64,000 bases of DNA from Solwaraspora sp. WMMD791 (GTDB taxonomy: Bacteria > Actinomycetota > Actinomycetes > Mycobacteriales > Micromonosporaceae), in NCBI RefSeq assembly GCF_029581195.1, contig NZ_CP120737.1, positions 3,015,001 to 3,079,000 on the forward strand, given 5' to 3'. Numbering within the stretch: the first letter of the stretch is position 1; the number at the start of each line of letters is the position of its first letter. The position numbers and the translations under genes are program-made. This document shows, in pieces, positions 1 to 64,000 of the stretch. The notes below the pieces were generated by a model. The model ran no database searches. It had not been told where the DNA came from and was given only the letters and a program-made list of their open reading frames with translations.

Positions 1-109
1 AGGGTCACCCGCGTCACGGACTATGCGCGGACTGATCTTGAACGTCGGTGGCTGCGTTTGCCGCGCAGCCGCAGGTCAGCGCCCCAGACGCCATCTGATC
101 CGAAATCCA

Positions 110-152
110 TTCCTAAACCGTGTGTCGCAGGTTCGAATCCTGCCGGGGGCAC
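110..152 (+). mobile_element. tRNA-Arg(CCT) 3' half, probable attachment-site copy
   Basis: These bases match the 3' half of an actinobacterial tRNA-Arg with anticodon CCT: anticodon loop TTCCTAA, then AACCG, a variable loop, the T arm GCAGGTTCGAATCCTGC and the acceptor strand CGGGGGC with discriminator A. The 5' half (acceptor GCCCCCG and D arm) is absent from the preceding 109 bases, so this is not an intact tRNA. Tyrosine-recombinase elements that use tRNA genes leave the intact gene at one end and only the 3' core at the other. With this orientation the element would lie to the left, outside the window. The reverse strand here translates as the well-known spurious peptide AGFEPATHGLG. Confidence 0.75.
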
Positions 153-175
153 ATCACCGAACTCTGCAGTGCCGG

Positions 176-337
176 TCAGTCGCTGTAGTGATACCGGGCC
201 TTGATGATCTCCACTTCCTTCTCGTCGGCCCGTACACGAGGCGGTGTTCGTCATCGACCCGCCTCACCGCCTACTCGGTTCCGGGCGACGGCTTCCATCA
301 GCCGCCTCGCGTTCGTGGGAGACCGAAGCTCCACTAG
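176..337 (-). pseudogene. decayed yefM-yoeB toxin-antitoxin remnant
   Basis: The reverse strand reads LRSPTNARRLMEAVARNRV, which matches the C-terminal end of YefM/Phd-family antitoxins. This is fused out of frame to VDDEHRLVY and, after a one-base slip, to DEKEVEIIKARYHYSD and a stop, which is the C-terminal end of YoeB-type mRNA interferases. The antitoxin N-terminus and most of the toxin, including its start, are missing. The module is therefore dead, with an internal deletion and a frameshift. It lies 24 bp from the tRNA attachment copy, a usual place for element debris. Family assignment is from remembered conserved motifs. Confidence 0.6.
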
Positions 338-356
338 CTTCCGCCGAGCGGCGTGC

Positions 357-375
357 CTGATCACGGCGTGATCAG
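357..375. repeat. 19-bp perfect palindrome
   Basis: CTGATCACG and CGTGATCAG flank a single G. It lies just beyond the broken antitoxin remnant and about 90 bp from the stop of the FN3 gene. It could be a leftover operator or a recombination half-site; nothing identifies which. Confidence 0.4.
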
Positions 376-462
376 CAGAGACTCCCCCCGGCTACGGCCG
401 AACGCGCGGCTGGCGGGGGGCGGCCACCCAAACCGCGGCCGCCTTGGGCGGCGTCGCCTGCC

Positions 463-1941
463 CTACGGCGGCGGAAAGAACATGCCCTGCGCGGTCACCG
501 ACGGACTCGCCGCCGATTCGTTGCCGGCGGCATCGACGGCGACCACCGTGTACGTGTGCCAGGTCGCCCCGCCCACCGCCAGCGTCAGCCCGGTCCCGTC
601 GGTCGCGCCGACGACGGTCGCGCCCTCGTACACCCGGTAGCTGACGGCCGGCTCGCCTCCGGTGGAGGCGGACCACGCCAGGGTGAGCCGGGCGTCGGTG
701 GGCCAGTTGCCGGGGGCGTTGCCGGTCACCTCGAGCGACGCCGGTGCCGCCGGCCGGGCGGCGGGACCGGGTGCGGTGGTGACCCGCACCTGGGCGGAGC
801 GCGGAGTCTCGCCGCAAGACTGGGGCAGGGTCGCGCTGACCCGGTAGACGTGCCGGGACGCGGACGGCAGACCGGAGACGACCGTCTCCGGGTAGCGGGA
901 GGTGGCGACCGCCGTGTCACCGTCCCAGATGGTGTACGAGGTGGCGGTGGCGTCGAAGGTCCAGTCCAGCCGCACCGACGACGGTGAGAGCGCGGTCGCC
1001 GTCAGCCCGACCGGCCGGGGCGGGCTGCTCAGGCAGGTCTCGGTGCTGGCCGACACCGCTGGGCTGTGCGTCGACTCGTTGCCGGCGGAATCGAGCGCGC
1101 CGATGGTGAAGCGGTGCCAGGTGGCGTGGAAGAGCCGCTGGACGGTGGCCGTGGTGCCGACTGTGACGGCGACCCGGGTGCCGCCCGCGTAGACCGCGTA
1201 CCGGGCCGGCGGCGGTCCGGCCGGCGCGGTCCAGGCCAGGCTGATGGTGCTGTCGGTGCGCCCGGTGACGGTGAGTCCGGCAGGCGGGGCGGGCCGCGCG
1301 GGATCGCCGGCGGCGGTCATGACGCTGGTCGAGCCGACCGGTTCGGTGGATCCGGGACCGCACTGGTTGAGCCGGTAGAGTCGGATCTGGTGATCGGTGG
1401 CGGGTGCCAGACCGCCGACCCGGGCGCTGGTCAGCGACGTCCAGCCCAGGCTGACGCCGTCCACCCGCAGTTCCAGTTCGCCGCCGAGCGGGTGCCGGGG
1501 CCAGGAGAGCGAGACCGCCGACGCGGTGACGGCGGTGACGGTGATCGGCAAGGTCGGGGTCGGCAGGCACTCCGGGTTGACCCCGGAGAGCCAGGAGCGG
1601 CCGGTCACCGGGTCGGTCGGCGCCGACTCCCGCCCGTGCCGGTCGACGGCGGTGACGGTGTACGCGTGCGACGAACCGAAGGGCACGTTCATCGTCGCCG
1701 ACGTGGTGCTGGTGCGGGCGACCACCTCTCCGCCCTCGTACACCCGGAAGGAGTGGACCCGTGGCCCGGTGGGCGGTTGCTGCCAGGTCAGGCTGATCGC
1801 GGTGCCGTTGGTGCTGGCCCAGAGCGCGGTCGGGGTCGCCGGGTCGGTCGATCCGCCGTACTGCGCGGCGGCGGGGGATGCACCGAGCAGGATGACGGCG
1901 ACGAGTGCGGCGGCGCCGCACCAGCGGGGCGGGATACGCAC
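463..1941 (-). CDS. secreted protein of five fibronectin type III repeats
   Basis: The 492-residue product starts at a GTG preceded by GGAGG. It has a Sec signal peptide (positive MRIPPRW, hydrophobic core, cleavage near ASPAAAQ). The rest is about five FN3-like repeats at roughly 31-115, 118-208, 212-305, 306-395 and 398-490, recognisable by the recurring SLTWQQP / SLAWTAP / RLDWTF / TLAWSA strands and the YRVYEG / YTVVAVDAAGNES strands. No catalytic domain, anchor or cell-wall sorting signal is visible. Such proteins are usually extracellular binding or spacer modules. It stands alone, with decayed DNA on one side and the reductase gene on the other. Confidence 0.85.
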   Translation of the reverse strand: MRIPPRWCGAAALVAVILLGASPAAAQYGGSTDPATPTALWASTNGTAISLTWQQPPTGPRVHSFRVYEGGEVVARTSTTSATMNVPFGSSHAYTVTAVDRHGRESAPTDPVTGRSWLSGVNPECLPTPTLPITVTAVTASAVSLSWPRHPLGGELELRVDGVSLGWTSLTSARVGGLAPATDHQIRLYRLNQCGPGSTEPVGSTSVMTAAGDPARPAPPAGLTVTGRTDSTISLAWTAPAGPPPARYAVYAGGTRVAVTVGTTATVQRLFHATWHRFTIGALDSAGNESTHSPAVSASTETCLSSPPRPVGLTATALSPSSVRLDWTFDATATSYTIWDGDTAVATSRYPETVVSGLPSASRHVYRVSATLPQSCGETPRSAQVRVTTAPGPAARPAAPASLEVTGNAPGNWPTDARLTLAWSASTGGEPAVSYRVYEGATVVGATDGTGLTLAVGGATWHTYTVVAVDAAGNESAASPSVTAQGMFFPPP

Positions 1942-2206
1942 GACTGTTCCTCCATTGATGCCAACCTGCGATCGATTTCAATCGATCTCATAAGAGAACT
2001 GGTGCGGCGACTCCGTGTCAAGCGCGGGTGGTCCTTTCCTGTGGTCGCCCCACCAGGCGGGCCCCGCCCGTTTCGCTGGTTCCAGTTCGTCGGACGGGTG
2101 GCCCCGGCAGGAAACGGGAGGCGTACACGTCGGTGAGGAGGTCGTTGAGTTCCTCCTCCGCCGAGTCGCCTGCCGCGCTCGACATCAGGAGGATGCACGA
2201 CGACCG

Positions 2207-3160
2207 CTAGATCGTTCTCTCGCCGGTGAAGTAGAGCTCGGCCGCTTCCAGCCGGGGCACCGGCACGCCCAGCCGGCGCGCTTCCGCGAGGGTGTCGCGG
2301 CAGACCGCGCGCAGTTCCTCGGGGTTGGCGTGAGCTTCCATCACCACCCGCGACGGCGGGAAACGGCCGAACAGCCAGGCGAGTGCCGGTGCCGCCAGCC
2401 AGATGGGAGCCCGGAACGGCAGCAACTCCTTCCGATGCCGCCGCAGATCGACGCCACGGGCCTCGACGAGCGGCAGCAGCTCGCGGGTGGCGAGGACCGC
2501 CTCGCGTACGTGGCCCGTCGTCAGTCCGGACAGGGAGCCCAGCTTCAGGCTCTGCGTGTGCAGGCCGGCGTTCTGGACGAAGTGGAGGGCCAGCCAGCCT
2601 CGGAAGTCGGAGTTCTCCTGGATCCTGAACCCCGCCTCGCGAAACACCTGGCGTACGGCCCGCTCTCGCTCGGTCGGCGGCCGGTCGAGAGTGCCGAAGA
2701 AGACCATGGGCAGCAGCGCTCCGCGCAGCACACCGTCGTCGCCGAAGCCGCCGCCGGCGCCGGGAAAGCCCCAGGCGATCTGGTCGGCGGGGAGGTCCTC
2801 TGTCGCGGTCAGCGGCTCGACCCACAGGTTGTTGAAGACGAGTATCGTGGCCCCGCCTGCGCGCGACCCCAGGAAGGCAGCGGCCTCCGCGAAGCCGTAG
2901 TGCTGCACGCTCAGCACGATCAGATCGAAGTCGTGGTCCGGCTCCAGCGACTCGCGGTAGCGGACCGCCCATCTCTCGGTGACCCGCTTTCCCCACGGCC
3001 GCCGCCGCGCGTCGAGCAGATCAAGATCGACGAGATCTCCGTACGCCGCCGCCCGCCCCGGCCGGACGTAGAACTCGACGTGGTGCCCGGCCCGTTCCAG
3101 GGCCCACCCGTACGCCGCGGCGATCACGCCTCGGCCGAACATCAAGATCTTCACGCGCAC
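2207..3160 (-). CDS. ketopantoate reductase (ApbA/PanE) family protein
   Basis: The 317-residue protein has an N-terminal Rossmann motif (VKILMFGRGVIAAAYGWAL, in which the usual GxGxxG is changed to GRGVIA), the ApbA-like strand DLIVLSVQHY and an all-alpha C-terminal half. Family members reduce 2-dehydropantoate or related 2-keto acids with NADPH. The altered glycine motif and lone genomic setting suggest a divergent substrate rather than core pantothenate synthesis. The start is a GTG at 3160 close to a weak GAGG; an in-frame GTG two codons later is also possible. Expression is likely controlled through the palindrome centred 36 bp upstream. Confidence 0.75.
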   Translation of the reverse strand: MRVKILMFGRGVIAAAYGWALERAGHHVEFYVRPGRAAAYGDLVDLDLLDARRRPWGKRVTERWAVRYRESLEPDHDFDLIVLSVQHYGFAEAAAFLGSRAGGATILVFNNLWVEPLTATEDLPADQIAWGFPGAGGGFGDDGVLRGALLPMVFFGTLDRPPTERERAVRQVFREAGFRIQENSDFRGWLALHFVQNAGLHTQSLKLGSLSGLTTGHVREAVLATRELLPLVEARGVDLRRHRKELLPFRAPIWLAAPALAWLFGRFPPSRVVMEAHANPEELRAVCRDTLAEARRLGVPVPRLEAAELYFTGERTI

Positions 3161-3176
3161 CTCATGCCCGATAATC

Positions 3177-3215
3177 GGAGACTGTCTCCATATTCAAAAT
3201 ATGGAGACAGTCTCC
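3177..3215. promoter_or_regulatory. 39-bp perfect palindrome, probable TetR-type operator
   Basis: The arm GGAGACTGTCTCCATATT (18 bp) is repeated inverted after the spacer CAA with no mismatch. Each arm also contains the near-palindrome GGAGACTGTCTCC, so two overlapping binding sites can be drawn. Such ACTGTCTCC-type dyads are typical of TetR-family operators. It lies 17 bp upstream of the reductase start. No intact TetR gene flanks it, so the regulator is elsewhere or lost. Confidence 0.65.
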
Positions 3216-3381
3216 ACTTGTCAACCGGGGGACGTGATCGGCGGCCGCGCTCCGGCGGTCCCGGCCCCGATTGCCTCCAGTCGAGCCGACGAAGCGCACC
3301 GTGCAGGTCTCCCACGGCGACGGCCAGGTCGCGTCGAACCAAGGGGCAACGCACACCGGGGGGCACAGCACTGTTCAGCGC

Positions 3382-3479
3382 GGTCAACGGTCCTTGCCAG
3401 GCGTCGTAGTCCTCCACCACCGTCAGCACCTACCAGCTGATGCGGCCACTGAGCTGGTGTGCGCCGACGATTCGACCGG
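3382..3479 (-). pseudogene. possible middle fragment of a yefM-type antitoxin
   Basis: The reverse strand carries PVESS, then LTVVEDYDAWQ, then after a shift RTV, separated by stops and frame changes. This resembles the central part of YefM (PVEIT..., AVLMSADDYDAWQETV). It would directly precede the part preserved at 176-337, in the same orientation. The match is short and degenerate, so the call is weak. Confidence 0.3.
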
Positions 3480-3498
3480 TACGCCGGATCCTGCAAGG

Positions 3499-3783
3499 AT
3501 GCGGAGGATGTCTCGGCCGCGCCTCGCCCTCATCCTCGGCACGTTGCTGCTCACCTCGGCCACAGTGGCCTCCTGCTGCGCTCCGGTCCTTTTTGAACCT
3601 CAGCCGCCCTGGCGTGATCCAGCCGCCGAACAGGAGCAGTGGAACTTGATCATGCAGTGGTTGCTCACTGCAGCCTGCGGATTGCTCCTGGTCGCGTTCC
3701 CGTTCCTAGCCTACGGAATCGTCGGGTTACGCATCGAGCTGCGCACTCGGGCCGAGACAAGAGATCGTCGACCGCAACCTTGA
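3499..3783 (+). CDS. small two-helix membrane protein, function unknown
   Basis: The 94-residue protein begins MRRMSRPRLALILGTLLL. It has an N-terminal hydrophobic segment (about 9-26) followed by two adjacent cysteines (ASCC), which could be a lipobox-like site or a membrane anchor. A second hydrophobic segment sits near 55-77, before a basic tail. The start at 3499 is preferred over the ATG at 3508 because GGAGG lies directly against the latter with no spacer. It is not recognisable as a known family. It sits between an operator/decayed stretch and weakly coding DNA. Confidence 0.5.
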   Translation: MRRMSRPRLALILGTLLLTSATVASCCAPVLFEPQPPWRDPAAEQEQWNLIMQWLLTAACGLLLVAFPFLAYGIVGLRIELRTRAETRDRRPQP

Positions 3784-3913
3784 AATGCCCATCTAGGACG
3801 AAGTCTGTTGGACCCGGCGTGTAGTGCCGTGACAGCGGGCATCCCTGCCGGTGCCGGGCCTGCCGGCCCCTGCCGCTCGGCACAGCTGGCGCAGGGTGCG
3901 GACCAAAGTTCAG

Positions 3914-4165
3914 TCACTCCCCAGGGCTGTCAGCAACGTCCTCGTCGCGGAGCAGGCGATCGAGCTCTTCTGGCCTCATCCGCTTGATCTCCGCTTCAAG
4001 CTTGCGACTGTAGTGACGGTCGTTCGGATCGCTACCGTTTCCCGCCGCCACACGGCCGTACGCCCTCATGAACGACCCGAGTTCACGTCGGATCCGATCC
4101 TGACGACGCCCCAAGGTCCCACGGTACGGGGCGGCGGTCACACTCTCCCAGCGATATACGCGCAA
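3914..4165 (-). CDS. hypothetical small charged protein
   Basis: This is an open frame of 83 residues starting with TTG behind GGCGGAG. The product is basic at the front and strongly charged toward the end (RKLEAEIKRMRPEELDRLL), consistent with a short helical or coiled-coil region. I do not recognise a family. The amphipathic composition looks more protein-like than the surrounding frames, but a TTG start and sparse surroundings keep this uncertain. Confidence 0.4.
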   Translation of the reverse strand: MRVYRWESVTAAPYRGTLGRRQDRIRRELGSFMRAYGRVAAGNGSDPNDRHYSRKLEAEIKRMRPEELDRLLRDEDVADSPGE

Positions 4166-4640
4166 CTCCGCCGCCGGCGGTCAGCGTCGTCCGAGAGGTC
4201 TCACGGCGTCTCGCCACAGCATGCCCACCATCGCCTGCCGGCGGTTGATGTCACGCGGCATCAGCCCGCCCGCGTACAGCATGATCGTTCCGGTGAATCC
4301 GAGCACCGCAGGGCGACCGGATGGCAGCGAAGGGCCCACACGGCAAGCCGGTAGCCCCGGGTTCGGCGCAGCGGAACGGCCTTTCGCTGGGGTACGGCCA
4401 CGACCCACCCTCCTCGCCAGAGCGTCGACGCAACGACCGCACCGCGTCACGCGGTGTGGATGCGGCGCCCCGCCGCAGCGCACCAGTACGGTTCCTGGGC
4501 TGCGCAAGCCCGGCCAGTTCCCGGGAGCGCGCCGGCCCGACTTATCCGCCGAAATCCCTAGGAAAGCAGCCAAGCAGGAACCACGGTCGCCGATCGGGAC
4601 CGTCCTCTGAGTGACAGGTACACCGTCGTTTGGGGGTTTG
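4166..4640. other. 475-bp stretch without a convincing gene
   Basis: Both strands have open frames because of the high GC content, but none combines a plausible start, ribosome site and protein-like composition. A reverse-strand segment near 4185-4330 contains a hydrophobic run (VLGFTGTIMLYAGGLM), possibly the tail of a degraded membrane protein. The right end should hold the promoter of the subtilase gene. Confidence 0.4.
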
Positions 4641-7600
4641 GTGAGTAGACACAAGAGACTCGGTGCGGCCGGGCTGGCCGCCGTACTCGTGCTCGGCCTG
4701 GGACAACCCGGTCGGGCCGCGCCCGGCGCGGGCACCGACGCGGCCGGCGGGCCGGTTGCGGGGCTGGCGGGCACCGGCGCGGCCGGCAGCTCGGCGGGCC
4801 GGCAGACCACGGTCACGCTGATCACCGGGGATCGGGTCACGGTCGCACCTACCGGCGAGCTGACCGTCCAGCCGGCGGCCGACCGCACCAGCATGCGGTT
4901 CCGCACGTACGAGATCGACGGTGAGGTGCACGTCGTCCCGGTGGACGCGCTGGCCCTGGTCGGCGCCGGCCGGCTGGACCGGCGGTTGTTCAACGTCACC
5001 AGGTTGATCGAGTACGGCTACGACGACGCGGCCCGGGACCGGTTGCCGATGATCGTCGCCTACCCCGACGGTGCCGCCGCCCGACGCGGCGGTGCGCCGT
5101 TGCCCGACGACGTGCAGGTCGATCGGGATCTACCCGCCATCGGGGGTGCTGCGGTCAGTGCCGACAAGGACGACCTGACGCAGGTCTGGGAGGACCTGGC
5201 CGGGCAGCCGGCGGCCCGCTCGGGCGCCACCGGACTACCCGGACTGGAGCGGATCTGGCTCGACGGCCGCCGCAAACTGGCGGTGGACCGGGGGGTGACG
5301 CAGATCGGTGCCCCGGCGGCCTACGAAGCGGGACTCACCGGCAAGGGGGTGACCGTCGCGGTCATCGACAGCGGCGTGGACGCCACCCATCCTGACCTGA
5401 CCGACGCGCTGGTCGAGGCGCGGGGGTTCATGGCTGACGGAAGTCCGGTCGACCGGATCGGGCACGGCACCCACGTCGCCTCGATCATCGCCGGCAGCGG
5501 CGCCGCGTCCGACGGCCGGTACCGGGGTGTCGCCCCGGACGCCGAGCTGGTCTCCGCGAAAGTCTGCGACCTCTTCTGCGACGAGTCGGCGATCCTCGCC
5601 GCGATGCACTGGGCGGCGGTGGACAAGCAGGCCGACATCGTCAACATGAGTCTCGGCGGCGCGGACGGGCCGGAGATCGACCCGATGGAGGAGGCGGTCG
5701 ACACCCTCACCGCGCAGACCGGCGCGCTGTTCGTCGTCGCCGCCGGCAACGACGGACCGGGCGACCGTACGCTCGGTTCGCCGGGCAGCGCCGACGCGGC
5801 CCTGACCGTCGGGGCGGTGGACCGGGACGGCTCGTTGGCCGACTTCTCCAGTCGTGGATCGCGGGTCGGCGACGACGCGGTCAAGCCCGACGTCACCGCA
5901 CCGGGGGTCGGGATCGTCGCGGCCCGGGCCGACGGCGGCATCATGGGCGTTCCGGTGGGCGAGCACTACGTCGCCGAGCGGGGCACCTCGATGGCCGCGC
6001 CGCATGTCGCGGGTGCGGCGGCGCTGCTGGCCCAGCAGCAGCCGCAGTGGGACGCCACCCGCCTGAAGGCGACCCTGATGGGTGCGGCCGCGCCGCAGCC
6101 GGACACTACCGCGTACGAGCAGGGTGCCGGCCTGGTCGACGTGGCGCGGGCAATCGGTCAGACGGTGACCGCCGACCCGCCGAGTGTCTCCTACGGCCGG
6201 GTCCTCTGGCCGCACCACGACGACGAGCCGATCACCCGGACGCTGACCTTGCGCAACGACGGCACCGAACCGGTCACCCTCGACCTGGCCTTCGAGGTCA
6301 CCGGCCCGGACGGCAACCCGGCCCCGGACGGCATGTTCACCACGGCTGCGCCGCAGGTCACCGTCGCGGCCGGCGGCACCGTCGAGGTGCCGGTCACCGC
6401 GGACACCAGCGTGGAGGCCCTGGACGGCTACTTCAGCGGGCACCTGATCGCCACGGCCGGGCAGACCCGTACGGTCGTCGCGGTCGGGGTGTACCGGGAG
6501 GTGGAAAGCTACGACCTGACGGTGACCCATCTGGACTCGACCGGCCAGCCGGCCGACGAGTACTGGACCGTGGCCGCAGGGATCGACGTTGCGGACCTCA
6601 GGATCGTCGAGAGTACGGACGCGATCCGGCTGCCGACCGGGCGGTACGCCGTCGCGGGGGTCGTCGACGAGGTCGACGGGGCGTCGCGCAGCACCCTGCT
6701 GACCCAGCCGGAGATCGAGCTGACCCGCGACACGAGTGTCACCTTCGACGCCCGGGCCGGCCGGCCGGTCGCGGTGACCGTGCCGGACCGCACCGCCCGG
6801 CCCATGTACGTGCAGGTGGGGATGGCGATCAAGCCGGACGCAGGGTCACCACTGTCGATCACCACGACGGCCGACGACTTCGGCGGCGTCTACACGGCCC
6901 AGCTCGGCGGGGACCGGGCCCACGACCACCTCGACAGCTTCCTCCTGCACCGGTGGGCCAGGCCGGACGGCGACGGTGGATTCACCGGCAGCCCGTACTC
7001 CTACCACCTGGGTGAAGGGTTCGCGGGGCGGCTACCCACCGGGTACCAGCGGGACATCCGCAAGGGTGACCTCGCCACCGTCCGGCACGAGGTGCGGGGC
7101 GAACCGGCCGGCAACACCCTCGGCTGGTCCGCGACCGCCGTATTCGACGGGATCGACGAGCTGCACTTCAGCATGCCGGTGGAGGTTCCCCGACGGTGGA
7201 CCGGCTACTACAGCCCCGGGGTCGGCTGGGCCGGTGAGCTGCTGTTCATGGAGGTCTCCGAGGAGGATCCGGTCGGGGAGTTCCGGGGCGGGCTCTTCGC
7301 CGGGCTGCAGCGGTACGAGGCCGGCCGGACCTACCGGGACCGCTGGAACGAGGCGCCGTACGGCCCGGTCCTGTTGCGGACCGGGAACGTGCTCGAGCAG
7401 GCCGTACGGATCGAGGACCTGATCGTGGTCAATGTTGCGCTCTACGGCGACGCGGGCGGCCACGGTGGATACCCGGTCGTGGACGCCTCGCGGACGGCGC
7501 TCTACCGCGACGGTGAACTGGTCGAGGAACTGATCGACGAGGGCGGCGGTTTCGGCCTGTTCGAGGTGCCGGCGGAGCCGGCGGCGTACCGCCTGGAGGT

Positions 7601-8021
7601 CTCGGCCCGGCGCAGCATCAGCGACCTCGCCACCGAGGTCGACCTGGCATGGACCTTCCGGTCCGGGCAGCCCGCCGGGGACGACAGAGAGCACTTGCCG
7701 ATCATGGTGGTGAAACACGAGCCGAAACTGGACCACGACTTCGCGGCCCCGGCCGGCCGCCGGTTCGCCGTCCCGCTGCGGGTCGTCGGCAACGAAGGCG
7801 CCCCGGTGGAGCCGACGAAGGTCACCGCGCAGGTCTCCTACGACGACGGCGCCACCTGGCATCCGGCCAAGGTCGACGCCAAGGGCGAGGGCTGGGTGGC
7901 GAAGGTCCACCACCCGGCGGTCGAGGACGGCTACGTCTCCCTGCGTACCGCCGTCACCGACAAGCAGGGCAACACCGTCGAGCAGACGGTGATCCGGGTC
8001 TACCGGCTGACCGACGGCTGA
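4641..8021 (+). CDS. secreted S8 family serine peptidase (subtilisin-like), 1126 aa
   Basis: The GTG at 4641 (GGGGG just upstream) gives a clean signal peptide (VSRHKRLGAAGLAAVLVLGL, cleavage near GRAAPG). A pro-region of about 200 residues precedes the catalytic domain. The triad is visible: Asp243 in VAVIDSGVD, His275 in GHGTHVASI, Ser450 in GTSMAAPHVAG, with the oxyanion Asn in VVAAGNDGP. About 650 residues of beta-rich C-terminal sequence follow, starting with a domain of the kind that binds or shields the catalytic unit (TRTLTLRNDGTEPVTL). No membrane anchor is seen, so the enzyme is likely released. A 10-residue longer start at 4611 is possible but spoils the signal peptide. It is a monocistronic extracellular protease, likely degradative. 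Confidence 0.92.
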   Translation: MSRHKRLGAAGLAAVLVLGLGQPGRAAPGAGTDAAGGPVAGLAGTGAAGSSAGRQTTVTLITGDRVTVAPTGELTVQPAADRTSMRFRTYEIDGEVHVVPVDALALVGAGRLDRRLFNVTRLIEYGYDDAARDRLPMIVAYPDGAAARRGGAPLPDDVQVDRDLPAIGGAAVSADKDDLTQVWEDLAGQPAARSGATGLPGLERIWLDGRRKLAVDRGVTQIGAPAAYEAGLTGKGVTVAVIDSGVDATHPDLTDALVEARGFMADGSPVDRIGHGTHVASIIAGSGAASDGRYRGVAPDAELVSAKVCDLFCDESAILAAMHWAAVDKQADIVNMSLGGADGPEIDPMEEAVDTLTAQTGALFVVAAGNDGPGDRTLGSPGSADAALTVGAVDRDGSLADFSSRGSRVGDDAVKPDVTAPGVGIVAARADGGIMGVPVGEHYVAERGTSMAAPHVAGAAALLAQQQPQWDATRLKATLMGAAAPQPDTTAYEQGAGLVDVARAIGQTVTADPPSVSYGRVLWPHHDDEPITRTLTLRNDGTEPVTLDLAFEVTGPDGNPAPDGMFTTAAPQVTVAAGGTVEVPVTADTSVEALDGYFSGHLIATAGQTRTVVAVGVYREVESYDLTVTHLDSTGQPADEYWTVAAGIDVADLRIVESTDAIRLPTGRYAVAGVVDEVDGASRSTLLTQPEIELTRDTSVTFDARAGRPVAVTVPDRTARPMYVQVGMAIKPDAGSPLSITTTADDFGGVYTAQLGGDRAHDHLDSFLLHRWARPDGDGGFTGSPYSYHLGEGFAGRLPTGYQRDIRKGDLATVRHEVRGEPAGNTLGWSATAVFDGIDELHFSMPVEVPRRWTGYYSPGVGWAGELLFMEVSEEDPVGEFRGGLFAGLQRYEAGRTYRDRWNEAPYGPVLLRTGNVLEQAVRIEDLIVVNVALYGDAGGHGGYPVVDASRTALYRDGELVEELIDEGGGFGLFEVPAEPAAYRLEVSARRSISDLATEVDLAWTFRSGQPAGDDREHLPIMVVKHEPKLDHDFAAPAGRRFAVPLRVVGNEGAPVEPTKVTAQVSYDDGATWHPAKVDAKGEGWVAKVHHPAVEDGYVSLRTAVTDKQGNTVEQTVIRVYRLTDG

Positions 8022-8141
8022 CCGCCGCCTGCCGGTTCCCCGCCGCGCCGTCCGGTCCACCCGACCGGGCGGCGCGGCCTTGTCGATGCCTCCTACCATG
8101 TGCGCCGGCCGGGTTACGCGAGCCGAACTCAGGAGGACCAC

Positions 8142-8903
8142 GTGGAGCTCCACAAGCGACGGGGCGGTCTCGTCATCGGTGTCGCCGTCGCCCTCGCCGG
8201 CGCGATCGTGCTGCTGTGCCTGCCGATCGGCTGGCCGATCCGGATCCTGCTGTGGGTCGGCGGGGCGGCCCTCCTCGGCGTACTGACCGTCCGCACGGTC
8301 CGGCCGTTCCGGTTCCGGATCGGGCCCGACGGCCTGACCTTCGGAAGCGGCGGTGCCACCCGCTCGGTACCGTGGACCGACGTCGCGGCGGTCGTGCTCG
8401 ACCAGCCCTCGGCGGGCGCGGGCGGCGGCGACCGGCCGTCACCGCGGCTGCTCCTGGCGCCCGCCGGCGGAGCGGACGTCGGTCTGCCGACGACCGCCAG
8501 CAGTACGGCGTACGACGGCCGCTGCGCGGTGCTGCTCGACCTCGACGACGTCGTCGAGTCGCCCGACCAGGTGGCCGAGGCCCTGACCCGGTACGCCGGG
8601 GACCGGTTCGTCGACGCGCGCGTACCGTACGGGCCCGGTGCGGCGGACCCGGATTTCACCGTGGTCCTGCGCGGGTACGACCCGGCTGCCGTCGACGAGG
8701 TGATACGCATGGGCCGTGACGCCCTGTCGTCGCCTCCGGGCGACCAGCGGCGGGTCACCGCCGCAGGCAGGATCCGGGACTCGAGGTTCCCGACCGCTCT
8801 GCGCGGATACGACCGGTGGCAGGTGGACGAGTTCCTCGACGGGCTCGCCGCCGAACTGGCGACGCCGGTCGACGACCCGGATGCCTCCGGCGCCGAATCC
8901 TGA
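8142..8903 (+). CDS. membrane protein with PH-like domain and DivIVA-type repeats
   Basis: The GTG at 8142 follows AGGAGG. The 253-residue protein has two transmembrane helices near 9-52, then a PH-like beta segment (FRFRIGPDGLTF, RSVPWTDVAAVVL) and a C-terminal part. That part holds two copies of the short DivIVA N-terminal signature: VVLRGYDPAAVDEVI and ALRGYDRWQVDEFLDGL. In DivIVA/Wag31 this motif lies in the region that senses curved membrane at poles and septa. Here it is without the long coiled coil. A role at the cell pole or septum is an inference from this motif only. It follows the subtilase by 120 bp on the same strand but has its own ribosome site. Confidence 0.7.
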   Translation: MELHKRRGGLVIGVAVALAGAIVLLCLPIGWPIRILLWVGGAALLGVLTVRTVRPFRFRIGPDGLTFGSGGATRSVPWTDVAAVVLDQPSAGAGGGDRPSPRLLLAPAGGADVGLPTTASSTAYDGRCAVLLDLDDVVESPDQVAEALTRYAGDRFVDARVPYGPGAADPDFTVVLRGYDPAAVDEVIRMGRDALSSPPGDQRRVTAAGRIRDSRFPTALRGYDRWQVDEFLDGLAAELATPVDDPDASGAES

Positions 8904-9112
8904 GCTGTCGCCCAGCGCCCTTGCGCCGCCGCAGCAGGTAGCCTGCGGCCGGCGGCTGGCTCGTCCTGGTTTCGGACCAATGTGCGCCATCTGACAACGA
9001 GCGCGGCGCACCCCAGGTATTTCTGAGCATCGATCCCGCTCGGTATGAGTGTCCACCTCGGCGACCGTCGGCACCACGCCGGTCGCCGCACTCCTACCTT
9101 CGGGAGGGAACC

Positions 9113-10156
9113 TTGTCCACGCGACTGACACCACGCGTACGTCGGTCCTCGCTCGCCCTGATCGGCGTGGCGGCCCTGGCGCTGCTGCTCCCGGTCACCT
9201 CGGCGAGCGCGGCGGCGCTCGACCGGTCGACCGACAGCGGTGCCACCAGCACGGCCGCCGACGTCTACATGATGGACAACGCGTCCGACATCGGGCTCCA
9301 GCCGCACAACATCGGTTCGATCTGGCAGAGCCCGGACATCAAGGTCTGCAACACCGCCGTGGAGTGTGCGGTCAGCCAGAACCCGATCATCGGGCAGACC
9401 AACTACATCTTCGTCAAGCTGCGCAACCCCGGACCGTACGGCAACCCGGTGACCGAGCAGGGCGAACTGCACGTCTACCGGACCACCCCGGGTGGCGGCG
9501 CGTCCTGGCCCACCGACTGGACCGAGATCGGCTGGACCTCGGTGTCGGTCGCCCCGGGCGTCACCACGGTCACGATCCCGTGGAACGGGGTTCCCGGGCC
9601 GGGGCACTTCTGCCTGCTCACCCGGTGGATCTCCGCCAACGACCCGATGACCGTCGAGGGCCCGGACACCCCGCAGAACACCCGGAACAACAACAACATC
9701 GCCTGGCGCAACGTGGACTCGGTGGCGCTGGCGCCCAACGGGCCGACCGAGGTCCGGCCGTTCGCCATCGGCAACGTCCTTCGGGAGCCGACCCGCAACA
9801 GCGTGGTCTTCGCCCAGGAGGGCGCCCCGCTGCGTACCGCCGGTGGGCGCCTGGTGGTGGATCTCGGGCCGACGCTGTTCGCCCGCTGGGTCGAGGGTGG
9901 CATGGCCGGCAAGGGCATCCGCGAGGCGGGCCGCAACCAGGTCGAGATCGTCGAGCCGGGCCAGGCCAGCCTGGACAACCTGGTGCTGCGCGGCAACGAG
10001 CGGCTGACCATGCGGCTGCTGTTCACCGCGACCACGCCGACGGACAAGCCGATCGCCGTACTGGTCACGCAGGTCGGTCCGGACATCACCGGCAAGGAGC
10101 GGGCCGACCTGGGCGGGGTCCGCTACGACGTGACGGTGGGCAAGCGGCAAGGGTAG
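9113..10156 (+). CDS. secreted protein with VYMMDNASDIG-type repeat domain
   Basis: Translation is likely from TTG at 9113, 5 bases after GGGAGGG. The 347-residue product has a signal peptide (RRSSLALIGVAALALLLPVTSASA, cut near ASAAA) and an extracellular beta-sandwich-like body. The opening DVYMMDNASDIG...IWQSPDIKVCNT and the VKLRNPGPYGNP segment resemble the actinobacterial secreted modules, often next to peptidases, in which a CARDB-like fold carries gap-junction-style NPG motifs. There are no catalytic residues I recognise. It could be a binding partner or surface ligand. Transcription ends at the hairpin 20 bp downstream. Confidence 0.8.
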   Translation: MSTRLTPRVRRSSLALIGVAALALLLPVTSASAAALDRSTDSGATSTAADVYMMDNASDIGLQPHNIGSIWQSPDIKVCNTAVECAVSQNPIIGQTNYIFVKLRNPGPYGNPVTEQGELHVYRTTPGGGASWPTDWTEIGWTSVSVAPGVTTVTIPWNGVPGPGHFCLLTRWISANDPMTVEGPDTPQNTRNNNNIAWRNVDSVALAPNGPTEVRPFAIGNVLREPTRNSVVFAQEGAPLRTAGGRLVVDLGPTLFARWVEGGMAGKGIREAGRNQVEIVEPGQASLDNLVLRGNERLTMRLLFTATTPTDKPIAVLVTQVGPDITGKERADLGGVRYDVTVGKRQG

Positions 10157-10173
10157 CCACGGTGCCGGGCAGG

Positions 10174-10208
10174 GCGTCAGGTCACGTCCGGGACCCGTGA
10201 CCTGACGC
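10174..10208. terminator. bidirectional hairpin terminator
   Basis: A perfect 13-bp stem (GCGTCAGGTCACG with CGTGACCTGACGC) closes a 9-base loop in the 76-bp gap between convergent genes. There is no long T tract on either side, which is usual in high-GC actinomycetes. Confidence 0.7.
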
Positions 10209-10232
10209 TCCGACAGGTCCGGATCTGCCGGG

Positions 10233-10697
10233 TCAGCGCAGGCTGACCCAGCAGGTCCGGACCTTGTACGTCGCGCTGGTGGCGCGCAGCTGCACCGGGC
10301 CGGCCGGTGGTACGCCCATCGAGAAGAACCCGAGCTCGTCGACCGGCACGTCGGCGTACTGCCCGGCGGCGGTCCGGGCGCTGATCCGGCCGGGACCGGC
10401 CGGGGAGAGCTGGCCGACGACGCCGGTGGCGGTGACCTCGATCGCCAGGACCACCGGACCGGAGCGGAAGGTCATCGTCCGGTCGGTGGCGGCGGAGCGG
10501 GTCAGCCCGGCCGGTTCCCGGTCACAGGCAGAGTCGAAGATCAACTCGGCGACCGCCAGCTCCGCGTCGACGGTCCGCCAGCTGAACGCGGCCAACGCCG
10601 CGTCGATGAACTGCTCCGACACCGGCCCGGAGTCGCGCAACGCGGCACCGAGCTCGATCAACAGCGCGTCGTCACTGTCTGGTGACCACTGCCGCAT
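10233..10697 (-). CDS. small protein of the CHAT/sigma/subtilase module
   Basis: The ATG at 10697 has GGAGG 8 bases upstream and lies inside the end of the sigma-factor gene (26-bp overlap), so the two are translationally coupled. The 154-residue protein has no signal peptide or helix anchor. Its first half is helical (DDALLIELGAALRDSG, SEQFIDAALAAFSWR). Its second half is a beta-rich segment (VVLAIEVTATGVVGQLSP, DELGFFSMGVPPAGPVQLR) like carboxypeptidase-regulatory or dorsal-type folds. A small protein in this position could be an anti-sigma partner or protease substrate; that is inference from gene order. No known family name is claimed. Confidence 0.75.
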   Translation of the reverse strand: MRQWSPDSDDALLIELGAALRDSGPVSEQFIDAALAAFSWRTVDAELAVAELIFDSACDREPAGLTRSAATDRTMTFRSGPVVLAIEVTATGVVGQLSPAGPGRISARTAAGQYADVPVDELGFFSMGVPPAGPVQLRATSATYKVRTCWVSLR

Positions 10698-11364
10698 CGC
10701 GTTCACCTCCGTTGCCCGGTGCCGCCCCGCTCGGTGCGGGGCCGATGTAGGCGGCGAGCGCCGCACAGTTGCGCAGCTTGGCCAGGCATCGGGCCTGGGT
10801 CGGACCGACGCTGCCGGTCGGCATGCCGAGTCGTTCGCCGATCTCACGGTAGCTGGCCGGCGGGTCGGCGACGAGAAGTGTGAGCAATTCTCGGCACCGC
10901 GCTGGCAGCTCGGCGAACGCGTCGCGCAGCGCCTGGCGCCGCTCGGCGCGCAGCAGATCCTCGTCGGGAGTGGCGGGATCGACCAGTAGCAGCACTCCGA
11001 CGTGCGCGTCGACCGACTCGTCGTACGGGTCGAAGGGCTGGATGCGCCGACCGAGTCGTAGCATCCGCAGGCACTCCCGGCGGGTCGTGGTCACCAGCCA
11101 GGCGGGCAGCGCGTACGACTCCCGCAACCGGCCGAGATTCTCGACCAGCCGCAGCCAGACCGTCTGATTGACGTCGGCGGCGTCGGCGGGATCGAGCCCG
11201 TGGCGGCGGATCACCGTCGCCACCAGTGGCGCGTAGCGGCGGACCAGGCCGGCCCAGGCGGTCTCGTCGCCTGCGGCGGCGGCGGACACCAGGTCCGCGA
11301 CGGGTTCACCGGGGTCCGCCTCGCTGGCGTCGCAGTGGCCCCCGGCGGTGGCGGGCCGGTTCAT
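10672..11364 (-). CDS. RNA polymerase sigma-70 family (ECF-like) factor
   Basis: The 230-residue protein has sigma region 2 at about 20-105 (ETAWAGLVRRYAPLVATVIR, DVNQTVWLRLVENL, ALPAWLVTTTRRECLRML) and region 4 at about 155-205 (LPARCRELLTLLVADPPASY, REIGERLGMPTGSVGPTQAR, CLAKLRNC). Regions 1.1 and 3 are missing, as in group IV factors. The start ATG overlaps the stop of the upstream subtilase gene (ATGA), and its end overlaps the next gene. The order protease, sigma factor, small protein forms one operon. No membrane anti-sigma gene is present, so its activity may be set by the CHAT protein or the small downstream protein. Confidence 0.9.
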   Translation of the reverse strand: MNRPATAGGHCDASEADPGEPVADLVSAAAAGDETAWAGLVRRYAPLVATVIRRHGLDPADAADVNQTVWLRLVENLGRLRESYALPAWLVTTTRRECLRMLRLGRRIQPFDPYDESVDAHVGVLLLVDPATPDEDLLRAERRQALRDAFAELPARCRELLTLLVADPPASYREIGERLGMPTGSVGPTQARCLAKLRNCAALAAYIGPAPSGAAPGNGGERDAAVVTRQ

Positions 11365-12731
11365 CCGACCAGCACGCCGTAGTCGGGATGCCAGGCCGGG
11401 CCGGCGGTCAGGGCCGCCGCGGCGGACACCGCGTCCAGCCCGGTGCCGGTCATCAGGGCGGCGAGCCGGCCCGAGACGTGCCCGGTGGCGAAGGAGGTAC
11501 CGGCCCAGGCGGCGAAGCCCTGGAACGGCAGGACCGGCTGGCCGGGCAGGACCAGTTGGCCGTAGACGTACGTGCTGGTCCGATCGCCGTACGCGCTGGC
11601 GGCCACCCAGGGACCGTGGCTGCTGTAGCTGGCCGGTGCCGGGCCTTTGCCACCCGCCTCGACCGCCGCCACGGCGAGCACCCGGTCGAGCGCGGCCGGC
11701 CAGGACGGGCGGGTGGTGCCGGCGTTGCCGGCGGCGGCGACCACCGCTGTCGTCGCGGGCAGCGCGGCGAGCGCGTTGGCCAGGGGCAGCGGCGGCTGGT
11801 CGTCCTGGGTGAAGTAGCCGAGGGAGAGGTTGACGATGGTGACCTCCGGGCTGAGCCGACCGATCGCGGCGGCCAGGCCCTCCTCGTCGCCGATGCCGTT
11901 GGCGTCCAGGGCGGACTCCGGGTCGACCCGTACCCCGGGTGCGGCCTGTCGCACGACACCGGCGACGAAGGTACCGTGGCCGCCCTGCATCGCCAGTTGG
12001 GTGCCGCTGAGGTAGAGCGGGTCCTCGTCGTCCGGCTCCGGCAGGTAGCTGCCGCCGAGCCACACCGGGTGCACGGTGCCGGCCTGCCGCCAGATGCCGG
12101 TGTCGCAGATACCGACGGTGACGCCGGCTCCTTCGCCGAGACGGGCCGGGTCCGGCGGCGGCAGGGCCGGGGCGCTGCGGGGCGGCCCGCCCGGGTTGCC
12201 CATGATGTTGCCGAACCCGAGCAGTACGTGGTGTGGCTGCACCTGCGGCACCCGCCCGTCCGGCCACTGGCGCGGGTCGCGCAACTTGTCGACCACGGCC
12301 GGGATGGCGGTCTCCTGCTGGAAACGCAGCCGGCTGACCCGGGCGAACCCGGCGTCCACCGTGACCTGGTGGCCGTCGGCCCGCAACCGTGTCAGGACCC
12401 GTTCGACGTCGGCCGGGGCGACCAGCAGTTGCCGGGGGCGGTAGAGGAACTCCTTGCCGGCGGCGGTGTACCTGCGCACGGCCGGGTGGGCGGCCAGGAT
12501 CTCCTGGAACGCGCGTTGGTAGCTCTCGTCGAGGCCCCGGTCGCCCTGATCACCGGCACGGCCGTCGACCGGCTCGAGTGACCCGGTGGGCCCGGTGGGA
12601 TCGGTAGGCCCGGACGACCCGAGCGGCCCGAGCGGCAGCGCCGCGGCGGCCAGCGCGGACCACCCCATCAGACGCCGGCGGGAGATCTGCCCGGGCGAAC
12701 CCGGCACGACGGGGTGGCGGTCGGGCGACAC
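11361..12731 (-). CDS. S8 family serine peptidase with Tat signal
   Basis: The GTG at 12731 has GGAGG 6 bases upstream. The 456-residue enzyme has a twin-arginine leader (SRRRLMGWSALAAAALPLG), a proline-rich linker, an inhibitor-like pro-region (about 70-150), then the catalytic core. The core shows Asp210 in GICDTGI, His252 in GGHGTFVAGV, Asn in AAAGNAG and Ser413 in GTSFATGHVSG. It ends soon after the core with no C-terminal helix, so it is not a typical membrane-anchored mycosin. It is the first gene of the sigma-factor operon and is divergent from the TPR-CHAT gene (138 bp between starts). It may act outside the cell or, if the leader is skipped, in the cytoplasm. Confidence 0.9.
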   Translation of the reverse strand: MSPDRHPVVPGSPGQISRRRLMGWSALAAAALPLGPLGSSGPTDPTGPTGSLEPVDGRAGDQGDRGLDESYQRAFQEILAAHPAVRRYTAAGKEFLYRPRQLLVAPADVERVLTRLRADGHQVTVDAGFARVSRLRFQQETAIPAVVDKLRDPRQWPDGRVPQVQPHHVLLGFGNIMGNPGGPPRSAPALPPPDPARLGEGAGVTVGICDTGIWRQAGTVHPVWLGGSYLPEPDDEDPLYLSGTQLAMQGGHGTFVAGVVRQAAPGVRVDPESALDANGIGDEEGLAAAIGRLSPEVTIVNLSLGYFTQDDQPPLPLANALAALPATTAVVAAAGNAGTTRPSWPAALDRVLAVAAVEAGGKGPAPASYSSHGPWVAASAYGDRTSTYVYGQLVLPGQPVLPFQGFAAWAGTSFATGHVSGRLAALMTGTGLDAVSAAAALTAGPAWHPDYGVLVG

Positions 12732-12869
12732 CTGACCTCCAGGCGGTGGGAGACGGGGTCGACACCACGGAGGGCGACCACTGAAGGTTACGGGTCCGAC
12801 ACGATTATTTCAAAGCATAGTTAGAAGTCAATTAAGTGACTGTCCCCCGGAGGCCGGGATTGACCAGGG

Positions 12870-15638
12870 GTGCACAGGTGGGGAATTCTCTCTGTCATGG
12901 CCGAACGCACCGATTCCGGTGTCGACTTGGCGCAGCGGGCCCTGGACACCGTCCAGCGCTACCCGCACGAGGCCATCTCGATCGCCAACCAGGTGCTCGC
13001 CGACACACCGGACGCCCGGGCCCGGTCCACCGCGGAACGCGCCATCGGCCTGGCCCTGCGCGAGCTGGGCGACCTGCCCGGCGCGGCACGCCACCTGCGC
13101 CGGGCCGTCCGCGCCGGAGACGACGCCCGGCTGCGGGCACTCGCCCGGATGAGTCTCGGGTATGTCCTGGCCAGCGCCGGTCGGACCACCGCCGCGCTAC
13201 GGGCGGTCACCCTCGCCCTGCCCCAGCTGACCGGCGCGGACGCCGGCCGGGCCCGGATGCAGCGCGGAGTGGTGCTGCACTACCGGGGTCGGTTCGACGA
13301 GGCGGTCCGCGACTACGACCTGGCCGTGGAGATCGCCCAACGGGAGGGCGACCCGCTGCTGGAGGCACGCGCCCGCAACAACCGGGGACTGCTCAACGCC
13401 CACCTCGACATGCCCGCCGACAGCCGTACCGGCAGCCCGCCGAACGGGCAGCCCGACCGGGACCGGCGAGCCGATCAGGGCCACGACGACGACCTGCACC
13501 GCGCCGCCGCCATCTTCAGCCAGCTCGGACTGGACCTGGCCGCCGCCGACGCCCGGTGGAACAGCGGCATCGCCGCCGGCCAACGCGGCGACGTGGCCGG
13601 CGCGCTGCACTGCTTCGCCACAGTGGACGCCGAGTACCGCCGGCTCGCCGTACCGCGCCCGGCGCTGCTGCTGGACCGCTTCGAACTGCTGCTGTCCGTA
13701 CCGCTGATCGACGAGGCGGTGGCGGTCGCCGGCACCGCCGTGACCGAGCTGCGCCGGCTCGGGATGGCCTCCGACCTGGCCGAGGCGCTGCTCGCCCAGG
13801 CCCGGGCCGCGCTGCTCGCCGGTGACCCGGCCACTGCGGCCGACACCGCCGCGGCGGCCCGCAGCAGGTTCCGCAGACAGGGCCGGCGCGCCTGGGCGAC
13901 ACTCGCCCGACACGTCGAGCTGCGGGCCGGGTACGCCCAGGGCAACCGGTCGGCGGCGCTGCTCGCCGCGATGGTGCGCACCGCCGACCAGCTCGACGCC
14001 ACCGGCTGGCCCGGGCCGGCGCTGACCAGCCGGATCGAAGCCGCCCGGCTGGCCGTCGCGCTGGGCCGGCACAGTCGGGCCGGCGAGTTGCTCACCGTCG
14101 CCTCGGAGGCCCGCCGACGCGGCACCGCACCCCGGCGCGCCCAGGGGTGGTACGCCCTGGCGCTGCGCCACCGGCTGGCCGGTGACGAGTCCGGCGCGGC
14201 CCGGGCGCTGCGCAACGGCCTGGCCGTACTGGACGGGCACCGCGCCTCGCTCGGTGCCACCGAACTACGGGCGCACAGCGCCACGTTCGGCGAGGAGCTG
14301 GCCGCCGAAGGGCTGGACATCGCGATCCGGCGGGGTGCACCGGCGCAGGTCCTGGTCTGGGCGGAGCGGTGGCGGGCCAACGCGCTGCGGATGCGGCGGG
14401 TCTCCCCGCCGCCCGACCCGGAGCTGGCCACCGCCCTGACCGAACTGCGGATGGTCAGCACCGCGCTGGAGGACGCCCTGCTGGCCGGCAACCCGGTGCA
14501 GGCGCTGCGCGGCAGCCAGGCCCGCCTGGAGCAACGGATCCGGGAACTGGCCAGAGGGGTCAACGGCGGTGGTGAACTGTCCGCACCACCGGCGGTGGCC
14601 GACATCGCCACCGCGCTCGGCGACGCCGTACTGCTGGAACTGGTCGCGCACGGCGAGCGGCTGCTCGCCGTAGCGGTTCGCGACGGCCAGCCGACGCTGC
14701 ACGACCTCGGGCCGCTGGCCGAGGCGATCCGGGTGGCCCGGCTGCACCGGTTCGGGCTGCGCCGGCTGGTCACCCCCGGCGACGGTGGCGACCCACGGGC
14801 CGGCGCCGGGGCCGAGGCACGGGCCGGCGCCGACGCGCGGGCCGGGGTCGCGCACACCGCCGCGGCGTTGGACCGCCAGTTGTTCGATCCGGTACGCGAC
14901 CGGATCACCGACCGGCCGTTGGTGATCGTGCCGATCGGCGAGCTGCACGCCGTACCGTGGTCGGGTCTGCCGACCTGCGCGGGCCGGGCGGTGACCGTGG
15001 CGCCGTCGGCGACGGCCTGGCTGCGGGCCGCCGGCCGGCAGACCGGTGGAGCGCACACGCCGGCAGCCGACGGGCCGGCGGTGCTGGTGGCCGGGCCGAG
15101 ACTGCCGGCCGCCGAGACCGAGGTACGGCAACTCGCCACGGCGCTGCCGGGCTCCCGCCTGCTGACCGGAGCCGCCGCCACCGCCGACGCGGTGACCGGT
15201 GCGCTCAACGGCGCGGCCCTGGCGCACATCGCCGCGCACGGGCGGTTCCGGGCGGACAACCCGCTCTTTTCGACGCTGGACCTGGCCGACGGGCCGTTGA
15301 CCGCCTACGAACTGGAGCGGCTGACCAGCCCACCCGGCGTCGTCGTGCTGTCGGCCTGCGACTCCGGCCTGGCCGGGGTCCGCCCCGGCAACGAGGTGAT
15401 GGGTTTCACGGCGGTGCTGCTGGCGCTGGGCACCCGCTGCCTGATCGCGACGGTGCTGCCGGTGCCGGCCGACCTGACCACCGCGTTGATGCTGGAACTG
15501 CACCGTCGGATGCGGGCCGGGGACGGGCCGGCGGTGGCGCTCGCCGGCGCCCAGCAGGCTTTCCAGGCCGGCCGGGACACCGCCGACGGCGCGGTGCACG
15601 CCACCGCCGCCGCCTTCGTCTGCTTCGGCGCGGGCTAG
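12870..15638 (+). CDS. TPR-CHAT protein (caspase-like peptidase of the CHAT family)
   Basis: The product is 922 residues from GTG 12870, or 913 from ATG 12897; neither has an ideal ribosome site. Residues about 10-560 are an array of TPR-like helical hairpins (LALRELGDLPGAARHLRRAV, GVVLHYRGRFDEAVRDYDLA). The C-terminal 280 residues are a CHAT domain: PLVIVPIGELHAVPWSGLP, His790 in IAAHGRF and Cys830 in LSACDSG form the caspase-type dyad. CHAT proteases with TPR arms cleave a partner after a sensing event; the best known is the Craspase of type III-E CRISPR, which releases a sigma factor from its inhibitor. Here the divergent neighbour encodes a sigma factor and a subtilase, but no Cas gene is present. 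Confidence 0.88.
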   Translation: MHRWGILSVMAERTDSGVDLAQRALDTVQRYPHEAISIANQVLADTPDARARSTAERAIGLALRELGDLPGAARHLRRAVRAGDDARLRALARMSLGYVLASAGRTTAALRAVTLALPQLTGADAGRARMQRGVVLHYRGRFDEAVRDYDLAVEIAQREGDPLLEARARNNRGLLNAHLDMPADSRTGSPPNGQPDRDRRADQGHDDDLHRAAAIFSQLGLDLAAADARWNSGIAAGQRGDVAGALHCFATVDAEYRRLAVPRPALLLDRFELLLSVPLIDEAVAVAGTAVTELRRLGMASDLAEALLAQARAALLAGDPATAADTAAAARSRFRRQGRRAWATLARHVELRAGYAQGNRSAALLAAMVRTADQLDATGWPGPALTSRIEAARLAVALGRHSRAGELLTVASEARRRGTAPRRAQGWYALALRHRLAGDESGAARALRNGLAVLDGHRASLGATELRAHSATFGEELAAEGLDIAIRRGAPAQVLVWAERWRANALRMRRVSPPPDPELATALTELRMVSTALEDALLAGNPVQALRGSQARLEQRIRELARGVNGGGELSAPPAVADIATALGDAVLLELVAHGERLLAVAVRDGQPTLHDLGPLAEAIRVARLHRFGLRRLVTPGDGGDPRAGAGAEARAGADARAGVAHTAAALDRQLFDPVRDRITDRPLVIVPIGELHAVPWSGLPTCAGRAVTVAPSATAWLRAAGRQTGGAHTPAADGPAVLVAGPRLPAAETEVRQLATALPGSRLLTGAAATADAVTGALNGAALAHIAAHGRFRADNPLFSTLDLADGPLTAYELERLTSPPGVVVLSACDSGLAGVRPGNEVMGFTAVLLALGTRCLIATVLPVPADLTTALMLELHRRMRAGDGPAVALAGAQQAFQAGRDTADGAVHATAAAFVCFGAG

Positions 15639-15925
15639 CACGGCGGCGTCAGCCGGTGCCGGCCACGCGGTGCCGGCCCGAGCAACCGCAGGGCCCCAGC
15701 GGTACGGGCCGAGCCCGGTGCCCGTGTACCGGCCGGTGATCGGCAGGTCCGGGGTGCACTTGGGATCCGCGCCATCGGGACCACGCGCACGTGCGCCTGC
15801 GCCGCATCGTGGACTCCCGATGGCGGGGGAGGTCGACGCTGCCGCCCGGCCAGCCGCCGTACCGTCGGATCTGGGACCGCGCGGCCGGTCCGGACCGTCA
15901 GGCCGGGCACGGTCGCCGCCGTGGG

Positions 15926-16249
15926 TCAGCCCCCGAAGGGCTTGGACTCCGGCAGCGGCAGGGCCGGATAGCCGTGGTCGGCGGCGTAGTGGTTGAGCCA
16001 CTTCTCCACGGGGAAGCCCGAGTTCGCGACCCAGACGTCGCTGCCGTCCTTGTTCACCACGATCGGGCCGGAGGCCACCATCGAGCCGAAGTCACCGGAG
16101 TCCAGGAAGCGTTGCGAGTTGAACGGGAACAGCCAGCACCAGTCGCGGTCCACGGGTGCCTCCGGGTCGACCAGCCGCAGCGGCGTCTGGGGATCCTGCA
16201 CCTCGCCCAGCTTGGCCTCTGCGCGCTCCCGGGCCTGTCGTACGTCCAT
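15926..16249 (-). CDS. Imm35/YrhB-type immunity protein
   Basis: The ATG at 16249 follows GAGGACGAG. The 107-residue protein fits the YrhB/Imm35 pattern: an N-terminal helix (DVRQARERAEAKLGEV), a central strand with the WCWLFPFNSQRFLDSGD hallmark, PIVVNKDGSDVWV, and a C-terminal helix FPVEKWLNHY. Members neutralise cognate polymorphic toxins or bind their protease-like domains. It lies 53 bp downstream of the toxin gene in the same orientation, which is the standard toxin-immunity order. It has no signal peptide, so it acts in the cytoplasm. Confidence 0.75.
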   Translation of the reverse strand: MDVRQARERAEAKLGEVQDPQTPLRLVDPEAPVDRDWCWLFPFNSQRFLDSGDFGSMVASGPIVVNKDGSDVWVANSGFPVEKWLNHYAADHGYPALPLPESKPFGG

Positions 16250-16302
16250 GAATCTCGTCCTCGTCTGCGGGGCTGCTCGCCCGGCGTCCACGTGACTGCC
16301 GA

Positions 16303-18927
16303 TCAGTGTGTCTGCATGAAGTACACCGGGTCCTTCGGGCCGAGACTCGGCACGAAGCCGAGGCCGCCGCTCTGCCCGTCGACGATCACGATCCTACCGG
16401 CGCTGTCCTTGACCACGTTCATCACGTGCCCGCTGCCGCTCGCGGGTCCGACGAAGAGAATCCCCCGAGATCCGCTCGGCAGGTTGTCGACGTGGGCGAG
16501 CATGTGCTCAATCGAATGCTGCTGCTGAAAGCCCGGCATGTGTGGGTAGTTGGCCTCGATGTCGGACAGCGGCCGGACGGTGGGAATCTTCGGCACCGGG
16601 GTGACCACCGCGCCGCCGGTGTCGAAGGCCTTGTCCACACTCTGTACGCAGAGTGTGCAGTTGACGTCGGTGGGCTTGAAGTTGGGGTTCACCTGATCGA
16701 TCCACCCGAAGTTCCGTTGGACATAGGTGTTCAGGTCGGCGGCGTTGCCACTGTTCGAGAAGATCAGATCGACGGTCTTGTGGGTGGGCAGGTTGACGGT
16801 CATCGAGGAGGCGTTGGCCAACTGGTTGTCCAGGGCAGCGACCTGCTGGTCGAAGCTGTTGTTCACCTGCTGGGTGACCTGCATGATCTCCGCTGACTCG
16901 GCGGCCTGCACGCTCTGCTGCAAGTTGGACAGCTCGTTGACCCGGGCGGCGTCGAGCTGATTCGTGACGACGTTGATCTCGGCGACCCGGTCCGCTTCCA
17001 CTCGCGTGATCAGGTCCGTCTCGGCCCTGGTGAACTCGTTGTTGAGCCGTAGTTCCTCGGCGTGCTGCTGCTGCACCAGGTTGGGCCGTTCGACGTTGTG
17101 GTAGTTGTCGATGAACTCCTGCCGCTGGGTGATCATCTGCTGGTAGCCGTTGTCCAGCTCGATCTTCTTGAGGTCTACCTCCTGGTTGTAGCGGGCCGTC
17201 GCGGTCGCGTCGTCCAGCCGGCCCGCGTTGACCTCCTGCTGGTAGAACGCGAAGCGGTCGTTGCTGAAGCGCTGCAACTCCCCGGGTGCTGCGGCGGCGT
17301 ACTGGTTGATGTTGTGCTGCGCGTTGTTGGCCATGGTCAACCCGTTCTGATCCGCCTGGGCCAAGGGCTGACGGACGGCGGCCAGATCCTGGTTGAGTTT
17401 GTCGGTCAGCGCGGTCCGCTCCACGGTCAGCCGGTTGGCGGCGTCCGCGTCGATCCGGGCGGTCTCGACCTTGATCTTCTGGGCGTGGTCCGCGTCGATC
17501 TTCGCGATGCCGGTCTGCAGCTGGTTCGCGTACTTGAACCGCACCTGGGCGATGTCGGCGGACAGTTGCTGGTGACGGGCCACGTCGAGGTCGGTGAACC
17601 GGTCCGCGAAGCTCTTCGGAGCACCAGCGGTGCTGGCAGCGGGCGCAGGCGCGCCAGCCGTGGGGGCACCGTTCGAAGCCCCGGACCTCGGAACCGACCG
17701 GGGCGGCGGGATGATCGGCGGGGCGAGGATCGGGCCGTCGGCGGCCAGCCTCGGCCCGGGCGTCGGCATCAGCTCACCGAGGCGGGCCAGCCCTTGCCGG
17801 ACCGCGTCGTCGACGGCGACCGCGCCGGACTTGATCGTGCCGATGACGGTGGCCGCCCCGTGGCCGATCTGCTTGGAGATCGTGACCGCGCCGGCTCCGG
17901 CGGTCTTGACCAGGGTGACCATGCCGTGGAGCAGGTTCTTCATCCCGGTGAGCGTCGCCTTGGCGATCTCCTTGACCCCGCCGGCCTTGTAGAGGGCAGT
18001 GAGTTTGGAGATGCTGGTCAGGCCCTTCACCCCCGGGATGACCCCGAGGATGCCGAAGACCAGATCCAGCACGGATCCGTTCCCCTGGGTGAAGTCGATT
18101 ATCGCCTTGACCAGCAGAATCGCGCCGGCCGCCAAGGCGACCCAGGCCAGCGGCCCACCGATGATCATTGCGATCACGCCGGCCACCAGCGCCACCCACT
18201 TGGCGATCTCGCAGATGACGTCCCAGAGCTTCTTGAACGCGTCGCGCAGCTTCTCCCAGAACGAGCGCGGCTGGATCCCCACGTCGGACGCTTCGTGGAT
18301 CTCCCGTTGACACTGCCGGGCTGCGCCGTCGCGCAGCTGACGGGCCTGCTCGGCCAGGGACTTGGCCAGGTCGAGTTCCTGCTGGGCGGCGTTGGCCTGA
18401 CCGCGTACGGCGGCGAGCCGCTGCTGCGCCGCCTCGGCGTCGCGCACCGCCTGCCGGACCTGGTCCGGGTCGGGCGCCTCCGGGGCCTCGCTCTCCCGCC
18501 GCAACCGGTCCGCGACGCCGGTGGCGGCGGTGAACCCGGACTCGGCGGTGGCGAGCTGCCCACTGAGGGAATCGACCCGGTCGCGGGCCTGCCGGCCGTC
18601 GGCCAGCGCCCGGTCCGCCATCGCCTGGGCCCGCTCCAGCTCCGGCGCGTAGGCGTCGAGCGCGTCGCCGACCATGAGATGCGACTGGTAGAGCTTGTGC
18701 ACCTGGCCGGGGAACTCGCCGAACTGCTCACGGAACGCGTCGCCCGACAGACCCACCCAGGTGAGCACCGCCCCGTCACCCTGCAGCGACTCGACGGCCC
18801 GCTTCGCCCGGTAGGCCGTCTCGGCGAAGTCGTGGAACCGTGTGGCGAGCATCCGCAACCGGGCGGGATCGCCAGGGGTAGGGTCGCCGTCGAGGTCCAG
18901 CACCCACCAGTCCGTGGGTCTCGCCAT
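16303..18927 (-). CDS. T7SS polymorphic toxin with papain-like deamidase tip
   Basis: The 874-residue protein starts at ATG 18927. The first 110 residues are a WXG/LXG-like helical export module with a VGLSGDAFREQF motif. A helical linker and a membrane hairpin (about 243-277) follow, then a Pro/Ala-rich spacer (about 420-470) and a long coiled coil (about 475-735) rich in Q, N, D and A. The C-terminal 120 residues form a papain-fold toxin: Cys757 in DVNCTLC, His834 in SGHVMNVV, Asp850/Gln852 in IVDGQSG. This arrangement matches the glutamine-deamidase toxins. Its cognate immunity gene is immediately downstream, and the WXG100 and EccC genes are on the other side. The substrate, presumably a Gln side chain in a rival's protein, is unknown. 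Confidence 0.85.
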   Translation of the reverse strand: MARPTDWWVLDLDGDPTPGDPARLRMLATRFHDFAETAYRAKRAVESLQGDGAVLTWVGLSGDAFREQFGEFPGQVHKLYQSHLMVGDALDAYAPELERAQAMADRALADGRQARDRVDSLSGQLATAESGFTAATGVADRLRRESEAPEAPDPDQVRQAVRDAEAAQQRLAAVRGQANAAQQELDLAKSLAEQARQLRDGAARQCQREIHEASDVGIQPRSFWEKLRDAFKKLWDVICEIAKWVALVAGVIAMIIGGPLAWVALAAGAILLVKAIIDFTQGNGSVLDLVFGILGVIPGVKGLTSISKLTALYKAGGVKEIAKATLTGMKNLLHGMVTLVKTAGAGAVTISKQIGHGAATVIGTIKSGAVAVDDAVRQGLARLGELMPTPGPRLAADGPILAPPIIPPPRSVPRSGASNGAPTAGAPAPAASTAGAPKSFADRFTDLDVARHQQLSADIAQVRFKYANQLQTGIAKIDADHAQKIKVETARIDADAANRLTVERTALTDKLNQDLAAVRQPLAQADQNGLTMANNAQHNINQYAAAAPGELQRFSNDRFAFYQQEVNAGRLDDATATARYNQEVDLKKIELDNGYQQMITQRQEFIDNYHNVERPNLVQQQHAEELRLNNEFTRAETDLITRVEADRVAEINVVTNQLDAARVNELSNLQQSVQAAESAEIMQVTQQVNNSFDQQVAALDNQLANASSMTVNLPTHKTVDLIFSNSGNAADLNTYVQRNFGWIDQVNPNFKPTDVNCTLCVQSVDKAFDTGGAVVTPVPKIPTVRPLSDIEANYPHMPGFQQQHSIEHMLAHVDNLPSGSRGILFVGPASGSGHVMNVVKDSAGRIVIVDGQSGGLGFVPSLGPKDPVYFMQTH

Positions 18928-19198
18928 GTCGCCTCCCCGGGCACCGTCGACGTCCAGTGTCGCGTGTGTCGGCTCCAGACGACCACCTGAGACCGCACAT
19001 TGACGACGATTGGGTCCGGACGGTACACGACGACAGGCCTGCGACCGGGAGACTACCCGGCAGGCGTGGCCGACCGGCGGCACCGGGGCCTTGGCCGACG
19101 GCGGTGCAACAGCGGTACCCTGGCCTCGTCAATCCTCCGGACGTACCCGTGCGGACGCACCTGGAGGGACGCACCCGACGGTCGGAACGGAGGCCCGC

Positions 19199-19495
19199 GT
19201 GAGTGCCGACCGGCTCACCGTCGACCTGCAGGGGTTGGACGAGTTCGCCACGAACCTGGAGACCATCCGGGCCGGCATGGACAGTGCCCGCTCCTGGATG
19301 CGCGAGTTCGAAGGTGAGCTGGGTGGACCGGATGTCGACGGAGCCCTGGCGCACTTCGAGTCGCACTGGCGCGACGGCCGGGGCCGGGTGGACAAGAACT
19401 GTGAGCGGCTGATCAAAGCAACCCGGCAGGCAGTCGAGAACCTGCGCGGGGTCGACGACGACCTGGCGCGCGAGCTACGGGAGAGCACAGGCTGA
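19199..19495 (+). CDS. WXG100-like (ESAT-6-type) protein
   Basis: The GTG at 19199 has GGAGG directly upstream. The 98-residue protein is a pair of helices joined by a short turn (ELGGPDVDGALAHFESHWRDG), the size and shape of WXG100 proteins, although the Trp-X-Gly triplet is replaced. A partner heterodimer with the second WXG100 of this locus is likely. It is divergent from the toxin gene, and its stop overlaps the next start (TGATG), so it heads a small operon. Confidence 0.75.
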   Translation: MSADRLTVDLQGLDEFATNLETIRAGMDSARSWMREFEGELGGPDVDGALAHFESHWRDGRGRVDKNCERLIKATRQAVENLRGVDDDLARELRESTG

Positions 19496-20145
19496 TGACC
19501 GGAGTCCGCACCGACGAGGCCACCGCGCCGGCCACCCCGACCGGGTTCGCGATCACCGTGCCAGCCAACTGGTACGAGCTGGAGCTGCATCCCGACGTCC
19601 GCAACAACGCCATCAACGACCTGGTCACCAACCGGCTGCGCGAGGTGCCGGAGCTCTTCGCGCACCGCGCCGCGCTGTCCCGCGCGCTGCGCGAGGCGGC
19701 CCGTGCGGCGTACGACGGCGGTGCCCGGTTCTGCGCCACCATGGTGGAAGGACTCGGCGGGGCGGTGTTGACGGCGACCGTCACCGTCTCGATCGTGACG
19801 GTGCCCGACGAGCAGGCCGGCGCCGAGGCGGTCGCCGCCCACCTGACCGGCATCCCCCGCCGGGGCGGCGACGGCATCTGGCGTGACGTGGAGCAGGCGC
19901 GGCTGCCCGGCCTCGGTCGGGTCCCCCGGACCCGGGGGGTGGAGGACATCACCGCGCCCGAGGGCGCCGGCTGGGTCCGGTCGATCGTCATGCAGACCTT
20001 CGTACCGTTCCCGGGGCCCTCCCCCGAACAGGTCGCCCTGATCACCGGCACCTCCCCGGTGCTGGCGTTGGAGGCCGAACTGTTCGACCTCTTCGACGCC
20101 GTCACCGGCACGTTCCAGTTCACCGGCCGACCGGCCGTCTCCTAG
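19495..20145 (+). CDS. T7SS-locus protein of unknown function
   Basis: The ATG at 19495 overlaps the stop of the WXG100-like gene, so it is translationally coupled. The 216-residue product has no signal peptide or membrane helix. A mixed alpha/beta pattern includes PANWYELELHPDVRNNAIND and a strand-rich centre (AVLTATVTVSIVTVP). Similar-sized cytosolic proteins in actinobacterial ESX-like loci act as chaperones or are uncharacterised. The placement between two WXG100 genes suggests a chaperone or adaptor role (inference). I do not recognise the family. Confidence 0.6.
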   Translation: MTGVRTDEATAPATPTGFAITVPANWYELELHPDVRNNAINDLVTNRLREVPELFAHRAALSRALREAARAAYDGGARFCATMVEGLGGAVLTATVTVSIVTVPDEQAGAEAVAAHLTGIPRRGGDGIWRDVEQARLPGLGRVPRTRGVEDITAPEGAGWVRSIVMQTFVPFPGPSPEQVALITGTSPVLALEAELFDLFDAVTGTFQFTGRPAVS

Positions 20146-20200
20146 GTGCCACCGGTGGAGCCCGAGGTGGGCCACCGGCGACAGACAGAAGGGATCCGAC

Positions 20201-20497
20201 ATGGCGAACGTCAACGTCACGTATCAGGAGATGCGCGACGCGGCCAACCGGCTCACCCGCGGCAAGGAAGAGATCATGAGCAAGCTCGTCGAGCTGCGCA
20301 GCATGGTCAACAACCTGGTCAACGGCGGGTACGTGACCGACTCCTCCAGCAAGCAGTTCGACGAGTCGTACACCGAGTTCAACGAGGGCGCGACCAAGAT
20401 GGCCGAAGGGCTGGAGGGGATGGGCAAGTACCTCACCGCCGCCGCCGACACCTTCCAGCAGGCCGACGAGGAGCTGGCCAAGGCGCTGCGCAAGTAG
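20201..20497 (+). CDS. WXG100 family protein
   Basis: The 98-residue product is a typical helical hairpin: MANVNVTYQEMRDAANRLTR, the turn VNGGYVTDSSSKQF in place of WXG, and a second helix ending AADTFQQADEELAKALRK. The tail carries the YxxxD/E-like export signal (FQQADEE). It is preceded by AAGGGATCCGAC, a good ribosome site. It is the likely small secreted substrate or structural partner of the EccC ATPase encoded convergently next door. Confidence 0.85.
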   Translation: MANVNVTYQEMRDAANRLTRGKEEIMSKLVELRSMVNNLVNGGYVTDSSSKQFDESYTEFNEGATKMAEGLEGMGKYLTAAADTFQQADEELAKALRK

Positions 20498-20503
20498 GAC
20501 CGA

Positions 20504-20556
20504 GGTCGGCTGTCCTGCCCGCCCGCCGTCGGGCGGTGCGGGCAGGACAGCCGACC
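20504..20556. terminator. strong hairpin between convergent T7SS genes
   Basis: GGTCGGCTGTCCTGCCCG pairs perfectly with CGGGCAGGACAGCCGACC (18 bp). The 17-base centre can extend the stem with CCCGCC/GGGCGG. It sits in the 87-bp gap between convergent stops, so it most likely ends transcription from both sides. Confidence 0.75.
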
Positions 20557-20584
20557 GGTCACCGCGACGTCGACACCTGAGGGG

Positions 20585-23500
20585 TCACTGCGGTACCTGG
20601 ACCAGGATCGGCTCGCCGTCGCCCAGATGCAGCAGCGCCCGCCCGGGTCGCACCGGCTGCCCGACCGCGGTCCGTGGCAGCTTCAGCCCGACCAGATCAC
20701 CATCGGTACGGTTCTGCGGTGAGAGCAGGGCGCCACGACGGCTGCGCCGGGCGTCCACCAGCCAGCCGCTGAACCCGGCGCCGAGATCCTCCGGGTCGCC
20801 CGCGTAGATCAGGCCCAGATGGCGGCTCTCTCCGTTGCGGATCAGGTCCCGCAGCTCCCCGGAGGCACCGCAGTCGCGCAACGTCGCCGCGTCGTCGACC
20901 ACCACCAGTCCCCGACCGCCGAGCCCGGCCAGCGCACCGGTGAACTCCTGCTCGCTGACGTCGCTGCCGGTGAGCACGGCGACCACGCCCGGGGTGCCGG
21001 CGAGCTCGCGCACCGGTGAGGTCCGGGGCGCCAGCGCGATCACCTGCTGGCCGCCGTCGATGGCGGAGCGGGCCATCGTCATCAGCATGGTGCTACGCCC
21101 GGACCGGGCCGGCCCGCCGATCCCGAACGCGGGTACGCCCGTCGCCAGGTCCGGGCCGTACGCGGTCAACTGGTCCCCGCCGACGCCGGCGAGCAGCCAG
21201 CCGGCACCGGTACCGGCGCGTGGCAGGGTCACCGCCCGGGCGTACTCGATCTGGCCCGGCAGCTCGCCGAGCCGGAACGGCCGCAGCGACGCCGGGACGT
21301 CTGCGTCCCGTTCGGAGCTGTGACGGGCGATCTCGGCCAGCGCCGCCGCCTGCGCCGCACCGCTGGGGTCCGGGGCGAGCAGCGCCACCTGAGTCTCGAT
21401 CCCGGTCTCCGCCCGAAACGCCCGGCCGGGCGGGATCTCCTCCGGCAGGTTGCGCGGATGCAGCCCGATCAACCCCAGGTCGGCCCGGTCAGCCAGCCGG
21501 AACGACAGCTTCTCCTCGGTCAACGTGGCGATCCGTCCGGTCAGCACGGACCGGTCCCCGGTGATCACCAGGTGCACGCCGACGCTGGCCCCCTCGCGCA
21601 GAAACCCGAAGATCTCGTCGGTGAGGGTGCCGGCGTCCAACTCACCAAGGGTGGTCAGGAAACCCTCCCAGCGGTCGATCAGCAGCACCAGATGGGCGAG
21701 CCGGTCGGCGGCCGGTACGGCGGCCCGCTGCTCGGAGATGTCGGCGTACCCGCCTGCGGACAGAACCGACTGCCGGCGGCGGATCTCCTCGGCGATCCGG
21801 CGGATCATCCGGACCGCCCGCTCCACCTCGGTACGGACCACCACCCCGCCGCAGTGCGGCAACGCCGCCAGCGGCAGCAGCGCCCCGTTGCCGCAGTCCA
21901 GACCGTACAGGTGCAGGTCGGCGCAGCTGTGGGTGCTGGCCAGCGAGCCGGCGATGGTGCGCAGCAGCTGGGATCGGCCGGTCCGGGGGGCACCGGCGGC
22001 GAGCAGATGTCCGAAGTGGGCCAACTCGACCGCCGCAGCCTGTCGGCGCTGCTGGGCCGGGTGGTCCTCCACCCCGTACGGGGCAGGCGCCGGCCGGCCG
22101 GCGGCACCCGGCGGCGGGTCCAGCTCGGCCAGTTGGATCGAGGTGGGCAGCGCCGGCAGCCACGGACTGTGCTGCGGCGGCACGCCGGCCGTGACGGCCG
22201 CCTGCCGCAGCGCCTCGACCAGTACCTGCAGGTCGGTGATCTCGTCCTGGCCCTCGGCACGGGCGACCGGTGCCGTCTCGATCGGCCGGTCCAGGTCGCC
22301 CCAGCGCAGGACGCGCAGCTCGGGCGGGGGTGGGCCGGCGCCCTCGGCTGCACCGGGTCGGCGACCACCGACCCGGGCGGCCTGGAACGGCACCAGCGAC
22401 GAGTGGCCCAGTCGGACGTACGCCCGGCCGGGGGTGCTCTTGGCGATCCGGGCGGCGTCGGGGGCGTTGAGCACGTCCTGGCTCTCCCCGGCGTCGGTGA
22501 CCCGCAGCGCGATCCGCAGGTTGGTGTTCGCCCGGATCTCCGGGGAGACCACCCCGCTGGGTCGTTGGGTGGCCAGCAGCAGGTGGATACCGAGGGAACG
22601 GCCACGCTGCGCGATGTTGACCAGCCCGGTGACGAAGTCCGGCAACTCCCGGGCCATCGAGGCGAACTCGTCGATGACGATCAGCAGGCGCGGCAGCGGT
22701 GTGCCGTCCGGTCGCCGGTCGGCCGCCCGGGTGTAGTCCTCGATGTCCTTCGCGCCGGCGTCGGCCAGCAGGTGCTCGCGGCGGCGCAGCTCCGCCGAGA
22801 GTGACTCCAGGGCCCGACGGACCAGATGTTCGTCGAGGTCGGTGACCATGCCGACGGTGTGTGGCAACCGTACGCAGTCGCCGAAGGCGCTTCCCCCTTT
22901 GTAGTCGACCAGGACGAAGGTCATCGCGTCCGGCCGGTTCGCCACGGCGAGGGCGGCGACGACGGTCTGCAACAGCTCCGACTTGCCGGCACCGGTCGTC
23001 CCAGCGATCAGACCGTGTGGCCCGTCGCGACGCAGGTCGATCTCGAACGGACCGTCGAAGGACTCGCCGACCACGGCGGCGGTGCTGCGTGGCCGCACAC
23101 TCCACCGGGCGGCGATCGCACCCGCGTCCGGCGGGTCCAGACCGAGCACCTCCAACAACCGACTGTGCGAGGGCAACGCCGCGTCGTCCTCGTCGTCGCT
23201 GACATCGCGGATCGGTGCCAGGTGACGGGCCAGCCAACCGCACCAGGCGGCGGAGAGCAGCTCCGGACGTACCCCGGCCAGGCTGTCGGCACCGGAGCGG
23301 GAGACCCGCAGGCCCTCGGCCTCGACGACGGCCACCGCCTGACACTCCGCCGGCAGCAGCCGCTCGTCGGCGTCGAGGCAGAGGGCGTAGACGCCGACCT
23401 CGGGACCGGAACGCAGCAGCTGCACCACGCCCGGCAGCGACCGTAGCCGGCGGGAACCGTCGAGCACCACCAGCACGTCCGGCTCCCGGAATCCTGCGGC

Positions 23501-24958
23501 ACCGGTCTCGTTGCGCACGGTGCGCCGCTGCTCGATGAGTTCGAGCAGGCCGGCGACCCGCCGGCCCACCGAGTCGGCGTCGATCCCGACGGCGACGGCC
23601 GGTCCGCCCACCCCCGCTGGTCGGGCGTGCGGCAGCCAGCGGATCCAGTCCCAGCTCGGCCCGCCCTGCGGGTCGGTGAGGACGGTGATCTGCACGTCGA
23701 GCGGGCTGTGCAGGACGGCGGTCTGGATGACGGCCCAGCGACCGAGCGCCCGCGCGGTGTCCCCCGGGCCGGCGTAGCCGACCACGCCATGCTCGCGCAA
23801 CGGAAGCGCGACCGGCGCGTCGGCGACGGTCCAGTGCACCGTACGCCGGTGTTCGTCCTGCTCCGGATCGTCGAGCGCCACCTCGGCGGGCAGGTCGGCG
23901 ATGCCGACCCGCAGCAGCAGGTGGTCCTCGTCCCGGCGGCGCCGTTCCCACAGCCGCCGACGGGGACCGGTGGCGGTGACCGCGATCAGCGCCGGATCGG
24001 GGCAGCCGGTCCGCCGTTCGATCCGCTCCAGGGCGAAGGCCTCCTGCGCGTCCCGTTCGATCCGCTCCTTCCGTTCGCGGTACTCCCGCAGCTGCTCGGC
24101 ATGCGACCGGCGGCCCTGCCGACGGGACATGACATGGTTCGCGATGATGGACAGCGGGCTGAGCAGGGCGAGCAGCAGCAGGGTCCGGCTGCCGGTGAGC
24201 AGCATCAGGACCACGGCGGCGACCAGTGGCAGCAGGGCGAGCAGCCAGGGCAGCGGGGACCGGGGCGGCTCCTTGGGCAACGCCGGGAGCCGGAACCGGG
24301 TCTGCCGCCGGGGCGGCCGGATCCTCGGCGGACGGTTGTAGTCCAGCCCGATGCCGTCGGTGGACGGGACCAGCGCCGCATCGGGCCGGGTGTACTCGGC
24401 CAGCTCCAGCAGCGACTCGCCGACCGCGAGCTGCTGGCCGGGCCGCCACTCGGTTCGCTCGGTGACCGGTTCCCCGTCGAGACTCAACGGGGTGTCGCCG
24501 GCCGGGTCGAGCCAGCACCGGCCGCGGATGTCGACGCCGAGGTTCGCCGCGACCGGGGCCAGGTTCCGGTCCGGTACGGTGACCCAGCAGCCGGGGTCGC
24601 TGCCGAGTTCCCCACCGCCGACCCCGATGCGGAAGAAGCCGCCGACTCCCGGGCCGGCGACCATCCGGATCTCCAGCAGGCCGGCGCGCTCCGCTGGCGG
24701 GCTGCCGGCCGGCGTGTCCAGGCTGACCACGGCCCCGTCGCGCAGGCCGGACTCGACCAGCGTCGCGGTCGGATCGAGCAGCGTGCCGTCCACGTAGAGT
24801 GGTGGTGGTCCGGCCGGCCCGCCGCTGCGGTCCCGGGCGTCACGCAGCAGGGTCTGCGCCGCCTGCCCGATCTGGGCCACCCGGGTCTGGCCGTCGGCGG
24901 TCAGCACGGCGTCGACCGTGTCCCCGTACGGGTCGACGATGGTCAGGAACAAGCGCAC
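20585..24958 (-). CDS. type VII secretion FtsK/SpoIIIE ATPase, EccC-like
   Basis: The GTG at 24958 has GGAGG 6 bases upstream and gives 1457 residues. The N-terminus has a ubiquitin-like/YukD strand pattern (RLFLTIVDPYGDTVDAVL). An FHA-like region with SGLRDGAVVSLD follows, then a hydrophobic membrane stretch (PWLLALLPLVAAVVLML) and three ATPase domains. The first has an intact Walker A, GTTGAGKSELL, and Walker B LLIVIDEFASM. The second (GAPRTGRSQLL) and third (GPARSGRSTML) have Arg in place of the Walker Lys, as expected for regulatory, substrate-binding domains of EccC. It powers export across the membrane. It is convergent with the WXG100 gene and divergent from the LysM-like gene. Confidence 0.92.
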   Translation of the reverse strand: MRLFLTIVDPYGDTVDAVLTADGQTRVAQIGQAAQTLLRDARDRSGGPAGPPPLYVDGTLLDPTATLVESGLRDGAVVSLDTPAGSPPAERAGLLEIRMVAGPGVGGFFRIGVGGGELGSDPGCWVTVPDRNLAPVAANLGVDIRGRCWLDPAGDTPLSLDGEPVTERTEWRPGQQLAVGESLLELAEYTRPDAALVPSTDGIGLDYNRPPRIRPPRRQTRFRLPALPKEPPRSPLPWLLALLPLVAAVVLMLLTGSRTLLLLALLSPLSIIANHVMSRRQGRRSHAEQLREYRERKERIERDAQEAFALERIERRTGCPDPALIAVTATGPRRRLWERRRRDEDHLLLRVGIADLPAEVALDDPEQDEHRRTVHWTVADAPVALPLREHGVVGYAGPGDTARALGRWAVIQTAVLHSPLDVQITVLTDPQGGPSWDWIRWLPHARPAGVGGPAVAVGIDADSVGRRVAGLLELIEQRRTVRNETGAAGFREPDVLVVLDGSRRLRSLPGVVQLLRSGPEVGVYALCLDADERLLPAECQAVAVVEAEGLRVSRSGADSLAGVRPELLSAAWCGWLARHLAPIRDVSDDEDDAALPSHSRLLEVLGLDPPDAGAIAARWSVRPRSTAAVVGESFDGPFEIDLRRDGPHGLIAGTTGAGKSELLQTVVAALAVANRPDAMTFVLVDYKGGSAFGDCVRLPHTVGMVTDLDEHLVRRALESLSAELRRREHLLADAGAKDIEDYTRAADRRPDGTPLPRLLIVIDEFASMARELPDFVTGLVNIAQRGRSLGIHLLLATQRPSGVVSPEIRANTNLRIALRVTDAGESQDVLNAPDAARIAKSTPGRAYVRLGHSSLVPFQAARVGGRRPGAAEGAGPPPPELRVLRWGDLDRPIETAPVARAEGQDEITDLQVLVEALRQAAVTAGVPPQHSPWLPALPTSIQLAELDPPPGAAGRPAPAPYGVEDHPAQQRRQAAAVELAHFGHLLAAGAPRTGRSQLLRTIAGSLASTHSCADLHLYGLDCGNGALLPLAALPHCGGVVVRTEVERAVRMIRRIAEEIRRRQSVLSAGGYADISEQRAAVPAADRLAHLVLLIDRWEGFLTTLGELDAGTLTDEIFGFLREGASVGVHLVITGDRSVLTGRIATLTEEKLSFRLADRADLGLIGLHPRNLPEEIPPGRAFRAETGIETQVALLAPDPSGAAQAAALAEIARHSSERDADVPASLRPFRLGELPGQIEYARAVTLPRAGTGAGWLLAGVGGDQLTAYGPDLATGVPAFGIGGPARSGRSTMLMTMARSAIDGGQQVIALAPRTSPVRELAGTPGVVAVLTGSDVSEQEFTGALAGLGGRGLVVVDDAATLRDCGASGELRDLIRNGESRHLGLIYAGDPEDLGAGFSGWLVDARRSRRGALLSPQNRTDGDLVGLKLPRTAVGQPVRPGRALLHLGDGEPILVQVPQ

Positions 24959-24980
24959 GGGGTCCTCCGGCCGCCGATGA

Positions 24981-25006
24981 CCGACTCCGGCGGGGACCGG
25001 AGTCGG
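24981..25006. promoter_or_regulatory. hairpin/dyad in divergent T7SS promoter region
   Basis: CCGACTCCGG and CCGGAGTCGG (10 bp, perfect) flank six bases, 22 bp upstream of the EccC start in the 170-bp gap shared with the LysM-like gene. It may be an operator or an RNA hairpin in the eccC leader. Confidence 0.45.
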
Positions 25007-25128
25007 GGGTGTACCACAGCTGGTCAGCGCCGGCATCGATAATGGTTCGATCGCGGACCAACCGTAGCGCAGCGGCCCGTCCCCGCCGCGTCCCGCATCC
25101 GACGACCAGTCACAGGGAAGACCTCACG

Positions 25129-26826
25129 ATGAATCGAATCCCCCCGCACCCCACGGCCCCTCGCGGAGTACGCCGCGACGAACGGCGACGCGAACCGGGC
25201 CACGACGCGGGGACGCCGGGCCACGACCCGGGCAGGCCCGGCCACGACGTGGGGAGGCCAAGTGGCGTTCCGAGGGCACAGGGTGTCACCGCCGGCCGGC
25301 TGATCGGTGCCGGCCTGCTTCTTGTCGCCCTAGCGGTCGGGATACCGACCGTGACCGCCGGGCCCGCGGTGGCAGCGGGGCCGACAGCGCCGCTCACCGT
25401 CGCCACAGCACAGCCGACACCGCTCGCGCAGCCGGCGCCGTCGGGTGAGCCGGCACCGCTCGCGCAGCCGGCACCGTCGGGTGAGCCGGCACCGCCAACC
25501 GGGCCGGTCAAGTACTACCAGGTCCAGCTCAGCTTCAACGGTGAGCCGGAGTTCCTGTTCGCGATCGCGGAGCGATTCCTCGGCGACGGCAACCGCGCCG
25601 TGGAGATCTTCGAGCTGAACGAGGGCCGGCTTCAGCCCGACGGCAACCGGCTGACCGACCCGGCGGTGATCTCACCGAACTGGATCCTGCAACTGCCCGA
25701 GGACGCCGAGGGCGAGGGGGTGGAGTTCGGTCCGCTGCCGACGGTAGCGGCACCGCCGACCGGTGGGCCTCAGGTCGGGTCGCCGCCGGCCAGCACCGCG
25801 CCGGCCGCCGACGCCCGGCAGGATGACAGCGGCGGCCTGCCGGTGCTACCGGTCACGCTCGCGGCCGTCGTACTGCTGCTGGCCGCCGGCGGCGGGTTCT
25901 GGTGGTGGCGACGTACCCCGGCTCGGTCGGCTGCCGGGGCGTCCGGGGGTGCGGCCACCACCGGCCCCGGTGGACCGGCACCGGGCGGGGACGACGCCCG
26001 CCCGGCAGCCGGTGGGGTGCTGGGCCGGCTGCGCCAGCGCAGGCCGGCTGCACCCGCCGACACCCGCTATCTGGACACGGCTGCCGGCTGGACGGTCGAC
26101 CGGGCGCTGCGGGTGCTGGTGAGTGGCTGCGCACACACCAACCGGCCGGTTCCCCACGTGTACGGGGTGTCGCTCGACGACGAGCAGATCACGCTGCGGC
26201 TGTCGGTCGCCGACCCGCACCCGGTCGTGCCGTGGACGGCGGGAGAGTCCGGACGGGTGTGGACCGCGCCGCTGCGGGCGACGCAGGAGCTTCCGCTCCT
26301 GCCGGGGATCCCCGCGCCCTGCCCCCGGCTGGTCACCCTCGGCACCCATGACGGACGACGGGAACTGGTGAACCTCGGGGAGGCCGGTGGCGTCGTCAGC
26401 GTCGGTGGCGACCGTGCCGCTGCCCGGGCACTGGTGCTGGCGTGGGTCGCCGAACTCTCGGCGAGTCCGTGGGCGGACGGGGTCCAGGTGGTGATCGGCG
26501 GGATCCGTGAAGCGGCGACGAACGGCCGGATCCTGTCGGTGGGCAGCCCCCGCGAGGCGCTCGTCGAGGTCGACGCCGCGCTGACGCAGGCGCCGCAGGT
26601 CGCCGGGGTGCTGCTCCTCGCCTCGGCTCCGTCCGGCAAGGAGGCCGCCTGGGTGCAGGAACTGGTCGCCCAGGCGCACGCCCCCTGGGTGGTGGTGGTC
26701 CTCGGTCAGAGTCGTCAGGACCGGTGGCGGTTCACCGTCGGCCGGGACGGCCAGCTGGACACCGGGGTGCTCGGGATGACGGTGTACGCCGCCGCTGCCG
26801 CCGCCAACCGTCCGGCCCGGACCTGA
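25129..26826 (+). CDS. LysM-like single-pass membrane protein of the T7SS locus
   Basis: The 565-residue protein begins with a basic tail and a hydrophobic segment (about 58-75). A Pro/Ala-rich stretch follows, including two copies of a 12-residue repeat (LAQPAPSGEPAP). Next is a LysM-like fold (FAIAERFLGDGNRAVEIFEL), then a second helix near 268-286 followed by WWWRR. The cytoplasmic or extracellular C-terminal half has beta/alpha segments (GVQVVIGGIREAA, LLLASAPSGKE). Proteins with LysM-linker-helix-effector order pair with secretion or cell-wall sensors. With no EccB, EccD or EccE here, it may serve as the membrane partner of the ATPase (inference). Confidence 0.65.
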   Translation: MNRIPPHPTAPRGVRRDERRREPGHDAGTPGHDPGRPGHDVGRPSGVPRAQGVTAGRLIGAGLLLVALAVGIPTVTAGPAVAAGPTAPLTVATAQPTPLAQPAPSGEPAPLAQPAPSGEPAPPTGPVKYYQVQLSFNGEPEFLFAIAERFLGDGNRAVEIFELNEGRLQPDGNRLTDPAVISPNWILQLPEDAEGEGVEFGPLPTVAAPPTGGPQVGSPPASTAPAADARQDDSGGLPVLPVTLAAVVLLLAAGGGFWWWRRTPARSAAGASGGAATTGPGGPAPGGDDARPAAGGVLGRLRQRRPAAPADTRYLDTAAGWTVDRALRVLVSGCAHTNRPVPHVYGVSLDDEQITLRLSVADPHPVVPWTAGESGRVWTAPLRATQELPLLPGIPAPCPRLVTLGTHDGRRELVNLGEAGGVVSVGGDRAAARALVLAWVAELSASPWADGVQVVIGGIREAATNGRILSVGSPREALVEVDAALTQAPQVAGVLLLASAPSGKEAAWVQELVAQAHAPWVVVVLGQSRQDRWRFTVGRDGQLDTGVLGMTVYAAAAAANRPART

Positions 26827-26899
26827 CAGGTCATGGCGAGCGCTGCGGTACGTCCGGCGGGCTCGCCCCGGATCCCGCCGTTCAGGCCGAGCTGGACCG

Positions 26900-27538
26900 T
26901 CAGAACCGGCTCGGCGCGCTGACCCCTGCTCGGTGTCCGCGCGCCGCCTCGTCCCAGCCTGCCATCGCGACATCGACGACGCCCTCGAGTTCGGCGGCGG
27001 TGGCACCGTCCCGGGCCTGCATCGACATTCCCTGCTGCACGGCGGCGACGAACCGGGCCAGCGACGCGGGATCGACCGTGTCGGGCAGGTCGCCGTCCTC
27101 GATGCCCCGCTCGATGCGCTGCCGGACGTCGTCGATGTCACGTCGCCGGCACCGGGCGAGGAAGCGGCTGACCTCGTCGGACTCTGGGACGCCGCCGATC
27201 GCGGCGAGCACCACGAGGCAACCTGTCGGACTGGCGGGGTCGGTGTAGGCGCGGGCGTTGTGCCGCAGCATCGCTTCGATGCACTGCCGGGCGCTGCCGG
27301 GACCGTTCAACGCCTGCTGGGGGACGAGACCCTCGGTGGCGTTGTAGAGATCGACAGCCTCCCGGAACAGCGACTCCTTGCTGGTGAAGGCCGCGTACAG
27401 GCTGGGTGAGGCGATGCCCATGGCGGCGGTGAGCTCAGCCATGGATGCTCCCTGGTAGCCACGTCGCCAGAAGACCTCCATCGCGCGCCGCAACGCCACG
27501 GCCCGGTCGAAGGTACGCGGTCTGCCGCGCTTCGCCAT
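26900..27538 (-). CDS. TetR-family transcription regulator
   Basis: The 212-residue protein starts at ATG 27538 behind GGAGGCGAGAGG. Its HTH is KRGRPRTFDRAVALRRAMEV followed by GYQGASMAELTAAMGIAS and PSLYAAFTSKESLF. The rest fits the AcrR/YcdC-type ligand domain with TDPASPTGCLVV. It is divergent from the nitronate monooxygenase gene, with a dyad in between. It most likely represses that gene and itself, and releases DNA on binding a small molecule. Confidence 0.92.
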   Translation of the reverse strand: MAKRGRPRTFDRAVALRRAMEVFWRRGYQGASMAELTAAMGIASPSLYAAFTSKESLFREAVDLYNATEGLVPQQALNGPGSARQCIEAMLRHNARAYTDPASPTGCLVVLAAIGGVPESDEVSRFLARCRRRDIDDVRQRIERGIEDGDLPDTVDPASLARFVAAVQQGMSMQARDGATAAELEGVVDVAMAGWDEAARGHRAGVSAPSRF

Positions 27539-27639
27539 CCGCCTCTCGCCTCCTCCCACACGAGGATAGGTGGTGGCGTCTGACAACACCCTGCCGTGCC
27601 ACCCATATCGCGCACGATGCTGATAAATGATATAAAAAT

Positions 27640-27659
27640 CTCCAATAGCTACGTTGGAG
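27640..27659. promoter_or_regulatory. probable TetR operator in front of nitronate monooxygenase
   Basis: CTCCAA and TTGGAG face each other around 8 bases, extended to ATCTCCAA/TTGGAGGAT. It covers the ribosome site of the nitronate monooxygenase gene and lies about 100 bp from the divergent TetR start, next to an AT-rich run (TATAAAAATC) that could be a -10 region. Confidence 0.5.
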
Positions 27660-27666
27660 GATCAAA

Positions 27667-28725
27667 ATGGCCAACTTCCCCTCGCTCCTCCATCCCCTCA
27701 TCGCAGCACCGATGGCCGGTGGACCCTCCACACCGCGACTGGTCGCGGCAGTCGGCCGGGCCGGCGCGATGGGCTTCCTCGCCGCCGGTTACAAGGAACC
27801 AGCGCAGGTCGACGATGAAATCCGACAGGTCCGCCAGCTCACCGACACCCCGTTCGGCGTCAACCTCTTCGCCTCCGACGAGACACACGTCGACCGGGCC
27901 GCGCTCGCCGCGTACGCGGCCTCGCTGCACTCCGACGCCGCCCGGCTCAACGTGCCACTCGGGCAGCCGAAAGCCGATGACGACCAGCTCGCCGAGAAGG
28001 TCGACCTACTCTGCGCCGAGCGGGTGCCGGTGGTCTCCTTCACCTTTGGTCTACCCACCGGCGCGATCGTCGAACGGCTGCAGGCAAGCGGTGCCTCCGT
28101 CCTGGTCACTGTCACCACGCCGGGTGAGGCCGTGACCGCCGAGGCGATCGGCGCCGACGCCCTCGTCGCCCAGGGCATCGAGGCCGGCGGGCACCGTGGC
28201 GGCTTCACGGATCACGACGGCGTGGGTGAGTACGGACTGCTGACCCTGCTCCGGCTTGTCCGCAACGCCAGCAGGCTCCCCGTGGTGGCGGCGGGCGGCC
28301 TCACCGACGGCGCGTCGGTCGCCGCCGTGTTGAGTGCCGGTGCGGTCGCTGCCCAACTGGGTACGGCGTTCCTGCGGTGTCCCGAGGCGGGGACGAATCC
28401 CCTGCACCGGGCAGAGATCGGTGGCGTGCAGGAGACCACCCTCACCCGCGCCTTCACCGGCCGACGGGCCCGAGCCATCGTGAACGGGTTCGTCCGACGG
28501 CACGCCACCGCCGCGCCACCGCCGGCGTATCCGCACATCCACCATCTGACGGCTCCGCTACGGCGGGCGGCGCTGGCCGCTGGAGATGCCGACAGCATCA
28601 ACCTCTGGGCCGGTCAGGCCCACTCGCTGATCCGGGAGCTGCCCGCAGCCGACCTGGTGCACCGCATCGCCGAGGAGGCACGGTCGGCGTTGGCCGACGC
28701 ACGCAGCCGGCTGTCCGACGGCTGA
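27667..28725 (+). CDS. nitronate monooxygenase family flavoenzyme
   Basis: The 352-residue enzyme follows GGAGGATCAAA. It has the TIM-barrel FMN enzyme motifs of the family: HPLIAAPMAGGPSTP at the front, the phosphate loop VAAGGLTDGASVAAVLSAGA, and the FMN/substrate motif AQGIEAGGHRGGF. It oxidises alkyl nitronates to carbonyl compounds and nitrite. Divergent TetR control suggests an inducible detoxification gene. It is 7 kb from a predicted nitrous acid pathway, so a role in that pathway's nitro chemistry is possible but not shown. Confidence 0.88.
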   Translation: MANFPSLLHPLIAAPMAGGPSTPRLVAAVGRAGAMGFLAAGYKEPAQVDDEIRQVRQLTDTPFGVNLFASDETHVDRAALAAYAASLHSDAARLNVPLGQPKADDDQLAEKVDLLCAERVPVVSFTFGLPTGAIVERLQASGASVLVTVTTPGEAVTAEAIGADALVAQGIEAGGHRGGFTDHDGVGEYGLLTLLRLVRNASRLPVVAAGGLTDGASVAAVLSAGAVAAQLGTAFLRCPEAGTNPLHRAEIGGVQETTLTRAFTGRRARAIVNGFVRRHATAAPPPAYPHIHHLTAPLRRAALAAGDADSINLWAGQAHSLIRELPAADLVHRIAEEARSALADARSRLSDG

Positions 28726-28738
28726 TCCGCGCAGGATG

Positions 28739-28783
28739 TCCGGTGACCGACGGACCCGAGGGGGCGGTCCGCCGATCACCGGA
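28739..28783. terminator. bidirectional hairpin terminator
   Basis: TCCGGTGACCGACGGACC pairs with GGTCCGCCGATCACCGGA (18 bp with two imperfect pairs) around a 9-base loop, between the convergent stops of the monooxygenase and the SMR pump. Confidence 0.65.
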
Positions 28784-28796
28784 CGGGAGGAGTAGT

Positions 28797-29114
28797 TCAG
28801 TTCTCGACCAACCGCAGTCCGATGATGCCGGCCACGATCAACCCGAGAAAGAGCAGCCGCGCCGGGCTGAGGCTCTCCTGCATCATGACGACCCCGGCGA
28901 TCACGACACCGACCGCGCCGATACCGACCCACACCGCGTACGAGGTGCCGACCGGCAGACTCTTCATCGCCCAGGCGAGCATGAAGAAGCTGAGCCCAGC
29001 GGTGGTGATCGCCAGCACCGACGGCCACAGTCGGGTGAACCCGTCGGTGTGTTTCAACGCGCTCGCCCAGACGACTTCAAGCAGTCCGGCCAGGATCAGC
29101 ACCAGCCATGCCAT
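28797..29114 (-). CDS. small multidrug resistance (SMR) efflux protein
   Basis: The start is ATG 29114 ([20 protein letters not shown]) behind GAGGAGTGACGCT. The 105-residue protein has four transmembrane helices and the conserved Glu in the first helix (GLLEVVWA), followed by [14 protein letters not shown], as in SugE/EmrE dimers. It exchanges protons for guanidinium-type or quaternary ammonium cations. The exact substrate cannot be read from sequence. It lies 50 bp downstream of the SDR gene in the same orientation and may be co-transcribed with it. Confidence 0.9.
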
Positions 29115-29164
29115 AGCGTCACTCCTCGTCCAGGTCGCACTACATAGGCGTGATCCACGTCGGG

Positions 29165-29905
29165 TCAGGCGGCGAATCCACCATCGACCGAGATAGCGGT
29201 ACCGGTGATGTACCTGCCGCCCTCTCCGGCCAGGTGGCTGACGGTCGCCGCGATGTCCGCCGGCGCGGCGTACTGGCCGACCGCGATGAAACTGCGCTCG
29301 TGGTCCGCGCCTTCGCCGTCGGCCGGGTTCATGTCGGTGTCGGTGGATCCAGGGTGGACGACGGTTGCCGTGATCCCCCGCGGACCCAGGTCTCGGGCGA
29401 GTCCACGGGTCAGTCCGATCAGTGCGCTCTTGGTCATCGCGTAGAGGGCGACCCCCGCGTACGGGACCCGTTCGGCGAAGCAACTGCCGATGCTGATGAT
29501 CCGACCACCCTGCTTCATGTGGCGGACGGCCGCCTGGCTGGCCAGGAAGACGCCGCGGACGTGTACGGCCAGCGTGGCGTCCAGTTCCGCCAGTGTCACC
29601 TCGTCCACCTCGCCGTACGGGAACACCCCGGCGTTGTTGACCAGGATGTCCAGCCGACCCAGTTCGGCTGCGGTCCGGTCGACGGCACCGGTCACCGCGG
29701 CGGCGTCGCCACTGTCGGCACAGATGGCCAGGGACCGCCGCCCACTCGCCTCCACCTCGGCGACCACGGACTTGGCCCGATCCTCGGCGTTGCGGTAGGT
29801 GAAGGCGACGTCAGCACCGTCGCGTGCGAGCCGAGCGACGATCGCCGCCCCGATCCCCCGGCTGCCACCGGTGACGAGAGCGACCTTTCCCGCGAGTGCG
29901 GCCAT
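29165..29905 (-). CDS. SDR family oxidoreductase
   Basis: The 246-residue enzyme uses ATG 29905, the only one of three nearby ATGs with a correctly spaced GAGGA. The Rossmann motif is [14 protein letters not shown]; the NNAG motif is LVNNAGVF; the catalytic Tyr and Lys are in [10 protein letters not shown] with Ser in ISIGS. It ends with [14 protein letters not shown], the classical C-terminus. It reduces or oxidises an unknown alcohol/ketone with NADP(H). Neighbours upstream (cupin) and downstream (SMR) share its orientation, so a three-gene unit is likely. Confidence 0.9.
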
Positions 29906-29960
29906 GTCCATCCTCATTTCTGTATCGGTCGACACAATATTAGACAGCGTAGCGGAAACC

Positions 29961-30470
29961 TCAACCACCCGGGGGCGGAACGGCTTCGATGCCGTACCGC
30001 TCGGCGGCCAGGCGCATCGATCGCTCGACGTCCACCGCGAACTGCTCCGGTGGCGGCGGCGCCGACCCGTCGTCGGCCGGTGTCCCGCAGTCGACGAAGA
30101 ACTGCTCGAACCCACCGGGAAGGAAGAAGAGCAGCATCTTCGCGTGGGAGTCGGAGATGTTGCGGAAGCGGTGCGGGCCGCCACGCGGCAGCCAGATGAA
30201 GGAGCCCGAGGTGGCGACCAGCTCACGCTCGTGGTCGGCGATCTCGAACCGTCCGTCCACGATGTAGAAGGCCTCGTCCTCCTTGTGGTGGATGTGCAGC
30301 GGCGGCCCGCTCTGCGGCGGCACGATCGCCTCCATGACGCCGAACGACCCGCCGGTGTCGCCGGCCGCTGCCTTGATCGTGTAGCGGTCACCGCTGAAGG
30401 CCCACACGCTGGGACCGGCACCGGGTGCGACGTAGCGGGCCTGCGGATAGCCCTGCTCGATGAAGCTCAT
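29961..30470 (-). CDS. cupin domain protein
   Basis: The 169-residue protein has the two cupin motifs: GPPLHIHHKEDEAFYIVDG with His, His, Glu for metal, and GSFIWLPRGGPHRFRN with the second-motif His. The fold is a single small beta barrel. Substrates of such small cupins vary (dioxygenase, isomerase, sensor). It heads the unit running into the SDR and SMR genes and is divergent from the FAD oxidase across 281 bp. Confidence 0.85.
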   Translation of the reverse strand: MSFIEQGYPQARYVAPGAGPSVWAFSGDRYTIKAAAGDTGGSFGVMEAIVPPQSGPPLHIHHKEDEAFYIVDGRFEIADHERELVATSGSFIWLPRGGPHRFRNISDSHAKMLLFFLPGGFEQFFVDCGTPADDGSAPPPPEQFAVDVERSMRLAAERYGIEAVPPPGG

Positions 30471-30645
30471 GGTCAACCCACCCTCCGACGAGTACTGACC
30501 TCCAGCCTTCTCCGCAGGTCCCGCCCGGCATATCGCGTCTTTCGGCGATCTGTCCGCCAGGCAGGTACCTGGCCTCTCAGCACCTGTTCGGCCCATGAGG
30601 GCACCCCGGGTCGACTGGGCCACGACTACCGCGACAACGTGAGGC

Positions 30646-30669
30646 GACATCACGTAAAGACGTGATGTC
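30646..30669. promoter_or_regulatory. 24-bp palindrome, possible operator
   Basis: GACATCACGT and ACGTGATGTC (10 bp, perfect) flank AAAG. It lies 82 bp upstream of the FAD oxidase and about 175 bp upstream of the divergent cupin gene. It looks like a site for a dimeric repressor or activator. No regulator gene is adjacent. Confidence 0.5.
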
Positions 30670-30751
30670 AGGCCGGCGGCGGCAGTGGAGTCTTGCCGAC
30701 GACCACCCGGACGGGTGGTGATCGAGTTCAGCCAACCCGGAGGTACACCCA

Positions 30752-32374
30752 GTGAGTGCACTCTCGCGCCGGTCGGTCCTTACCGGATCAGCCGCGCTCG
30801 GTGGCACCCTCGCCGCCACTCAATTGGGCATGAATCCCAGCCACGCCATACCGGCGGACCAGCGGCCGGGGACGCTGCCGGAAGCTCAGGTCGTCCCGCG
30901 CGGCGACCGACGGCACTCCGGTCTGTCCCGCGGACAGAACCAACGTTTCGTCAGCGACCCCGACTACGTTCGGCTGCCGCGGTCCACCTCGGAGGTGGTC
31001 GGTGCCGTCACCCGCGCGGTCGCTGAACGGCGACGTCTGACGGTCCGCAGCGGCGGTCACTGCTACGAGAACTTCGTCGACAACCCCGAGGTGCGGGCGA
31101 TCGTCGACATGACCGAGATGCGGACGATCGCGCACGATCCGACTCGTGGAGCCGTCATGGTCCAGGCCGGTGCGACGCTCGGCGAGGTCTACTACGCGCT
31201 GTTCCGCCGCTGGGGAGTCACCCTGCCCGGCGGATCCTGCTACACGGTCGGCATCGGCGGCCACGTCAGCGGTGCCGGGTACGGTCAGATGGGCCGGCTA
31301 CAGGGCCTGATCGTCGACCATCTGCAGGCGATCGAGGTCGTCACGGTGGGCCGCGACGGCCGTGCCCGACCGATCGTCGCCTCCCGGGATCCCGCCGATC
31401 CGCACCACGATCTGTGGTGGGCGCACACCGGAGGAGGCGGCGGCAGCTTCGGGGTCAGCACCCGCTACTGGTTCCGGTCACCCGACGCGGTCGGTAACCA
31501 CCCGTCCCAGTTCCTGCCGGCCCCGCCGTCCGACGTGTGGATCTGCACGGTGACCTGGGACTGGGCCGACTTCGACCGGGAGTCCTACGGCCGGCTGCTG
31601 GACAACTACGGCCGGTGGCACGAGCTGAACAGCGATCCCGCATCGCCGTACGCCGGGCTGTTCGCCCGGCTGGAGCTGACCACCCGACCCAACGGCAGCT
31701 TCAGCATGATCGTGCAGATGGACGCCACCCGACCCGACTCCCGGCAGCTACTCGAACGATTCATCGCGGCGGTCAACGACGGGGTGCAAGCGTTCGGGAC
31801 CGTCGGTCAGTTGCGCCGGCTCCCCTGGCTGCACGCCACCGGTTGGCCCGGGCTGTGGATGAGCAATCCGACTGACCGGTACAAGTACAAGTCGAGCTAC
31901 CAGCGACGCGCGTTCTCGCCGGGCCAGGTCGACGGCTTCTGGCGAGTGCTGTCCGGGACGAGCTACGACAACCCGGGCTGGGTCGTCTCCATCGCCTCGT
32001 ACGGCGGTCGGATCAACACGGTGTCGCCGACCGCCACCGCGACACCACACCGGGACTCGGTCCTCAAGCTGCTCTGGGGCACCGCCTGGACCGACGCCGC
32101 CGACGATCAACGACACCTGGGCTTTCTCAGCGAGTTCTACCAGGCGGTGCACGCACACACCGGCGGCGTGCCGGTGCCCAACGAGGTGACCGACGGCTGC
32201 TTCATCAACTACGCCGACGTCGACATCAGTGACCCGGCACAGAACACCTCGGGTGCGGCCTGGCACGACCTCTACTGGAAGCAGAACTATCCTCGGCTGC
32301 AGCAGGTCAAGGCACGCTACGACCCGAACAACGTGTTCCGGCACGCACAGTCGGTCAGGCCGGCCGGCTCCTGA
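30752..32374 (+). CDS. BBE-type FAD oxidase, Tat-exported, likely bicovalent FAD
   Basis: The GTG at 30752 follows GGAGGTACACCCA. The 540-residue protein has a Tat leader (SRRSVLTGSAALGG) and the FAD-PCMH domain, with RSGGHCYENF supplying the 8-alpha-histidyl His and GGSCYTVGIGGHVSGAGYG supplying the 6-S-cysteinyl Cys. The C-terminal BBE segment is WHDLYWKQNYPRLQQVKARY. This double-linked layout is used by aclacinomycin oxidoreductase-like and sugar oxidases that oxidise bulky alcohols. Its stop overlaps the CreD-like gene's stop by 20 bp (convergent). It might tailor the cluster product outside the cell, which is inference from location. Confidence 0.9.
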   Translation: MSALSRRSVLTGSAALGGTLAATQLGMNPSHAIPADQRPGTLPEAQVVPRGDRRHSGLSRGQNQRFVSDPDYVRLPRSTSEVVGAVTRAVAERRRLTVRSGGHCYENFVDNPEVRAIVDMTEMRTIAHDPTRGAVMVQAGATLGEVYYALFRRWGVTLPGGSCYTVGIGGHVSGAGYGQMGRLQGLIVDHLQAIEVVTVGRDGRARPIVASRDPADPHHDLWWAHTGGGGGSFGVSTRYWFRSPDAVGNHPSQFLPAPPSDVWICTVTWDWADFDRESYGRLLDNYGRWHELNSDPASPYAGLFARLELTTRPNGSFSMIVQMDATRPDSRQLLERFIAAVNDGVQAFGTVGQLRRLPWLHATGWPGLWMSNPTDRYKYKSSYQRRAFSPGQVDGFWRVLSGTSYDNPGWVVSIASYGGRINTVSPTATATPHRDSVLKLLWGTAWTDAADDQRHLGFLSEFYQAVHAHTGGVPVPNEVTDGCFINYADVDISDPAQNTSGAAWHDLYWKQNYPRLQQVKARYDPNNVFRHAQSVRPAGS

Positions 32375-33857
32375 GCACGCCAGCGACGGCACCGTCGTCG
32401 GCGCGGGTGGCGGCGTCGCCACCCGCGCCGACGACGGCGACGCCACAGCGCCGCAGTACGACGCCGACGATCTCGGCACTGGCACCCAGGTAGCGGCTGG
32501 GGTCCAGCAGTTGCTCCCAGCCGCCGGCCTCCGCCACCGTGGCCTGCACCGATGCGGTCTGAAGTTCCGGGTCGTCCACCAGTACGTCGCCGAAGTCGCG
32601 CCCCTGTCGGACGGCCGAGCGGGCGATCCGGCCGAGCAACTTCTTCACCTCGCCGCGATCGAGCACCTGCGACAGGACGGCATTGATCCGCTCGGCGACC
32701 ACCGCTCCCCCAGTGAGCGTCAAGTTGTGCCGCATCCGGTCAGCACGTACCTCCAACCCGCCGAGTAGTTCCCGGGCCGTCGCGCTGGCGCCGGCCGTCA
32801 GCCGCAGGCATTCCCGCATCGGGTACCACTCCGCGTGCCACCCGCCAGCCGACCGTTCATCCTCGGCGAGCAGGCACTGATGCAGAAGCATGGCGTGCGC
32901 CGGTACCTGACGCGCCGCGCTGACGATGAGCGTGGCCAGGACGGGATTACGCTTCTGCGGCATCGCCGACGAGACGCCCCGACCGGCGCGGGCCGGTTCC
33001 GCTACTTCACCGACCTCCGTACGGGCCATGCCCTGCACATCGATCGCCACCTTGCCGAGAGTGCCGGTGACCAGGCTGGTCACCGCCCCGATCCCGGCCA
33101 CCGGAGCCCGCAACGAGTGCCACGGCACCACCGGGGCGGTCATGCCCAACTCCCGGGCGAACGGTTCCACCAGCGATAGCGGCGAATCCGTCGGCGGCAC
33201 CCCGGCCAGCGCCGCGTACTCGGCGTACGCGGCGAGGGTGCCGGCCGCGCCACCGAGCTGCACCGGTAGTCCGGTGGCGAGCACCGCGTCCAGACGTTCG
33301 CGAGCGTCCAGGACCGAGTTGCACCAGCCCGCCGCCTTGACGCCGAAGGTGATCGGCACCGCGTGCTGGGTCAACGTACGGCCAGCCATCGGCGTCAACC
33401 GGTGGTCGGCGGCGAGCGCGGCCGACGCCACCACGATGGCGTCGAGGTCGGCACGGACGACCCGCAGCACCCGGCCGGCGATGAGCATCGTCGCGGTGTC
33501 CAGGATGTCCTGGCTGGTGCCGCCCCGGTGCACGTACTCGGCGGCCGCCGGGTCGACGGCGCGTACCTGGTTGGTGAGCGCCTCGACGAACGGCACCACC
33601 GGGTTGGCCGCTCCGCGCGCGGCGGCCGCGAGCGCGGTGACGTCCAACGCGGTGTCCGCCGCTGCGGCGACCACCGGGATCACCCACTGCGGAACGATCC
33701 CGAGGTGGCACTGGGCGCGCAGCAGGGCGACCTCCACCTCGGCCATGGCCCGCACGTACGCCTCGTCGGTGAGCAGGTCGGCGGCCGACGGTCCGGCCCA
33801 CACCGGTGCCAGCAGTCCGGCGTCGACGCCGGCCCCGGTCGGCGGCTGCCCGCTCAT
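32355..33857 (-). CDS. CreD-like nitrosuccinate lyase (aspartase/fumarase superfamily)
   Basis: The 500-residue protein belongs to the superfamily that includes 3-carboxy-cis,cis-muconate cycloisomerase. It has GGTSQDILDTA near residue 112 and the signature SSAMPQKRNPV near 300. The C-terminal 100 residues are the PcaB-like tail. CreD of cremeomycin synthesis belongs to this same family and eliminates nitrous acid from nitrosuccinate to give fumarate. The start ATG overlaps the stop of the CreE-like gene (ATGA), and this pairing is diagnostic of the aspartate-nitrosuccinate pathway. Without the neighbour it would be called a muconate cycloisomerase-like lyase. Confidence 0.85.
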   Translation of the reverse strand: MSGQPPTGAGVDAGLLAPVWAGPSAADLLTDEAYVRAMAEVEVALLRAQCHLGIVPQWVIPVVAAAADTALDVTALAAAARGAANPVVPFVEALTNQVRAVDPAAAEYVHRGGTSQDILDTATMLIAGRVLRVVRADLDAIVVASAALAADHRLTPMAGRTLTQHAVPITFGVKAAGWCNSVLDARERLDAVLATGLPVQLGGAAGTLAAYAEYAALAGVPPTDSPLSLVEPFARELGMTAPVVPWHSLRAPVAGIGAVTSLVTGTLGKVAIDVQGMARTEVGEVAEPARAGRGVSSAMPQKRNPVLATLIVSAARQVPAHAMLLHQCLLAEDERSAGGWHAEWYPMRECLRLTAGASATARELLGGLEVRADRMRHNLTLTGGAVVAERINAVLSQVLDRGEVKKLLGRIARSAVRQGRDFGDVLVDDPELQTASVQATVAEAGGWEQLLDPSRYLGASAEIVGVVLRRCGVAVVGAGGDAATRADDGAVAGVLRSRPA

Positions 33858-35878
33858 CGGGTGCCGCCGCCGGTGCTCAGCGCGGGCGTCCGGTTGGCCG
33901 CAGTGGTCGGCAGCCAGGCAAGCGGGATGTGCTGGTGCAGGTAGAACGGGCTGGACCGACGGGCCTGCCGCGGTGGTCCGGCGAACGCCAGACAGGCTCG
34001 CGCGATGGCGTCCGCATCGGCCAACGTCACCGAGTCCACCCCGGGACGGATACCGGCGGCGGTCACCCAGTGCACGGTCTCGGTCGGTACGCCGAACGCG
34101 AACCGCCGTGGGTGGCTCCGCCCCTCTGCGTCGACCAGGCGGTACGGTCGCTGGCTGACCCACATGCCGCCCGTCTCGTAGTCGTCGCCGGTCGGGTCGG
34201 GGATGCGGTACGGCCGGCAGCCACCCCTCCGGCGCAGGTCGACGGTGAGGGGGTCATCGGTACGGCGTACGTCGAACTCCGGCAACCGGGCCTCGATGAG
34301 CCCGGACACCGATGTCGCCGGCTCCGGGACGGCCTGCGACCAGACCTGGAAGACCTGCGCGTCGGTGGCCACCCGCATCCCGGGCCCGAGGACACGCAGT
34401 ACGCCTGACTCGATCAGCGCGATCATCTCCGCGATCCGCCGGGCCGGCGGTCCGATGGAGACGAAGGCGTTCAGTGGGGTGTACCAGCCGACGAGTTCGT
34501 CACGGTAGGAGCTGCCGGCGAGGCCACCGTGGTCCACCACCAGCCGTACCTCGTTGCGTAGGTCTCGCATGGCGTCGAGGGCAGACTTGAGCGGGCTGTC
34601 GACGTTGCCGCGCAGTGCCTCGCGCAGGTCCGCACGTAGGTGGTCGAGCAGCCAACGTTGGTAGTGGTCACCGGTGGCGAAGTGTCGTGTCCCGTACGGT
34701 GTGCTGATCCGCTGCCAGTCCCACCACTGGGAGCGGTCGACGCCGAAGCGCCCCAGCAGTCGCCGTACGGCCAGTTCGTCGTTGGCCCACCGGACGAACT
34801 CGCGCTGGAACCGCGCCGCGACATCGACGCCCCGACTGGCCTTGATCAGGGCGTGGTAGTAGACGGCTTGGACCTCCCGCGAGATCAACGGCCAGACTTC
34901 GGTGGCGAAGCGGGGCGGGTCGCCGGCGCGCGAGCGCCATCGCCACCGCCGGATCACGTCCCCGGTCAGGAACAGCGGCTGGTGGCGTTCGGCGACGCCC
35001 TTCTGGTTCTCGCCCCGCGCGTGGTAGGGCACTCCGCGCCGCGACCCGGCGTACAGCCGCGGCTCCTGGCCGGAGGGCAGGTACCGGAGCTGGTCCGGCG
35101 AGCCGGTGAACCGGCCGCCTCGGCCTTCACAGAGCAGGGTCAGGTAGTCGAAGAAGTTGAGCCCCATTCCGCGCAACGCGATCGCCTGCCCGGGCGCGAT
35201 GTCGTCGAGCCGTACCTCCGCGGGACTGCTCGGCGGTTGGTAGTACAGCCGGTGGCGGGTAGCGTGCGCCGCGAGCCGCCGGTGCTCCGGCTCGGCCGGC
35301 ATGGACAGGTGGCCCTGGGCGAGGACCACCGCGTCCAACCGGTCCAGGCGGGTCCCGCCGGCCAGTACGGCGACCTGGCGGCCGTCGGGGCCGTCGTCGA
35401 GCCGTACCACCCGGTCGACGTGCCGGCGGATGAGAATCCGCGGGTCCGCGGTGGCAATGATCCTGGCGAGCACCCAACGCAGGTAGTAGCCGTACAGGGC
35501 ACGGGAGGGATAGTCGTTCGGCCCGAGCGACCGGGCCTGCGCGAGAATCTCCGCCGGGTACCCCTCGGCTGGGTCGATGATCGCCAGTGCCCGCGCCCAT
35601 TCGTCGAGGCGTGGCCCCGGTCGCACCGGGCCGACGCAGGTGACGCTGTCGTCGGTGAACAGGCTGATCTGGCAGGCGATCGTGTTCATCAGCAGGGACC
35701 GCGCCTGATCGGTGCGCCAGACCTGGCTACCCTGGTCGATGAATGGATCAACGATGTCGATCTCCACCCGGCTCTGTGGCCAGTCTGCGAGGTTGGCGAC
35801 GATACGCTCAAGAGTGGCCAGATTCCGGGGTCCGGCACCGATCAGGCACAATCGCAGCACGCAATCTTTTCCGGCCAT
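33854..35878 (-). CDS. CreE-like FAD/NAD(P)-binding L-aspartate N-monooxygenase
   Basis: The ATG at 35878 (GAGGGATCCC just before it) gives 674 residues. The N-terminal dinucleotide motif is CLIGAGPRNLATLERI. A second, NADPH-type, region contains GQAIALRGMGLNFFDYLTL, and LLMNTIACQISLFTDD matches the FAD/NAD(P)-binding class to which CreE belongs. CreE oxidises L-aspartate in several steps to nitrosuccinate. It is the upstream gene of a coupled pair with CreD, so the pair should make nitrous acid from aspartate. It is divergent from the LAL regulator across about 305 bp, a natural cluster promoter. Assignment relies on family plus pairing. Confidence 0.85.
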   Translation of the reverse strand: MAGKDCVLRLCLIGAGPRNLATLERIVANLADWPQSRVEIDIVDPFIDQGSQVWRTDQARSLLMNTIACQISLFTDDSVTCVGPVRPGPRLDEWARALAIIDPAEGYPAEILAQARSLGPNDYPSRALYGYYLRWVLARIIATADPRILIRRHVDRVVRLDDGPDGRQVAVLAGGTRLDRLDAVVLAQGHLSMPAEPEHRRLAAHATRHRLYYQPPSSPAEVRLDDIAPGQAIALRGMGLNFFDYLTLLCEGRGGRFTGSPDQLRYLPSGQEPRLYAGSRRGVPYHARGENQKGVAERHQPLFLTGDVIRRWRWRSRAGDPPRFATEVWPLISREVQAVYYHALIKASRGVDVAARFQREFVRWANDELAVRRLLGRFGVDRSQWWDWQRISTPYGTRHFATGDHYQRWLLDHLRADLREALRGNVDSPLKSALDAMRDLRNEVRLVVDHGGLAGSSYRDELVGWYTPLNAFVSIGPPARRIAEMIALIESGVLRVLGPGMRVATDAQVFQVWSQAVPEPATSVSGLIEARLPEFDVRRTDDPLTVDLRRRGGCRPYRIPDPTGDDYETGGMWVSQRPYRLVDAEGRSHPRRFAFGVPTETVHWVTAAGIRPGVDSVTLADADAIARACLAFAGPPRQARRSSPFYLHQHIPLAWLPTTAANRTPALSTGGGTR

Positions 35879-36183
35879 GGGATCCCTCACTGGTTCGCCG
35901 AGGCATTGGCGTCGAGGACCCAAGTAGACGTCGACGACAAACGGTCAGGCATCACGTCAACACGGGATATCGACGTACGTCCTTGTGAGATCACACACGT
36001 ACGGCCACCGTGAGCCGATGATCCTCCTAAGTAGCGGATCGATTTCTCTCGGTATAGAATTGCCCACGGCTGGCCATCACCGCGTCGGCAGGGTGCCGTC
36101 ATCCTCCGCACCAGAGCAGGCGTGCTTCGTTTTGTGTTACACCACACCCGACGCCTCACTCCGCGCACCGGGAGGGTTCGTAC
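35879..36183. other. 305-bp divergent promoter region of CreE-like and LAL genes
   Basis: No gene is visible. The only coding signal is the ribosome site GGGAGGG of the LAL gene at 36170. The stretch is more AT-rich than its surroundings (for example near 36040-36060) and carries partial dyads (CGACGTACGTC, GTGAGATCACAC). It probably holds both promoters and the LAL binding site. No single operator stands out. Confidence 0.5.
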
Positions 36184-39180
36184 GTGTCTGTGGGAGAAAG
36201 CCCTGCGCACTATCCGCACGTGGTAGCCGCGATGACTACCAGAGCTGGCACGCAGCCCGTCCCGGAGATGATCGGCAACCGCATGATCGGACCCGTGGGT
36301 GAGGGCTACCCGGGCCTGCGTGCCGGCACCGTCCGCCGGCACGGCGCACTCGTCACCGGCCACCGGCTGTTCGCGCCGCCGCTGGTGGGTCGCGCCGACG
36401 TCCTTCTCGACCTGCATCGCGCACTGATCGAAACGGCGTCCGGCGCGGGCGGGTGCATCGTGGTCCAGGGCAGCGCAGGAATCGGCAAGAGTCGGCTGCT
36501 GGACGCCGCCGCCGTCGAGGCTCGCGCGCTGGGCATGGCGGTCGCGGTCGGCCGGGCGACGGCGCTCGACCGCGCCGCGCCGCTGAGCACGATGCGGTCG
36601 CTGTTACAGAACGCGCAACCACCCGGTCTCGACCTGATCACCGCCAGCGACCGCGGCGTCAATCCGCTGTGGCTGGTCGATCAGATCGCCGAACAGATCG
36701 AGCAGTACGTACGGCGGCAGCCGATGCTCGTCTGCCTGGACGACGCTCACCTCTGCGACGAGCTGACCTCCCTGGCTCTGCGCATCCTGGTGCCCGAGCT
36801 GGCCTCGTCCCCACTGACCTGGCTGCTGTCGCGCCGGCCCGCCGCGGTGCGCACCTTCGGGCAGGATGCCATCGACTGGTTGATCGGCGAAGGTGCCCGC
36901 GCCCATGATCTGGAGCCGCTGAGCAAGGAGGCGGTCACGGACTTCTGTGCGAGCATGCTCGGAGCCGCCCCGGACGACTCGGTCGTCACGATGGCCGAAC
37001 GCGGGGACGGCAACCCGTTCCTCCTCGAACAGCTCCTGTCCACCCTGCGCGACACCGGGCAGCTCACCGTCACCAATGGCGTCGCTACGCTGGTCGGCAC
37101 CGAGTTGACGGCCGACTTCCTCAGCGCGGTCGACCTGCGGCTGCGCGACCTACCCGAGCTGACCCGGCGGATCCTCGACGCGTCCTCCGTACTGGGCCGC
37201 CCGTTCACCGTGCACGAGGTGGCGGGCCTGGTCGGTCGTTCGGCGATCGAGCTGCTCCCGGCCATCGACGAGGCGGTCTCCGCCGCACTTCTCGAGGCGG
37301 ACGGCACCGAGTTGCGCTTCCGCCATGACCTGATCCGCGAAGCGCTGTACGGCCAACTCTCCGAACCGGTCCGGCGGGTCCTGCACCGGGAGGCCGCGAC
37401 CGTGGTGCAACGGGAGGGACGCTCCGCCGTCGAGGTCGCCGAACACCTGGTACGGGGCGGACACGCCGGCGACGGGCAGGCCCTCCTGGTGCTCCGCCAG
37501 GCAGTCGCCCAGATCGCTCCGACCGCACCGAACACGGCCGCCGACCTCATCCTGAGGATGCTCGACCTGATCAACCAACACGACCTGTCCCGTCCGCAAC
37601 TGGTCGCCGAGGCGGTGCGGCTGCTCGCCCTGGGCGGCCGGATCAGCGAAGCGATCGCGCTGGGCGAGGCCACCTTGCACACCGGGCTGGATTCGGCGCA
37701 GGAGGCGGCGCTGCTCCTCGGACTCGCCGAGGCCCTGCACGTCACCGGGCACAGCGGTGATGTCGTCAACTACGCCTCACGGGGCATCGGCCGGGCCCGG
37801 CCCGGTGACCCGGTCCGGGCCGAACTGCTCTCCGTACAGGCGTATGCGCTGCTCGACACCGGCGACATCGCGGGCGGAGACAACGCCGGGACCGAGGCCG
37901 CGGCGCTCGGCGCCGCCACGGGCGCCTACGGTGCCCTGGTGTGCGGCACAAGTGCCCGCTCGATCGCGGCAAGGATGGTCGGCAATCTGCGGGCCGCCGT
38001 GGGCTACGCCCGCGACGCCGTACGGATAGCCGAACAGGTCGGTGGGGAGGCCCGCCGCCGACATCCGCGCCTGTGGCTGGCCGCCGCACTCACCGCGGTC
38101 GACGAGTTCACCGAGGCCGAGGCCCTGTTCACCCACGATCAACGCGAGTCCGACAGCCTCGGCACTGCCTGGACCCAGCCCCGGTGGTACTACCACCGGG
38201 CGACCATGCTGGCGCTGAGCGGACGCCTCGACGATGCCGTGGCCGAAGCCGAGGCAGGCGCCCGAGTCGCCGAGCAGCTCGCCGCGCCGGCGTTGAGCCT
38301 GCCGCTGCTCACCCTGCTGGCCAGCCTGTCGATCCACCGCGACGACCTGGCCGGCGCGCGGGACCGTCTCGGCCGGGCACACGAAATCGTCGCCGCTGGC
38401 GACGTACCGGTACCAGCGGACCTGACCTGGACGGTCGCCCAGTTCCAGATCTCCTGTGGAGAGTCGGCCAGCACGGCGATCGCGCCGATCGTCGCCGCGC
38501 TCACCGACGACCAGGTGCTGCTGCGGATGCTGGCCCGCCGACCGTGTGCCGCGCCTCAGCTGGCCCGGCTGGCCCGAGCCGCCGGCGCCGACTCCCTCGC
38601 CGCCGCCACCGTCGAGACCGCCCGCCAGCTGGCCCGCCGCAACCCGGACATCCCGTCGCTGGTCGGGACCGCCGAGCACGCTGCGGGCATCATCCACGAT
38701 GATCTCGGTGCGCTGCGCCGGGCCGTGCACACCCTGGAACAGAGTCCGAGGGTGATGAGCCGGGCCGCCGCGATGGAAGACCTGGCAGCGCACGAGGACG
38801 TCAACGTTCGCCGGGACGACGCGGTGCGACTGGTCGAACAGGCCCTGGCGATCTACCTTTCGTGCAACGCCGTCCGGGACGCCGCGCGAGCCCAGAAGAT
38901 TCTTCGCGAGCTGGGGGTACGCCGTCGGCAGCGGCAGGCCAACGCGACGAGTGGCCAGGGCTGGGGCAGCCTGACCGCGTCGGAACTGCGGGTCGTCCGG
39001 CTGGTCGCCGAAGGTCTGACGAACCGGCAGGTGGCCGCCCAACTGTTCGTGTCACCCCACACCGTCGACAGCCACCTGCGCCACAGCTTCAGCAAGCTAG
39101 GGGTGACCAGTCGGGTCGAACTGACCCGGCAGGTCCTGCTCCACGACCGGGCCGCAGGTGCCACGACCGGCGACGACTGA
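36184..39180 (+). CDS. LAL-type LuxR transcription activator
   Basis: The GTG at 36184 is preceded by GGGAGGG. The 998-residue protein has an AAA-type ATPase domain at about 60-330: Walker A GSAGIGKSRLL and Walker B MLVCLDDAHLC. A long TPR-like middle follows, then a C-terminal LuxR HTH at about 920-985 (LTASELRVVRLVAEGLTNRQ, then VAAQLFVSPHTVDSHLR). LAL proteins are large cluster-situated activators of antibiotic genes. It faces away from the CreE-CreD pair and lies beside the reductase/AHBA operon, so it is the obvious pathway switch. Confidence 0.92.
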   Translation: MSVGESPAHYPHVVAAMTTRAGTQPVPEMIGNRMIGPVGEGYPGLRAGTVRRHGALVTGHRLFAPPLVGRADVLLDLHRALIETASGAGGCIVVQGSAGIGKSRLLDAAAVEARALGMAVAVGRATALDRAAPLSTMRSLLQNAQPPGLDLITASDRGVNPLWLVDQIAEQIEQYVRRQPMLVCLDDAHLCDELTSLALRILVPELASSPLTWLLSRRPAAVRTFGQDAIDWLIGEGARAHDLEPLSKEAVTDFCASMLGAAPDDSVVTMAERGDGNPFLLEQLLSTLRDTGQLTVTNGVATLVGTELTADFLSAVDLRLRDLPELTRRILDASSVLGRPFTVHEVAGLVGRSAIELLPAIDEAVSAALLEADGTELRFRHDLIREALYGQLSEPVRRVLHREAATVVQREGRSAVEVAEHLVRGGHAGDGQALLVLRQAVAQIAPTAPNTAADLILRMLDLINQHDLSRPQLVAEAVRLLALGGRISEAIALGEATLHTGLDSAQEAALLLGLAEALHVTGHSGDVVNYASRGIGRARPGDPVRAELLSVQAYALLDTGDIAGGDNAGTEAAALGAATGAYGALVCGTSARSIAARMVGNLRAAVGYARDAVRIAEQVGGEARRRHPRLWLAAALTAVDEFTEAEALFTHDQRESDSLGTAWTQPRWYYHRATMLALSGRLDDAVAEAEAGARVAEQLAAPALSLPLLTLLASLSIHRDDLAGARDRLGRAHEIVAAGDVPVPADLTWTVAQFQISCGESASTAIAPIVAALTDDQVLLRMLARRPCAAPQLARLARAAGADSLAAATVETARQLARRNPDIPSLVGTAEHAAGIIHDDLGALRRAVHTLEQSPRVMSRAAAMEDLAAHEDVNVRRDDAVRLVEQALAIYLSCNAVRDAARAQKILRELGVRRRQRQANATSGQGWGSLTASELRVVRLVAEGLTNRQVAAQLFVSPHTVDSHLRHSFSKLGVTSRVELTRQVLLHDRAAGATTGDD

Positions 39181-39203
39181 CCGTGCCGCCGCCGGCCAGC
39201 GGC

Positions 39204-40076
39204 TCACTTCGCCGGCGTCGGCCAGATGCCGTGCCTCGGCCGCCACCCCAGCTCGCACCGGGCACGCGCGCTGCTGACGCGCTGAGAGGGCAGCTCCGAC
39301 CGGCCGGCCGGGTCACGACGCGGCCGGCCCGCGCCCACCAGCCGGGCCACGGTGTCCAGGTAGTCCGCGACCCGGACCGGATCGGCGCAGACGTTGCAGA
39401 CGAGCCCGGCGGCTCCGGCACGGACCGCCGCCGAGACCGCCGCCGCGTAATCACGCACGTGCACCATCGACACGAACGACCGACCGTCGCCGGCCACCGG
39501 CAGTCGCCCCGCACGCAGTGCGGCCACCTGAGCGTCCTGTAGGGTTCCCGGCCCGACGAACCGCCCGCCGCGCAGCACCGTCCACGCCAGTTCGTCCGGG
39601 CGGTGTCGGGTCACCGCCGATTCCATCGCGACCACCGGGTCGACCAGGCCGGCCCGGGCGGGGTCAGGGTCGAACGGTGCGGACTCGTCCAGCCATCGGT
39701 CGCCGCCATCGGCGTACACCATGGAGATGCTCATCTGGACGAGCCGGCGCACGCCGATGTCGCGTACGGCGTCCAGCAGGACCCGCGTACCGTCCCGGCG
39801 TAGTTGGGTGTTCAGCTGCCAGGCACCCGGTGCCGTCGGGTCCGCCGGGACCGCCGAGGCCAGATTCACCACCACGTCGTGTCCGGCGAGTCGGGTCCGC
39901 AACAGCTCCGGGGTGCCCGGCGCCACGAGGCTGGCGCGCACCCGGTCCACCTCGTCCGGTAGCCACCCCCATCGGTCACCGGGAGACATGACGGTGACCC
40001 GGTGACCCTCCTCGATCAGCATCGGCACCAGGTGCCGGCCGAGCAGGCCCGTACCGCCAACCACGAAGGCCTTCAC
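39204..40076 (-). CDS. NAD(P)-dependent epimerase/reductase of the extended SDR class
   Basis: The 290-residue protein starts at a GTG that overlaps the stop of the upstream gene (GTGA). It begins MKAFVVGGTGLLGRHLVPML, an extended-SDR motif, with an active-site region SISMVYADGG and FVGPGTLQDAQ. The usual Tyr-X3-Lys is not evident, so the reaction may be atypical. It is the last gene of the operon that starts with aspartokinase, so it is expected to tailor a late intermediate. The substrate is unknown. Confidence 0.75.
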   Translation of the reverse strand: MKAFVVGGTGLLGRHLVPMLIEEGHRVTVMSPGDRWGWLPDEVDRVRASLVAPGTPELLRTRLAGHDVVVNLASAVPADPTAPGAWQLNTQLRRDGTRVLLDAVRDIGVRRLVQMSISMVYADGGDRWLDESAPFDPDPARAGLVDPVVAMESAVTRHRPDELAWTVLRGGRFVGPGTLQDAQVAALRAGRLPVAGDGRSFVSMVHVRDYAAAVSAAVRAGAAGLVCNVCADPVRVADYLDTVARLVGAGRPRRDPAGRSELPSQRVSSARARCELGWRPRHGIWPTPAK

Positions 40077-40966
40077 GGTGCCGCCTGTGAGATCACCGAC
40101 CGGTCGTCCGGTCGGCGCAGCCGGTCGGCCAGCTCTGCGGCGTACCCCGCGAAACTACGTGCGGGCCGGCCGGTGAACCGCTGCACGCTGTCGGTGACCC
40201 GGTCCGCCTCACCCCGCCGATAGCTCTGGTAGAGCTCGAGCCGGGCCGAGATCGCCCAGTCCGGCACGCCAGAGCGGCGCATCAGGTCGGCGGCGGCCGG
40301 CATGCTGAGGTCCCAGTGCCGGATGGGCCTGCCGGCGACGGTCGACAGCACCTGCGCCACATCCGGATAGCTCAGTGAGACCGGCCCGGTCAGGTCGTGA
40401 CTGCCGGTAGGAAGGCGAGGTGCGGTCAGTGCCGCGGCGGCGACCGCCGCGATGTCCCGAGCGTCGATCATGCTGACCCGCGCGGCACCGGTCGGCAACG
40501 GGACCGCGTCGAACTGGTCGATCGCCGGCAGCCACTGCCCGGCGTTCTGCATGAAGGCGTTCGGCCGCAGCACCACATGGGCGACGCCGCTACGGCGCAG
40601 CCATTCGTCGGACCGACCGTGCTCACGGTGTACGCGGGCGACCGCCTGCGGATCCGCACCGAACGCGGACAGCTTGACGACGGCTTCCACCCCCGCCCGG
40701 ACGGCCTCGTCGATGATCGCGATCTGCAGCGCGTCCTGCCCCGGAACGAACGGGGTGAGCAGAAACAGCCGCTGTACACCGGCGAGCGCGCGGCGCACCT
40801 GTCGGGGGTCGGTGATGTCGACGGGCACGACCTCGGCCTGCCGGCCACGTGGGTCGGCGGCAACCGCCCCGGGTCGGACCAGCAACCGCAGCGCGGCGAC
40901 GCGGTCGGCCAACTCTGCGACGAGCGCCCGGCCGACCGTGCCGGTCGACCCGGTGACCGCGATCAT
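40073..40966 (-). CDS. NmrA-like NAD(P)-binding protein
   Basis: The start ATG at 40966 lies inside the TGATG that also ends the upstream oxidase gene. A GTG at 40969 is equally coupled. The 297-residue protein has IAVTGSTGTVGRALVAEL and the NmrA-family LFLLTPFVPGQ and VVLRPNAFMQN motifs. Members act as quinone or isoflavone-type reductases or as redox sensors. In an operon making an aminohydroxybenzoate it could reduce a quinoid or diazo intermediate; this is inference. Confidence 0.8.
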   Translation of the reverse strand: MIAVTGSTGTVGRALVAELADRVAALRLLVRPGAVAADPRGRQAEVVPVDITDPRQVRRALAGVQRLFLLTPFVPGQDALQIAIIDEAVRAGVEAVVKLSAFGADPQAVARVHREHGRSDEWLRRSGVAHVVLRPNAFMQNAGQWLPAIDQFDAVPLPTGAARVSMIDARDIAAVAAAALTAPRLPTGSHDLTGPVSLSYPDVAQVLSTVAGRPIRHWDLSMPAAADLMRRSGVPDWAISARLELYQSYRRGEADRVTDSVQRFTGRPARSFAGYAAELADRLRRPDDRSVISQAAP

Positions 40967-42096
40967 CACCGGACTCCGGCCGGCGCGTCGAGCGCCCCCG
41001 CGCCGGCCCGGGCCAGATCGGCGGCCAGCCGGTCGGTGAGCGCCGTCTCAGCGAGCAGCTCACCCAGCACCGGAGCCAGCTTGAACAGATTGTGACCGGT
41101 CAACGCGGTGACACCCGGGGTGTGCCAGGCGTGGAACGCGTCGCTGCCGGCCGGCAACTTGGTCATCGTGCAGACCCGGACCCCGACCGGCCGGGGGTCC
41201 AGTCCCGGTAGCGCACGGCGAACGTAGTCGCCGACCCGTCGGACGTGTTCGTCCATGCTGCGCCCGGGCGGCAACGCGCCGGCTGGGGTCAGCGGAATGT
41301 CCACGTCGTCGCCGATGAGACCGAGGACGTACCGACCGGTGCTGCCGATCGGTGAGCCGTAGACCGTCTCGCCGTACCGGCCGGACCGGTCGACCCAGCA
41401 GGGCAGTGGGCCGCCCCGGTGTTCGTCGCGTACCTCGTAGTGCGGCCGGGCGTGCAGGGCGACCTGCAGCGGTACGTCGAACTCGACCCCGGCGGCGATC
41501 CGGGGCGTCGCGGTACCCGCGACGATGACCACGTGGCGGGCCCGGTGGATGGCGTCGGCGGTGTGGAACTCGACCCCTCGGCCGGCGACCGGAATGGTCA
41601 CCGCGTGCACCTCGGCGGGGACGATCCGGTCCCGGACCCAGCCGGAGAGCGCGTCGATCACCCGGCGGGCGCGGATCGCGCCGGCACCGGGGTCGATCAG
41701 CAGCGGGCCGTCGACCGGGGCCAGCGGGCCGAAGAACTCCCGGTGCCTCTCGGCGGGGACGAACGAGTGCGGAACGCCGTGCGCCACCAGGCCCTTGACG
41801 TCGCTGTCGGTCATCCCGGCGTAGACCGCCCCTTCCTGGCCGACCATTCGCCGACCGCTGCGCCGTTCCCACTGGCGGAACCCTTCCCTGGCCTCGACCG
41901 CGAGCTGGACCACCAGGTCGTTGTCGTGCCGGTGGCGGAAGGTCCGGGTCAGACCGCCGGACTGCGCCTGTCCCGGCGGCCGGCCGTCGAAGCAGAGCAC
42001 GTCGACGCCTCGGCGGACCAGCGCGTCGGTCGTCGCCAACCCCAGCACGCCGGCGCCGATCACCGCCACGTCGATAGCGCGTCCCAATGTCGTCAT
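40966..42096 (-). CDS. FAD-dependent amine oxidase of the DAO family
   Basis: The 376-residue protein has the N-terminal dinucleotide motif DVAVIGAGVLGLATTDALVR and the DAO-type body seen in monomeric sarcosine and N-methyltryptophan oxidases (HTPGVTALTGHNLFKLAPVL near the C-terminus). The expected reaction is oxidation of a secondary or primary amine to imine with release of peroxide. It sits 28 bp behind the GriH-like gene and is coupled to the NmrA gene, so it is a pathway enzyme. An amine substrate within an aminobenzoate pathway is plausible. Confidence 0.85.
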   Translation of the reverse strand: MTTLGRAIDVAVIGAGVLGLATTDALVRRGVDVLCFDGRPPGQAQSGGLTRTFRHRHDNDLVVQLAVEAREGFRQWERRSGRRMVGQEGAVYAGMTDSDVKGLVAHGVPHSFVPAERHREFFGPLAPVDGPLLIDPGAGAIRARRVIDALSGWVRDRIVPAEVHAVTIPVAGRGVEFHTADAIHRARHVVIVAGTATPRIAAGVEFDVPLQVALHARPHYEVRDEHRGGPLPCWVDRSGRYGETVYGSPIGSTGRYVLGLIGDDVDIPLTPAGALPPGRSMDEHVRRVGDYVRRALPGLDPRPVGVRVCTMTKLPAGSDAFHAWHTPGVTALTGHNLFKLAPVLGELLAETALTDRLAADLARAGAGALDAPAGVR

Positions 42097-42124
42097 TGCA
42101 GGCCCTTCCCTCTACCGCGGTCGC

Positions 42125-43228
42125 TCACTTCTCGAGGCAGAACTCGGAGATCGGGTGGCCGACGTGGCGGTCGGCGACCGGCAGGTAGCCGAGCAGCCGG
42201 TCACCGGGGCGTAGTTCGGTGCTGTTGAGCACCGCACCGCCGGGGCCGAGCACCCGGACGTGCCAGTCGTCCTGCAGGATCAGGTTGACCTCGGTGCCGT
42301 CGGCAGCGACCGCGTCGACCGAGATCAGCGGACGGCTCTCGATCTTGACCCGGCCGACCGTGACGGCCCGGGCCCGGCCCTTGACGTCGACCGCGAGCAC
42401 CTTGCTACCCGCCATGAGCTCGCTGAGGTAATTGGTGCGGCCGCCGACCGAGAGGGTGTAGGAATGGATGGCTCCGGCGTTGACTCGGAACGGCCGGGTC
42501 GGCATGTACGGCAGCGGATGGGTCTCGCTGACGCACAGCACCATGCCCTTGGAGTGGGATCCCACCAGAATCCCCTCGTCCTTACCGAAGTAGGTGCAGG
42601 TGTCCACGCATGCGCGTTCACCCATGCCGACGTGCGCGGTACGCACCACCTCGAGTTCGACGAGATCGAGGTGCTGGACCTGGTCGGTGGCCGCGCGGGC
42701 GAGCGCGGTCGTCTGGCCCACCTCCGTCGGCGCGAGCAGAACCCCGTCCGAGCCGTGTTCCAGCACGCCGAAGACGATCTCCGCCTCCTCGATGTCGGCG
42801 ACCGTGGTGATCATGCTGCCGTTGGCACCCGCGCTCGCCGCGATCACGATCTCCAGAGGGATCTTCGTCGGGTCCTTGAAGTGCAGCAGACACCACCGGT
42901 CGGTGCGGGCCGCCGCGCAGGCCAGGTCTAGCGTCGGAGCGTCGACGATCTCCACGTACCGGCCGAACTCGACGTCCGGATGGCGACCGGCCAGCTCGGC
43001 CGGGTGACCGTGTACCTGCGGGTCGACGATCACGACGTCCACGCCGGTGAGGTCGGACGGGAGTTCACCCGCCGGGACCAGCACCTTGCGGATCGTGGGC
43101 GGCAGTTCGGCAAGGTCGGCGACGCTGTCCGCGACCACCGCGTCCACCCGCTGGTGGATCGCCTCCTCCACGACGGCGGCACGGATACCGGCCAGGCCAC
43201 GGACATCGATCCAGCAGAGCTTGCTCAC
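42125..43228 (-). CDS. GriH-like 3-dehydroquinate synthase II family enzyme (3,4-AHBA synthase)
   Basis: The 367-residue protein is of the DHQ synthase II type (archaeal AroB'), not the standard AroB. Motifs include KDPTKIPLEIVIA, EVVRTAHVGMGERACVDTC, LVGSHSKGMVLCVSETHPLP and FRVNAGAIHSYTL. In grixazone and nitroso/diazo pathways, GriH-type enzymes turn the C7 amino-keto product of GriI into 3-amino-4-hydroxybenzoic acid. The GriI-like gene lies directly upstream, so the pair is complete. GGAGGAAACTC precedes the ATG at 43228. Confidence 0.88.
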   Translation of the reverse strand: MSKLCWIDVRGLAGIRAAVVEEAIHQRVDAVVADSVADLAELPPTIRKVLVPAGELPSDLTGVDVVIVDPQVHGHPAELAGRHPDVEFGRYVEIVDAPTLDLACAAARTDRWCLLHFKDPTKIPLEIVIAASAGANGSMITTVADIEEAEIVFGVLEHGSDGVLLAPTEVGQTTALARAATDQVQHLDLVELEVVRTAHVGMGERACVDTCTYFGKDEGILVGSHSKGMVLCVSETHPLPYMPTRPFRVNAGAIHSYTLSVGGRTNYLSELMAGSKVLAVDVKGRARAVTVGRVKIESRPLISVDAVAADGTEVNLILQDDWHVRVLGPGGAVLNSTELRPGDRLLGYLPVADRHVGHPISEFCLEK

Positions 43229-43365
43229 GAGTTTCCTCCTCAGAATCGCCTTGGTGACAGGTCAGGACTGGGACTTACCGTGATCGACGCGACGGTGATC
43301 GCACCCTCGACGTCCGCCGCCGGTCACCTGCCGACGGCATCGAAAGCGGACCGGACGGTGCCGGT

Positions 43366-44175
43366 TCACACGGGCGCGAGGATCTCGTCCCGTACGGCGA
43401 CCCTGCCCGGATGCACGAGCGCGACCACCCGACGGGCCTGCCCCGAGGGATCCGGGGCCTGGAAGATGTTTCGGCCCATCGCGAGTCCGGCTGCCCCGGA
43501 CCGCATCACCGCTTCCACGTAGCCGGCCAGCTCCGGCCACCCGTCGCGGACGCCTCCTCCGGCGACCACCACCGGGATCGGGCAGTCCGCGACCACTTCG
43601 GCCATCGCGCCCGCGCTGCCCGCGAACGGGACCTTGACCAGGTCGGCGCCGAGGTCGGCGGCGAGGGTCGCGGCGTGCGCCACCAGTTCCGGTGCGTGCG
43701 GGTCGTCGATGCGCGGACCCCGGGGGTACATCATGGCGAGCACCGGGACACCCCACCGATCCGCTTCCTCGGCCACGGTCGCCAGGTCGGCGAGTTGCCG
43801 CGCCTCCTCCCGTGAGCCGATGTTGACGTGCACGCTCACCGCGTCGGCGCCCCGGCGTACCGCCGCCGAGACACTGGCCACCAGGAACTTCGCATCAGGG
43901 TCGGCCGCATGCCGGGTACTTGCACTGAGGTGCACGATCAGCGCCGTCGTTCCGAACGCTGCCGGGTCCACCGCGCGGACGCTGCCCCCGTGCAGCACGA
44001 CCGCGTCCACACCGCTGTCGGCCAGCCCGGCGACGAGCGGACCGAGCCGGTCGGCGCGCATCAGTGGGCCGTCGCTGACGGAGTGATCCAGTGGAACCAC
44101 GAGGAGCCTGCCGTCACCGTGTCTGGTGAGCCGCCGGAGTCTCAGTTGGGTCCCGAACGACCGGAGGACAGCCAT
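43366..44175 (-). CDS. GriI-like aldolase (DHAP + aspartate semialdehyde)
   Basis: The 269-residue class I aldolase has VVPLDHSVSDGPLMRADRLG, the DhnA/ADH-synthase front motif, and the Schiff-base Lys in GADLVKVPFAGS (about residue 182). GriI joins dihydroxyacetone phosphate to L-aspartate-4-semialdehyde to make the C7 precursor of 3,4-AHBA; archaeal homologues make 2-amino-3,7-dideoxy-hept-6-ulosonate. The neighbours are aspartokinase on one side and GriH on the other. This order, with the kinase supplying semialdehyde precursor, supports the AHBA assignment. Confidence 0.9.
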   Translation of the reverse strand: MAVLRSFGTQLRLRRLTRHGDGRLLVVPLDHSVSDGPLMRADRLGPLVAGLADSGVDAVVLHGGSVRAVDPAAFGTTALIVHLSASTRHAADPDAKFLVASVSAAVRRGADAVSVHVNIGSREEARQLADLATVAEEADRWGVPVLAMMYPRGPRIDDPHAPELVAHAATLAADLGADLVKVPFAGSAGAMAEVVADCPIPVVVAGGGVRDGWPELAGYVEAVMRSGAAGLAMGRNIFQAPDPSGQARRVVALVHPGRVAVRDEILAPV

Positions 44176-44211
44176 GATGCGTTCCCTTCTGGGCGTACGG
44201 CGCGACGGTCG

Positions 44212-45468
44212 TCACGCCAGGGTCAGCGAGCCGGTCGGGATCTCCGGCCGGTCCAGGTTCAGACGCCGGTGCAGCGCCGCAGCAGCAGCGACGAGTCGGT
44301 CCCGTGGTACGACAGCGGTGATCCGCAGCTGGGTGGCAGCGATCAGACTGACTGGAACGGCCTGCTCGGCGAGCACGTCGAGCATCGCTGCGGCGTTCTC
44401 CGGACGGCTGAACAGACCTGCGCCGACCAGTGACAGCTTCCCCACCGACGGATCCATCGTGTACCGCGCGTCGGCGCCGATCGCCGAACTGCCCAGGGCG
44501 TCGGTCGCGTCCGGCACGTCGCTACGCCGGATGGTGAAGCGCATCGACCGACCAGTGCCACCGCCCGACTCGGGCAGGGTGACCATGTCGACCGGCACCG
44601 ACGCCGCAGCGAGCACGCCCAGTACGTACCGGGCGAGGTCCGGGTTGTCCCGCATCGGCTCGATCCGCACGAGCGCGGCGTCGGGGTCGTGGGTCACCGC
44701 AGTGACGAATCCATCGTTCTCCATCATTGCTGGATCGCTCCGTCCGAGAATCGTGGTGCCTGGCTGGCGCGACATCGAGTTGCGTACCACCAGGTCCATC
44801 CCGCGGGCCGCCGCCAGTTCGACGGCCCGGCAGTGCAGCACCCGGGCACCGGCGAAGGCCATCTCCGCCATCACGCCGACGCCGACCGTGTCCAGGACAC
44901 GGGCCTGCGGCACGATCCGGGGGTCCGCGGTGAAGACACCCTCGACGTCGGTGTAGATCTCGCAGCTGACAGCGTCGAGCGCAGCGGCCAGGGCGACGGC
45001 GGTGGTGTCCGAGCCACCTCGCCCGAGGGTCACCACGTCACCGTCGGGCGTCATTCCCTGGAACCCGGCGACCACCACGACCTTCCCGGTGGCCAGATGG
45101 CGGCGGATCCGCTGGTCGTCAACCTCGGCGATCATCGCCGTACCGTGCCGTCCGACGGCCGAGATGCCGCCCTGCGCGGCGGTGAGCGAGATCGCCGGCA
45201 TCCCCCGGTCCTGCAGAGCCAGGGCGACCAGGGCCGCCGCAGCGTTCTCACCGGTGACCAGCAGTTGGTCCAGTTCCCGCCCGGAACGGATCATCGCCAC
45301 CTCGGCCGCTTCGGCGATCAGCCGGTCGGTGGACGCACCTCTGGCCGACACCACGACGACCGTGGCGAGGCCGTCCCGGCGGCACTCCGCCACCCGGCCG
45401 GCCACCGATCTGATCTGCGCACTGCTGGCCAGGGAGGTTCCGCCGTATTTTTGCACCGCAATTTTCAT
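44212..45468 (-). CDS. aspartate kinase, cluster-situated
   Basis: The 418-residue kinase starts MKIAVQKYGGTSLA, the classic aspartokinase front, with GRGGSDTTAVALAAALDA and the catalytic CEIYTDVEGVFTADPR. Two C-terminal ACT-like domains follow (VTHDPDAALVRIEPM; KLSLVGAGLFSRPENAA). Cluster copies often escape feedback inhibition, but no change of a known inhibitor residue can be claimed by eye. It makes aspartyl phosphate, raising semialdehyde for the GriI-like aldolase. An aspartate-semialdehyde dehydrogenase is not in the window and must come from the genome. It heads the operon down to the epimerase. Confidence 0.92.
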   Translation of the reverse strand: MKIAVQKYGGTSLASSAQIRSVAGRVAECRRDGLATVVVVSARGASTDRLIAEAAEVAMIRSGRELDQLLVTGENAAAALVALALQDRGMPAISLTAAQGGISAVGRHGTAMIAEVDDQRIRRHLATGKVVVVAGFQGMTPDGDVVTLGRGGSDTTAVALAAALDAVSCEIYTDVEGVFTADPRIVPQARVLDTVGVGVMAEMAFAGARVLHCRAVELAAARGMDLVVRNSMSRQPGTTILGRSDPAMMENDGFVTAVTHDPDAALVRIEPMRDNPDLARYVLGVLAAASVPVDMVTLPESGGGTGRSMRFTIRRSDVPDATDALGSSAIGADARYTMDPSVGKLSLVGAGLFSRPENAAAMLDVLAEQAVPVSLIAATQLRITAVVPRDRLVAAAAALHRRLNLDRPEIPTGSLTLA

Positions 45469-45699
45469 GACATCGCCAATCAGAGCAGGAGCGGTGACCG
45501 CCACCAATACTCGGACACCAACGAAGTGGACCACATCACGCGATCACCTGACATACATCTTCGTCATTGCAAATAGCGCTAGGAGCAACAACGAGAAGCG
45601 GATCCCGCAAACGCGCCATGGACAGGATGATTGGGCCCGGGAAGAATCATCGCAACGACGTTCCCACGGGAATGCACAACAAGACAGGGAGGAAGAGCA

Positions 45700-46062
45700 A
45701 TGAGCAACGTGGTAGGACCGAACTTTCTGACTCTGCAGGTCCGCGATCTGGAAAGGTCCCGCACCTTCTACCGCGACATCGTCGGCTTCGTGCCCGGCGA
45801 GTCGAAGGTGCCGACCGCCGCCGTATTCGAGGCGGATCCGATCAACCTCGCACTCCGGCAGACCTCGATCGACCTCGACTCGGTCTCGCAGCTCGGCTGG
45901 GGTGTGGTGATCTGGATCAAAGCGAAGGATCCGGACGGCCTCGCCGCGCACCTGCAGCAGAACGGCGTCACGCTGACCAAGCCCCCGTGCGACGGATTCT
46001 GCGGCCGGGAGTTCCAGTTCCGCGACCCGGACGGGTACGAACTGACCGTCTACGAGGGGTGA
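45700..46062 (+). CDS. VOC family protein (glyoxalase/bleomycin-resistance fold)
   Basis: GGGAGGAAGAGCA precedes the ATG at 45700. The 120-residue protein has the paired beta-alpha-beta-beta-beta units: LTLQVRDLERSRTFYRDIVG and GREFQFRDPDGYELTVYEG. It could be a metal enzyme of the pathway or a drug-binding self-resistance protein. It is 31 bp ahead of the CreM-like ligase and likely co-expressed with it. The 231-bp gap to the divergent kinase gene would hold the promoters. Confidence 0.85.
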   Translation: MSNVVGPNFLTLQVRDLERSRTFYRDIVGFVPGESKVPTAAVFEADPINLALRQTSIDLDSVSQLGWGVVIWIKAKDPDGLAAHLQQNGVTLTKPPCDGFCGREFQFRDPDGYELTVYEG

Positions 46063-46092
46063 CCCGCGGGACCAGCCGATCAGAGGTGGACG

Positions 46093-47778
46093 ATGAACCC
46101 TCCTGACGTACTGCCCAGAATCACCGTCGACGTGTCCGCGCGGATCCCGCTCTCCGTACGGCTCAGGCTCGCGGTCGACCGCGACCTCGGCGTGGGCAAC
46201 TTCCTTGACCGGGTGTGCGCGCACACCCGGCGCTCCGACCGGCCGTTCCTCTTCGCTCAACGGCCTGCTTCCCACCCGGCCGGACCGGTCGAACCGTTCA
46301 GCCTGGACAAGTTGACGCGGACACGTGATGCGTACGCTGCCTGGTATCACACGGCCGGAGTCGGCAAGGGCGACCCGGTTGCGGTCTACGTCGACAACGG
46401 CATCGACCCGTTCCTGCACTTCCTCGCGGTCAGTTCCCTCGGGGCGGTGGCGGCGTTGATCAACGGCCGGATGCCCGCCCCGGTCGCGGCCGAGTACATC
46501 ACCCGCATCGGCGCCGTCGGCGTCGTGGCCACCGCCGATCGGCTGGACGCGCTACGCCGACACGGCATCGGTACGCGGTGGATGGCGGACCACGACGAAC
46601 TGTCCACCGTCCCCATGACCAACGCCCTTCCGCCCCGCTACCCGTATCCGCATGCCGACGATGACCCCGTCATGCTGTGCCACACCTCCGGCACGACCGG
46701 GCCGCCGAAGGCCGCCACCTTCGGCCACCGCCAGTTCTTCCTCGGAAAGCGACAACGGCTCTGGAACTTCCCGGCGGCCAGCCGAAACCGGCTGCTGTCC
46801 GCCCTGCCGCAATCACACTCGGCCGGGATCAGCTACCTGATGACGGCGACCCTGCTGGGCCTGCCCACGCTGGTGATGGCGGATTCCAGCGGCCAGGCGG
46901 TACATCAGGCCATGGCCGCGTTCCGGCCGTCGATGGTGGTCGCGTTCCCTGAGACGTACGCCGAGTTGGCCGAGATGTCACTCGACCCCTCCGCCACCAC
47001 CGACATACACACCTGGATCAACACCGGCGACTCGGCCCACGAGGCGCACATCCGCGCGCTGATCCGGCATGGACGCCGGCCCGGTCGACGAGGTGGACGC
47101 CCCGGCTCCCGCTTCGTCGACGGGCTCGGCTCGTCGGAGATGGGTATGGCACTGTTCCGCAAGGTCAGCGAGCCGGAGAGCGCGGACTACGGCAGATGCG
47201 TCGGCACCCCGATCGGGGTGGTCCGCGAAGCGGCTGTCCTGGACGACGCAGGACGGCTCCTCGGCCCACACCAACCTGGTCGGCTCGGCGTGCGCACCCC
47301 GACCCGGACAGCCGGCTACTGGAACGACTCCGCGACCACCAACCGGTCGTCGATCTCCGGATACTGGTTGACCGGTGACGTCGTCTACCGCGACGAGACC
47401 GGCAAGTTCTACCACCTGGACCGGGTGCCCGACGTCATCCACACCAGCGGCGGGCCGGTCTACAGCCTGCCGTTGGAGGAGGCCATCCTGGTGGGCTGCC
47501 CGCAGATCGCCGACTGTGCGGTGGTGGCGGTCAGGGCACCGGGCCCGGAGACCGGGGACGTGCCGTTCGCCGCGGTCAAGCTGGCCCCCGGTGCGGCGGA
47601 ACCGGACGACCTGCTGGCGACCGTGAACTCCGCACTCGCGGCACGGGATCTACCGACGCTGCGGGCGGTCGCGGTCGCCACCGATCCGGCCGACTTCCCG
47701 ACCGGCCCGACCGGCAAGGTCTTGAAGCGTCAATTGCGGCAACGATTCAGCGCTGTACTGCAACAACCTGTGACCTGA
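46093..47778 (+). CDS. CreM-like AMP-forming ligase, candidate diazotase
   Basis: The 561-residue enzyme has all core motifs of the adenylate-forming family: A3 TSGTTGPPK near 198, A5 GLGSSEMGM near 345, A7 YWLTGDVV near 427 and the A10 lysine in GPTGKVLKRQL near 541. In cremeomycin synthesis, an acyl-CoA-ligase-like enzyme, CreM, uses ATP and nitrous acid to turn the 3-amino group of 3,4-AHBA into a diazo group. The gene order here (AHBA genes, nitrous acid genes, this ligase, methyltransferase) supports that role. An ordinary acyl- or aryl-CoA ligase is the alternative. Confidence 0.82.
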   Translation: MNPPDVLPRITVDVSARIPLSVRLRLAVDRDLGVGNFLDRVCAHTRRSDRPFLFAQRPASHPAGPVEPFSLDKLTRTRDAYAAWYHTAGVGKGDPVAVYVDNGIDPFLHFLAVSSLGAVAALINGRMPAPVAAEYITRIGAVGVVATADRLDALRRHGIGTRWMADHDELSTVPMTNALPPRYPYPHADDDPVMLCHTSGTTGPPKAATFGHRQFFLGKRQRLWNFPAASRNRLLSALPQSHSAGISYLMTATLLGLPTLVMADSSGQAVHQAMAAFRPSMVVAFPETYAELAEMSLDPSATTDIHTWINTGDSAHEAHIRALIRHGRRPGRRGGRPGSRFVDGLGSSEMGMALFRKVSEPESADYGRCVGTPIGVVREAAVLDDAGRLLGPHQPGRLGVRTPTRTAGYWNDSATTNRSSISGYWLTGDVVYRDETGKFYHLDRVPDVIHTSGGPVYSLPLEEAILVGCPQIADCAVVAVRAPGPETGDVPFAAVKLAPGAAEPDDLLATVNSALAARDLPTLRAVAVATDPADFPTGPTGKVLKRQLRQRFSAVLQQPVT

Positions 47779-47844
47779 CGGAGCCGCCCGGCGGCGTACC
47801 CGGCGCCGGGCCGGCCTGTCCCACCAACCACAAGGAAGGTTCCG

Positions 47845-48945
47845 ATGACCTCGCAAGCTGATGCCGCCAACTGGCCGACGTACGGCCGCGACGACATGCC
47901 GGGCAGTGACGCCATCACGTTGCACCACGGAACGAACGCGCCCGCCCCGGTCCGCATGTACGAGATGCTCTACAGCTCACTGGTCAGCCAGCTGCTCGTC
48001 GCGGTCGCTGACATCGGCGTGGCTGATGCCTTCGGCAGTCTCGAGGAGCACTGCCACGTCGACGAACTCGCCCGACGGACCGGCAGCGACGCCGCCGCGC
48101 TGTACCGTGCGCTGCGGGCCCTGGCCAGCGTCGGGGTGTTCACCGAGGTCGCACCGCGCACCTTCCGACTCACTCCGCTGGCCGCCACACTGCGCAGCGA
48201 CGAGCACGGATCCATGCGCGACCTCGCCCGCTACGTCGGGCTACCGGAACGGCAGCGGGCATTTGGCGCGCTGGCCCACAGCCTGCGGACCGGCAAGCCC
48301 TCGTTCGACCAGGTGCACGGCACCGACTGGTGGACCTACTTCGGGGCCCGACCCGAGCTGTCCGCACTGTTCAACCGGGCGATGGGCACGATGGCTCGCA
48401 TGGTCAACTCGGCCACCCTGGAGGCGCATGACCTGTCCGACGCCCGCCGGTTGGTCGACGTCGGCGGCGGCAAGGGTCTCCTGGTGTCGACCCTGCTGCA
48501 GCGTTACCCCAAGCTGACCGCGGTGGTATTCGACCAGCCGGCGGTGGCTGCCGAGGCGGCCGAGGTGCTGGCCGCCGCCGGGTTGCAGGACCGGTCCGAG
48601 TGTGTCGGCGGCGACTTCTTCACCTCGGTGCCGGCGGACGGCGACGTCTACGTGCTGTCGTGGACGATCCACGACTGGAACGACCGGGACGCCATCGCGA
48701 TCCTGCGTAACATCCGGTCGGCGATGCGCGAGGACGGCCAACTCATCGTCATCGACGAGGTGCTGCCTGAGGGCGACGCACCGCACTTCGGCAAGTTCGA
48801 GGACATCGTCATGTTGTCGCTGCTCAACGGTCACGTCCGCACCGAGCCGGAGTTCGTACGATTGTTCGAGGCCGCCGGGCTGCGGCACAAGGAGACGCGG
48901 GGAACCCCCGCGCCCACCAGCGTGATCGTCGCGGTGCCGGCCTGA
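47845..48945 (+). CDS. SAM-dependent O-methyltransferase
   Basis: The 366-residue enzyme is the two-domain class used for aromatic hydroxyls: a helical dimerisation domain (LLVAVADIGVADAF, ALYRALRALASVGVF) and a Rossmann domain with the SAM motif RLVDVGGGKGLL near residue 206. The catalytic segment is VLSWTIHDWNDRDA, with the catalytic His in IHDWND, followed by LIVIDEVLPEG. It should methylate a phenol of the benzoate-type scaffold. It is followed 78 bp later by the SAM synthetase gene, which would supply its cosubstrate. Confidence 0.9.
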   Translation: MTSQADAANWPTYGRDDMPGSDAITLHHGTNAPAPVRMYEMLYSSLVSQLLVAVADIGVADAFGSLEEHCHVDELARRTGSDAAALYRALRALASVGVFTEVAPRTFRLTPLAATLRSDEHGSMRDLARYVGLPERQRAFGALAHSLRTGKPSFDQVHGTDWWTYFGARPELSALFNRAMGTMARMVNSATLEAHDLSDARRLVDVGGGKGLLVSTLLQRYPKLTAVVFDQPAVAAEAAEVLAAAGLQDRSECVGGDFFTSVPADGDVYVLSWTIHDWNDRDAIAILRNIRSAMREDGQLIVIDEVLPEGDAPHFGKFEDIVMLSLLNGHVRTEPEFVRLFEAAGLRHKETRGTPAPTSVIVAVPA

Positions 48946-49023
48946 TCCGTCGGCCCGCGCAGTCTGCGGCCGGCCGCCGCACCCGCTGGTGGCCGCCGCG
49001 CCCCCGTTCAGACAGGAGTCGCC

Positions 49024-50222
49024 ATGCCCTACCACCGTCTCTTCACCTCCGAGTCTGTGACGGAGGGTCATCCGGACAAGATCGCTGACCAGATCAGTGA
49101 CGGGATTCTTGATGCGTTGCTGGCGCAGGACCCGCGGTCGCGGGTCGCTGTGGAGACGTTGATCACCACCGGTCAGGTGCATGTGGCCGGGGAGGTCACC
49201 ACGCAGGCGTACGCCGATATTCCGGCGATCGTGCGGGAGACGATCCTGGGGATCGGGTACGACTCGTCGAAGAAGGGGTTCGACGGGGCGTCGTGCGGGG
49301 TGAGTGTGTCGATCGGTGCGCAGTCGCCGGACATCGCGCAGGGGGTGGACACGGCGATCGAGTTGCGGGTCGGTGAGTCGGCCGATGACGCGTTGGACGC
49401 GCAGGGCGCGGGTGATCAGGGCATGATGTTCGGGTTCGCGTGTGCGGAGACGCCGGAGCTGATGCCGTTGCCGATCGCGTTGGCGCATCGGTTGGCGCGG
49501 CGGTTGTCGGCGGTGCGTAAGGATGGGACGGTGCCGTATCTGCGGCCGGACGGTAAGACGCAGGTGACGGTGGAGTACGACGGGTGGCGTCCGGTGCGGT
49601 TGGACACGGTGGTGGTGTCGAGTCAGCACGCGGCGGACATCTCGTTGGAGTCGTTGTTGACGCCGGACGTGCGTGAGCATGTGATCGGGCCGGAGTTGGA
49701 GGGTCTTGGTCTGGATACGGAGGGTTACCGGTTGTTGGTGAACCCGACGGGTCGGTTCGAGATCGGTGGTCCGATGGGTGACGCGGGTCTGACCGGTCGG
49801 AAGATTATTGTGGACACGTACGGTGGGTATGCCCGGCATGGTGGTGGGGCGTTTCGGGCAAGGATCCGTCGAAGGTGGATCGTTCGGCGGCGTACGCGAT
49901 GCGGTGGGTGGCGAAGAACGTGGTCGCGGCGGGGTTGGCGGAGCGGTGTGAGGCGCAGGTGGCGTATGCGATCGGTAAGGCGCATCCGGTGAGTTTGTTC
50001 GTGGAGACGTTCGGTACGGAGACGGTGCCGGTGGAGCGGATCGAGCGGGCGGTCGGTGAGGTGTTCGATCTGCGGCCGGCGGCGATCATCCGGGATCTGG
50101 ATCTGTTGCGGCCGATCTATCGGCCGACGGCGGCGTACGGGCATTTCGGTCGGGAGTTGCCGGAGTTCTCGTGGGAGAGCACGGACCGGGCGGCGGATCT
50201 GAAGTCTGCCGCTGGCGCCTGA
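49024..50222 (+). pseudogene. metK: S-adenosylmethionine synthetase with single-base frameshift
   Basis: MetK signatures are intact: [20 protein letters not shown], the [12 protein letters not shown] loop, [20 protein letters not shown], and in the next frame [31 protein letters not shown] and the [12 protein letters not shown] tail. Near 49852-49857 the DNA reads GGGGCGTTTCGGGCAAGG, where the family has [12 protein letters not shown]. One base is missing, so the protein would be cut after about residue 276. Either the gene is dead or this is a sequencing error. It uses many TTG and CGG codons unlike nearby genes. As a cluster copy it would feed the methyltransferase. Confidence 0.8.
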
Positions 50223-50340
50223 TCCCAGCGGTGTCGTCGGGTGGCGGGCCGCCCGCCGCCTGCCCGACCGGGCAGCCAGGATTGGTCGTCGGCGCCTCTG
50301 GGCAAGACCTCTGGAACGCAGGAAACCGGAGGTCACGGCG

Positions 50341-51390
50341 ATGTCAACAGAACGGCGAACAGAGCCGGCGGGCACCGGGCCGCGTCCGGCCCCACCGGAC
50401 GTGACAGGCACTCCGCCGCGTCCGGTGGGGCCGGACGAGGGCCCGGACAGCCCGACCGCTCTCAGTGGCTCCTCATGGTGGGCGGCCGTCCGCCGGACGG
50501 TCCGGGAGTTCACCGCCGACGCCATCCCCGACCTGGCCGCCGGACTCACCTACTACGGCGTACTGTCGATCTTCCCAGGGCTGCTGGTCCTGGTCGCGGT
50601 CCTCGGGCTGCTCGGCGACGGCGCCACCGACGACGTCCAAGGAGTGATCGGCGAGATCGCTCCCGGCGAGATCGGCGGTTTCCTCGACCAGGCGATCGAC
50701 CAGGTCCGGGACAACGGTGGTACGGCAGGACTCGTCGCGATCGTCGGTCTGCTCGCCGCGTTCTGGTCGGCCTCGAGTTACATCGGCGCGTTCATGCGGG
50801 CCGCCAACGCCATCTACGACGTTCCGGAGGGTCGGCCGATCTGGAAGACCCTGCCGATCCGGCTCGGCGTCACCGCCGTCATCGGGGTGATGCTGATCGC
50901 CAGCGCGTTGATCGTGGTGTTCACCGGGGAACTCGCCACACAGGCGGGCAAACTGCTCGGCGTCGGGCCGGCGGCGGTCGCCGGGTGGGACATCGCCAAG
51001 TGGCCGGTCCTGGTGGTGCTGGTCAGTCTGATGTTCTCGATCCTGTACTGGGCGACGCCGAACGCCCGGCACGGCGGGTTCCGCTGGATCAGTCCGGGCA
51101 GCGTCCTGGCGGTGCTGCTCTGGCTGCTGGTCTCCGCCGCGTTCGCGTTCTACGTCGCCAACTTCGCGTCCTACAACGAGACGTACGGCACCATCGCCGG
51201 GGTGATCGTCTTCCTGGTCTGGCTGTGGCTGACCAACATCGCGATCCTGCTCGGCGGTGAAGTCGACGCCGAACTGGAGCGTGGCCGGGCGATCGCCGCC
51301 GGGCATCCCGGGGACCGCGAGCCCTACCTGCAGCTGCGCGACACCCGCACACTCGTTCCCCGGCAGCGACCGGCCGGTGAGCCGGACTGA
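50341..51390 (+). CDS. YihY/virulence factor BrkB family membrane protein
   Basis: The 349-residue protein, with GGAGGTCACGGCG before the ATG, has a Pro-rich cytoplasmic front and the family's first helix motif LAAGLTYYGVLSIFPGLLVL. In total six hydrophobic segments follow in the YihY order (AFWSASSYIGAFMRAANAIY, GVMLIASALIVVFTG, SPGSVLAVLLWLLVSAAFAF, VIVFLVWLWLTNIAILLGGE). The family is a conserved inner-membrane protein whose exact role is unsettled. It does not belong to the cluster by function and marks its right edge. Confidence 0.88.
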   Translation: MSTERRTEPAGTGPRPAPPDVTGTPPRPVGPDEGPDSPTALSGSSWWAAVRRTVREFTADAIPDLAAGLTYYGVLSIFPGLLVLVAVLGLLGDGATDDVQGVIGEIAPGEIGGFLDQAIDQVRDNGGTAGLVAIVGLLAAFWSASSYIGAFMRAANAIYDVPEGRPIWKTLPIRLGVTAVIGVMLIASALIVVFTGELATQAGKLLGVGPAAVAGWDIAKWPVLVVLVSLMFSILYWATPNARHGGFRWISPGSVLAVLLWLLVSAAFAFYVANFASYNETYGTIAGVIVFLVWLWLTNIAILLGGEVDAELERGRAIAAGHPGDREPYLQLRDTRTLVPRQRPAGEPD

Positions 51391-51461
51391 CCAGCAGGTG
51401 GCCGCGCCGACCCCGGCTGGTCAGTCCGTGGCACCCGCCGGTCAGTCCGTGGCATCGGGCG

Positions 51462-52211
51462 TCACGCCGTGTCGTCGCGCGACGGTGCGTCCCGCAGGTA
51501 CGCCTCGGCAGCGGCCTTGGTGATGCCGAGATCGGCTAGTGGCCCGGTGTCGGCGGCGAACTCCAACAACGCCAGCAGCACGTGGGCGGTGCCGACGGCC
51601 CGGTCGTCCAGCCGCAGCGCCTCCCGGAAGGTCAGCTCCAGCACCTTGCGGACGTGGGCGTCGAAAGGAACCAGCTCGGGCACCTGGTCCACGGGCGGCG
51701 GTAGGGCGGCGGCTGCCTGCCGGCGTACCTGGTCGAGGTCGCTGACCTGCGCCGCGATCGCCCGGGCGGCGAGCGTACCGGGCGCAGCGAGCAGGGCGAG
51801 TGCCAGGTGCGCGGTGCAGATCTCGTCGTTGCCGGCCGCTCGGGCCTCGTTCTGGGCGGCGACGATCACGTCACGCGCCTCAGGGGTGAACCGGTTGAAA
51901 CCCTGCTGCGGGTCGAGGTCGTTGGGCTCGTTCGGCGACTTCGGCACGAACCGCTTCTGCGCGGCCTGCTTGGTGACACCGATGGCCCGGCCGATCTCGG
52001 TCCAGGATGCGCCGGAGCGGCGGGCCTGGTCGACGAAGTGGCCGATCAGGTGGTCGGCGAGTTCGCCGAGGTGGTCGCCGACGACGACCGCGTTGCTGAG
52101 CTGGGCGAGCCGGTCGTCGTTGGCCCGGGTGATGCCGGCGATCAGTTCGTCGAGTCGGACCGGCTGGTCGAACTGGAGTCGGGGCGTCGTGGAAGCATCG
52201 GATTCCGTCAT
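51462..52211 (-). CDS. HTH and Clp-N domain regulator
   Basis: The 249-residue protein has an N-terminal helical part with a clear HTH (SGASWTEIGRAIGVTKQAAQ) near 68-87. A double Clp N-terminal repeat occupies about 105-235 (FNRFTPEARDVIVAAQNEAR, TAHLALALLAAPGT; LTFREALRLDDRAVGTAHVL). It therefore combines DNA binding with the repeat that ClpA/ClpC use to bind substrates or adaptors. Its own start codon lies inside a 37-bp perfect dyad, strongly suggesting self-repression. The Clp-N part may sense a protein or ligand. Confidence 0.85.
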   Translation of the reverse strand: MTESDASTTPRLQFDQPVRLDELIAGITRANDDRLAQLSNAVVVGDHLGELADHLIGHFVDQARRSGASWTEIGRAIGVTKQAAQKRFVPKSPNEPNDLDPQQGFNRFTPEARDVIVAAQNEARAAGNDEICTAHLALALLAAPGTLAARAIAAQVSDLDQVRRQAAAALPPPVDQVPELVPFDAHVRKVLELTFREALRLDDRAVGTAHVLLALLEFAADTGPLADLGITKAAAEAYLRDAPSRDDTA

Positions 52212-52240
52212 GCGTCAACCATAGGTTGACGCATGACGGA
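52204..52240. promoter_or_regulatory. 37-bp perfect dyad over the start of the Clp-N regulator
   Basis: TCCGTCATGCGTCAACC is repeated inverted, 17 bp perfect, across the spacer ATA. The regulator's ATG (52211-52209) is inside it. The inner core CGTCAACC-ATA-GGTTGACG recurs in near form at 52242-52260. Confidence 0.75.
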
Positions 52241-52241
52241 T

Positions 52242-52260
52242 CGTCAACCCTGTGTTGACG
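52242..52260. promoter_or_regulatory. second copy of the CGTCAAC operator
   Basis: CGTCAAC and GTTGACG flank CCTGT. The centre is 29 bp from that of the first dyad, nearly three helical turns, so two regulator dimers could sit on almost the same face. Confidence 0.65.
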
Positions 52261-52286
52261 GCGACCCGTGCCCTCGCGAGGGCCGG

Positions 52287-52706
52287 TCAGAGGCGGAGCT
52301 GATTCGCCACGTGCACGTCCAGCATGTTCACCAGCCGCCCGGTCACCGCCCGCGCCTCGATGTGCAGCCGGGCCACGTTCAGCCCGTCCGCACCCAGGAC
52401 CGCGAGCAACGCCTTGTCGTTGATCGCGTACACCGAGAAGTAGCCGCGGTGGCTGCGTACCGTCGACTCACGGAACGGCCCCTGTCGCAGCGCGAGCCCG
52501 GTCTGGCGGCCGAGCCCGAAGGTCGCCGCCGCCAGCGCGGCCAGGTCGTGCGGCTGGGTGCCGTCGGTCAGGTCGTGCAGCAGCAACAGCCCGTCGACGC
52601 CTGCGATCACCGACCCGATCACCCCGGTGACCGCCTGCTTGAGGGCGGCCAGTTCCGTGTACGCGGGATCCGGCACCGCCGGTCCGGTGCCGTTGGTTTC
52701 CGACAT
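52287..52706 (-). CDS. roadblock/LC7-like protein
   Basis: The ATG at 52706 has GGAGATCACTG before it. The 139-residue protein has the roadblock pattern of strand-helix-strands: VIAGVDGLLLLHDLTDGTQP, AALAAATFGLGRQTG, YFSVYAINDKALLAVLG. Such small dimers pair with small GTPases or histidine-kinase-like partners in actinobacterial conservons. It is followed on the same strand by the Clp-N regulator and preceded by a second roadblock-like gene. Confidence 0.7.
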   Translation of the reverse strand: MSETNGTGPAVPDPAYTELAALKQAVTGVIGSVIAGVDGLLLLHDLTDGTQPHDLAALAAATFGLGRQTGLALRQGPFRESTVRSHRGYFSVYAINDKALLAVLGADGLNVARLHIEARAVTGRLVNMLDVHVANQLRL

Positions 52707-52752
52707 CAGTGATCTCCGTTCGCCCACAACGCCCCGGCAGCCGTGGCCCGAC

Positions 52753-53124
52753 TCAGAGCTCCAGGCCGGCTTCGATCTGCCGCAACTGGTGGCGGGCCAA
52801 CGCCAGGTTGGACCGCGAGCGACTCAACGCGAGGTAGATGAACAGCCCCTGGCCGGAGCGGGAGGAGACCGGACGGATCAGGTGGTACTGGGTGTCGAGG
52901 GTGATCAGGATGTCCTCGATCCCATCGTCGATCTTCAGCATCTCCAGCGTACGCAGCTTGGCGCGGACCACGTCGGTGTTGCCGGCCGCCGCGACCGAGA
53001 GATCCAGATCAGCCGATCCACCGGCCGTCCCCAGGGTCATTCCACTGGAATAGTCCACCACCGCGGCACCGATCGCGCCCTCGATGGTCATCGCGTCCTT
53101 GAGCGCCGCGTCGAGCGAAGCCAT
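52753..53124 (-). CDS. roadblock/LC7-like protein, second copy
   Basis: The 123-residue protein has the same fold outline as its neighbour: AIGAAVVDYSSGMTLGTAGG, a central helix with VVRAKLRTLEML, and strands EDILITLDTQYHLIRPV and GLFIYLALSRSRSNLA. The start ATG at 53124 follows GGAGGTAGGGC. Lying 47 bp upstream of the other roadblock gene, it probably forms a heterodimer with that product. No GTPase or kinase gene is adjacent. Confidence 0.7.
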   Translation of the reverse strand: MASLDAALKDAMTIEGAIGAAVVDYSSGMTLGTAGGSADLDLSVAAAGNTDVVRAKLRTLEMLKIDDGIEDILITLDTQYHLIRPVSSRSGQGLFIYLALSRSRSNLALARHQLRQIEAGLEL

Positions 53125-53455
53125 GCCCTACCTCCGGATGATTCAGCTGGTCGGCGAGCGTATGCCACCAGCGCTGCCGCAAGGTCCCGGCGGGCCGACC
53201 CGACCTCGCACCGGGTGCCGCACCGGTCCGGTGTCACGTTCCCCACCGGAGGGTGACACGACGCCGGGCAGTCCGCACGTCGCGAGGCGATTACTGGCTG
53301 AGCAGCCGACCGCACGTCGCCGGAGCGCCGTCGAAGCTACCGGCATGACCGATACCGCAGCTCAGCCGGCCAGGGCAGGCACCGCGACCCGGGCAGAGCG
53401 ACGGTCCGGTGCGGGTAGCGGGATGCGACAGCCGTCGAGTGGGTACGGTGCTGGT
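53125..53455. other. 331-bp region without a clear gene
   Basis: It lies between the divergent roadblock and glutathionyl-type reductase genes. An in-frame ATG at 53345 could extend the latter by 37 residues, but it lacks a ribosome site and the extension is low-complexity (ATRAERRSGAGSG). I see no operator or RNA. Confidence 0.4.
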
Positions 53456-54481
53456 ATGGCGAAAGCGGCAGACGGCACCTACGTCAACCCCGGCGGCGAG
53501 TTCACCCGTGACCAGCGCTACATCGCGACCCGGATCACCGCCGACGGGCGCGACGGCTACCCGGTGGAACCGGAGCGGTACCGGCTCGTGGTCAGCCGGG
53601 CCTGTCCGTGGGCGAACCGGACCATCATCGTCCGCCGACTCCTGGGCCTGGAGCAGGCGCTGTCCATGGGCGTCGCCGGACCCACCCACGACAAGCGGAG
53701 CTGGACCTTCGACCTCGACCCGGACGGCCGTGATCCGGTGCTCGGCATCGAGCGGCTGCAGGAGGCGTTCTTCGCCCGGTTCCCCGACTACGACCGGGGA
53801 ATCACCGTACCTGCGATCGTCGATGTCGCCACCGGCCAGGTGGTGACCAACGACTACGCCCAGATCACCCTGGACATGTCGACCGAGTGGACCGCGTACC
53901 ACCGGCCCGGGGCGCCGCAGCTCTACCCCGAGCCGCTGCGGGCCGAGATCGACGAAGTCAACGCGGTCGTGTTCGCCGACGTCAACAACGGGGTCTACCG
54001 GTGCGGCTTCGCCGGCAGCCAGGAGGCGTACGCCAAGGCCTACCAGCGGCTGTTCGACCGCCTGGACTGGCTCTCCACCCGGCTGGAGACCCAGCGCTAC
54101 CTGGTCGGCGACACCATCACCGAGGCCGACGTACGGCTGTTCACCACCCTGGTCCGGTTCGACCCGGTCTACCACGGACATTTCAAGTGCAACCGGCAGA
54201 AGTTGACCGAGATGCCGGTGCTGTGGGCGTACGCCCGGGACCTGTTCCAGACCCCCGGATTCGGCGACACCATCGACTTCGAGCACATCAAACGGCACTA
54301 CTACGAGGTGCACCGGGACATCAACCCGACCGGCGTCGTCCCGCTCGGACCGGAGCTGGACAACTGGCTGACCCCGCACGGACGCGACCGGCTCGGCGGC
54401 CGGCCGTTCGGCGACGGCACCCCGCCACCCCCGCCGCCGACCACCGAGATCGTGCCGGCCGGCCACAATCCGCTTGGCTGA
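53456..54481 (+). CDS. glutathionyl-hydroquinone reductase family (Xi-class GST)
   Basis: The 341-residue protein from ATG 53456 matches the family length. The catalytic Cys is in SRACPWANRTIIVRRLLGL, the marker of Xi-class enzymes. The helical C-terminal domain has GDTITEADVRLFTTLVRFDP and VYHGHFKCNRQ. In actinomycetes, which use mycothiol, the cosubstrate may be mycothiol instead of glutathione (inference). It reduces thiol-conjugated quinones. It could protect from aromatic or quinone products of the neighbouring cluster but is widespread. The next gene starts 3 bp later. Confidence 0.9.
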   Translation: MAKAADGTYVNPGGEFTRDQRYIATRITADGRDGYPVEPERYRLVVSRACPWANRTIIVRRLLGLEQALSMGVAGPTHDKRSWTFDLDPDGRDPVLGIERLQEAFFARFPDYDRGITVPAIVDVATGQVVTNDYAQITLDMSTEWTAYHRPGAPQLYPEPLRAEIDEVNAVVFADVNNGVYRCGFAGSQEAYAKAYQRLFDRLDWLSTRLETQRYLVGDTITEADVRLFTTLVRFDPVYHGHFKCNRQKLTEMPVLWAYARDLFQTPGFGDTIDFEHIKRHYYEVHRDINPTGVVPLGPELDNWLTPHGRDRLGGRPFGDGTPPPPPPTTEIVPAGHNPLG

Positions 54482-54484
54482 CAC

Positions 54485-54769
54485 ATGATCATCATTGCCG
54501 GCACGCTGCACGTCGATCCCGCCGACCGCGACGCCTACCTGGCCGGCTGCCAGGAGGTGATCCGGGCCGCCCGGTCGGCACCCGGCTGTCTCGACTTCAC
54601 GCTCGGCGCCGATCTCGTCGACCCCGGCCGGATCAACATCCACGAACGCTGGGAGTCCGAGGCCGACCTGCTCCGGTTCCGGGGCTCGGGGCCGTCCTCG
54701 GAGCAGACCACCCAGATCCGTGACGCGCAGGTCTGGCGGTACGAGGTGTCGTCGGTCGGCCCGCCGTAA
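54485..54769 (+). CDS. antibiotic biosynthesis monooxygenase (ABM) domain protein
   Basis: The 94-residue protein is a single ABM ferredoxin-like domain: MIIIAGTLHVDPADRDAYLA, SAPGCLDFTLGAD, INIHERWESEADLLRF. ABM proteins act as small dimeric quinone-forming or cofactor-free oxygenases. The start is 3 bases after the preceding stop, so it is co-translated with the Xi-class reductase. The pair suggests quinone metabolism. Confidence 0.85.
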   Translation: MIIIAGTLHVDPADRDAYLAGCQEVIRAARSAPGCLDFTLGADLVDPGRINIHERWESEADLLRFRGSGPSSEQTTQIRDAQVWRYEVSSVGPP

Positions 54770-54845
54770 CCGGGGGGCACCCAGCCGGCGTCGGCGGGCG
54801 ACGTACCGGCCCGCGTCAGTGGTACGGCCGACGCCAGACGGCCCA

Positions 54846-54883
54846 GGCCGACGTCAGTAGGTACGGCCGACGTCAGTAGGTAC
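54846..54883. repeat. 19-bp tandem duplication at the ligase stop
   Basis: GGCCGACGTCAGTAGGTAC occurs twice without interruption, and a degenerate third copy lies about 20 bp to the left. The unit contains the reverse-strand end of the DNA ligase gene (Tyr codon and TGA), so the gene's 3' tail has been copied downstream. Confidence 0.6.
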
Positions 54884-56441
54884 GGCGGCCGGCGTGGATG
54901 GCGCGGACCGTGTCGATGGTGTCCGCGTCGGCGGCCGACTTGTCGTCGCGGTAACGCAGCACCCGGGCGAAGCGCAACGCCAACCCGCCCGGGTACCGGC
55001 GGCTGGCCTGCACCCCGTCGAAGGCGACCTCGACGACCTGCTCCGGGCGGACCCGCACGACCCAGTCGCCCTCCTCGACCGCCAGTTGGGTGAACCGCCG
55101 CGTCTGCCAGCGCAGCATCTCGTCGGTCAACCCCTTGAACGTCTTGCCCAGCATCACGAACCCGTCACCGGCCGGATCCCGGGCACCCAGGTGCAGGTTG
55201 GACAGCCAGCCGGTACGCCGCCCGCTGCCCCGCTCCACCGCCAGCACCACCAGGTCGAGCACATGCCGTGGCTTGACCTTGACCCAGGCGGCACCACGGC
55301 GGCCCGCGTCGTACGGCGCCTGCGGCGACTTGACCACCACGCCCTCGTGGCCCGCGTCCAGCGCAGCGGCGAACGCTGCGGCGGCCTGCCCGACGTCGAC
55401 GACACGCCAGCTCGGCACCAACAGGCCGGCCGGGACCGCCGCCGCCAACGCCGGCCACCGCACCTCGCCAGGCTCGTCGAGCAGGTCCGCGCCGTCGAGG
55501 TGCAGCAGATCGAAGAAGTACGGTGTCAGCCGCCCGCTGCTGGCACTGGTCGTGCCGGTGTCGGGGCTGTCGGCGCCGGGGCTGCCCGCCGAGCGGGTCG
55601 CGGCCAACTGGGACGTCTCCTGGAACGGCCGAGGTCGTCCGGCGGCGTCCAGTGCCAGTGCCTCCCCGTCCAGCACGATCTCGCGGACCGGCAACGCCTG
55701 CGCGGCGGCGACCACCGCCGGCACCCGGGCGGTGACATCGTCCAGGCTGCGGGTAAAGACCGCGATGTCACCGCCGCTGCGATGCACCTGGATCCGGATC
55801 CCGTCGAGCTTGGTCTCCACGACCGCCGGAACACCGGTGGCCGCCAGCGCGTCGTCGACCGACGCGGCGCTGCGGGCCAGCATCGGAGCCAGCGGACGCC
55901 CCACCGTCAGAGTGAAGGCGGCCAGCGCCGGCGCGCCACCGGTGAGCGCGGCGGCCGCCACCGTGGGCGGATCACCGGCGAGCAGCAGCGCTCGGCGTAC
56001 CAAGGGGAGCGGGACCTCGGCGGCGCGGGCGACGGCGTCGATGAGCAGCCCGGCCTGGGCGCCCTGGCGCAGCTCGCCGGTGAACAGCCCGACGAGCATC
56101 CGCTGCTCGTCGGCGGTGGCGGCGGCGAACAACGCGCCCAGCAGATCGCGTCGGCGGGCCTGCGCGCCGGCACCGGCGACGGCGGCGATCGCAGTGATCG
56201 AGGCGTCGACGTCAGCGACCGACATCGACGCCTCGGACGCCGGCGGCGGCAGGTCACGCAGGCCGGCGTACCCGACGCCGGTCTGCCGCTGCCGCAACTC
56301 ACCGGCGAGCCAGGCCGCACCCGCTGTCAACTCGTCGGCCGCCAACGCCCGCAAGGCGGCGGCGAGCAACTCCACCTTGGCACGTCGGCCGGAGGTGGCC
56401 CGCACCGCGGCCGAGGTGGCTGCCAGGTCGATGAACCGCAC
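54873..56441 (-). CDS. ATP-dependent DNA ligase
   Basis: The 522-residue protein starts with GTG and reads [20 protein letters not shown], the front of actinobacterial LigB-type enzymes. The adenylation motif I is [15 protein letters not shown], with Lys in KLDG. It carries further nucleotidyl-transferase motifs ([44 protein letters not shown]) and an OB-fold end ([14 protein letters not shown]). It seals nicks with ATP and is a second ligase beside NAD-dependent LigA, probably for repair. No Ku gene is nearby. Confidence 0.92.
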
Positions 56442-56490
56442 CGCCCCATCCTGGCAGCCACCTGCGACGAGCAGGGGCGTTGTCCGACGG

Positions 56491-56736
56491 CTAGGCCGTG
56501 ATCAGCTCCGGCTCGCCACGACGCGAGGGCGTCGACGTCGCTGGCTCCTCGACCCGCAGACCACGGGCACGCACCTCGTCGGCCACCCTCGCCAACGCGG
56601 AGTCGATGGCGCAGAGCGCGACCGAGAGCTCGCTGAGCTGGGCGCGCAGCGACTCCTCGGGCCACGCGGAGACGTCTACGTCCCGCAGAGCACTGACCGC
56701 GGCATCCAGCCGCGCGATCACCTCATTCGTACGCAT
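56491..56736 (-). CDS. hypothetical small helical protein
   Basis: The 81-residue protein from ATG 56736 is helical and acidic ([40 protein letters not shown]). It may be part of a DUF222-type helix bundle, which is a guess. It follows the M20 dipeptidase gene closely on the same strand and precedes the ligase gene, so it may ride on the dipeptidase transcript. Confidence 0.55.
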
Positions 56737-56746
56737 GTTCGAAATT

Positions 56747-58132
56747 CTAGCGTACCGGCGCACCTACAGGCAGGTGAATCGCCGGATCCGCCACCGCCGC
56801 GAGCAGGAACGCCTCCGCCAGGCAGACCCGTTCGAACTCGCCCAGGTGCAGGCTCTCGTCCGGCCCGTGCGCACCCGCGTGCGGATCCTCCACCCCGGTC
56901 ACCAGGATCGCCGCCGCCGGGAACATCTCCTGGAAGGTGGCGATGAAGGGGATCGACCCGCCGACGCCGATCTCCACCGGAGCCACACCGTCCCAGGCCG
57001 CCGCGAACGCCGCCCGCGCCGCGTCGAAGTACGGACCGGTCGCGTCGATGACGCAGGCGCCGCCGTCACTTTCCAGGCTCACCTCGACCTGGGCACCCCA
57101 CGGGACGTTCGCCTGCAGATGCGCGGCCAACGCCGCGTACGCGCTCGCCGGGTCGTCACCGGGTGCCAGCCGCAGACTCACCTTGGCCCGAGCCGCCGGC
57201 ACCAGCGCGTTCGGCGCGCTGTCGGCGGCCGGGGCGTCGATGCCGAGCACCGACACCGCCGGCTTGGTCCAGAGCCGGTCGGTCAACGCCCCGGTGCCGG
57301 TGAACCGCAGCCCGTCGATCATCCCGGCCTCGTCGCGCAACCGCTGCTGCGGCAGGTCGACGACGGCACCGGTCCGCCCGACCAGTCCTGGTACCGCCAC
57401 GTCACCCGCGTCGTCGTGCAGGGTGGCCAGCAACCGGCAGAGCACCGTCAGCGCATCCGGCACCGGACCACCGAACATGCCGCTGTGCACCGCCTGGCGC
57501 AGGGTCCGTACCTCGACGAAGCAGCTGACCAGTCCACGCAACGACGTGGTCAGCGCCGGAACGCCGATCTCCCAGTTCGCCGAGTCGGCGATCACGATGA
57601 CATCGGCGGCCAGCTCGTCCCGATGGGCGGCGAGCAGCCGGGACAGCGATTCGCTGCCGTACTCCTCCTCGCCTTCGACGAAGAGCACCACGCCGACCGG
57701 CAGCGCGTCGCCGAATGCCCGCAGCGCCGCGATGTGCGCCATCACGCCGGCCTTGTCGTCGGCGGCGCCCCGGCCGTACAGCCGGCCGTCGCGCTCCACC
57801 GGCTCGAACGGATCGCTGGTCCACAGCGCCGGATCACCGACCGGCTGCACGTCGTGGTGGGCGTAGAGCAGCACCGTCGGGGCACCGGGCGGCGCGGGTC
57901 GCCGACCGATCACCGCCGGCTGGCCGCCGGCCCGGACCACCTGCACGTCCAGTCCGCAACCTCGGGCCAACTCGGCGACGGCGGCGGCGGACCGCTCCAC
58001 CTGGCTGTGATCGAACCCGTCGAACGCGATACCCGGAATCCGGATCAGTTCTTCCAGGTCGGTACGGACCCCGGGCAGCTCACGGGCGATGGCGGACCGC
58101 AGGTCGGCGGCGGTGGGGATGGCAGTAGTCAT
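56747..58132 (-). CDS. M20 family dipeptidase
   Basis: The 461-residue peptidase has the M20 metal and catalytic motifs: LLYAHHDVQPVGD (first metal His and catalytic Asp), GRGAADDKAGVMAH (bridging Asp) and the catalytic/metal EGEEEYGSES. The C-terminal metal His is in GPDESLHLGEF. A dimerisation lobe (HSGMFGGPVPDALT) occupies the centre. It hydrolyses small peptides or amides in the cytoplasm; there is no signal peptide. It is a stand-alone metabolic gene. Confidence 0.92.
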   Translation of the reverse strand: MTTAIPTAADLRSAIARELPGVRTDLEELIRIPGIAFDGFDHSQVERSAAAVAELARGCGLDVQVVRAGGQPAVIGRRPAPPGAPTVLLYAHHDVQPVGDPALWTSDPFEPVERDGRLYGRGAADDKAGVMAHIAALRAFGDALPVGVVLFVEGEEEYGSESLSRLLAAHRDELAADVIVIADSANWEIGVPALTTSLRGLVSCFVEVRTLRQAVHSGMFGGPVPDALTVLCRLLATLHDDAGDVAVPGLVGRTGAVVDLPQQRLRDEAGMIDGLRFTGTGALTDRLWTKPAVSVLGIDAPAADSAPNALVPAARAKVSLRLAPGDDPASAYAALAAHLQANVPWGAQVEVSLESDGGACVIDATGPYFDAARAAFAAAWDGVAPVEIGVGGSIPFIATFQEMFPAAAILVTGVEDPHAGAHGPDESLHLGEFERVCLAEAFLLAAVADPAIHLPVGAPVR

Positions 58133-58194
58133 CCGACGATCGTAGGTGCCGGATCGCCGCGCCCGGACGGTCACGGGCCGGACGGACCGGCCGA

Positions 58195-59334
58195 TCAGCG
58201 GGGTCGCGGGCCGGACCGGCCGCTGCTGCTCGCCGCGTTCATCCAGGACCGGGCCCGGCCGGCCGCACCGGTGGCCCACTCCCCCATGTCGGCGGCACCG
58301 GCACCGAGCCGGCGCAGCAGCCCGACGAGCGGATCCTGGCTGCGGCTGAACTCCTCCCGGTACGCCTGCGCGGCGGCCTTGATCTCCTCGGTCACCGACG
58401 CCGTCGCGTCGTCGTCGCGGCGCGGATAGTCACCGGCCAGCACCTGCCCGTACCCGCCGGAGTCGATCCACTGCCGCAGCGCGGCCGCCCGCGCCACCGG
58501 CACCGGATGGGTGCTCCACGCCGTCATCCGCAGCTTGTGCACGCTGTCGCGCAGGTCGCCGCCGCCTTCGTACTCGGCGGCCTGCTCCAGGAACGCGGCG
58601 GTGTCGATCTGGCTCAGGTCGCCCCCGCCGGCCAGCTTCATCAGCAGCCGCAGCGACGCCGCTGGATCCTGGGCGGCGAGCAGACCGGCGCGGTCACCCG
58701 ACAGCTCCGCCTTGCGCCACCATTCGAGCATCGCCGCGATGATCGCCCGCAGCGCGATCGCCCCGACCGGCAGCCAGCTCAGGTTCGCCGCCCAGCGGGT
58801 CAGAATGGTGAGAATCGTCTGGTAGACGGCGTGCCCGCTGCGCACGTGGCCCAGCTCGTGACCGAGCAGGGTGCGCAGCTCCTCGTCGTCGAGCTGCTGT
58901 ACGCAGGCGCTGTTGACCACGATGAACGGCTTGTCCAACCCGATCGCCGCAGCGCCGAGCACCGGGGACTGGGTCACGAACAGCTCCGGCAGCTCCGGTA
59001 CGTCGAGCGTGGTCGCCGCCTCGACGAAGATCCGGTGCACCCGGGGATACTGGCGGTGATCCACCCGGATCGACGACGCGAGATAGGTCAGGCGGAACGC
59101 CCGCTCGTTCCACATCCCGAAGAACGTCTTCACGACGTCGTCGAAGCCCCGCAGCTCCCGCAACGCGGTCAGCGCGCCCCGGTCGGCCGGGTGCTCCCAG
59201 GCCCGGGAACTGATCCCGGTCAGCGCGACCCGCCGCCGAGCCGGGGTGGTGGCGTCCGGCGTACCGCCGCCGCTGGTGGCGTCCGGCGTACCGCCGCCGG
59301 TCGTCGGCGTGGCGCCGTCGTCGTCTGCGGTCAT
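58195..59334 (-). CDS. M48 family metallopeptidase
   Basis: The 379-residue protein has a Gly/Thr-rich front with a repeated DATSGGGTP/DATTP and the zinc motif LLGHELGHVRSGH, followed by the third-ligand region ELSGDRAGLLA. A hydrophobic segment (WLPVGAIALRAIIAAML) fits membrane attachment, as in HtpX. The start at ATG 59334 has a GGGGGG-type ribosome site. It likely removes damaged membrane proteins or processes a small target. The orientation is shared with the M20 gene. Confidence 0.9.
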   Translation of the reverse strand: MTADDDGATPTTGGGTPDATSGGGTPDATTPARRRVALTGISSRAWEHPADRGALTALRELRGFDDVVKTFFGMWNERAFRLTYLASSIRVDHRQYPRVHRIFVEAATTLDVPELPELFVTQSPVLGAAAIGLDKPFIVVNSACVQQLDDEELRTLLGHELGHVRSGHAVYQTILTILTRWAANLSWLPVGAIALRAIIAAMLEWWRKAELSGDRAGLLAAQDPAASLRLLMKLAGGGDLSQIDTAAFLEQAAEYEGGGDLRDSVHKLRMTAWSTHPVPVARAAALRQWIDSGGYGQVLAGDYPRRDDDATASVTEEIKAAAQAYREEFSRSQDPLVGLLRRLGAGAADMGEWATGAAGRARSWMNAASSSGRSGPRPR

Positions 59335-59366
59335 CTCGGGTGCCCCCCGGGGTCGGCTGGACTGGC

Positions 59367-60077
59367 CTACCCCGCCGATGGTGCCCCACCGGCACCACCG
59401 GCGTCTACGTCCGCCCGCCCGCCGACCCGCCGGTACGCCGACGTATCCGCAGGTCCCGCCGCCGACGTGTCGACGACCAGATCGACTGCGGCCGCCGTAC
59501 CGTCGGTGGTGAAGAATCGTTCCTCGGCCCGCCGCCACCGGTCCAGGGCCGGCTGCATCGCCGCCCCGTCGCGGGCCAGCGACCGGGCCAGCCGCACCGG
59601 CGCGGCGGCGGTGACGAACACCGACAGCGTCGCGGTCGGCCGGATCGCCGCGCGGGCCGCGCTCACCCCCTCGATCACGAGTACGTCGGGCGGGTCGACG
59701 ACGGTCCACTCGTCGCGGAACCGCCCGGCGGCCCAGTCGTACCGTCGGTAGCGGGCCGGCCGACCCGCGCCCAGCGGACCGAGCACCCACTCGTGCAGCC
59801 GTGGCCAGAAGGTGAACTGGTCGTGCCAGCCGTCGAGCAGATCATCGGTGTGCACGACCGCGACGGCCGGAGACGGCGACGCGGCCTCGGCGCAGGCGGT
59901 GGCCAGGCGCTCGGCGAAGGTCGACTTGCCCGCGCCGCTCGGGCCGTCCACGGCGACGAGCCGGACCCGACCGAGCCGGGCCGGGCCGGCGTACACCTGC
60001 CGGGCCAGCCCGGCGAAGGTCGCCAGGCTCCCCGGCCCGCCCGCCGGCACCGCCCCCGTCTGCTGTACGCCGCGCAC
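59367..60077 (-). CDS. uridine kinase-like P-loop kinase
   Basis: The GTG at 60077, with GGAGG 10 bases before it, gives 236 residues. The P-loop is VAVDGPSGAGKSTFAERLA and the middle motif is VVHTDDLLDGWHDQF, with the phosphate-acceptor Asp in TDD. The lid region is RPARYRRYDWAAGRF and the Walker-B-like strand is VLVIEGVSAAR. It phosphorylates a nucleoside or related alcohol; uridine is the family default. It lies directly after cobQ on the same strand, 29 bp apart. Confidence 0.85.
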   Translation of the reverse strand: MRGVQQTGAVPAGGPGSLATFAGLARQVYAGPARLGRVRLVAVDGPSGAGKSTFAERLATACAEAASPSPAVAVVHTDDLLDGWHDQFTFWPRLHEWVLGPLGAGRPARYRRYDWAAGRFRDEWTVVDPPDVLVIEGVSAARAAIRPTATLSVFVTAAAPVRLARSLARDGAAMQPALDRWRRAEERFFTTDGTAAAVDLVVDTSAAGPADTSAYRRVGGRADVDAGGAGGAPSAG

Positions 60078-60106
60078 CGCCAGTCGCCCTCCCCCGGTGT
60101 GTGTGG

Positions 60107-61738
60107 TCAGGGCGCCTTGGGCGCTCCTGGTGGGATGAACGGTAGTCCGGGAGGTGGCCCGCGTTCGATCAGCCGCCACAGCGCGTCGGTGTCGAGATGT
60201 TCCTCGACCAGGTCGCCGAGCAGGTTCAACCCGTGCTGTCGCAACGCCGCGAAGTCGGTGTCCGGCGCGACGACGAAACCGTGCCGGCCGGCCAGCCGGG
60301 CCACTTCGTCGAGGTAGCGGCGGCGGAACTCGTCGGACTCGAACGCGCCGTGCCAGTGGGTACCGCAGATCGATCCGACCCGCACGCCTTCCGTACCGCC
60401 TGCTGTACCGCCTGCCGTGCCGCTGCCGCTGCCGCTGCTGGTGTCGGTGTCGGTGTCGGTGATCAGCGGCGGGGTCGACCCGGCGATGTGGGAGACGTAC
60501 CCGTGGTGGATCTCGTAGCCGCGTACCGGGACGTCGCCGTAGGCGCGGCCGGCGCTGCGGGTGACGGTCTTGCGAGCGGCGAAGGTGATCTCGACGGGCA
60601 GCAGCCCGAGCCCTTCGACGCTGCCCCGGCGGCTCTCCACCTCGTCGTGGACGACCCGGCTGAGCATCTGGAAACCGCCGCAGATGCCCAGCAGCGGGCG
60701 GCCGGCGGCGGCGTGCGCCGTCACCGCCTCGGCCAGCCCGGTGCGCCGCAGCCAGGCGAGATCGTCCACGGTCGACTTCGTGCCGGGCAGCACGACCAGG
60801 TCGGCGGCGGCGATGTCGGCCGGGTCGACGGTGAGCCGGACCTGCACTCCCGGCTCGGCGGCGAACGCCTCCAGGTCGGTGGCGTTGGAGATGCGGGGCA
60901 GCCGGACCGCCGCGATCCGCAGCGTGTCCCGGCCGCGCGGCGCCGTGGGCCGACCGATGGTCCGGCCGTACGCGAGGGAGTCCTCACCGTCGAGCCAGAG
61001 GTCCGGCCGCCAGGGCAGCACCCCGTACGTCGGTCGGCCGGTGACCTGGTGCAGCATGTCGATACCGGGTCGCAGCAGTCCCAGATCGCCCCGGAACTTG
61101 TTGATCACGAATCCGGCGATGTGCGCCTGGTCCTCGGGGCTGAGCAGCGCGACGGTGCCGAACATCGCGGCGAACACGCCGCCCCGGTCGATGTCGCCGA
61201 CGACGATGGCTGGAAGGTTGGCGTGCCTGGCCAGCCCGAGGTTGACGAAGTCACCGGCCCGCAGGTTGATCTCGGTGGGGCTGCCGGCCCCTTCGCAGAT
61301 CACCACGTCGTACTCGGCGCGCAGTTCGGCCAACGTGGCGTGGACCGTGCCGGCGAGGCGGGACCGCATGGTGCGGTAGTTGGTCGCGGTGACGGTGTCG
61401 ACGGCTTCGCCGAGCAGCACCACCTGGCTGGACCGGTCGCTGCCGGGCTTGAGCAGCACCGGGTTGAACCGCACCTGCGGCTCCAGCCCGCAGGCGGCGG
61501 CCTGCATCGCCTGCGCCCGACCGATCTCGCCGCCCCGGCCGTCGGCGCCGACGACGACGGCCGAGTTGTTGGACATGTTCTGCGCCTTGAACGGGGCGAC
61601 CCGCACCCCTCGGCGGTGCAGCCAACGGCAGATGCCGGCGGTCAGGACGCTCTTGCCGGCGTCGGAGGTGGTCCCGGCCACCAGCAGCCCACCACCGCCA
61701 CCGCCGCCACCACCCGTCAGGTCTCGACGATCTTGCAC
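60107..61738 (-). CDS. cobQ: cobyric acid synthase
   Basis: The 543-residue enzyme has the N-terminal P-loop [20 protein letters not shown], the partner-binding [12 protein letters not shown] and a C-terminal class I amidotransferase domain with Cys in [10 protein letters not shown] and His in [11 protein letters not shown]. It amidates four carboxylates of adenosylcobyrinic acid a,c-diamide with glutamine and ATP, a late step of cobalamin synthesis. A poly-Gly run after the start is unusual. The GTG start immediately follows the cobD stop and lies in an inverted repeat. Confidence 0.95.
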
Positions 61739-61785
61739 TTATCGACGGACATTCCGGACAAAAGCTCTCGATAACTGCAAGATCG
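61728..61785. repeat. REP-like inverted repeat across the cobD/cobQ junction
   Basis: CGATCTTGCACTTATCG and CGATAACTGCAAGATCG are inverted copies with one mismatch in 17, separated by 24 bases. It contains the stop of cobD and the GTG start of cobQ. A palindromic GATCTTGCA-type element of this size looks like a dispersed actinomycete intergenic repeat. Confidence 0.6.
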
Positions 61786-62791
61786 CGCGGGGAGCCGGAA
61801 GGGCGGGGAGAGCCGGGAGAGCGCGGAGTGCGCGGAGAGCAGCGAGGGCGGGAAGGGTAGCGGCTGCGGTGTGGCCAACCAGCCGGGACAGGGTCGCGGC
61901 CCGCCGGATCCGACGCGGTGACGGCCTTGGACCGTCGCCAAGGTACGGACGCACCTCAGAGCGCCCGAAGTAGACGTTTCGCCCACCGAGCCGGACCCCG
62001 AGCGCACCGGCGAACGCCGCCTCGCACTGGCCGGCGTTCGGGCTCGGATGGTCGGCCCGGTCCCGCCGCCACACCCGAAACGCCGCCGCCCGGTCACCCT
62101 TGACCGCCGGCGCCCACCACACGGCGGCCAGGCCGGTCAGCCGTGACGGCACGTAATTCAGCAGGTCGTCGAGGCGTGCCGCAGCGGTGCCGAAGCGTGC
62201 GTAACGCGGTGAGCGGTGCCCGACCATCGCGTCGAGGGTGTTCACCGCGCGGTAGCCGACCAGGCCGGGAAGACCGGCGACGGCACCCCAGAACAGTGGG
62301 GCGACCACCGCGTCCGAGGTGTTCTCGGCGACCGACTCGACCGTCGCCCGGGCCAGCTCCGGTGCGTCGAGCGTGGCCGGGTCCCGCCCGCACAGGTGGC
62401 TGAGCCGGGCGCGGGCCGCCGGCACGTCGTCGTCGCGCAGTGCCCGTGCCATCACCCGCGCCTCGGTACGCAGCGTGCGCCCACCGAGCACCGCCCAGGT
62501 CGTGCCGGCGACGAGCGCTGCCCGGGCCAGCGGGTGCCGCCGGGTCGCCGCCGCAGCGGCTGCGGCGGCGAGCACCGGCGCGCCGACCGCCACCGCCGCG
62601 AAGGCGACACCGGCACCACGGGTCGGCCGGTACATCCGCCGCTCCAGCGCGCCGGCGAACCGGCCGTACCCGGCGACCGGATGCCACCGGCGTGGATCGC
62701 CGAGGACCGCGTCGAGGGCGTACCCGGCGAGCAGCCCGCCAGCCGTGGCGGCTGCCGCCGTACTCCGGATCCTGCCTGCACGGTGTGCCAC
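61739..62791 (-). CDS. cobD: adenosylcobinamide-phosphate synthase
   Basis: The 350-residue membrane protein begins GRIRSTAAAATAGGLLAGYA and carries the CbiB/CobD motifs ALDAVLGDPRRWHPVAGYG, RATVESVAENTSDAVVAPLF and NTLDAMVGHRSPRYARFGTA. Several hydrophobic segments fit its inner-membrane location. It attaches the aminopropanol-phosphate arm to cobyric acid, right after the CobQ product in the pathway. The last 15 residues (LQLSRAFVRNVRR) are encoded by the inverted repeat, so the natural end may have been changed by its insertion. Confidence 0.93.
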   Translation of the reverse strand: MAHRAGRIRSTAAAATAGGLLAGYALDAVLGDPRRWHPVAGYGRFAGALERRMYRPTRGAGVAFAAVAVGAPVLAAAAAAAATRRHPLARAALVAGTTWAVLGGRTLRTEARVMARALRDDDVPAARARLSHLCGRDPATLDAPELARATVESVAENTSDAVVAPLFWGAVAGLPGLVGYRAVNTLDAMVGHRSPRYARFGTAAARLDDLLNYVPSRLTGLAAVWWAPAVKGDRAAAFRVWRRDRADHPSPNAGQCEAAFAGALGVRLGGRNVYFGRSEVRPYLGDGPRPSPRRIRRAATLSRLVGHTAAATLPALAALRALRALPALPALPAPRAILQLSRAFVRNVRR

Positions 62792-62882
62792 CCCGGCAGC
62801 TTACGTCGGCCCGGTCCGGCCGCCGGGTGCGGTGGTACGGCCACCCGACGCCGTACCACCGCCGCCCGCACCGCCGACAGGG

Positions 62883-63734
62883 TCAGACCGGCACGGGCGT
62901 CCGGGCGCGGGAGCGCCGTTGCCGCCCGGCCGGCTCGGGCCGGTCGGTGACCGGGAGCGGATCGCCGGCCGGGCCGTCGCCGTCCGGTCGGTTGCCTGCC
63001 GGGTTGTCAGCGGCCGGGCGGTCGGCGGACGCACCCGGCGTCGCCGGTTCGGACGCACCCGGCGACGGCTCGTCGACCCCGTCGGGCGGCTCCTCGTCGA
63101 GCGGGCCGTCCGACTGCGTCAGACCGCCGAGCGCGTCGGCCGCCTGTGCGGCGAGCACGTCCACGGCCAGGGTGATCGGCCGCCGGGGGCGGTTCGGCTC
63201 GCCCTCCACCGGGGACGGGACGGACGGTTCCAGGAACATCGGGTCGTCGTCGCCGTCGAACAACTCGTTGTGCGTCGGCGGCGCCTCGCCCGGCCGTACC
63301 TCCGTGGTGGCCTCGCCCTGCACCCGCCGCTCCGGGTCGTCGCCGGCGACCTCGCTGGTCGCCAGGGTCGGCCGGTTACGGGTGAACCGGCCCCGGCCCC
63401 GGGCCAGGTCGTGGCCGACCGCGACGGCCTCCATCTCGTACTGCAGGCGGGGGTTGCCGTCGCCGTCGACCCAGTCTCGGGTGTAGAGCCGGCCGACGAC
63501 CACGACCGGGTCGCCGAGCATCACCGAGGAGGCGACCCCTTCGGCGAGCTTGCGCCAGCAGTTCACCCGCACCCGCAGGCTGTTGCCGTCGACCCACCGG
63601 TTGTTCTCCCGGTCGAGGCGGCGGGCGGTCGAGGCGACCTTGAAGTTGGCGACCAGGGTGTTGGTCTGGGTGGTCCGCCGCCACTCCGGCGTGGTCAGCA
63701 CATTGCCGACAACCGTTACGTACGTATCGAACAT
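62883..63734 (-). CDS. ssb: single-stranded DNA-binding protein with long acidic/Pro tail
   Basis: The ATG at 63734 follows GGAGATGCG. The 283-residue protein starts MFDTYVTVVGNVLTTPEWRR and has an OB-fold (TLVANFKVASTARRLDR, NSLRVRVNCWRKLAEGVASS, VVVVGRLYTRDWVDGDGNPR). The tail of about 160 residues is rich in Pro, Asp and Gly, longer than in E. coli Ssb, and ends RTPVPV rather than the canonical acidic DDDIPF-type tip. It is likely an accessory SSB for recombination or competence-like functions. Confidence 0.9.
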   Translation of the reverse strand: MFDTYVTVVGNVLTTPEWRRTTQTNTLVANFKVASTARRLDRENNRWVDGNSLRVRVNCWRKLAEGVASSVMLGDPVVVVGRLYTRDWVDGDGNPRLQYEMEAVAVGHDLARGRGRFTRNRPTLATSEVAGDDPERRVQGEATTEVRPGEAPPTHNELFDGDDDPMFLEPSVPSPVEGEPNRPRRPITLAVDVLAAQAADALGGLTQSDGPLDEEPPDGVDEPSPGASEPATPGASADRPAADNPAGNRPDGDGPAGDPLPVTDRPEPAGRQRRSRARTPVPV

Positions 63735-63893
63735 CGCATCTCCGTAGGGGTTCGTGGGCTGGGTCGAGTCGACTCGGCACCCAGCCTCGCCCCGCACCGG
63801 AAGTGCGACCAGCGGCTACCATCGCGGCTGTGGACAACGCCTGCGGTTGTGGACAATCAGCGCGCGGCACAGTGGATCTGCTATGGGCGGGCG

Positions 63894-64000
63894 TCAGCCG
63901 TGCGTGTCCGGCCCGGCGTGGCTGATCGTCACCCGGACCGCCACCCGCTTGTCCCGGCGCATCGCCGCCCGGTAGTCGTCCCAGTCGGGGTGCTCGCCGG
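63894..64000 (-). CDS. PPOX-class oxidoreductase, C-terminal end (partial)
   Basis: Only the last 34 residues are inside the window: GEHPDWDDYRAAMRRDKRVA, then VRVTISHAGPDTHG and the stop at 63896-63894. This is the usual tail of PPOX-class F420-dependent or flavin-type oxidoreductases. The gene runs off the right edge. Confidence 0.7.
   Translation of the reverse strand, partial: GEHPDWDDYRAAMRRDKRVAVRVTISHAGPDTHG

Follow-up and report, generated by a model that had tools for sequence, protein, structure and literature searches.

Known systems and the window cluster

In the closest described system, the crx cluster of Streptomyces sp. CS057, the genes are ordered crxA1-A2-B-C-A3-(D)-E-K-I-H-N-M-F-R1-T-P-R2, and the publication (PMC11429834) names A1 as DAO and C as cupin, together with a methyltransferase and regulators of the LuxR and TetR types. 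According to the same text, crxD, crxE and crxA1 are required for all crexazones in CS057 and crxM for crexazones 2 and 3 (its deletion spares only a one-ring product), and the LuxR protein activates the cluster. None of the three isolated products described there has a diazo group, and why diazo-forming genes should be essential for diazo-free crexazones was left unexplained by the authors. A literature search yielded no second publication on a crx cluster, although one may exist; PMC11881777 mentions crexazone twice.

The window, namely the whole stretch of 64,000 nucleotides of Solwaraspora sp. WMMD791 analyzed here, contains all 17 of the crx gene kinds within about 26.9-48.9 kb (~17 genes), in intact reading frames with 34-75% identity to the copies in relatives. 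A crx-type biosynthetic gene cluster with the pathway proposed below is the best explanation of these genes, to which we assign a probability of about 0.72.

Extent and gene content

The original prediction had placed the cluster at 32355..50222. It is larger than that: on the left the cluster reaches ~26.9 kb, and on the right, beyond ~48.9 kb, a broken metK copy extends to 50.2 kb. Four genes left of the predicted interval are conserved cluster members in relatives: those for a crxR2-like TetR regulator (26900..27589, minus strand; TetR_N PF00440; 48-55% identity in six relatives), an SMR efflux transporter of the SugE type in the crxT position (28797..29114, minus; NF008512, 135 bits with a cut-off of 126; 53-59% in six relatives), a classical SDR oxidoreductase in the crxP position (29165..29911, minus; NF009383, 230 bits with a cut-off of 343; 61-67% in six relatives) and a crxC-like cupin (29961..30470, minus; Cupin_2; 43-62% in seven relatives). 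Among them lies a gene for nitronate monooxygenase (27667..28725, plus; NMO PF03060, 306 bits), which is probably an addition of this genome, because it had no match in the stretches fetched from the seven crx-type relatives. No MFS gene was identified by eye in the frames at 25.0-26.9 kb.

The genes named in the original prediction are open frames with strong family matches. As it had also claimed, no PKS, NRPS or CreL-type (FAD_binding_3) hydroxylase turned up in a Pfam scan of 20 proteins at 26.9-51.4 kb or in an NCBIfam scan of the SDR and SMR proteins. A simple filter on codon-position GC was passed by the named genes except that for the VOC protein, and failed by the first part of metK. 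The gene for a crxR1-like LuxR-type ATPase regulator (36184..39180, plus; GerE + AAA_16) holds, at codon 141, the sole TTA codon across the 18 genes scanned.

Beside the predicted O-methyltransferase gene, which is present and crxN-like (47845..48945, plus; Methyltransf_2 + Dimerisation; 56-74% in seven relatives), the supposed SAM synthetase gene is broken. Its sequence (49024..50222, plus) nearly duplicates the housekeeping metK but falls into two parts lying in different frames; aligned with the intact metK found elsewhere in the genome, it agrees at 1,245 of 1,249 positions and shows one 1-base gap. The break sits in a short T run and could be a reading error.

Nitrite and 3,4-AHBA branches

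The genes for nitrosuccinate lyase (creD/crxD; 32355..33857, minus) and aspartate N-monooxygenase/nitrosuccinate synthase (creE/crxE; 33854..35878, minus) share a 4-base overlap. CreE is 54% identical (625 bits) to the solved aspartate N-hydroxylase 8CP2 and keeps 11 of the 12 active-site and aspartate-binding residues checked; the one lost, Arg597, is a tunnel-entrance residue in 8CP2. CreD, with 576 bits to NF052556 (under the cut-off of 650), is 55% identical to S. cremeus CreD (5XNY) and keeps all 17 residues checked, as named in PMC13411527; the fingerprint E49/H118/D125/H253/R341 and the SSxMPxKRNP loop are likewise retained. The predicted CreE/CreD-like pair thus agrees residue for residue with nitrite-forming enzymes, in favor of the original prediction, and should make nitrite.

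CreE was found in 33 of 354 genomes of the window's family, its own included, and ~19-40 kb around the gene was fetched for 22 of the other 32. GriH or GriI was near CreE in none of these 22, and nitronate monooxygenase was near CreD/CreE in eight of them.

The GriI/GriH-like pair with aspartokinase, also foreseen in the original prediction, is borne out by family matches: the 3,4-AHBA synthase of the griH type (42125..43228, minus; DHQS PF01959) scores 612 bits with NF041224 (BagC/FevH; under the cut-off of 750), the DhnA-type aldolase of the griI type (43366..44175, minus) 332 bits with NF041223 (BagB/FevI; under the cut-off of 500), and the aspartokinase in the crxK position (44212..45468, minus) 395 bits with NF005155 (cut-off 346). 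Judged by these families, the three enzymes should make 3,4-AHBA. No DHQS-II match other than GriH exists in this genome, and GriH occurs in 18 of 394 genomes, its own included, in an even sample of the class that gives nothing firm on the window's family.

CreM-like ligase

The predicted CreM-like adenylating ligase (CreM/AvaA6 type, crxM; 46093..47778, plus) groups with ATP-dependent nitrite-activating ligases and not with acyl-CoA ligases. Its score is 441 bits for the AvaA6 diazotase family (NF058622) versus 196 bits for the highest-scoring acyl-CoA ligase family; Tri17 gives 303 bits and FadD13 104 bits. Against this, the AvaA6 score is below that family's cut-off of 975, and the two best solved matches are 8ZTZ (370 bits), a 'putative AMP-binding enzyme', and 9XB8 (341 bits), deposited as 'FadD'. 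In a tree of 24 of 25 sequences (one short match, L072, was dropped), built without S. lateritius, ISL-36, Tri17 and AvaA6, the ligase falls within a crx-type clade with support of 100/99. The coupling of the nitrite and 3,4-AHBA pathways with such a ligase is supported. Neighboring genes were inspected at two of three Chloroflexi loci.

Oxidoreductases and the VOC protein

The VOC protein, the three coupled oxidoreductases and the Tat-signal FAD oxidase had been listed as extra tailoring candidates; all are present, but they are conserved members of the crx set and so not extra. The oxidoreductase genes (39204-42096, minus) encode an atypical extended SDR in the crxB position (39204..40076, minus; 54-59% in seven relatives), an NmrA-type reductase in the crxA2 position (40073..40969, minus; NmrA, NAD_binding_10; 51-53% in seven relatives) and a crxA1-like DAO-family flavoprotein (40966..42096, minus; DAO PF01266; 61-68% in seven genomes). 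In all eight CrxA1-like DAO proteins, Val stands opposite the oxygen-activating lysine of sarcosine oxidase, Lys265; the alignment is weak, and the loss of this lysine in eight of eight is an apparent one. The SDR lacks the YxxxK motif, and its AlphaFold model (mean pLDDT 90) matches generic extended SDRs. Its best NCBIfam family is AvaA7 (NF058621), at 116 bits with the cut-off of 400 not reached. The NF058621 model draws SDRs at E<=1e-25 in 66 of 394 actinomycete genomes, many at 230-297 bits and none over the cut-off, and the match therefore says little. The VOC-fold protein in the crxF position (45700..46062, plus; Glyoxalase PF00903; 59-65% in five relatives) gave an AlphaFold model with a pLDDT of 64.5, and, as judged by eye, it presumably does not retain the first of the metal positions of FosA-type VOC enzymes.

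The gene for the Tat-signal berberine-bridge-type FAD oxidase in the crxA3 position (30752..32374, plus; PF01565+PF08031) lies outside the interval first predicted. Its product, whose best solved relative is TamL (552 bits), has the His and Cys for bicovalent FAD, and the RR signal, GGHCYE and GGxCY are kept in all seven crx-type copies found. A search for a GriF-type tyrosinase, the one alternative oxidase sought, gave no match in six of eight crx-type hosts, some of them draft genomes, nor in 14 control genomes, and was positive in both Streptomyces (two of the seven relatives). In view of the six hosts without a match, the exported oxidase is a candidate for the quinone-forming step.

Distribution of the set

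A scan of 84,980 species revealed seven further genomes with the crx-type set, and a crxA1-like gene exists in only one of 354 genomes of the window's family. The DAO, NmrA and SDR genes are adjacent in all eight genomes, the window included. S. shandongensis and Marinactinospora each have 17 of 17 kinds on one contig; the loci of the other five relatives are incomplete, in part where the fetched stretch or the contig ends. All seven relatives (SLAT, ISL36, NEND, SPSP, SSHA, SELO_a and MTHE) harbor the CreM-like ligase in their crx-type loci and a CreD relative at the locus or elsewhere in the genome. The order in S. lateritius is DAO-NmrA-SDR-cupin-BBE-CreE-AspK-GriI-GriH-OMT-CreM-VOC-LuxR-SMR-SDR-TetR, without CreD, a CreD/CreE pair being found on another contig; this matches the order published for CS057.

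Proposed pathway and alternatives

By analogy with the homologues, aspartokinase would supply aspartate semialdehyde to GriI and GriH for the formation of 3-amino-4-hydroxybenzoate (3,4-AHBA), and CreE would convert aspartate to nitrosuccinate, from which CreD would release fumarate and nitrite. The CreM-like ligase would then use nitrite and ATP to nitrosate the aromatic amine, and an o-quinone diazide (diazonium) would arise as a passing intermediate. The DAO flavoprotein, two reductases, SDR and methyltransferase may act on the ring as tailoring enzymes, and oxidation may be completed outside the cell by the Tat-exported flavin oxidase, the expected products being crexazone-like N-methylated aminoquinones or phenoxazinones. 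LuxR would turn the cluster on, and the SMR and VOC proteins may protect the producer. Of the predicted 'diazo-type' character, a diazo intermediate is plausible, but the three isolated crx products (PMC11429834) are without a diazo group.

It is possible, though on balance unlikely, that the pathway really ends in a light-labile, cremeomycin-like o-quinone diazide and that crexazones are shunt or breakdown products. The constant presence of the ligase and CreD relatives in all seven relatives speaks for this, a SugE-type exporter and a VOC protein would fit a reactive compound, and degradation was left open by the crx authors (PMC11429834); against it, the same text reports that no diazo compound was isolated from CS057 despite experiments in the dark, and the 20 Pfam-scanned proteins include no CreL-type hydroxylase. 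Carboxylate activation of 3,4-AHBA (acyl-AMP/CoA) by the ligase, with nitrite used otherwise, is the least probable of all the readings: the enzyme belongs to the ANL superfamily and its second-best solved match is the 'FadD' 9XB8, but the Tri17 and AvaA6 scores far exceed those of ordinary acyl-CoA ligases, and the one-ring product alone survives crxM deletion in CS057.

Diazotization for deamination, as in avenalumic/p-coumaric acid, with the crxB-like SDR swapping N2 for hydride, was demoted to a rival because higher-scoring SDRs are common and the protein model is that of a generic extended SDR. Although AvaA7 is its best family and YxxxK is perhaps dispensable for hydride transfer to a diazonium, the low and unspecific score, the absence of a PKS and the retention of nitrogen in crexazones make this improbable. 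Still less probable is a decaying, silent import, which the broken metK and the single crxA1-like gene among the 354 family genomes might suggest; the 17 crx-type frames are intact, as is the metK elsewhere, and the break in the T run may be only a reading error.

Within the preferred crx-type pathway, we tentatively suggest, with considerable doubt, that the crx type represents a new phenoxazinone/aminoquinone route. It would combine a cryptic diazo step, in which N2 leaves a nitrite-diazotized aminophenol, a Tat-exported bicovalent-flavin oxidase instead of a GriF-type copper tyrosinase for extracellular formation of the quinone or quinone-imine, and a CrxA1-like flavoprotein without the sarcosine-oxidase lysine that is not an ordinary amine oxidase.

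Comparison with known clusters

The ava/cma clusters for avenalumic and p-coumaric acids (PMC10777205) share with the window the 3,4-AHBA synthase, the ANS pathway, the diazotase and, remotely, an AvaA7-like SDR, whereas the Pfam scan of 20 proteins gave no KS/CLF, ACP or acyl-ACP ligase and no highly reducing type II PKS genes. The cre cluster (cremeomycin, Streptomyces cremeus) shares CreE, CreD, CreH/I and CreM, along with a broadly similar methyltransferase, only CreD (5XNY) having been compared among the cre proteins; it differs in the CreL-type hydroxylase, which is missing among the proteins scanned here.

What is new here is the spread of the set, the conserved Tat oxidase, the tyrosinase pattern and the apparent lysine loss. 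The eight genomes, from several families, constitute a comparative set, and the 17 conserved genes hint at the requirements of the pathway. Six of the eight hosts do not seem to share a tyrosinase route, and the exported oxidase and the DAO flavoprotein, seemingly without the usual lysine, are specific targets.

The crx cluster of CS057 has the same gene kinds as far as its description names them, the link being made through the order in S. lateritius, which serves as a proxy for CS057 sequences; A2, B, A3, K, F and P are paired by position only. From the crxA1 end to the crxC end, the published fragment (PMC11429834) measures 2,627 bp, compared with about 2.6 kb in S. lateritius. The window cluster differs in its rearranged order, the extra nitronate monooxygenase, the broken metK copy and its different actinomycete family; moreover, crx orf25 (crxT position) is an MFS transporter in that text, whereas an SMR gene occupies this place in the window and S. 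lateritius. The combination of nitrite, 3,4-AHBA and ligase is not new, being that of the published crx set. Because the same rare set occurs in a crexazone-making Streptomyces, the window cluster, judged by its genes, adds a member to a known, poorly understood pathway and does not define one of its own.

Gene content and identity of the cluster

The region from about 26.9 to 50.2 kb of the window holds one biosynthetic set of 17 genes, with a nitronate monooxygenase gene and a broken metK copy in addition. All of the genes named in the original prediction were recovered as reading frames with family matches, while the borders that it had drawn proved too narrow. For 3-amino-4-hydroxybenzoate (3,4-AHBA) the set has GriI, GriH and an aspartokinase, GriH being the sole DHQS-II match in the whole genome, and the CreE and CreD genes overlap by 4 bases. 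Only one TTA codon was found among the 18 genes scanned, in the gene of the LuxR-type regulator.

The gene most telling for the identity of the cluster is that of a DAO-family flavoprotein, the same kind of gene as crxA1 of the crexazone (crx) cluster of Streptomyces sp. CS057. When 84,980 species genomes were scanned for it, 10 loci turned up. Seven of these (a lower bound, as the scan requires exact short peptides) are 60–67% identical to the window copy, and all seven lie amid homologues of the other genes in the window: Streptomyces sp. ISL-36, S. lateritius, Marinactinospora thermotolerans, Saccharopolyspora elongata, S. spinosa, S. shandongensis and Nocardiopsis endophytica. The remaining three belong to Chloroflexi (26–38% identical), and no homologues of the other genes were found around the two examined. 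The cluster is a further member of the already known crx kind, a reading to which we give a probability of about 90%.

Nitrite branch and ligase

Over 596 aligned residues CreE shares 54% identity with 8CP2, a solved aspartate N-hydroxylase of Streptomyces. Eleven of the 12 residues checked, taken from the accessible text of PMC10404684, are kept; the exception is Arg597, placed there at the tunnel entrance. Across 463 residues CreD shares 55% identity with its S. cremeus counterpart (5XNY) and, with a numbering offset of 13 set from the SS-loop, keeps all 17 residues named in the accessible part of a 2026 study (PMC13411527), including the five-residue nitrite fingerprint. The nitronate monooxygenase (27667–28725) may clear a nitropropanoate by-product, because nitrosuccinate, the product of CreE, decarboxylates to nitropropanoate, which is in equilibrium with its nitronate (PMC13411527, in the part available). 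Among the 22 genomes of the window's own family for which stretches around CreE were fetched, 8 have relatives of this enzyme near CreD/CreE (loci L009, L046, L057, L061, L064, L069, L070 and L072), directly adjoining CreD in four of the eight.

The best NCBIfam match of the ligase is the AvaA6 diazotase family, at 441 bits (under the family cut-off of 975); the top score among ordinary ligase families is 196 bits. Against solved proteins, Tri17 (9BQ0/8TF7, so identified in the accessible text of PMC11705231) scores 303 bits versus 104 bits for FadD13. Two other structures rank above Tri17, namely 8ZTZ ("putative AMP-binding enzyme", 370 bits) and 9XB8 (deposited as FadD, 341 bits), and a literature search found no papers naming either. 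In a tree of 24 ligases, which took in those near CreE or in crx-type loci and left out Tri17 and AvaA6, the window copy falls inside a crx-type clade of six (support 100/99). For the S. lateritius and ISL-36 ligases the match was divided into two overlapping parts of a single longer open frame, as would be seen with an insertion near query residues 330–350.

Proposed pathway and oxidation step

Judging from homology, aspartate would supply both branches, 3,4-AHBA and nitrite, and the ligase would join them by nitrosating the amine. The accessible part of the CS057 study (PMC11429834) reports that deletion of crxD, crxE or crxA1 abolishes all crexazones, that deletion of crxM removes crexazones 2 and 3 and leaves 3-acetamido-4-hydroxybenzoate, and that deletion of crxC leaves the products unchanged. 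The cluster had been predicted to be of a diazo type. A diazo step in the pathway is plausible but unproven. None of the three CS057 products described in that part carries a diazo group, and its authors propose either that a diazo product was lost or that the step is cryptic (PMC11429834). The expectation of a product other than cremeomycin is probably right, and the chances that its main products are crexazone-like are about even.

Three findings bear on the oxidation, the first of them on the tyrosinase family, of which GriF is a member. For the quinone imine, the accessible text of the crx paper proposes either GriF-like enzymes encoded elsewhere or CrxA1 (PMC11429834). Tyrosinase-family genes were found in two of the eight crx-type genomes, both Streptomyces, and were not found in the other six, the window's included (several are drafts); the crx-type genomes therefore do not seem to share a GriF-type route, multicopper oxidases and spontaneous oxidation lying outside this search. 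The DAO proteins keep, in a weak alignment, the flavin-binding Cys and the substrate-site Arg and Lys of sarcosine oxidase, and in the same weak alignment all eight have Val opposite its oxygen-activating Lys. An ordinary amine oxidase role thus appears doubtful for them. The berberine-bridge-type FAD oxidase (BBE) has TamL as its nearest solved relative (552 bits), and all seven crx-type copies found carry a twin-arginine export signal together with the His and Cys presumed to attach the flavin bicovalently. This enzyme would be the oxidase of the last step, acting outside the cell.

Distribution and surroundings

CreE relatives (E-value ≤ 1e-60) occur in 33 of 354 genomes of the window's family, its own included, and a crxA1-like gene (E-value ≤ 1e-70) in that genome only. 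GriH and GriI were not found around CreE in any of the 22 family genomes whose surroundings were fetched, out of 32 others. On these two counts the cluster is probably an import, and it is rare among the genomes searched. A different 3,4-AHBA and nitrite cluster was seen in a genome of another family (G683, loci L111 and L112), with CreD, CreE, a CreM-like ligase (47%), GriH, GriI and a BBE; metK (78%) adjoins CreD, and no DAO match was found on its 26 kb contig.

The metK copy of the cluster (49024–50222) equals the housekeeping gene (G000:C1:1578898-1580070) at 1,245 of 1,249 positions (99.7%), including bases beyond the stop. A 1-base gap where a few T residues follow one another breaks its frame; the gene may have been copied or converted recently, or the sequence may have been misread. 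SugE-type small multidrug transporters are encoded at 28797–29114 and in six of the seven relatives, the ISL-36 contig stopping short. By eye, a tandem pair is seen in Marinactinospora (18715–19468) and in Nocardiopsis (16736–17528), both numbered along the joined stretches. SugE-type proteins export small cations and stand here beside a presumed aryl-diazonium maker.

The stretch at 4611–25036 resembles a type VII secretion neighbourhood, with subtilases (4611–8021 and 11361–12731), a CHAT-TPR protein (12870–15638), a polymorphic-toxin-like protein (16303–19083; a weak T7SS signal match and a papain-fold glutamine-deamidase domain) and an FtsK/SpoIIIE ATPase (20585–25036). Just beyond the cluster lies a glutathione-transferase-family protein (53084–54481), perhaps of the quinone-reductase sort.

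Comparison with the crexazone cluster

The S. lateritius locus runs DAO, NmrA, SDR, cupin, BBE, CreE, AspK, GriI, GriH, methyltransferase, ligase, VOC, LuxR, SMR, SDR and TetR. The order in CS057, known from mutant construction, is A1, A2, B, C, A3, D, E, K, I, H, N, M, F, R1, T, P and R2, where A1 encodes a flavoprotein of the DAO family, C a cupin, R1 LuxR and R2 TetR, with a CreN-like methyltransferase (accessible text of PMC11429834). The two lists, so far as that text gives them, are in step save for CreD, which is absent from the S. lateritius locus and is likewise not seen in ISL-36, whose locus ends at a contig end. S. spinosa lacks only GriH, at the end of the fetched stretch; the S. 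elongata cluster is split across contigs, and the parts of it that were fetched gave no BBE match; in N. endophytica the CreD/CreE pair lies on another contig, neither gene being found in the 28.7 kb examined at the locus. The one clear mismatch is the transporter, MFS in the accessible part of the crx paper (PMC11429834) and SMR in the window. All 17 kinds stand on one contig in S. shandongensis and Marinactinospora, and all 17 are likewise present in the window, although in a sequence that differs from that of crx.
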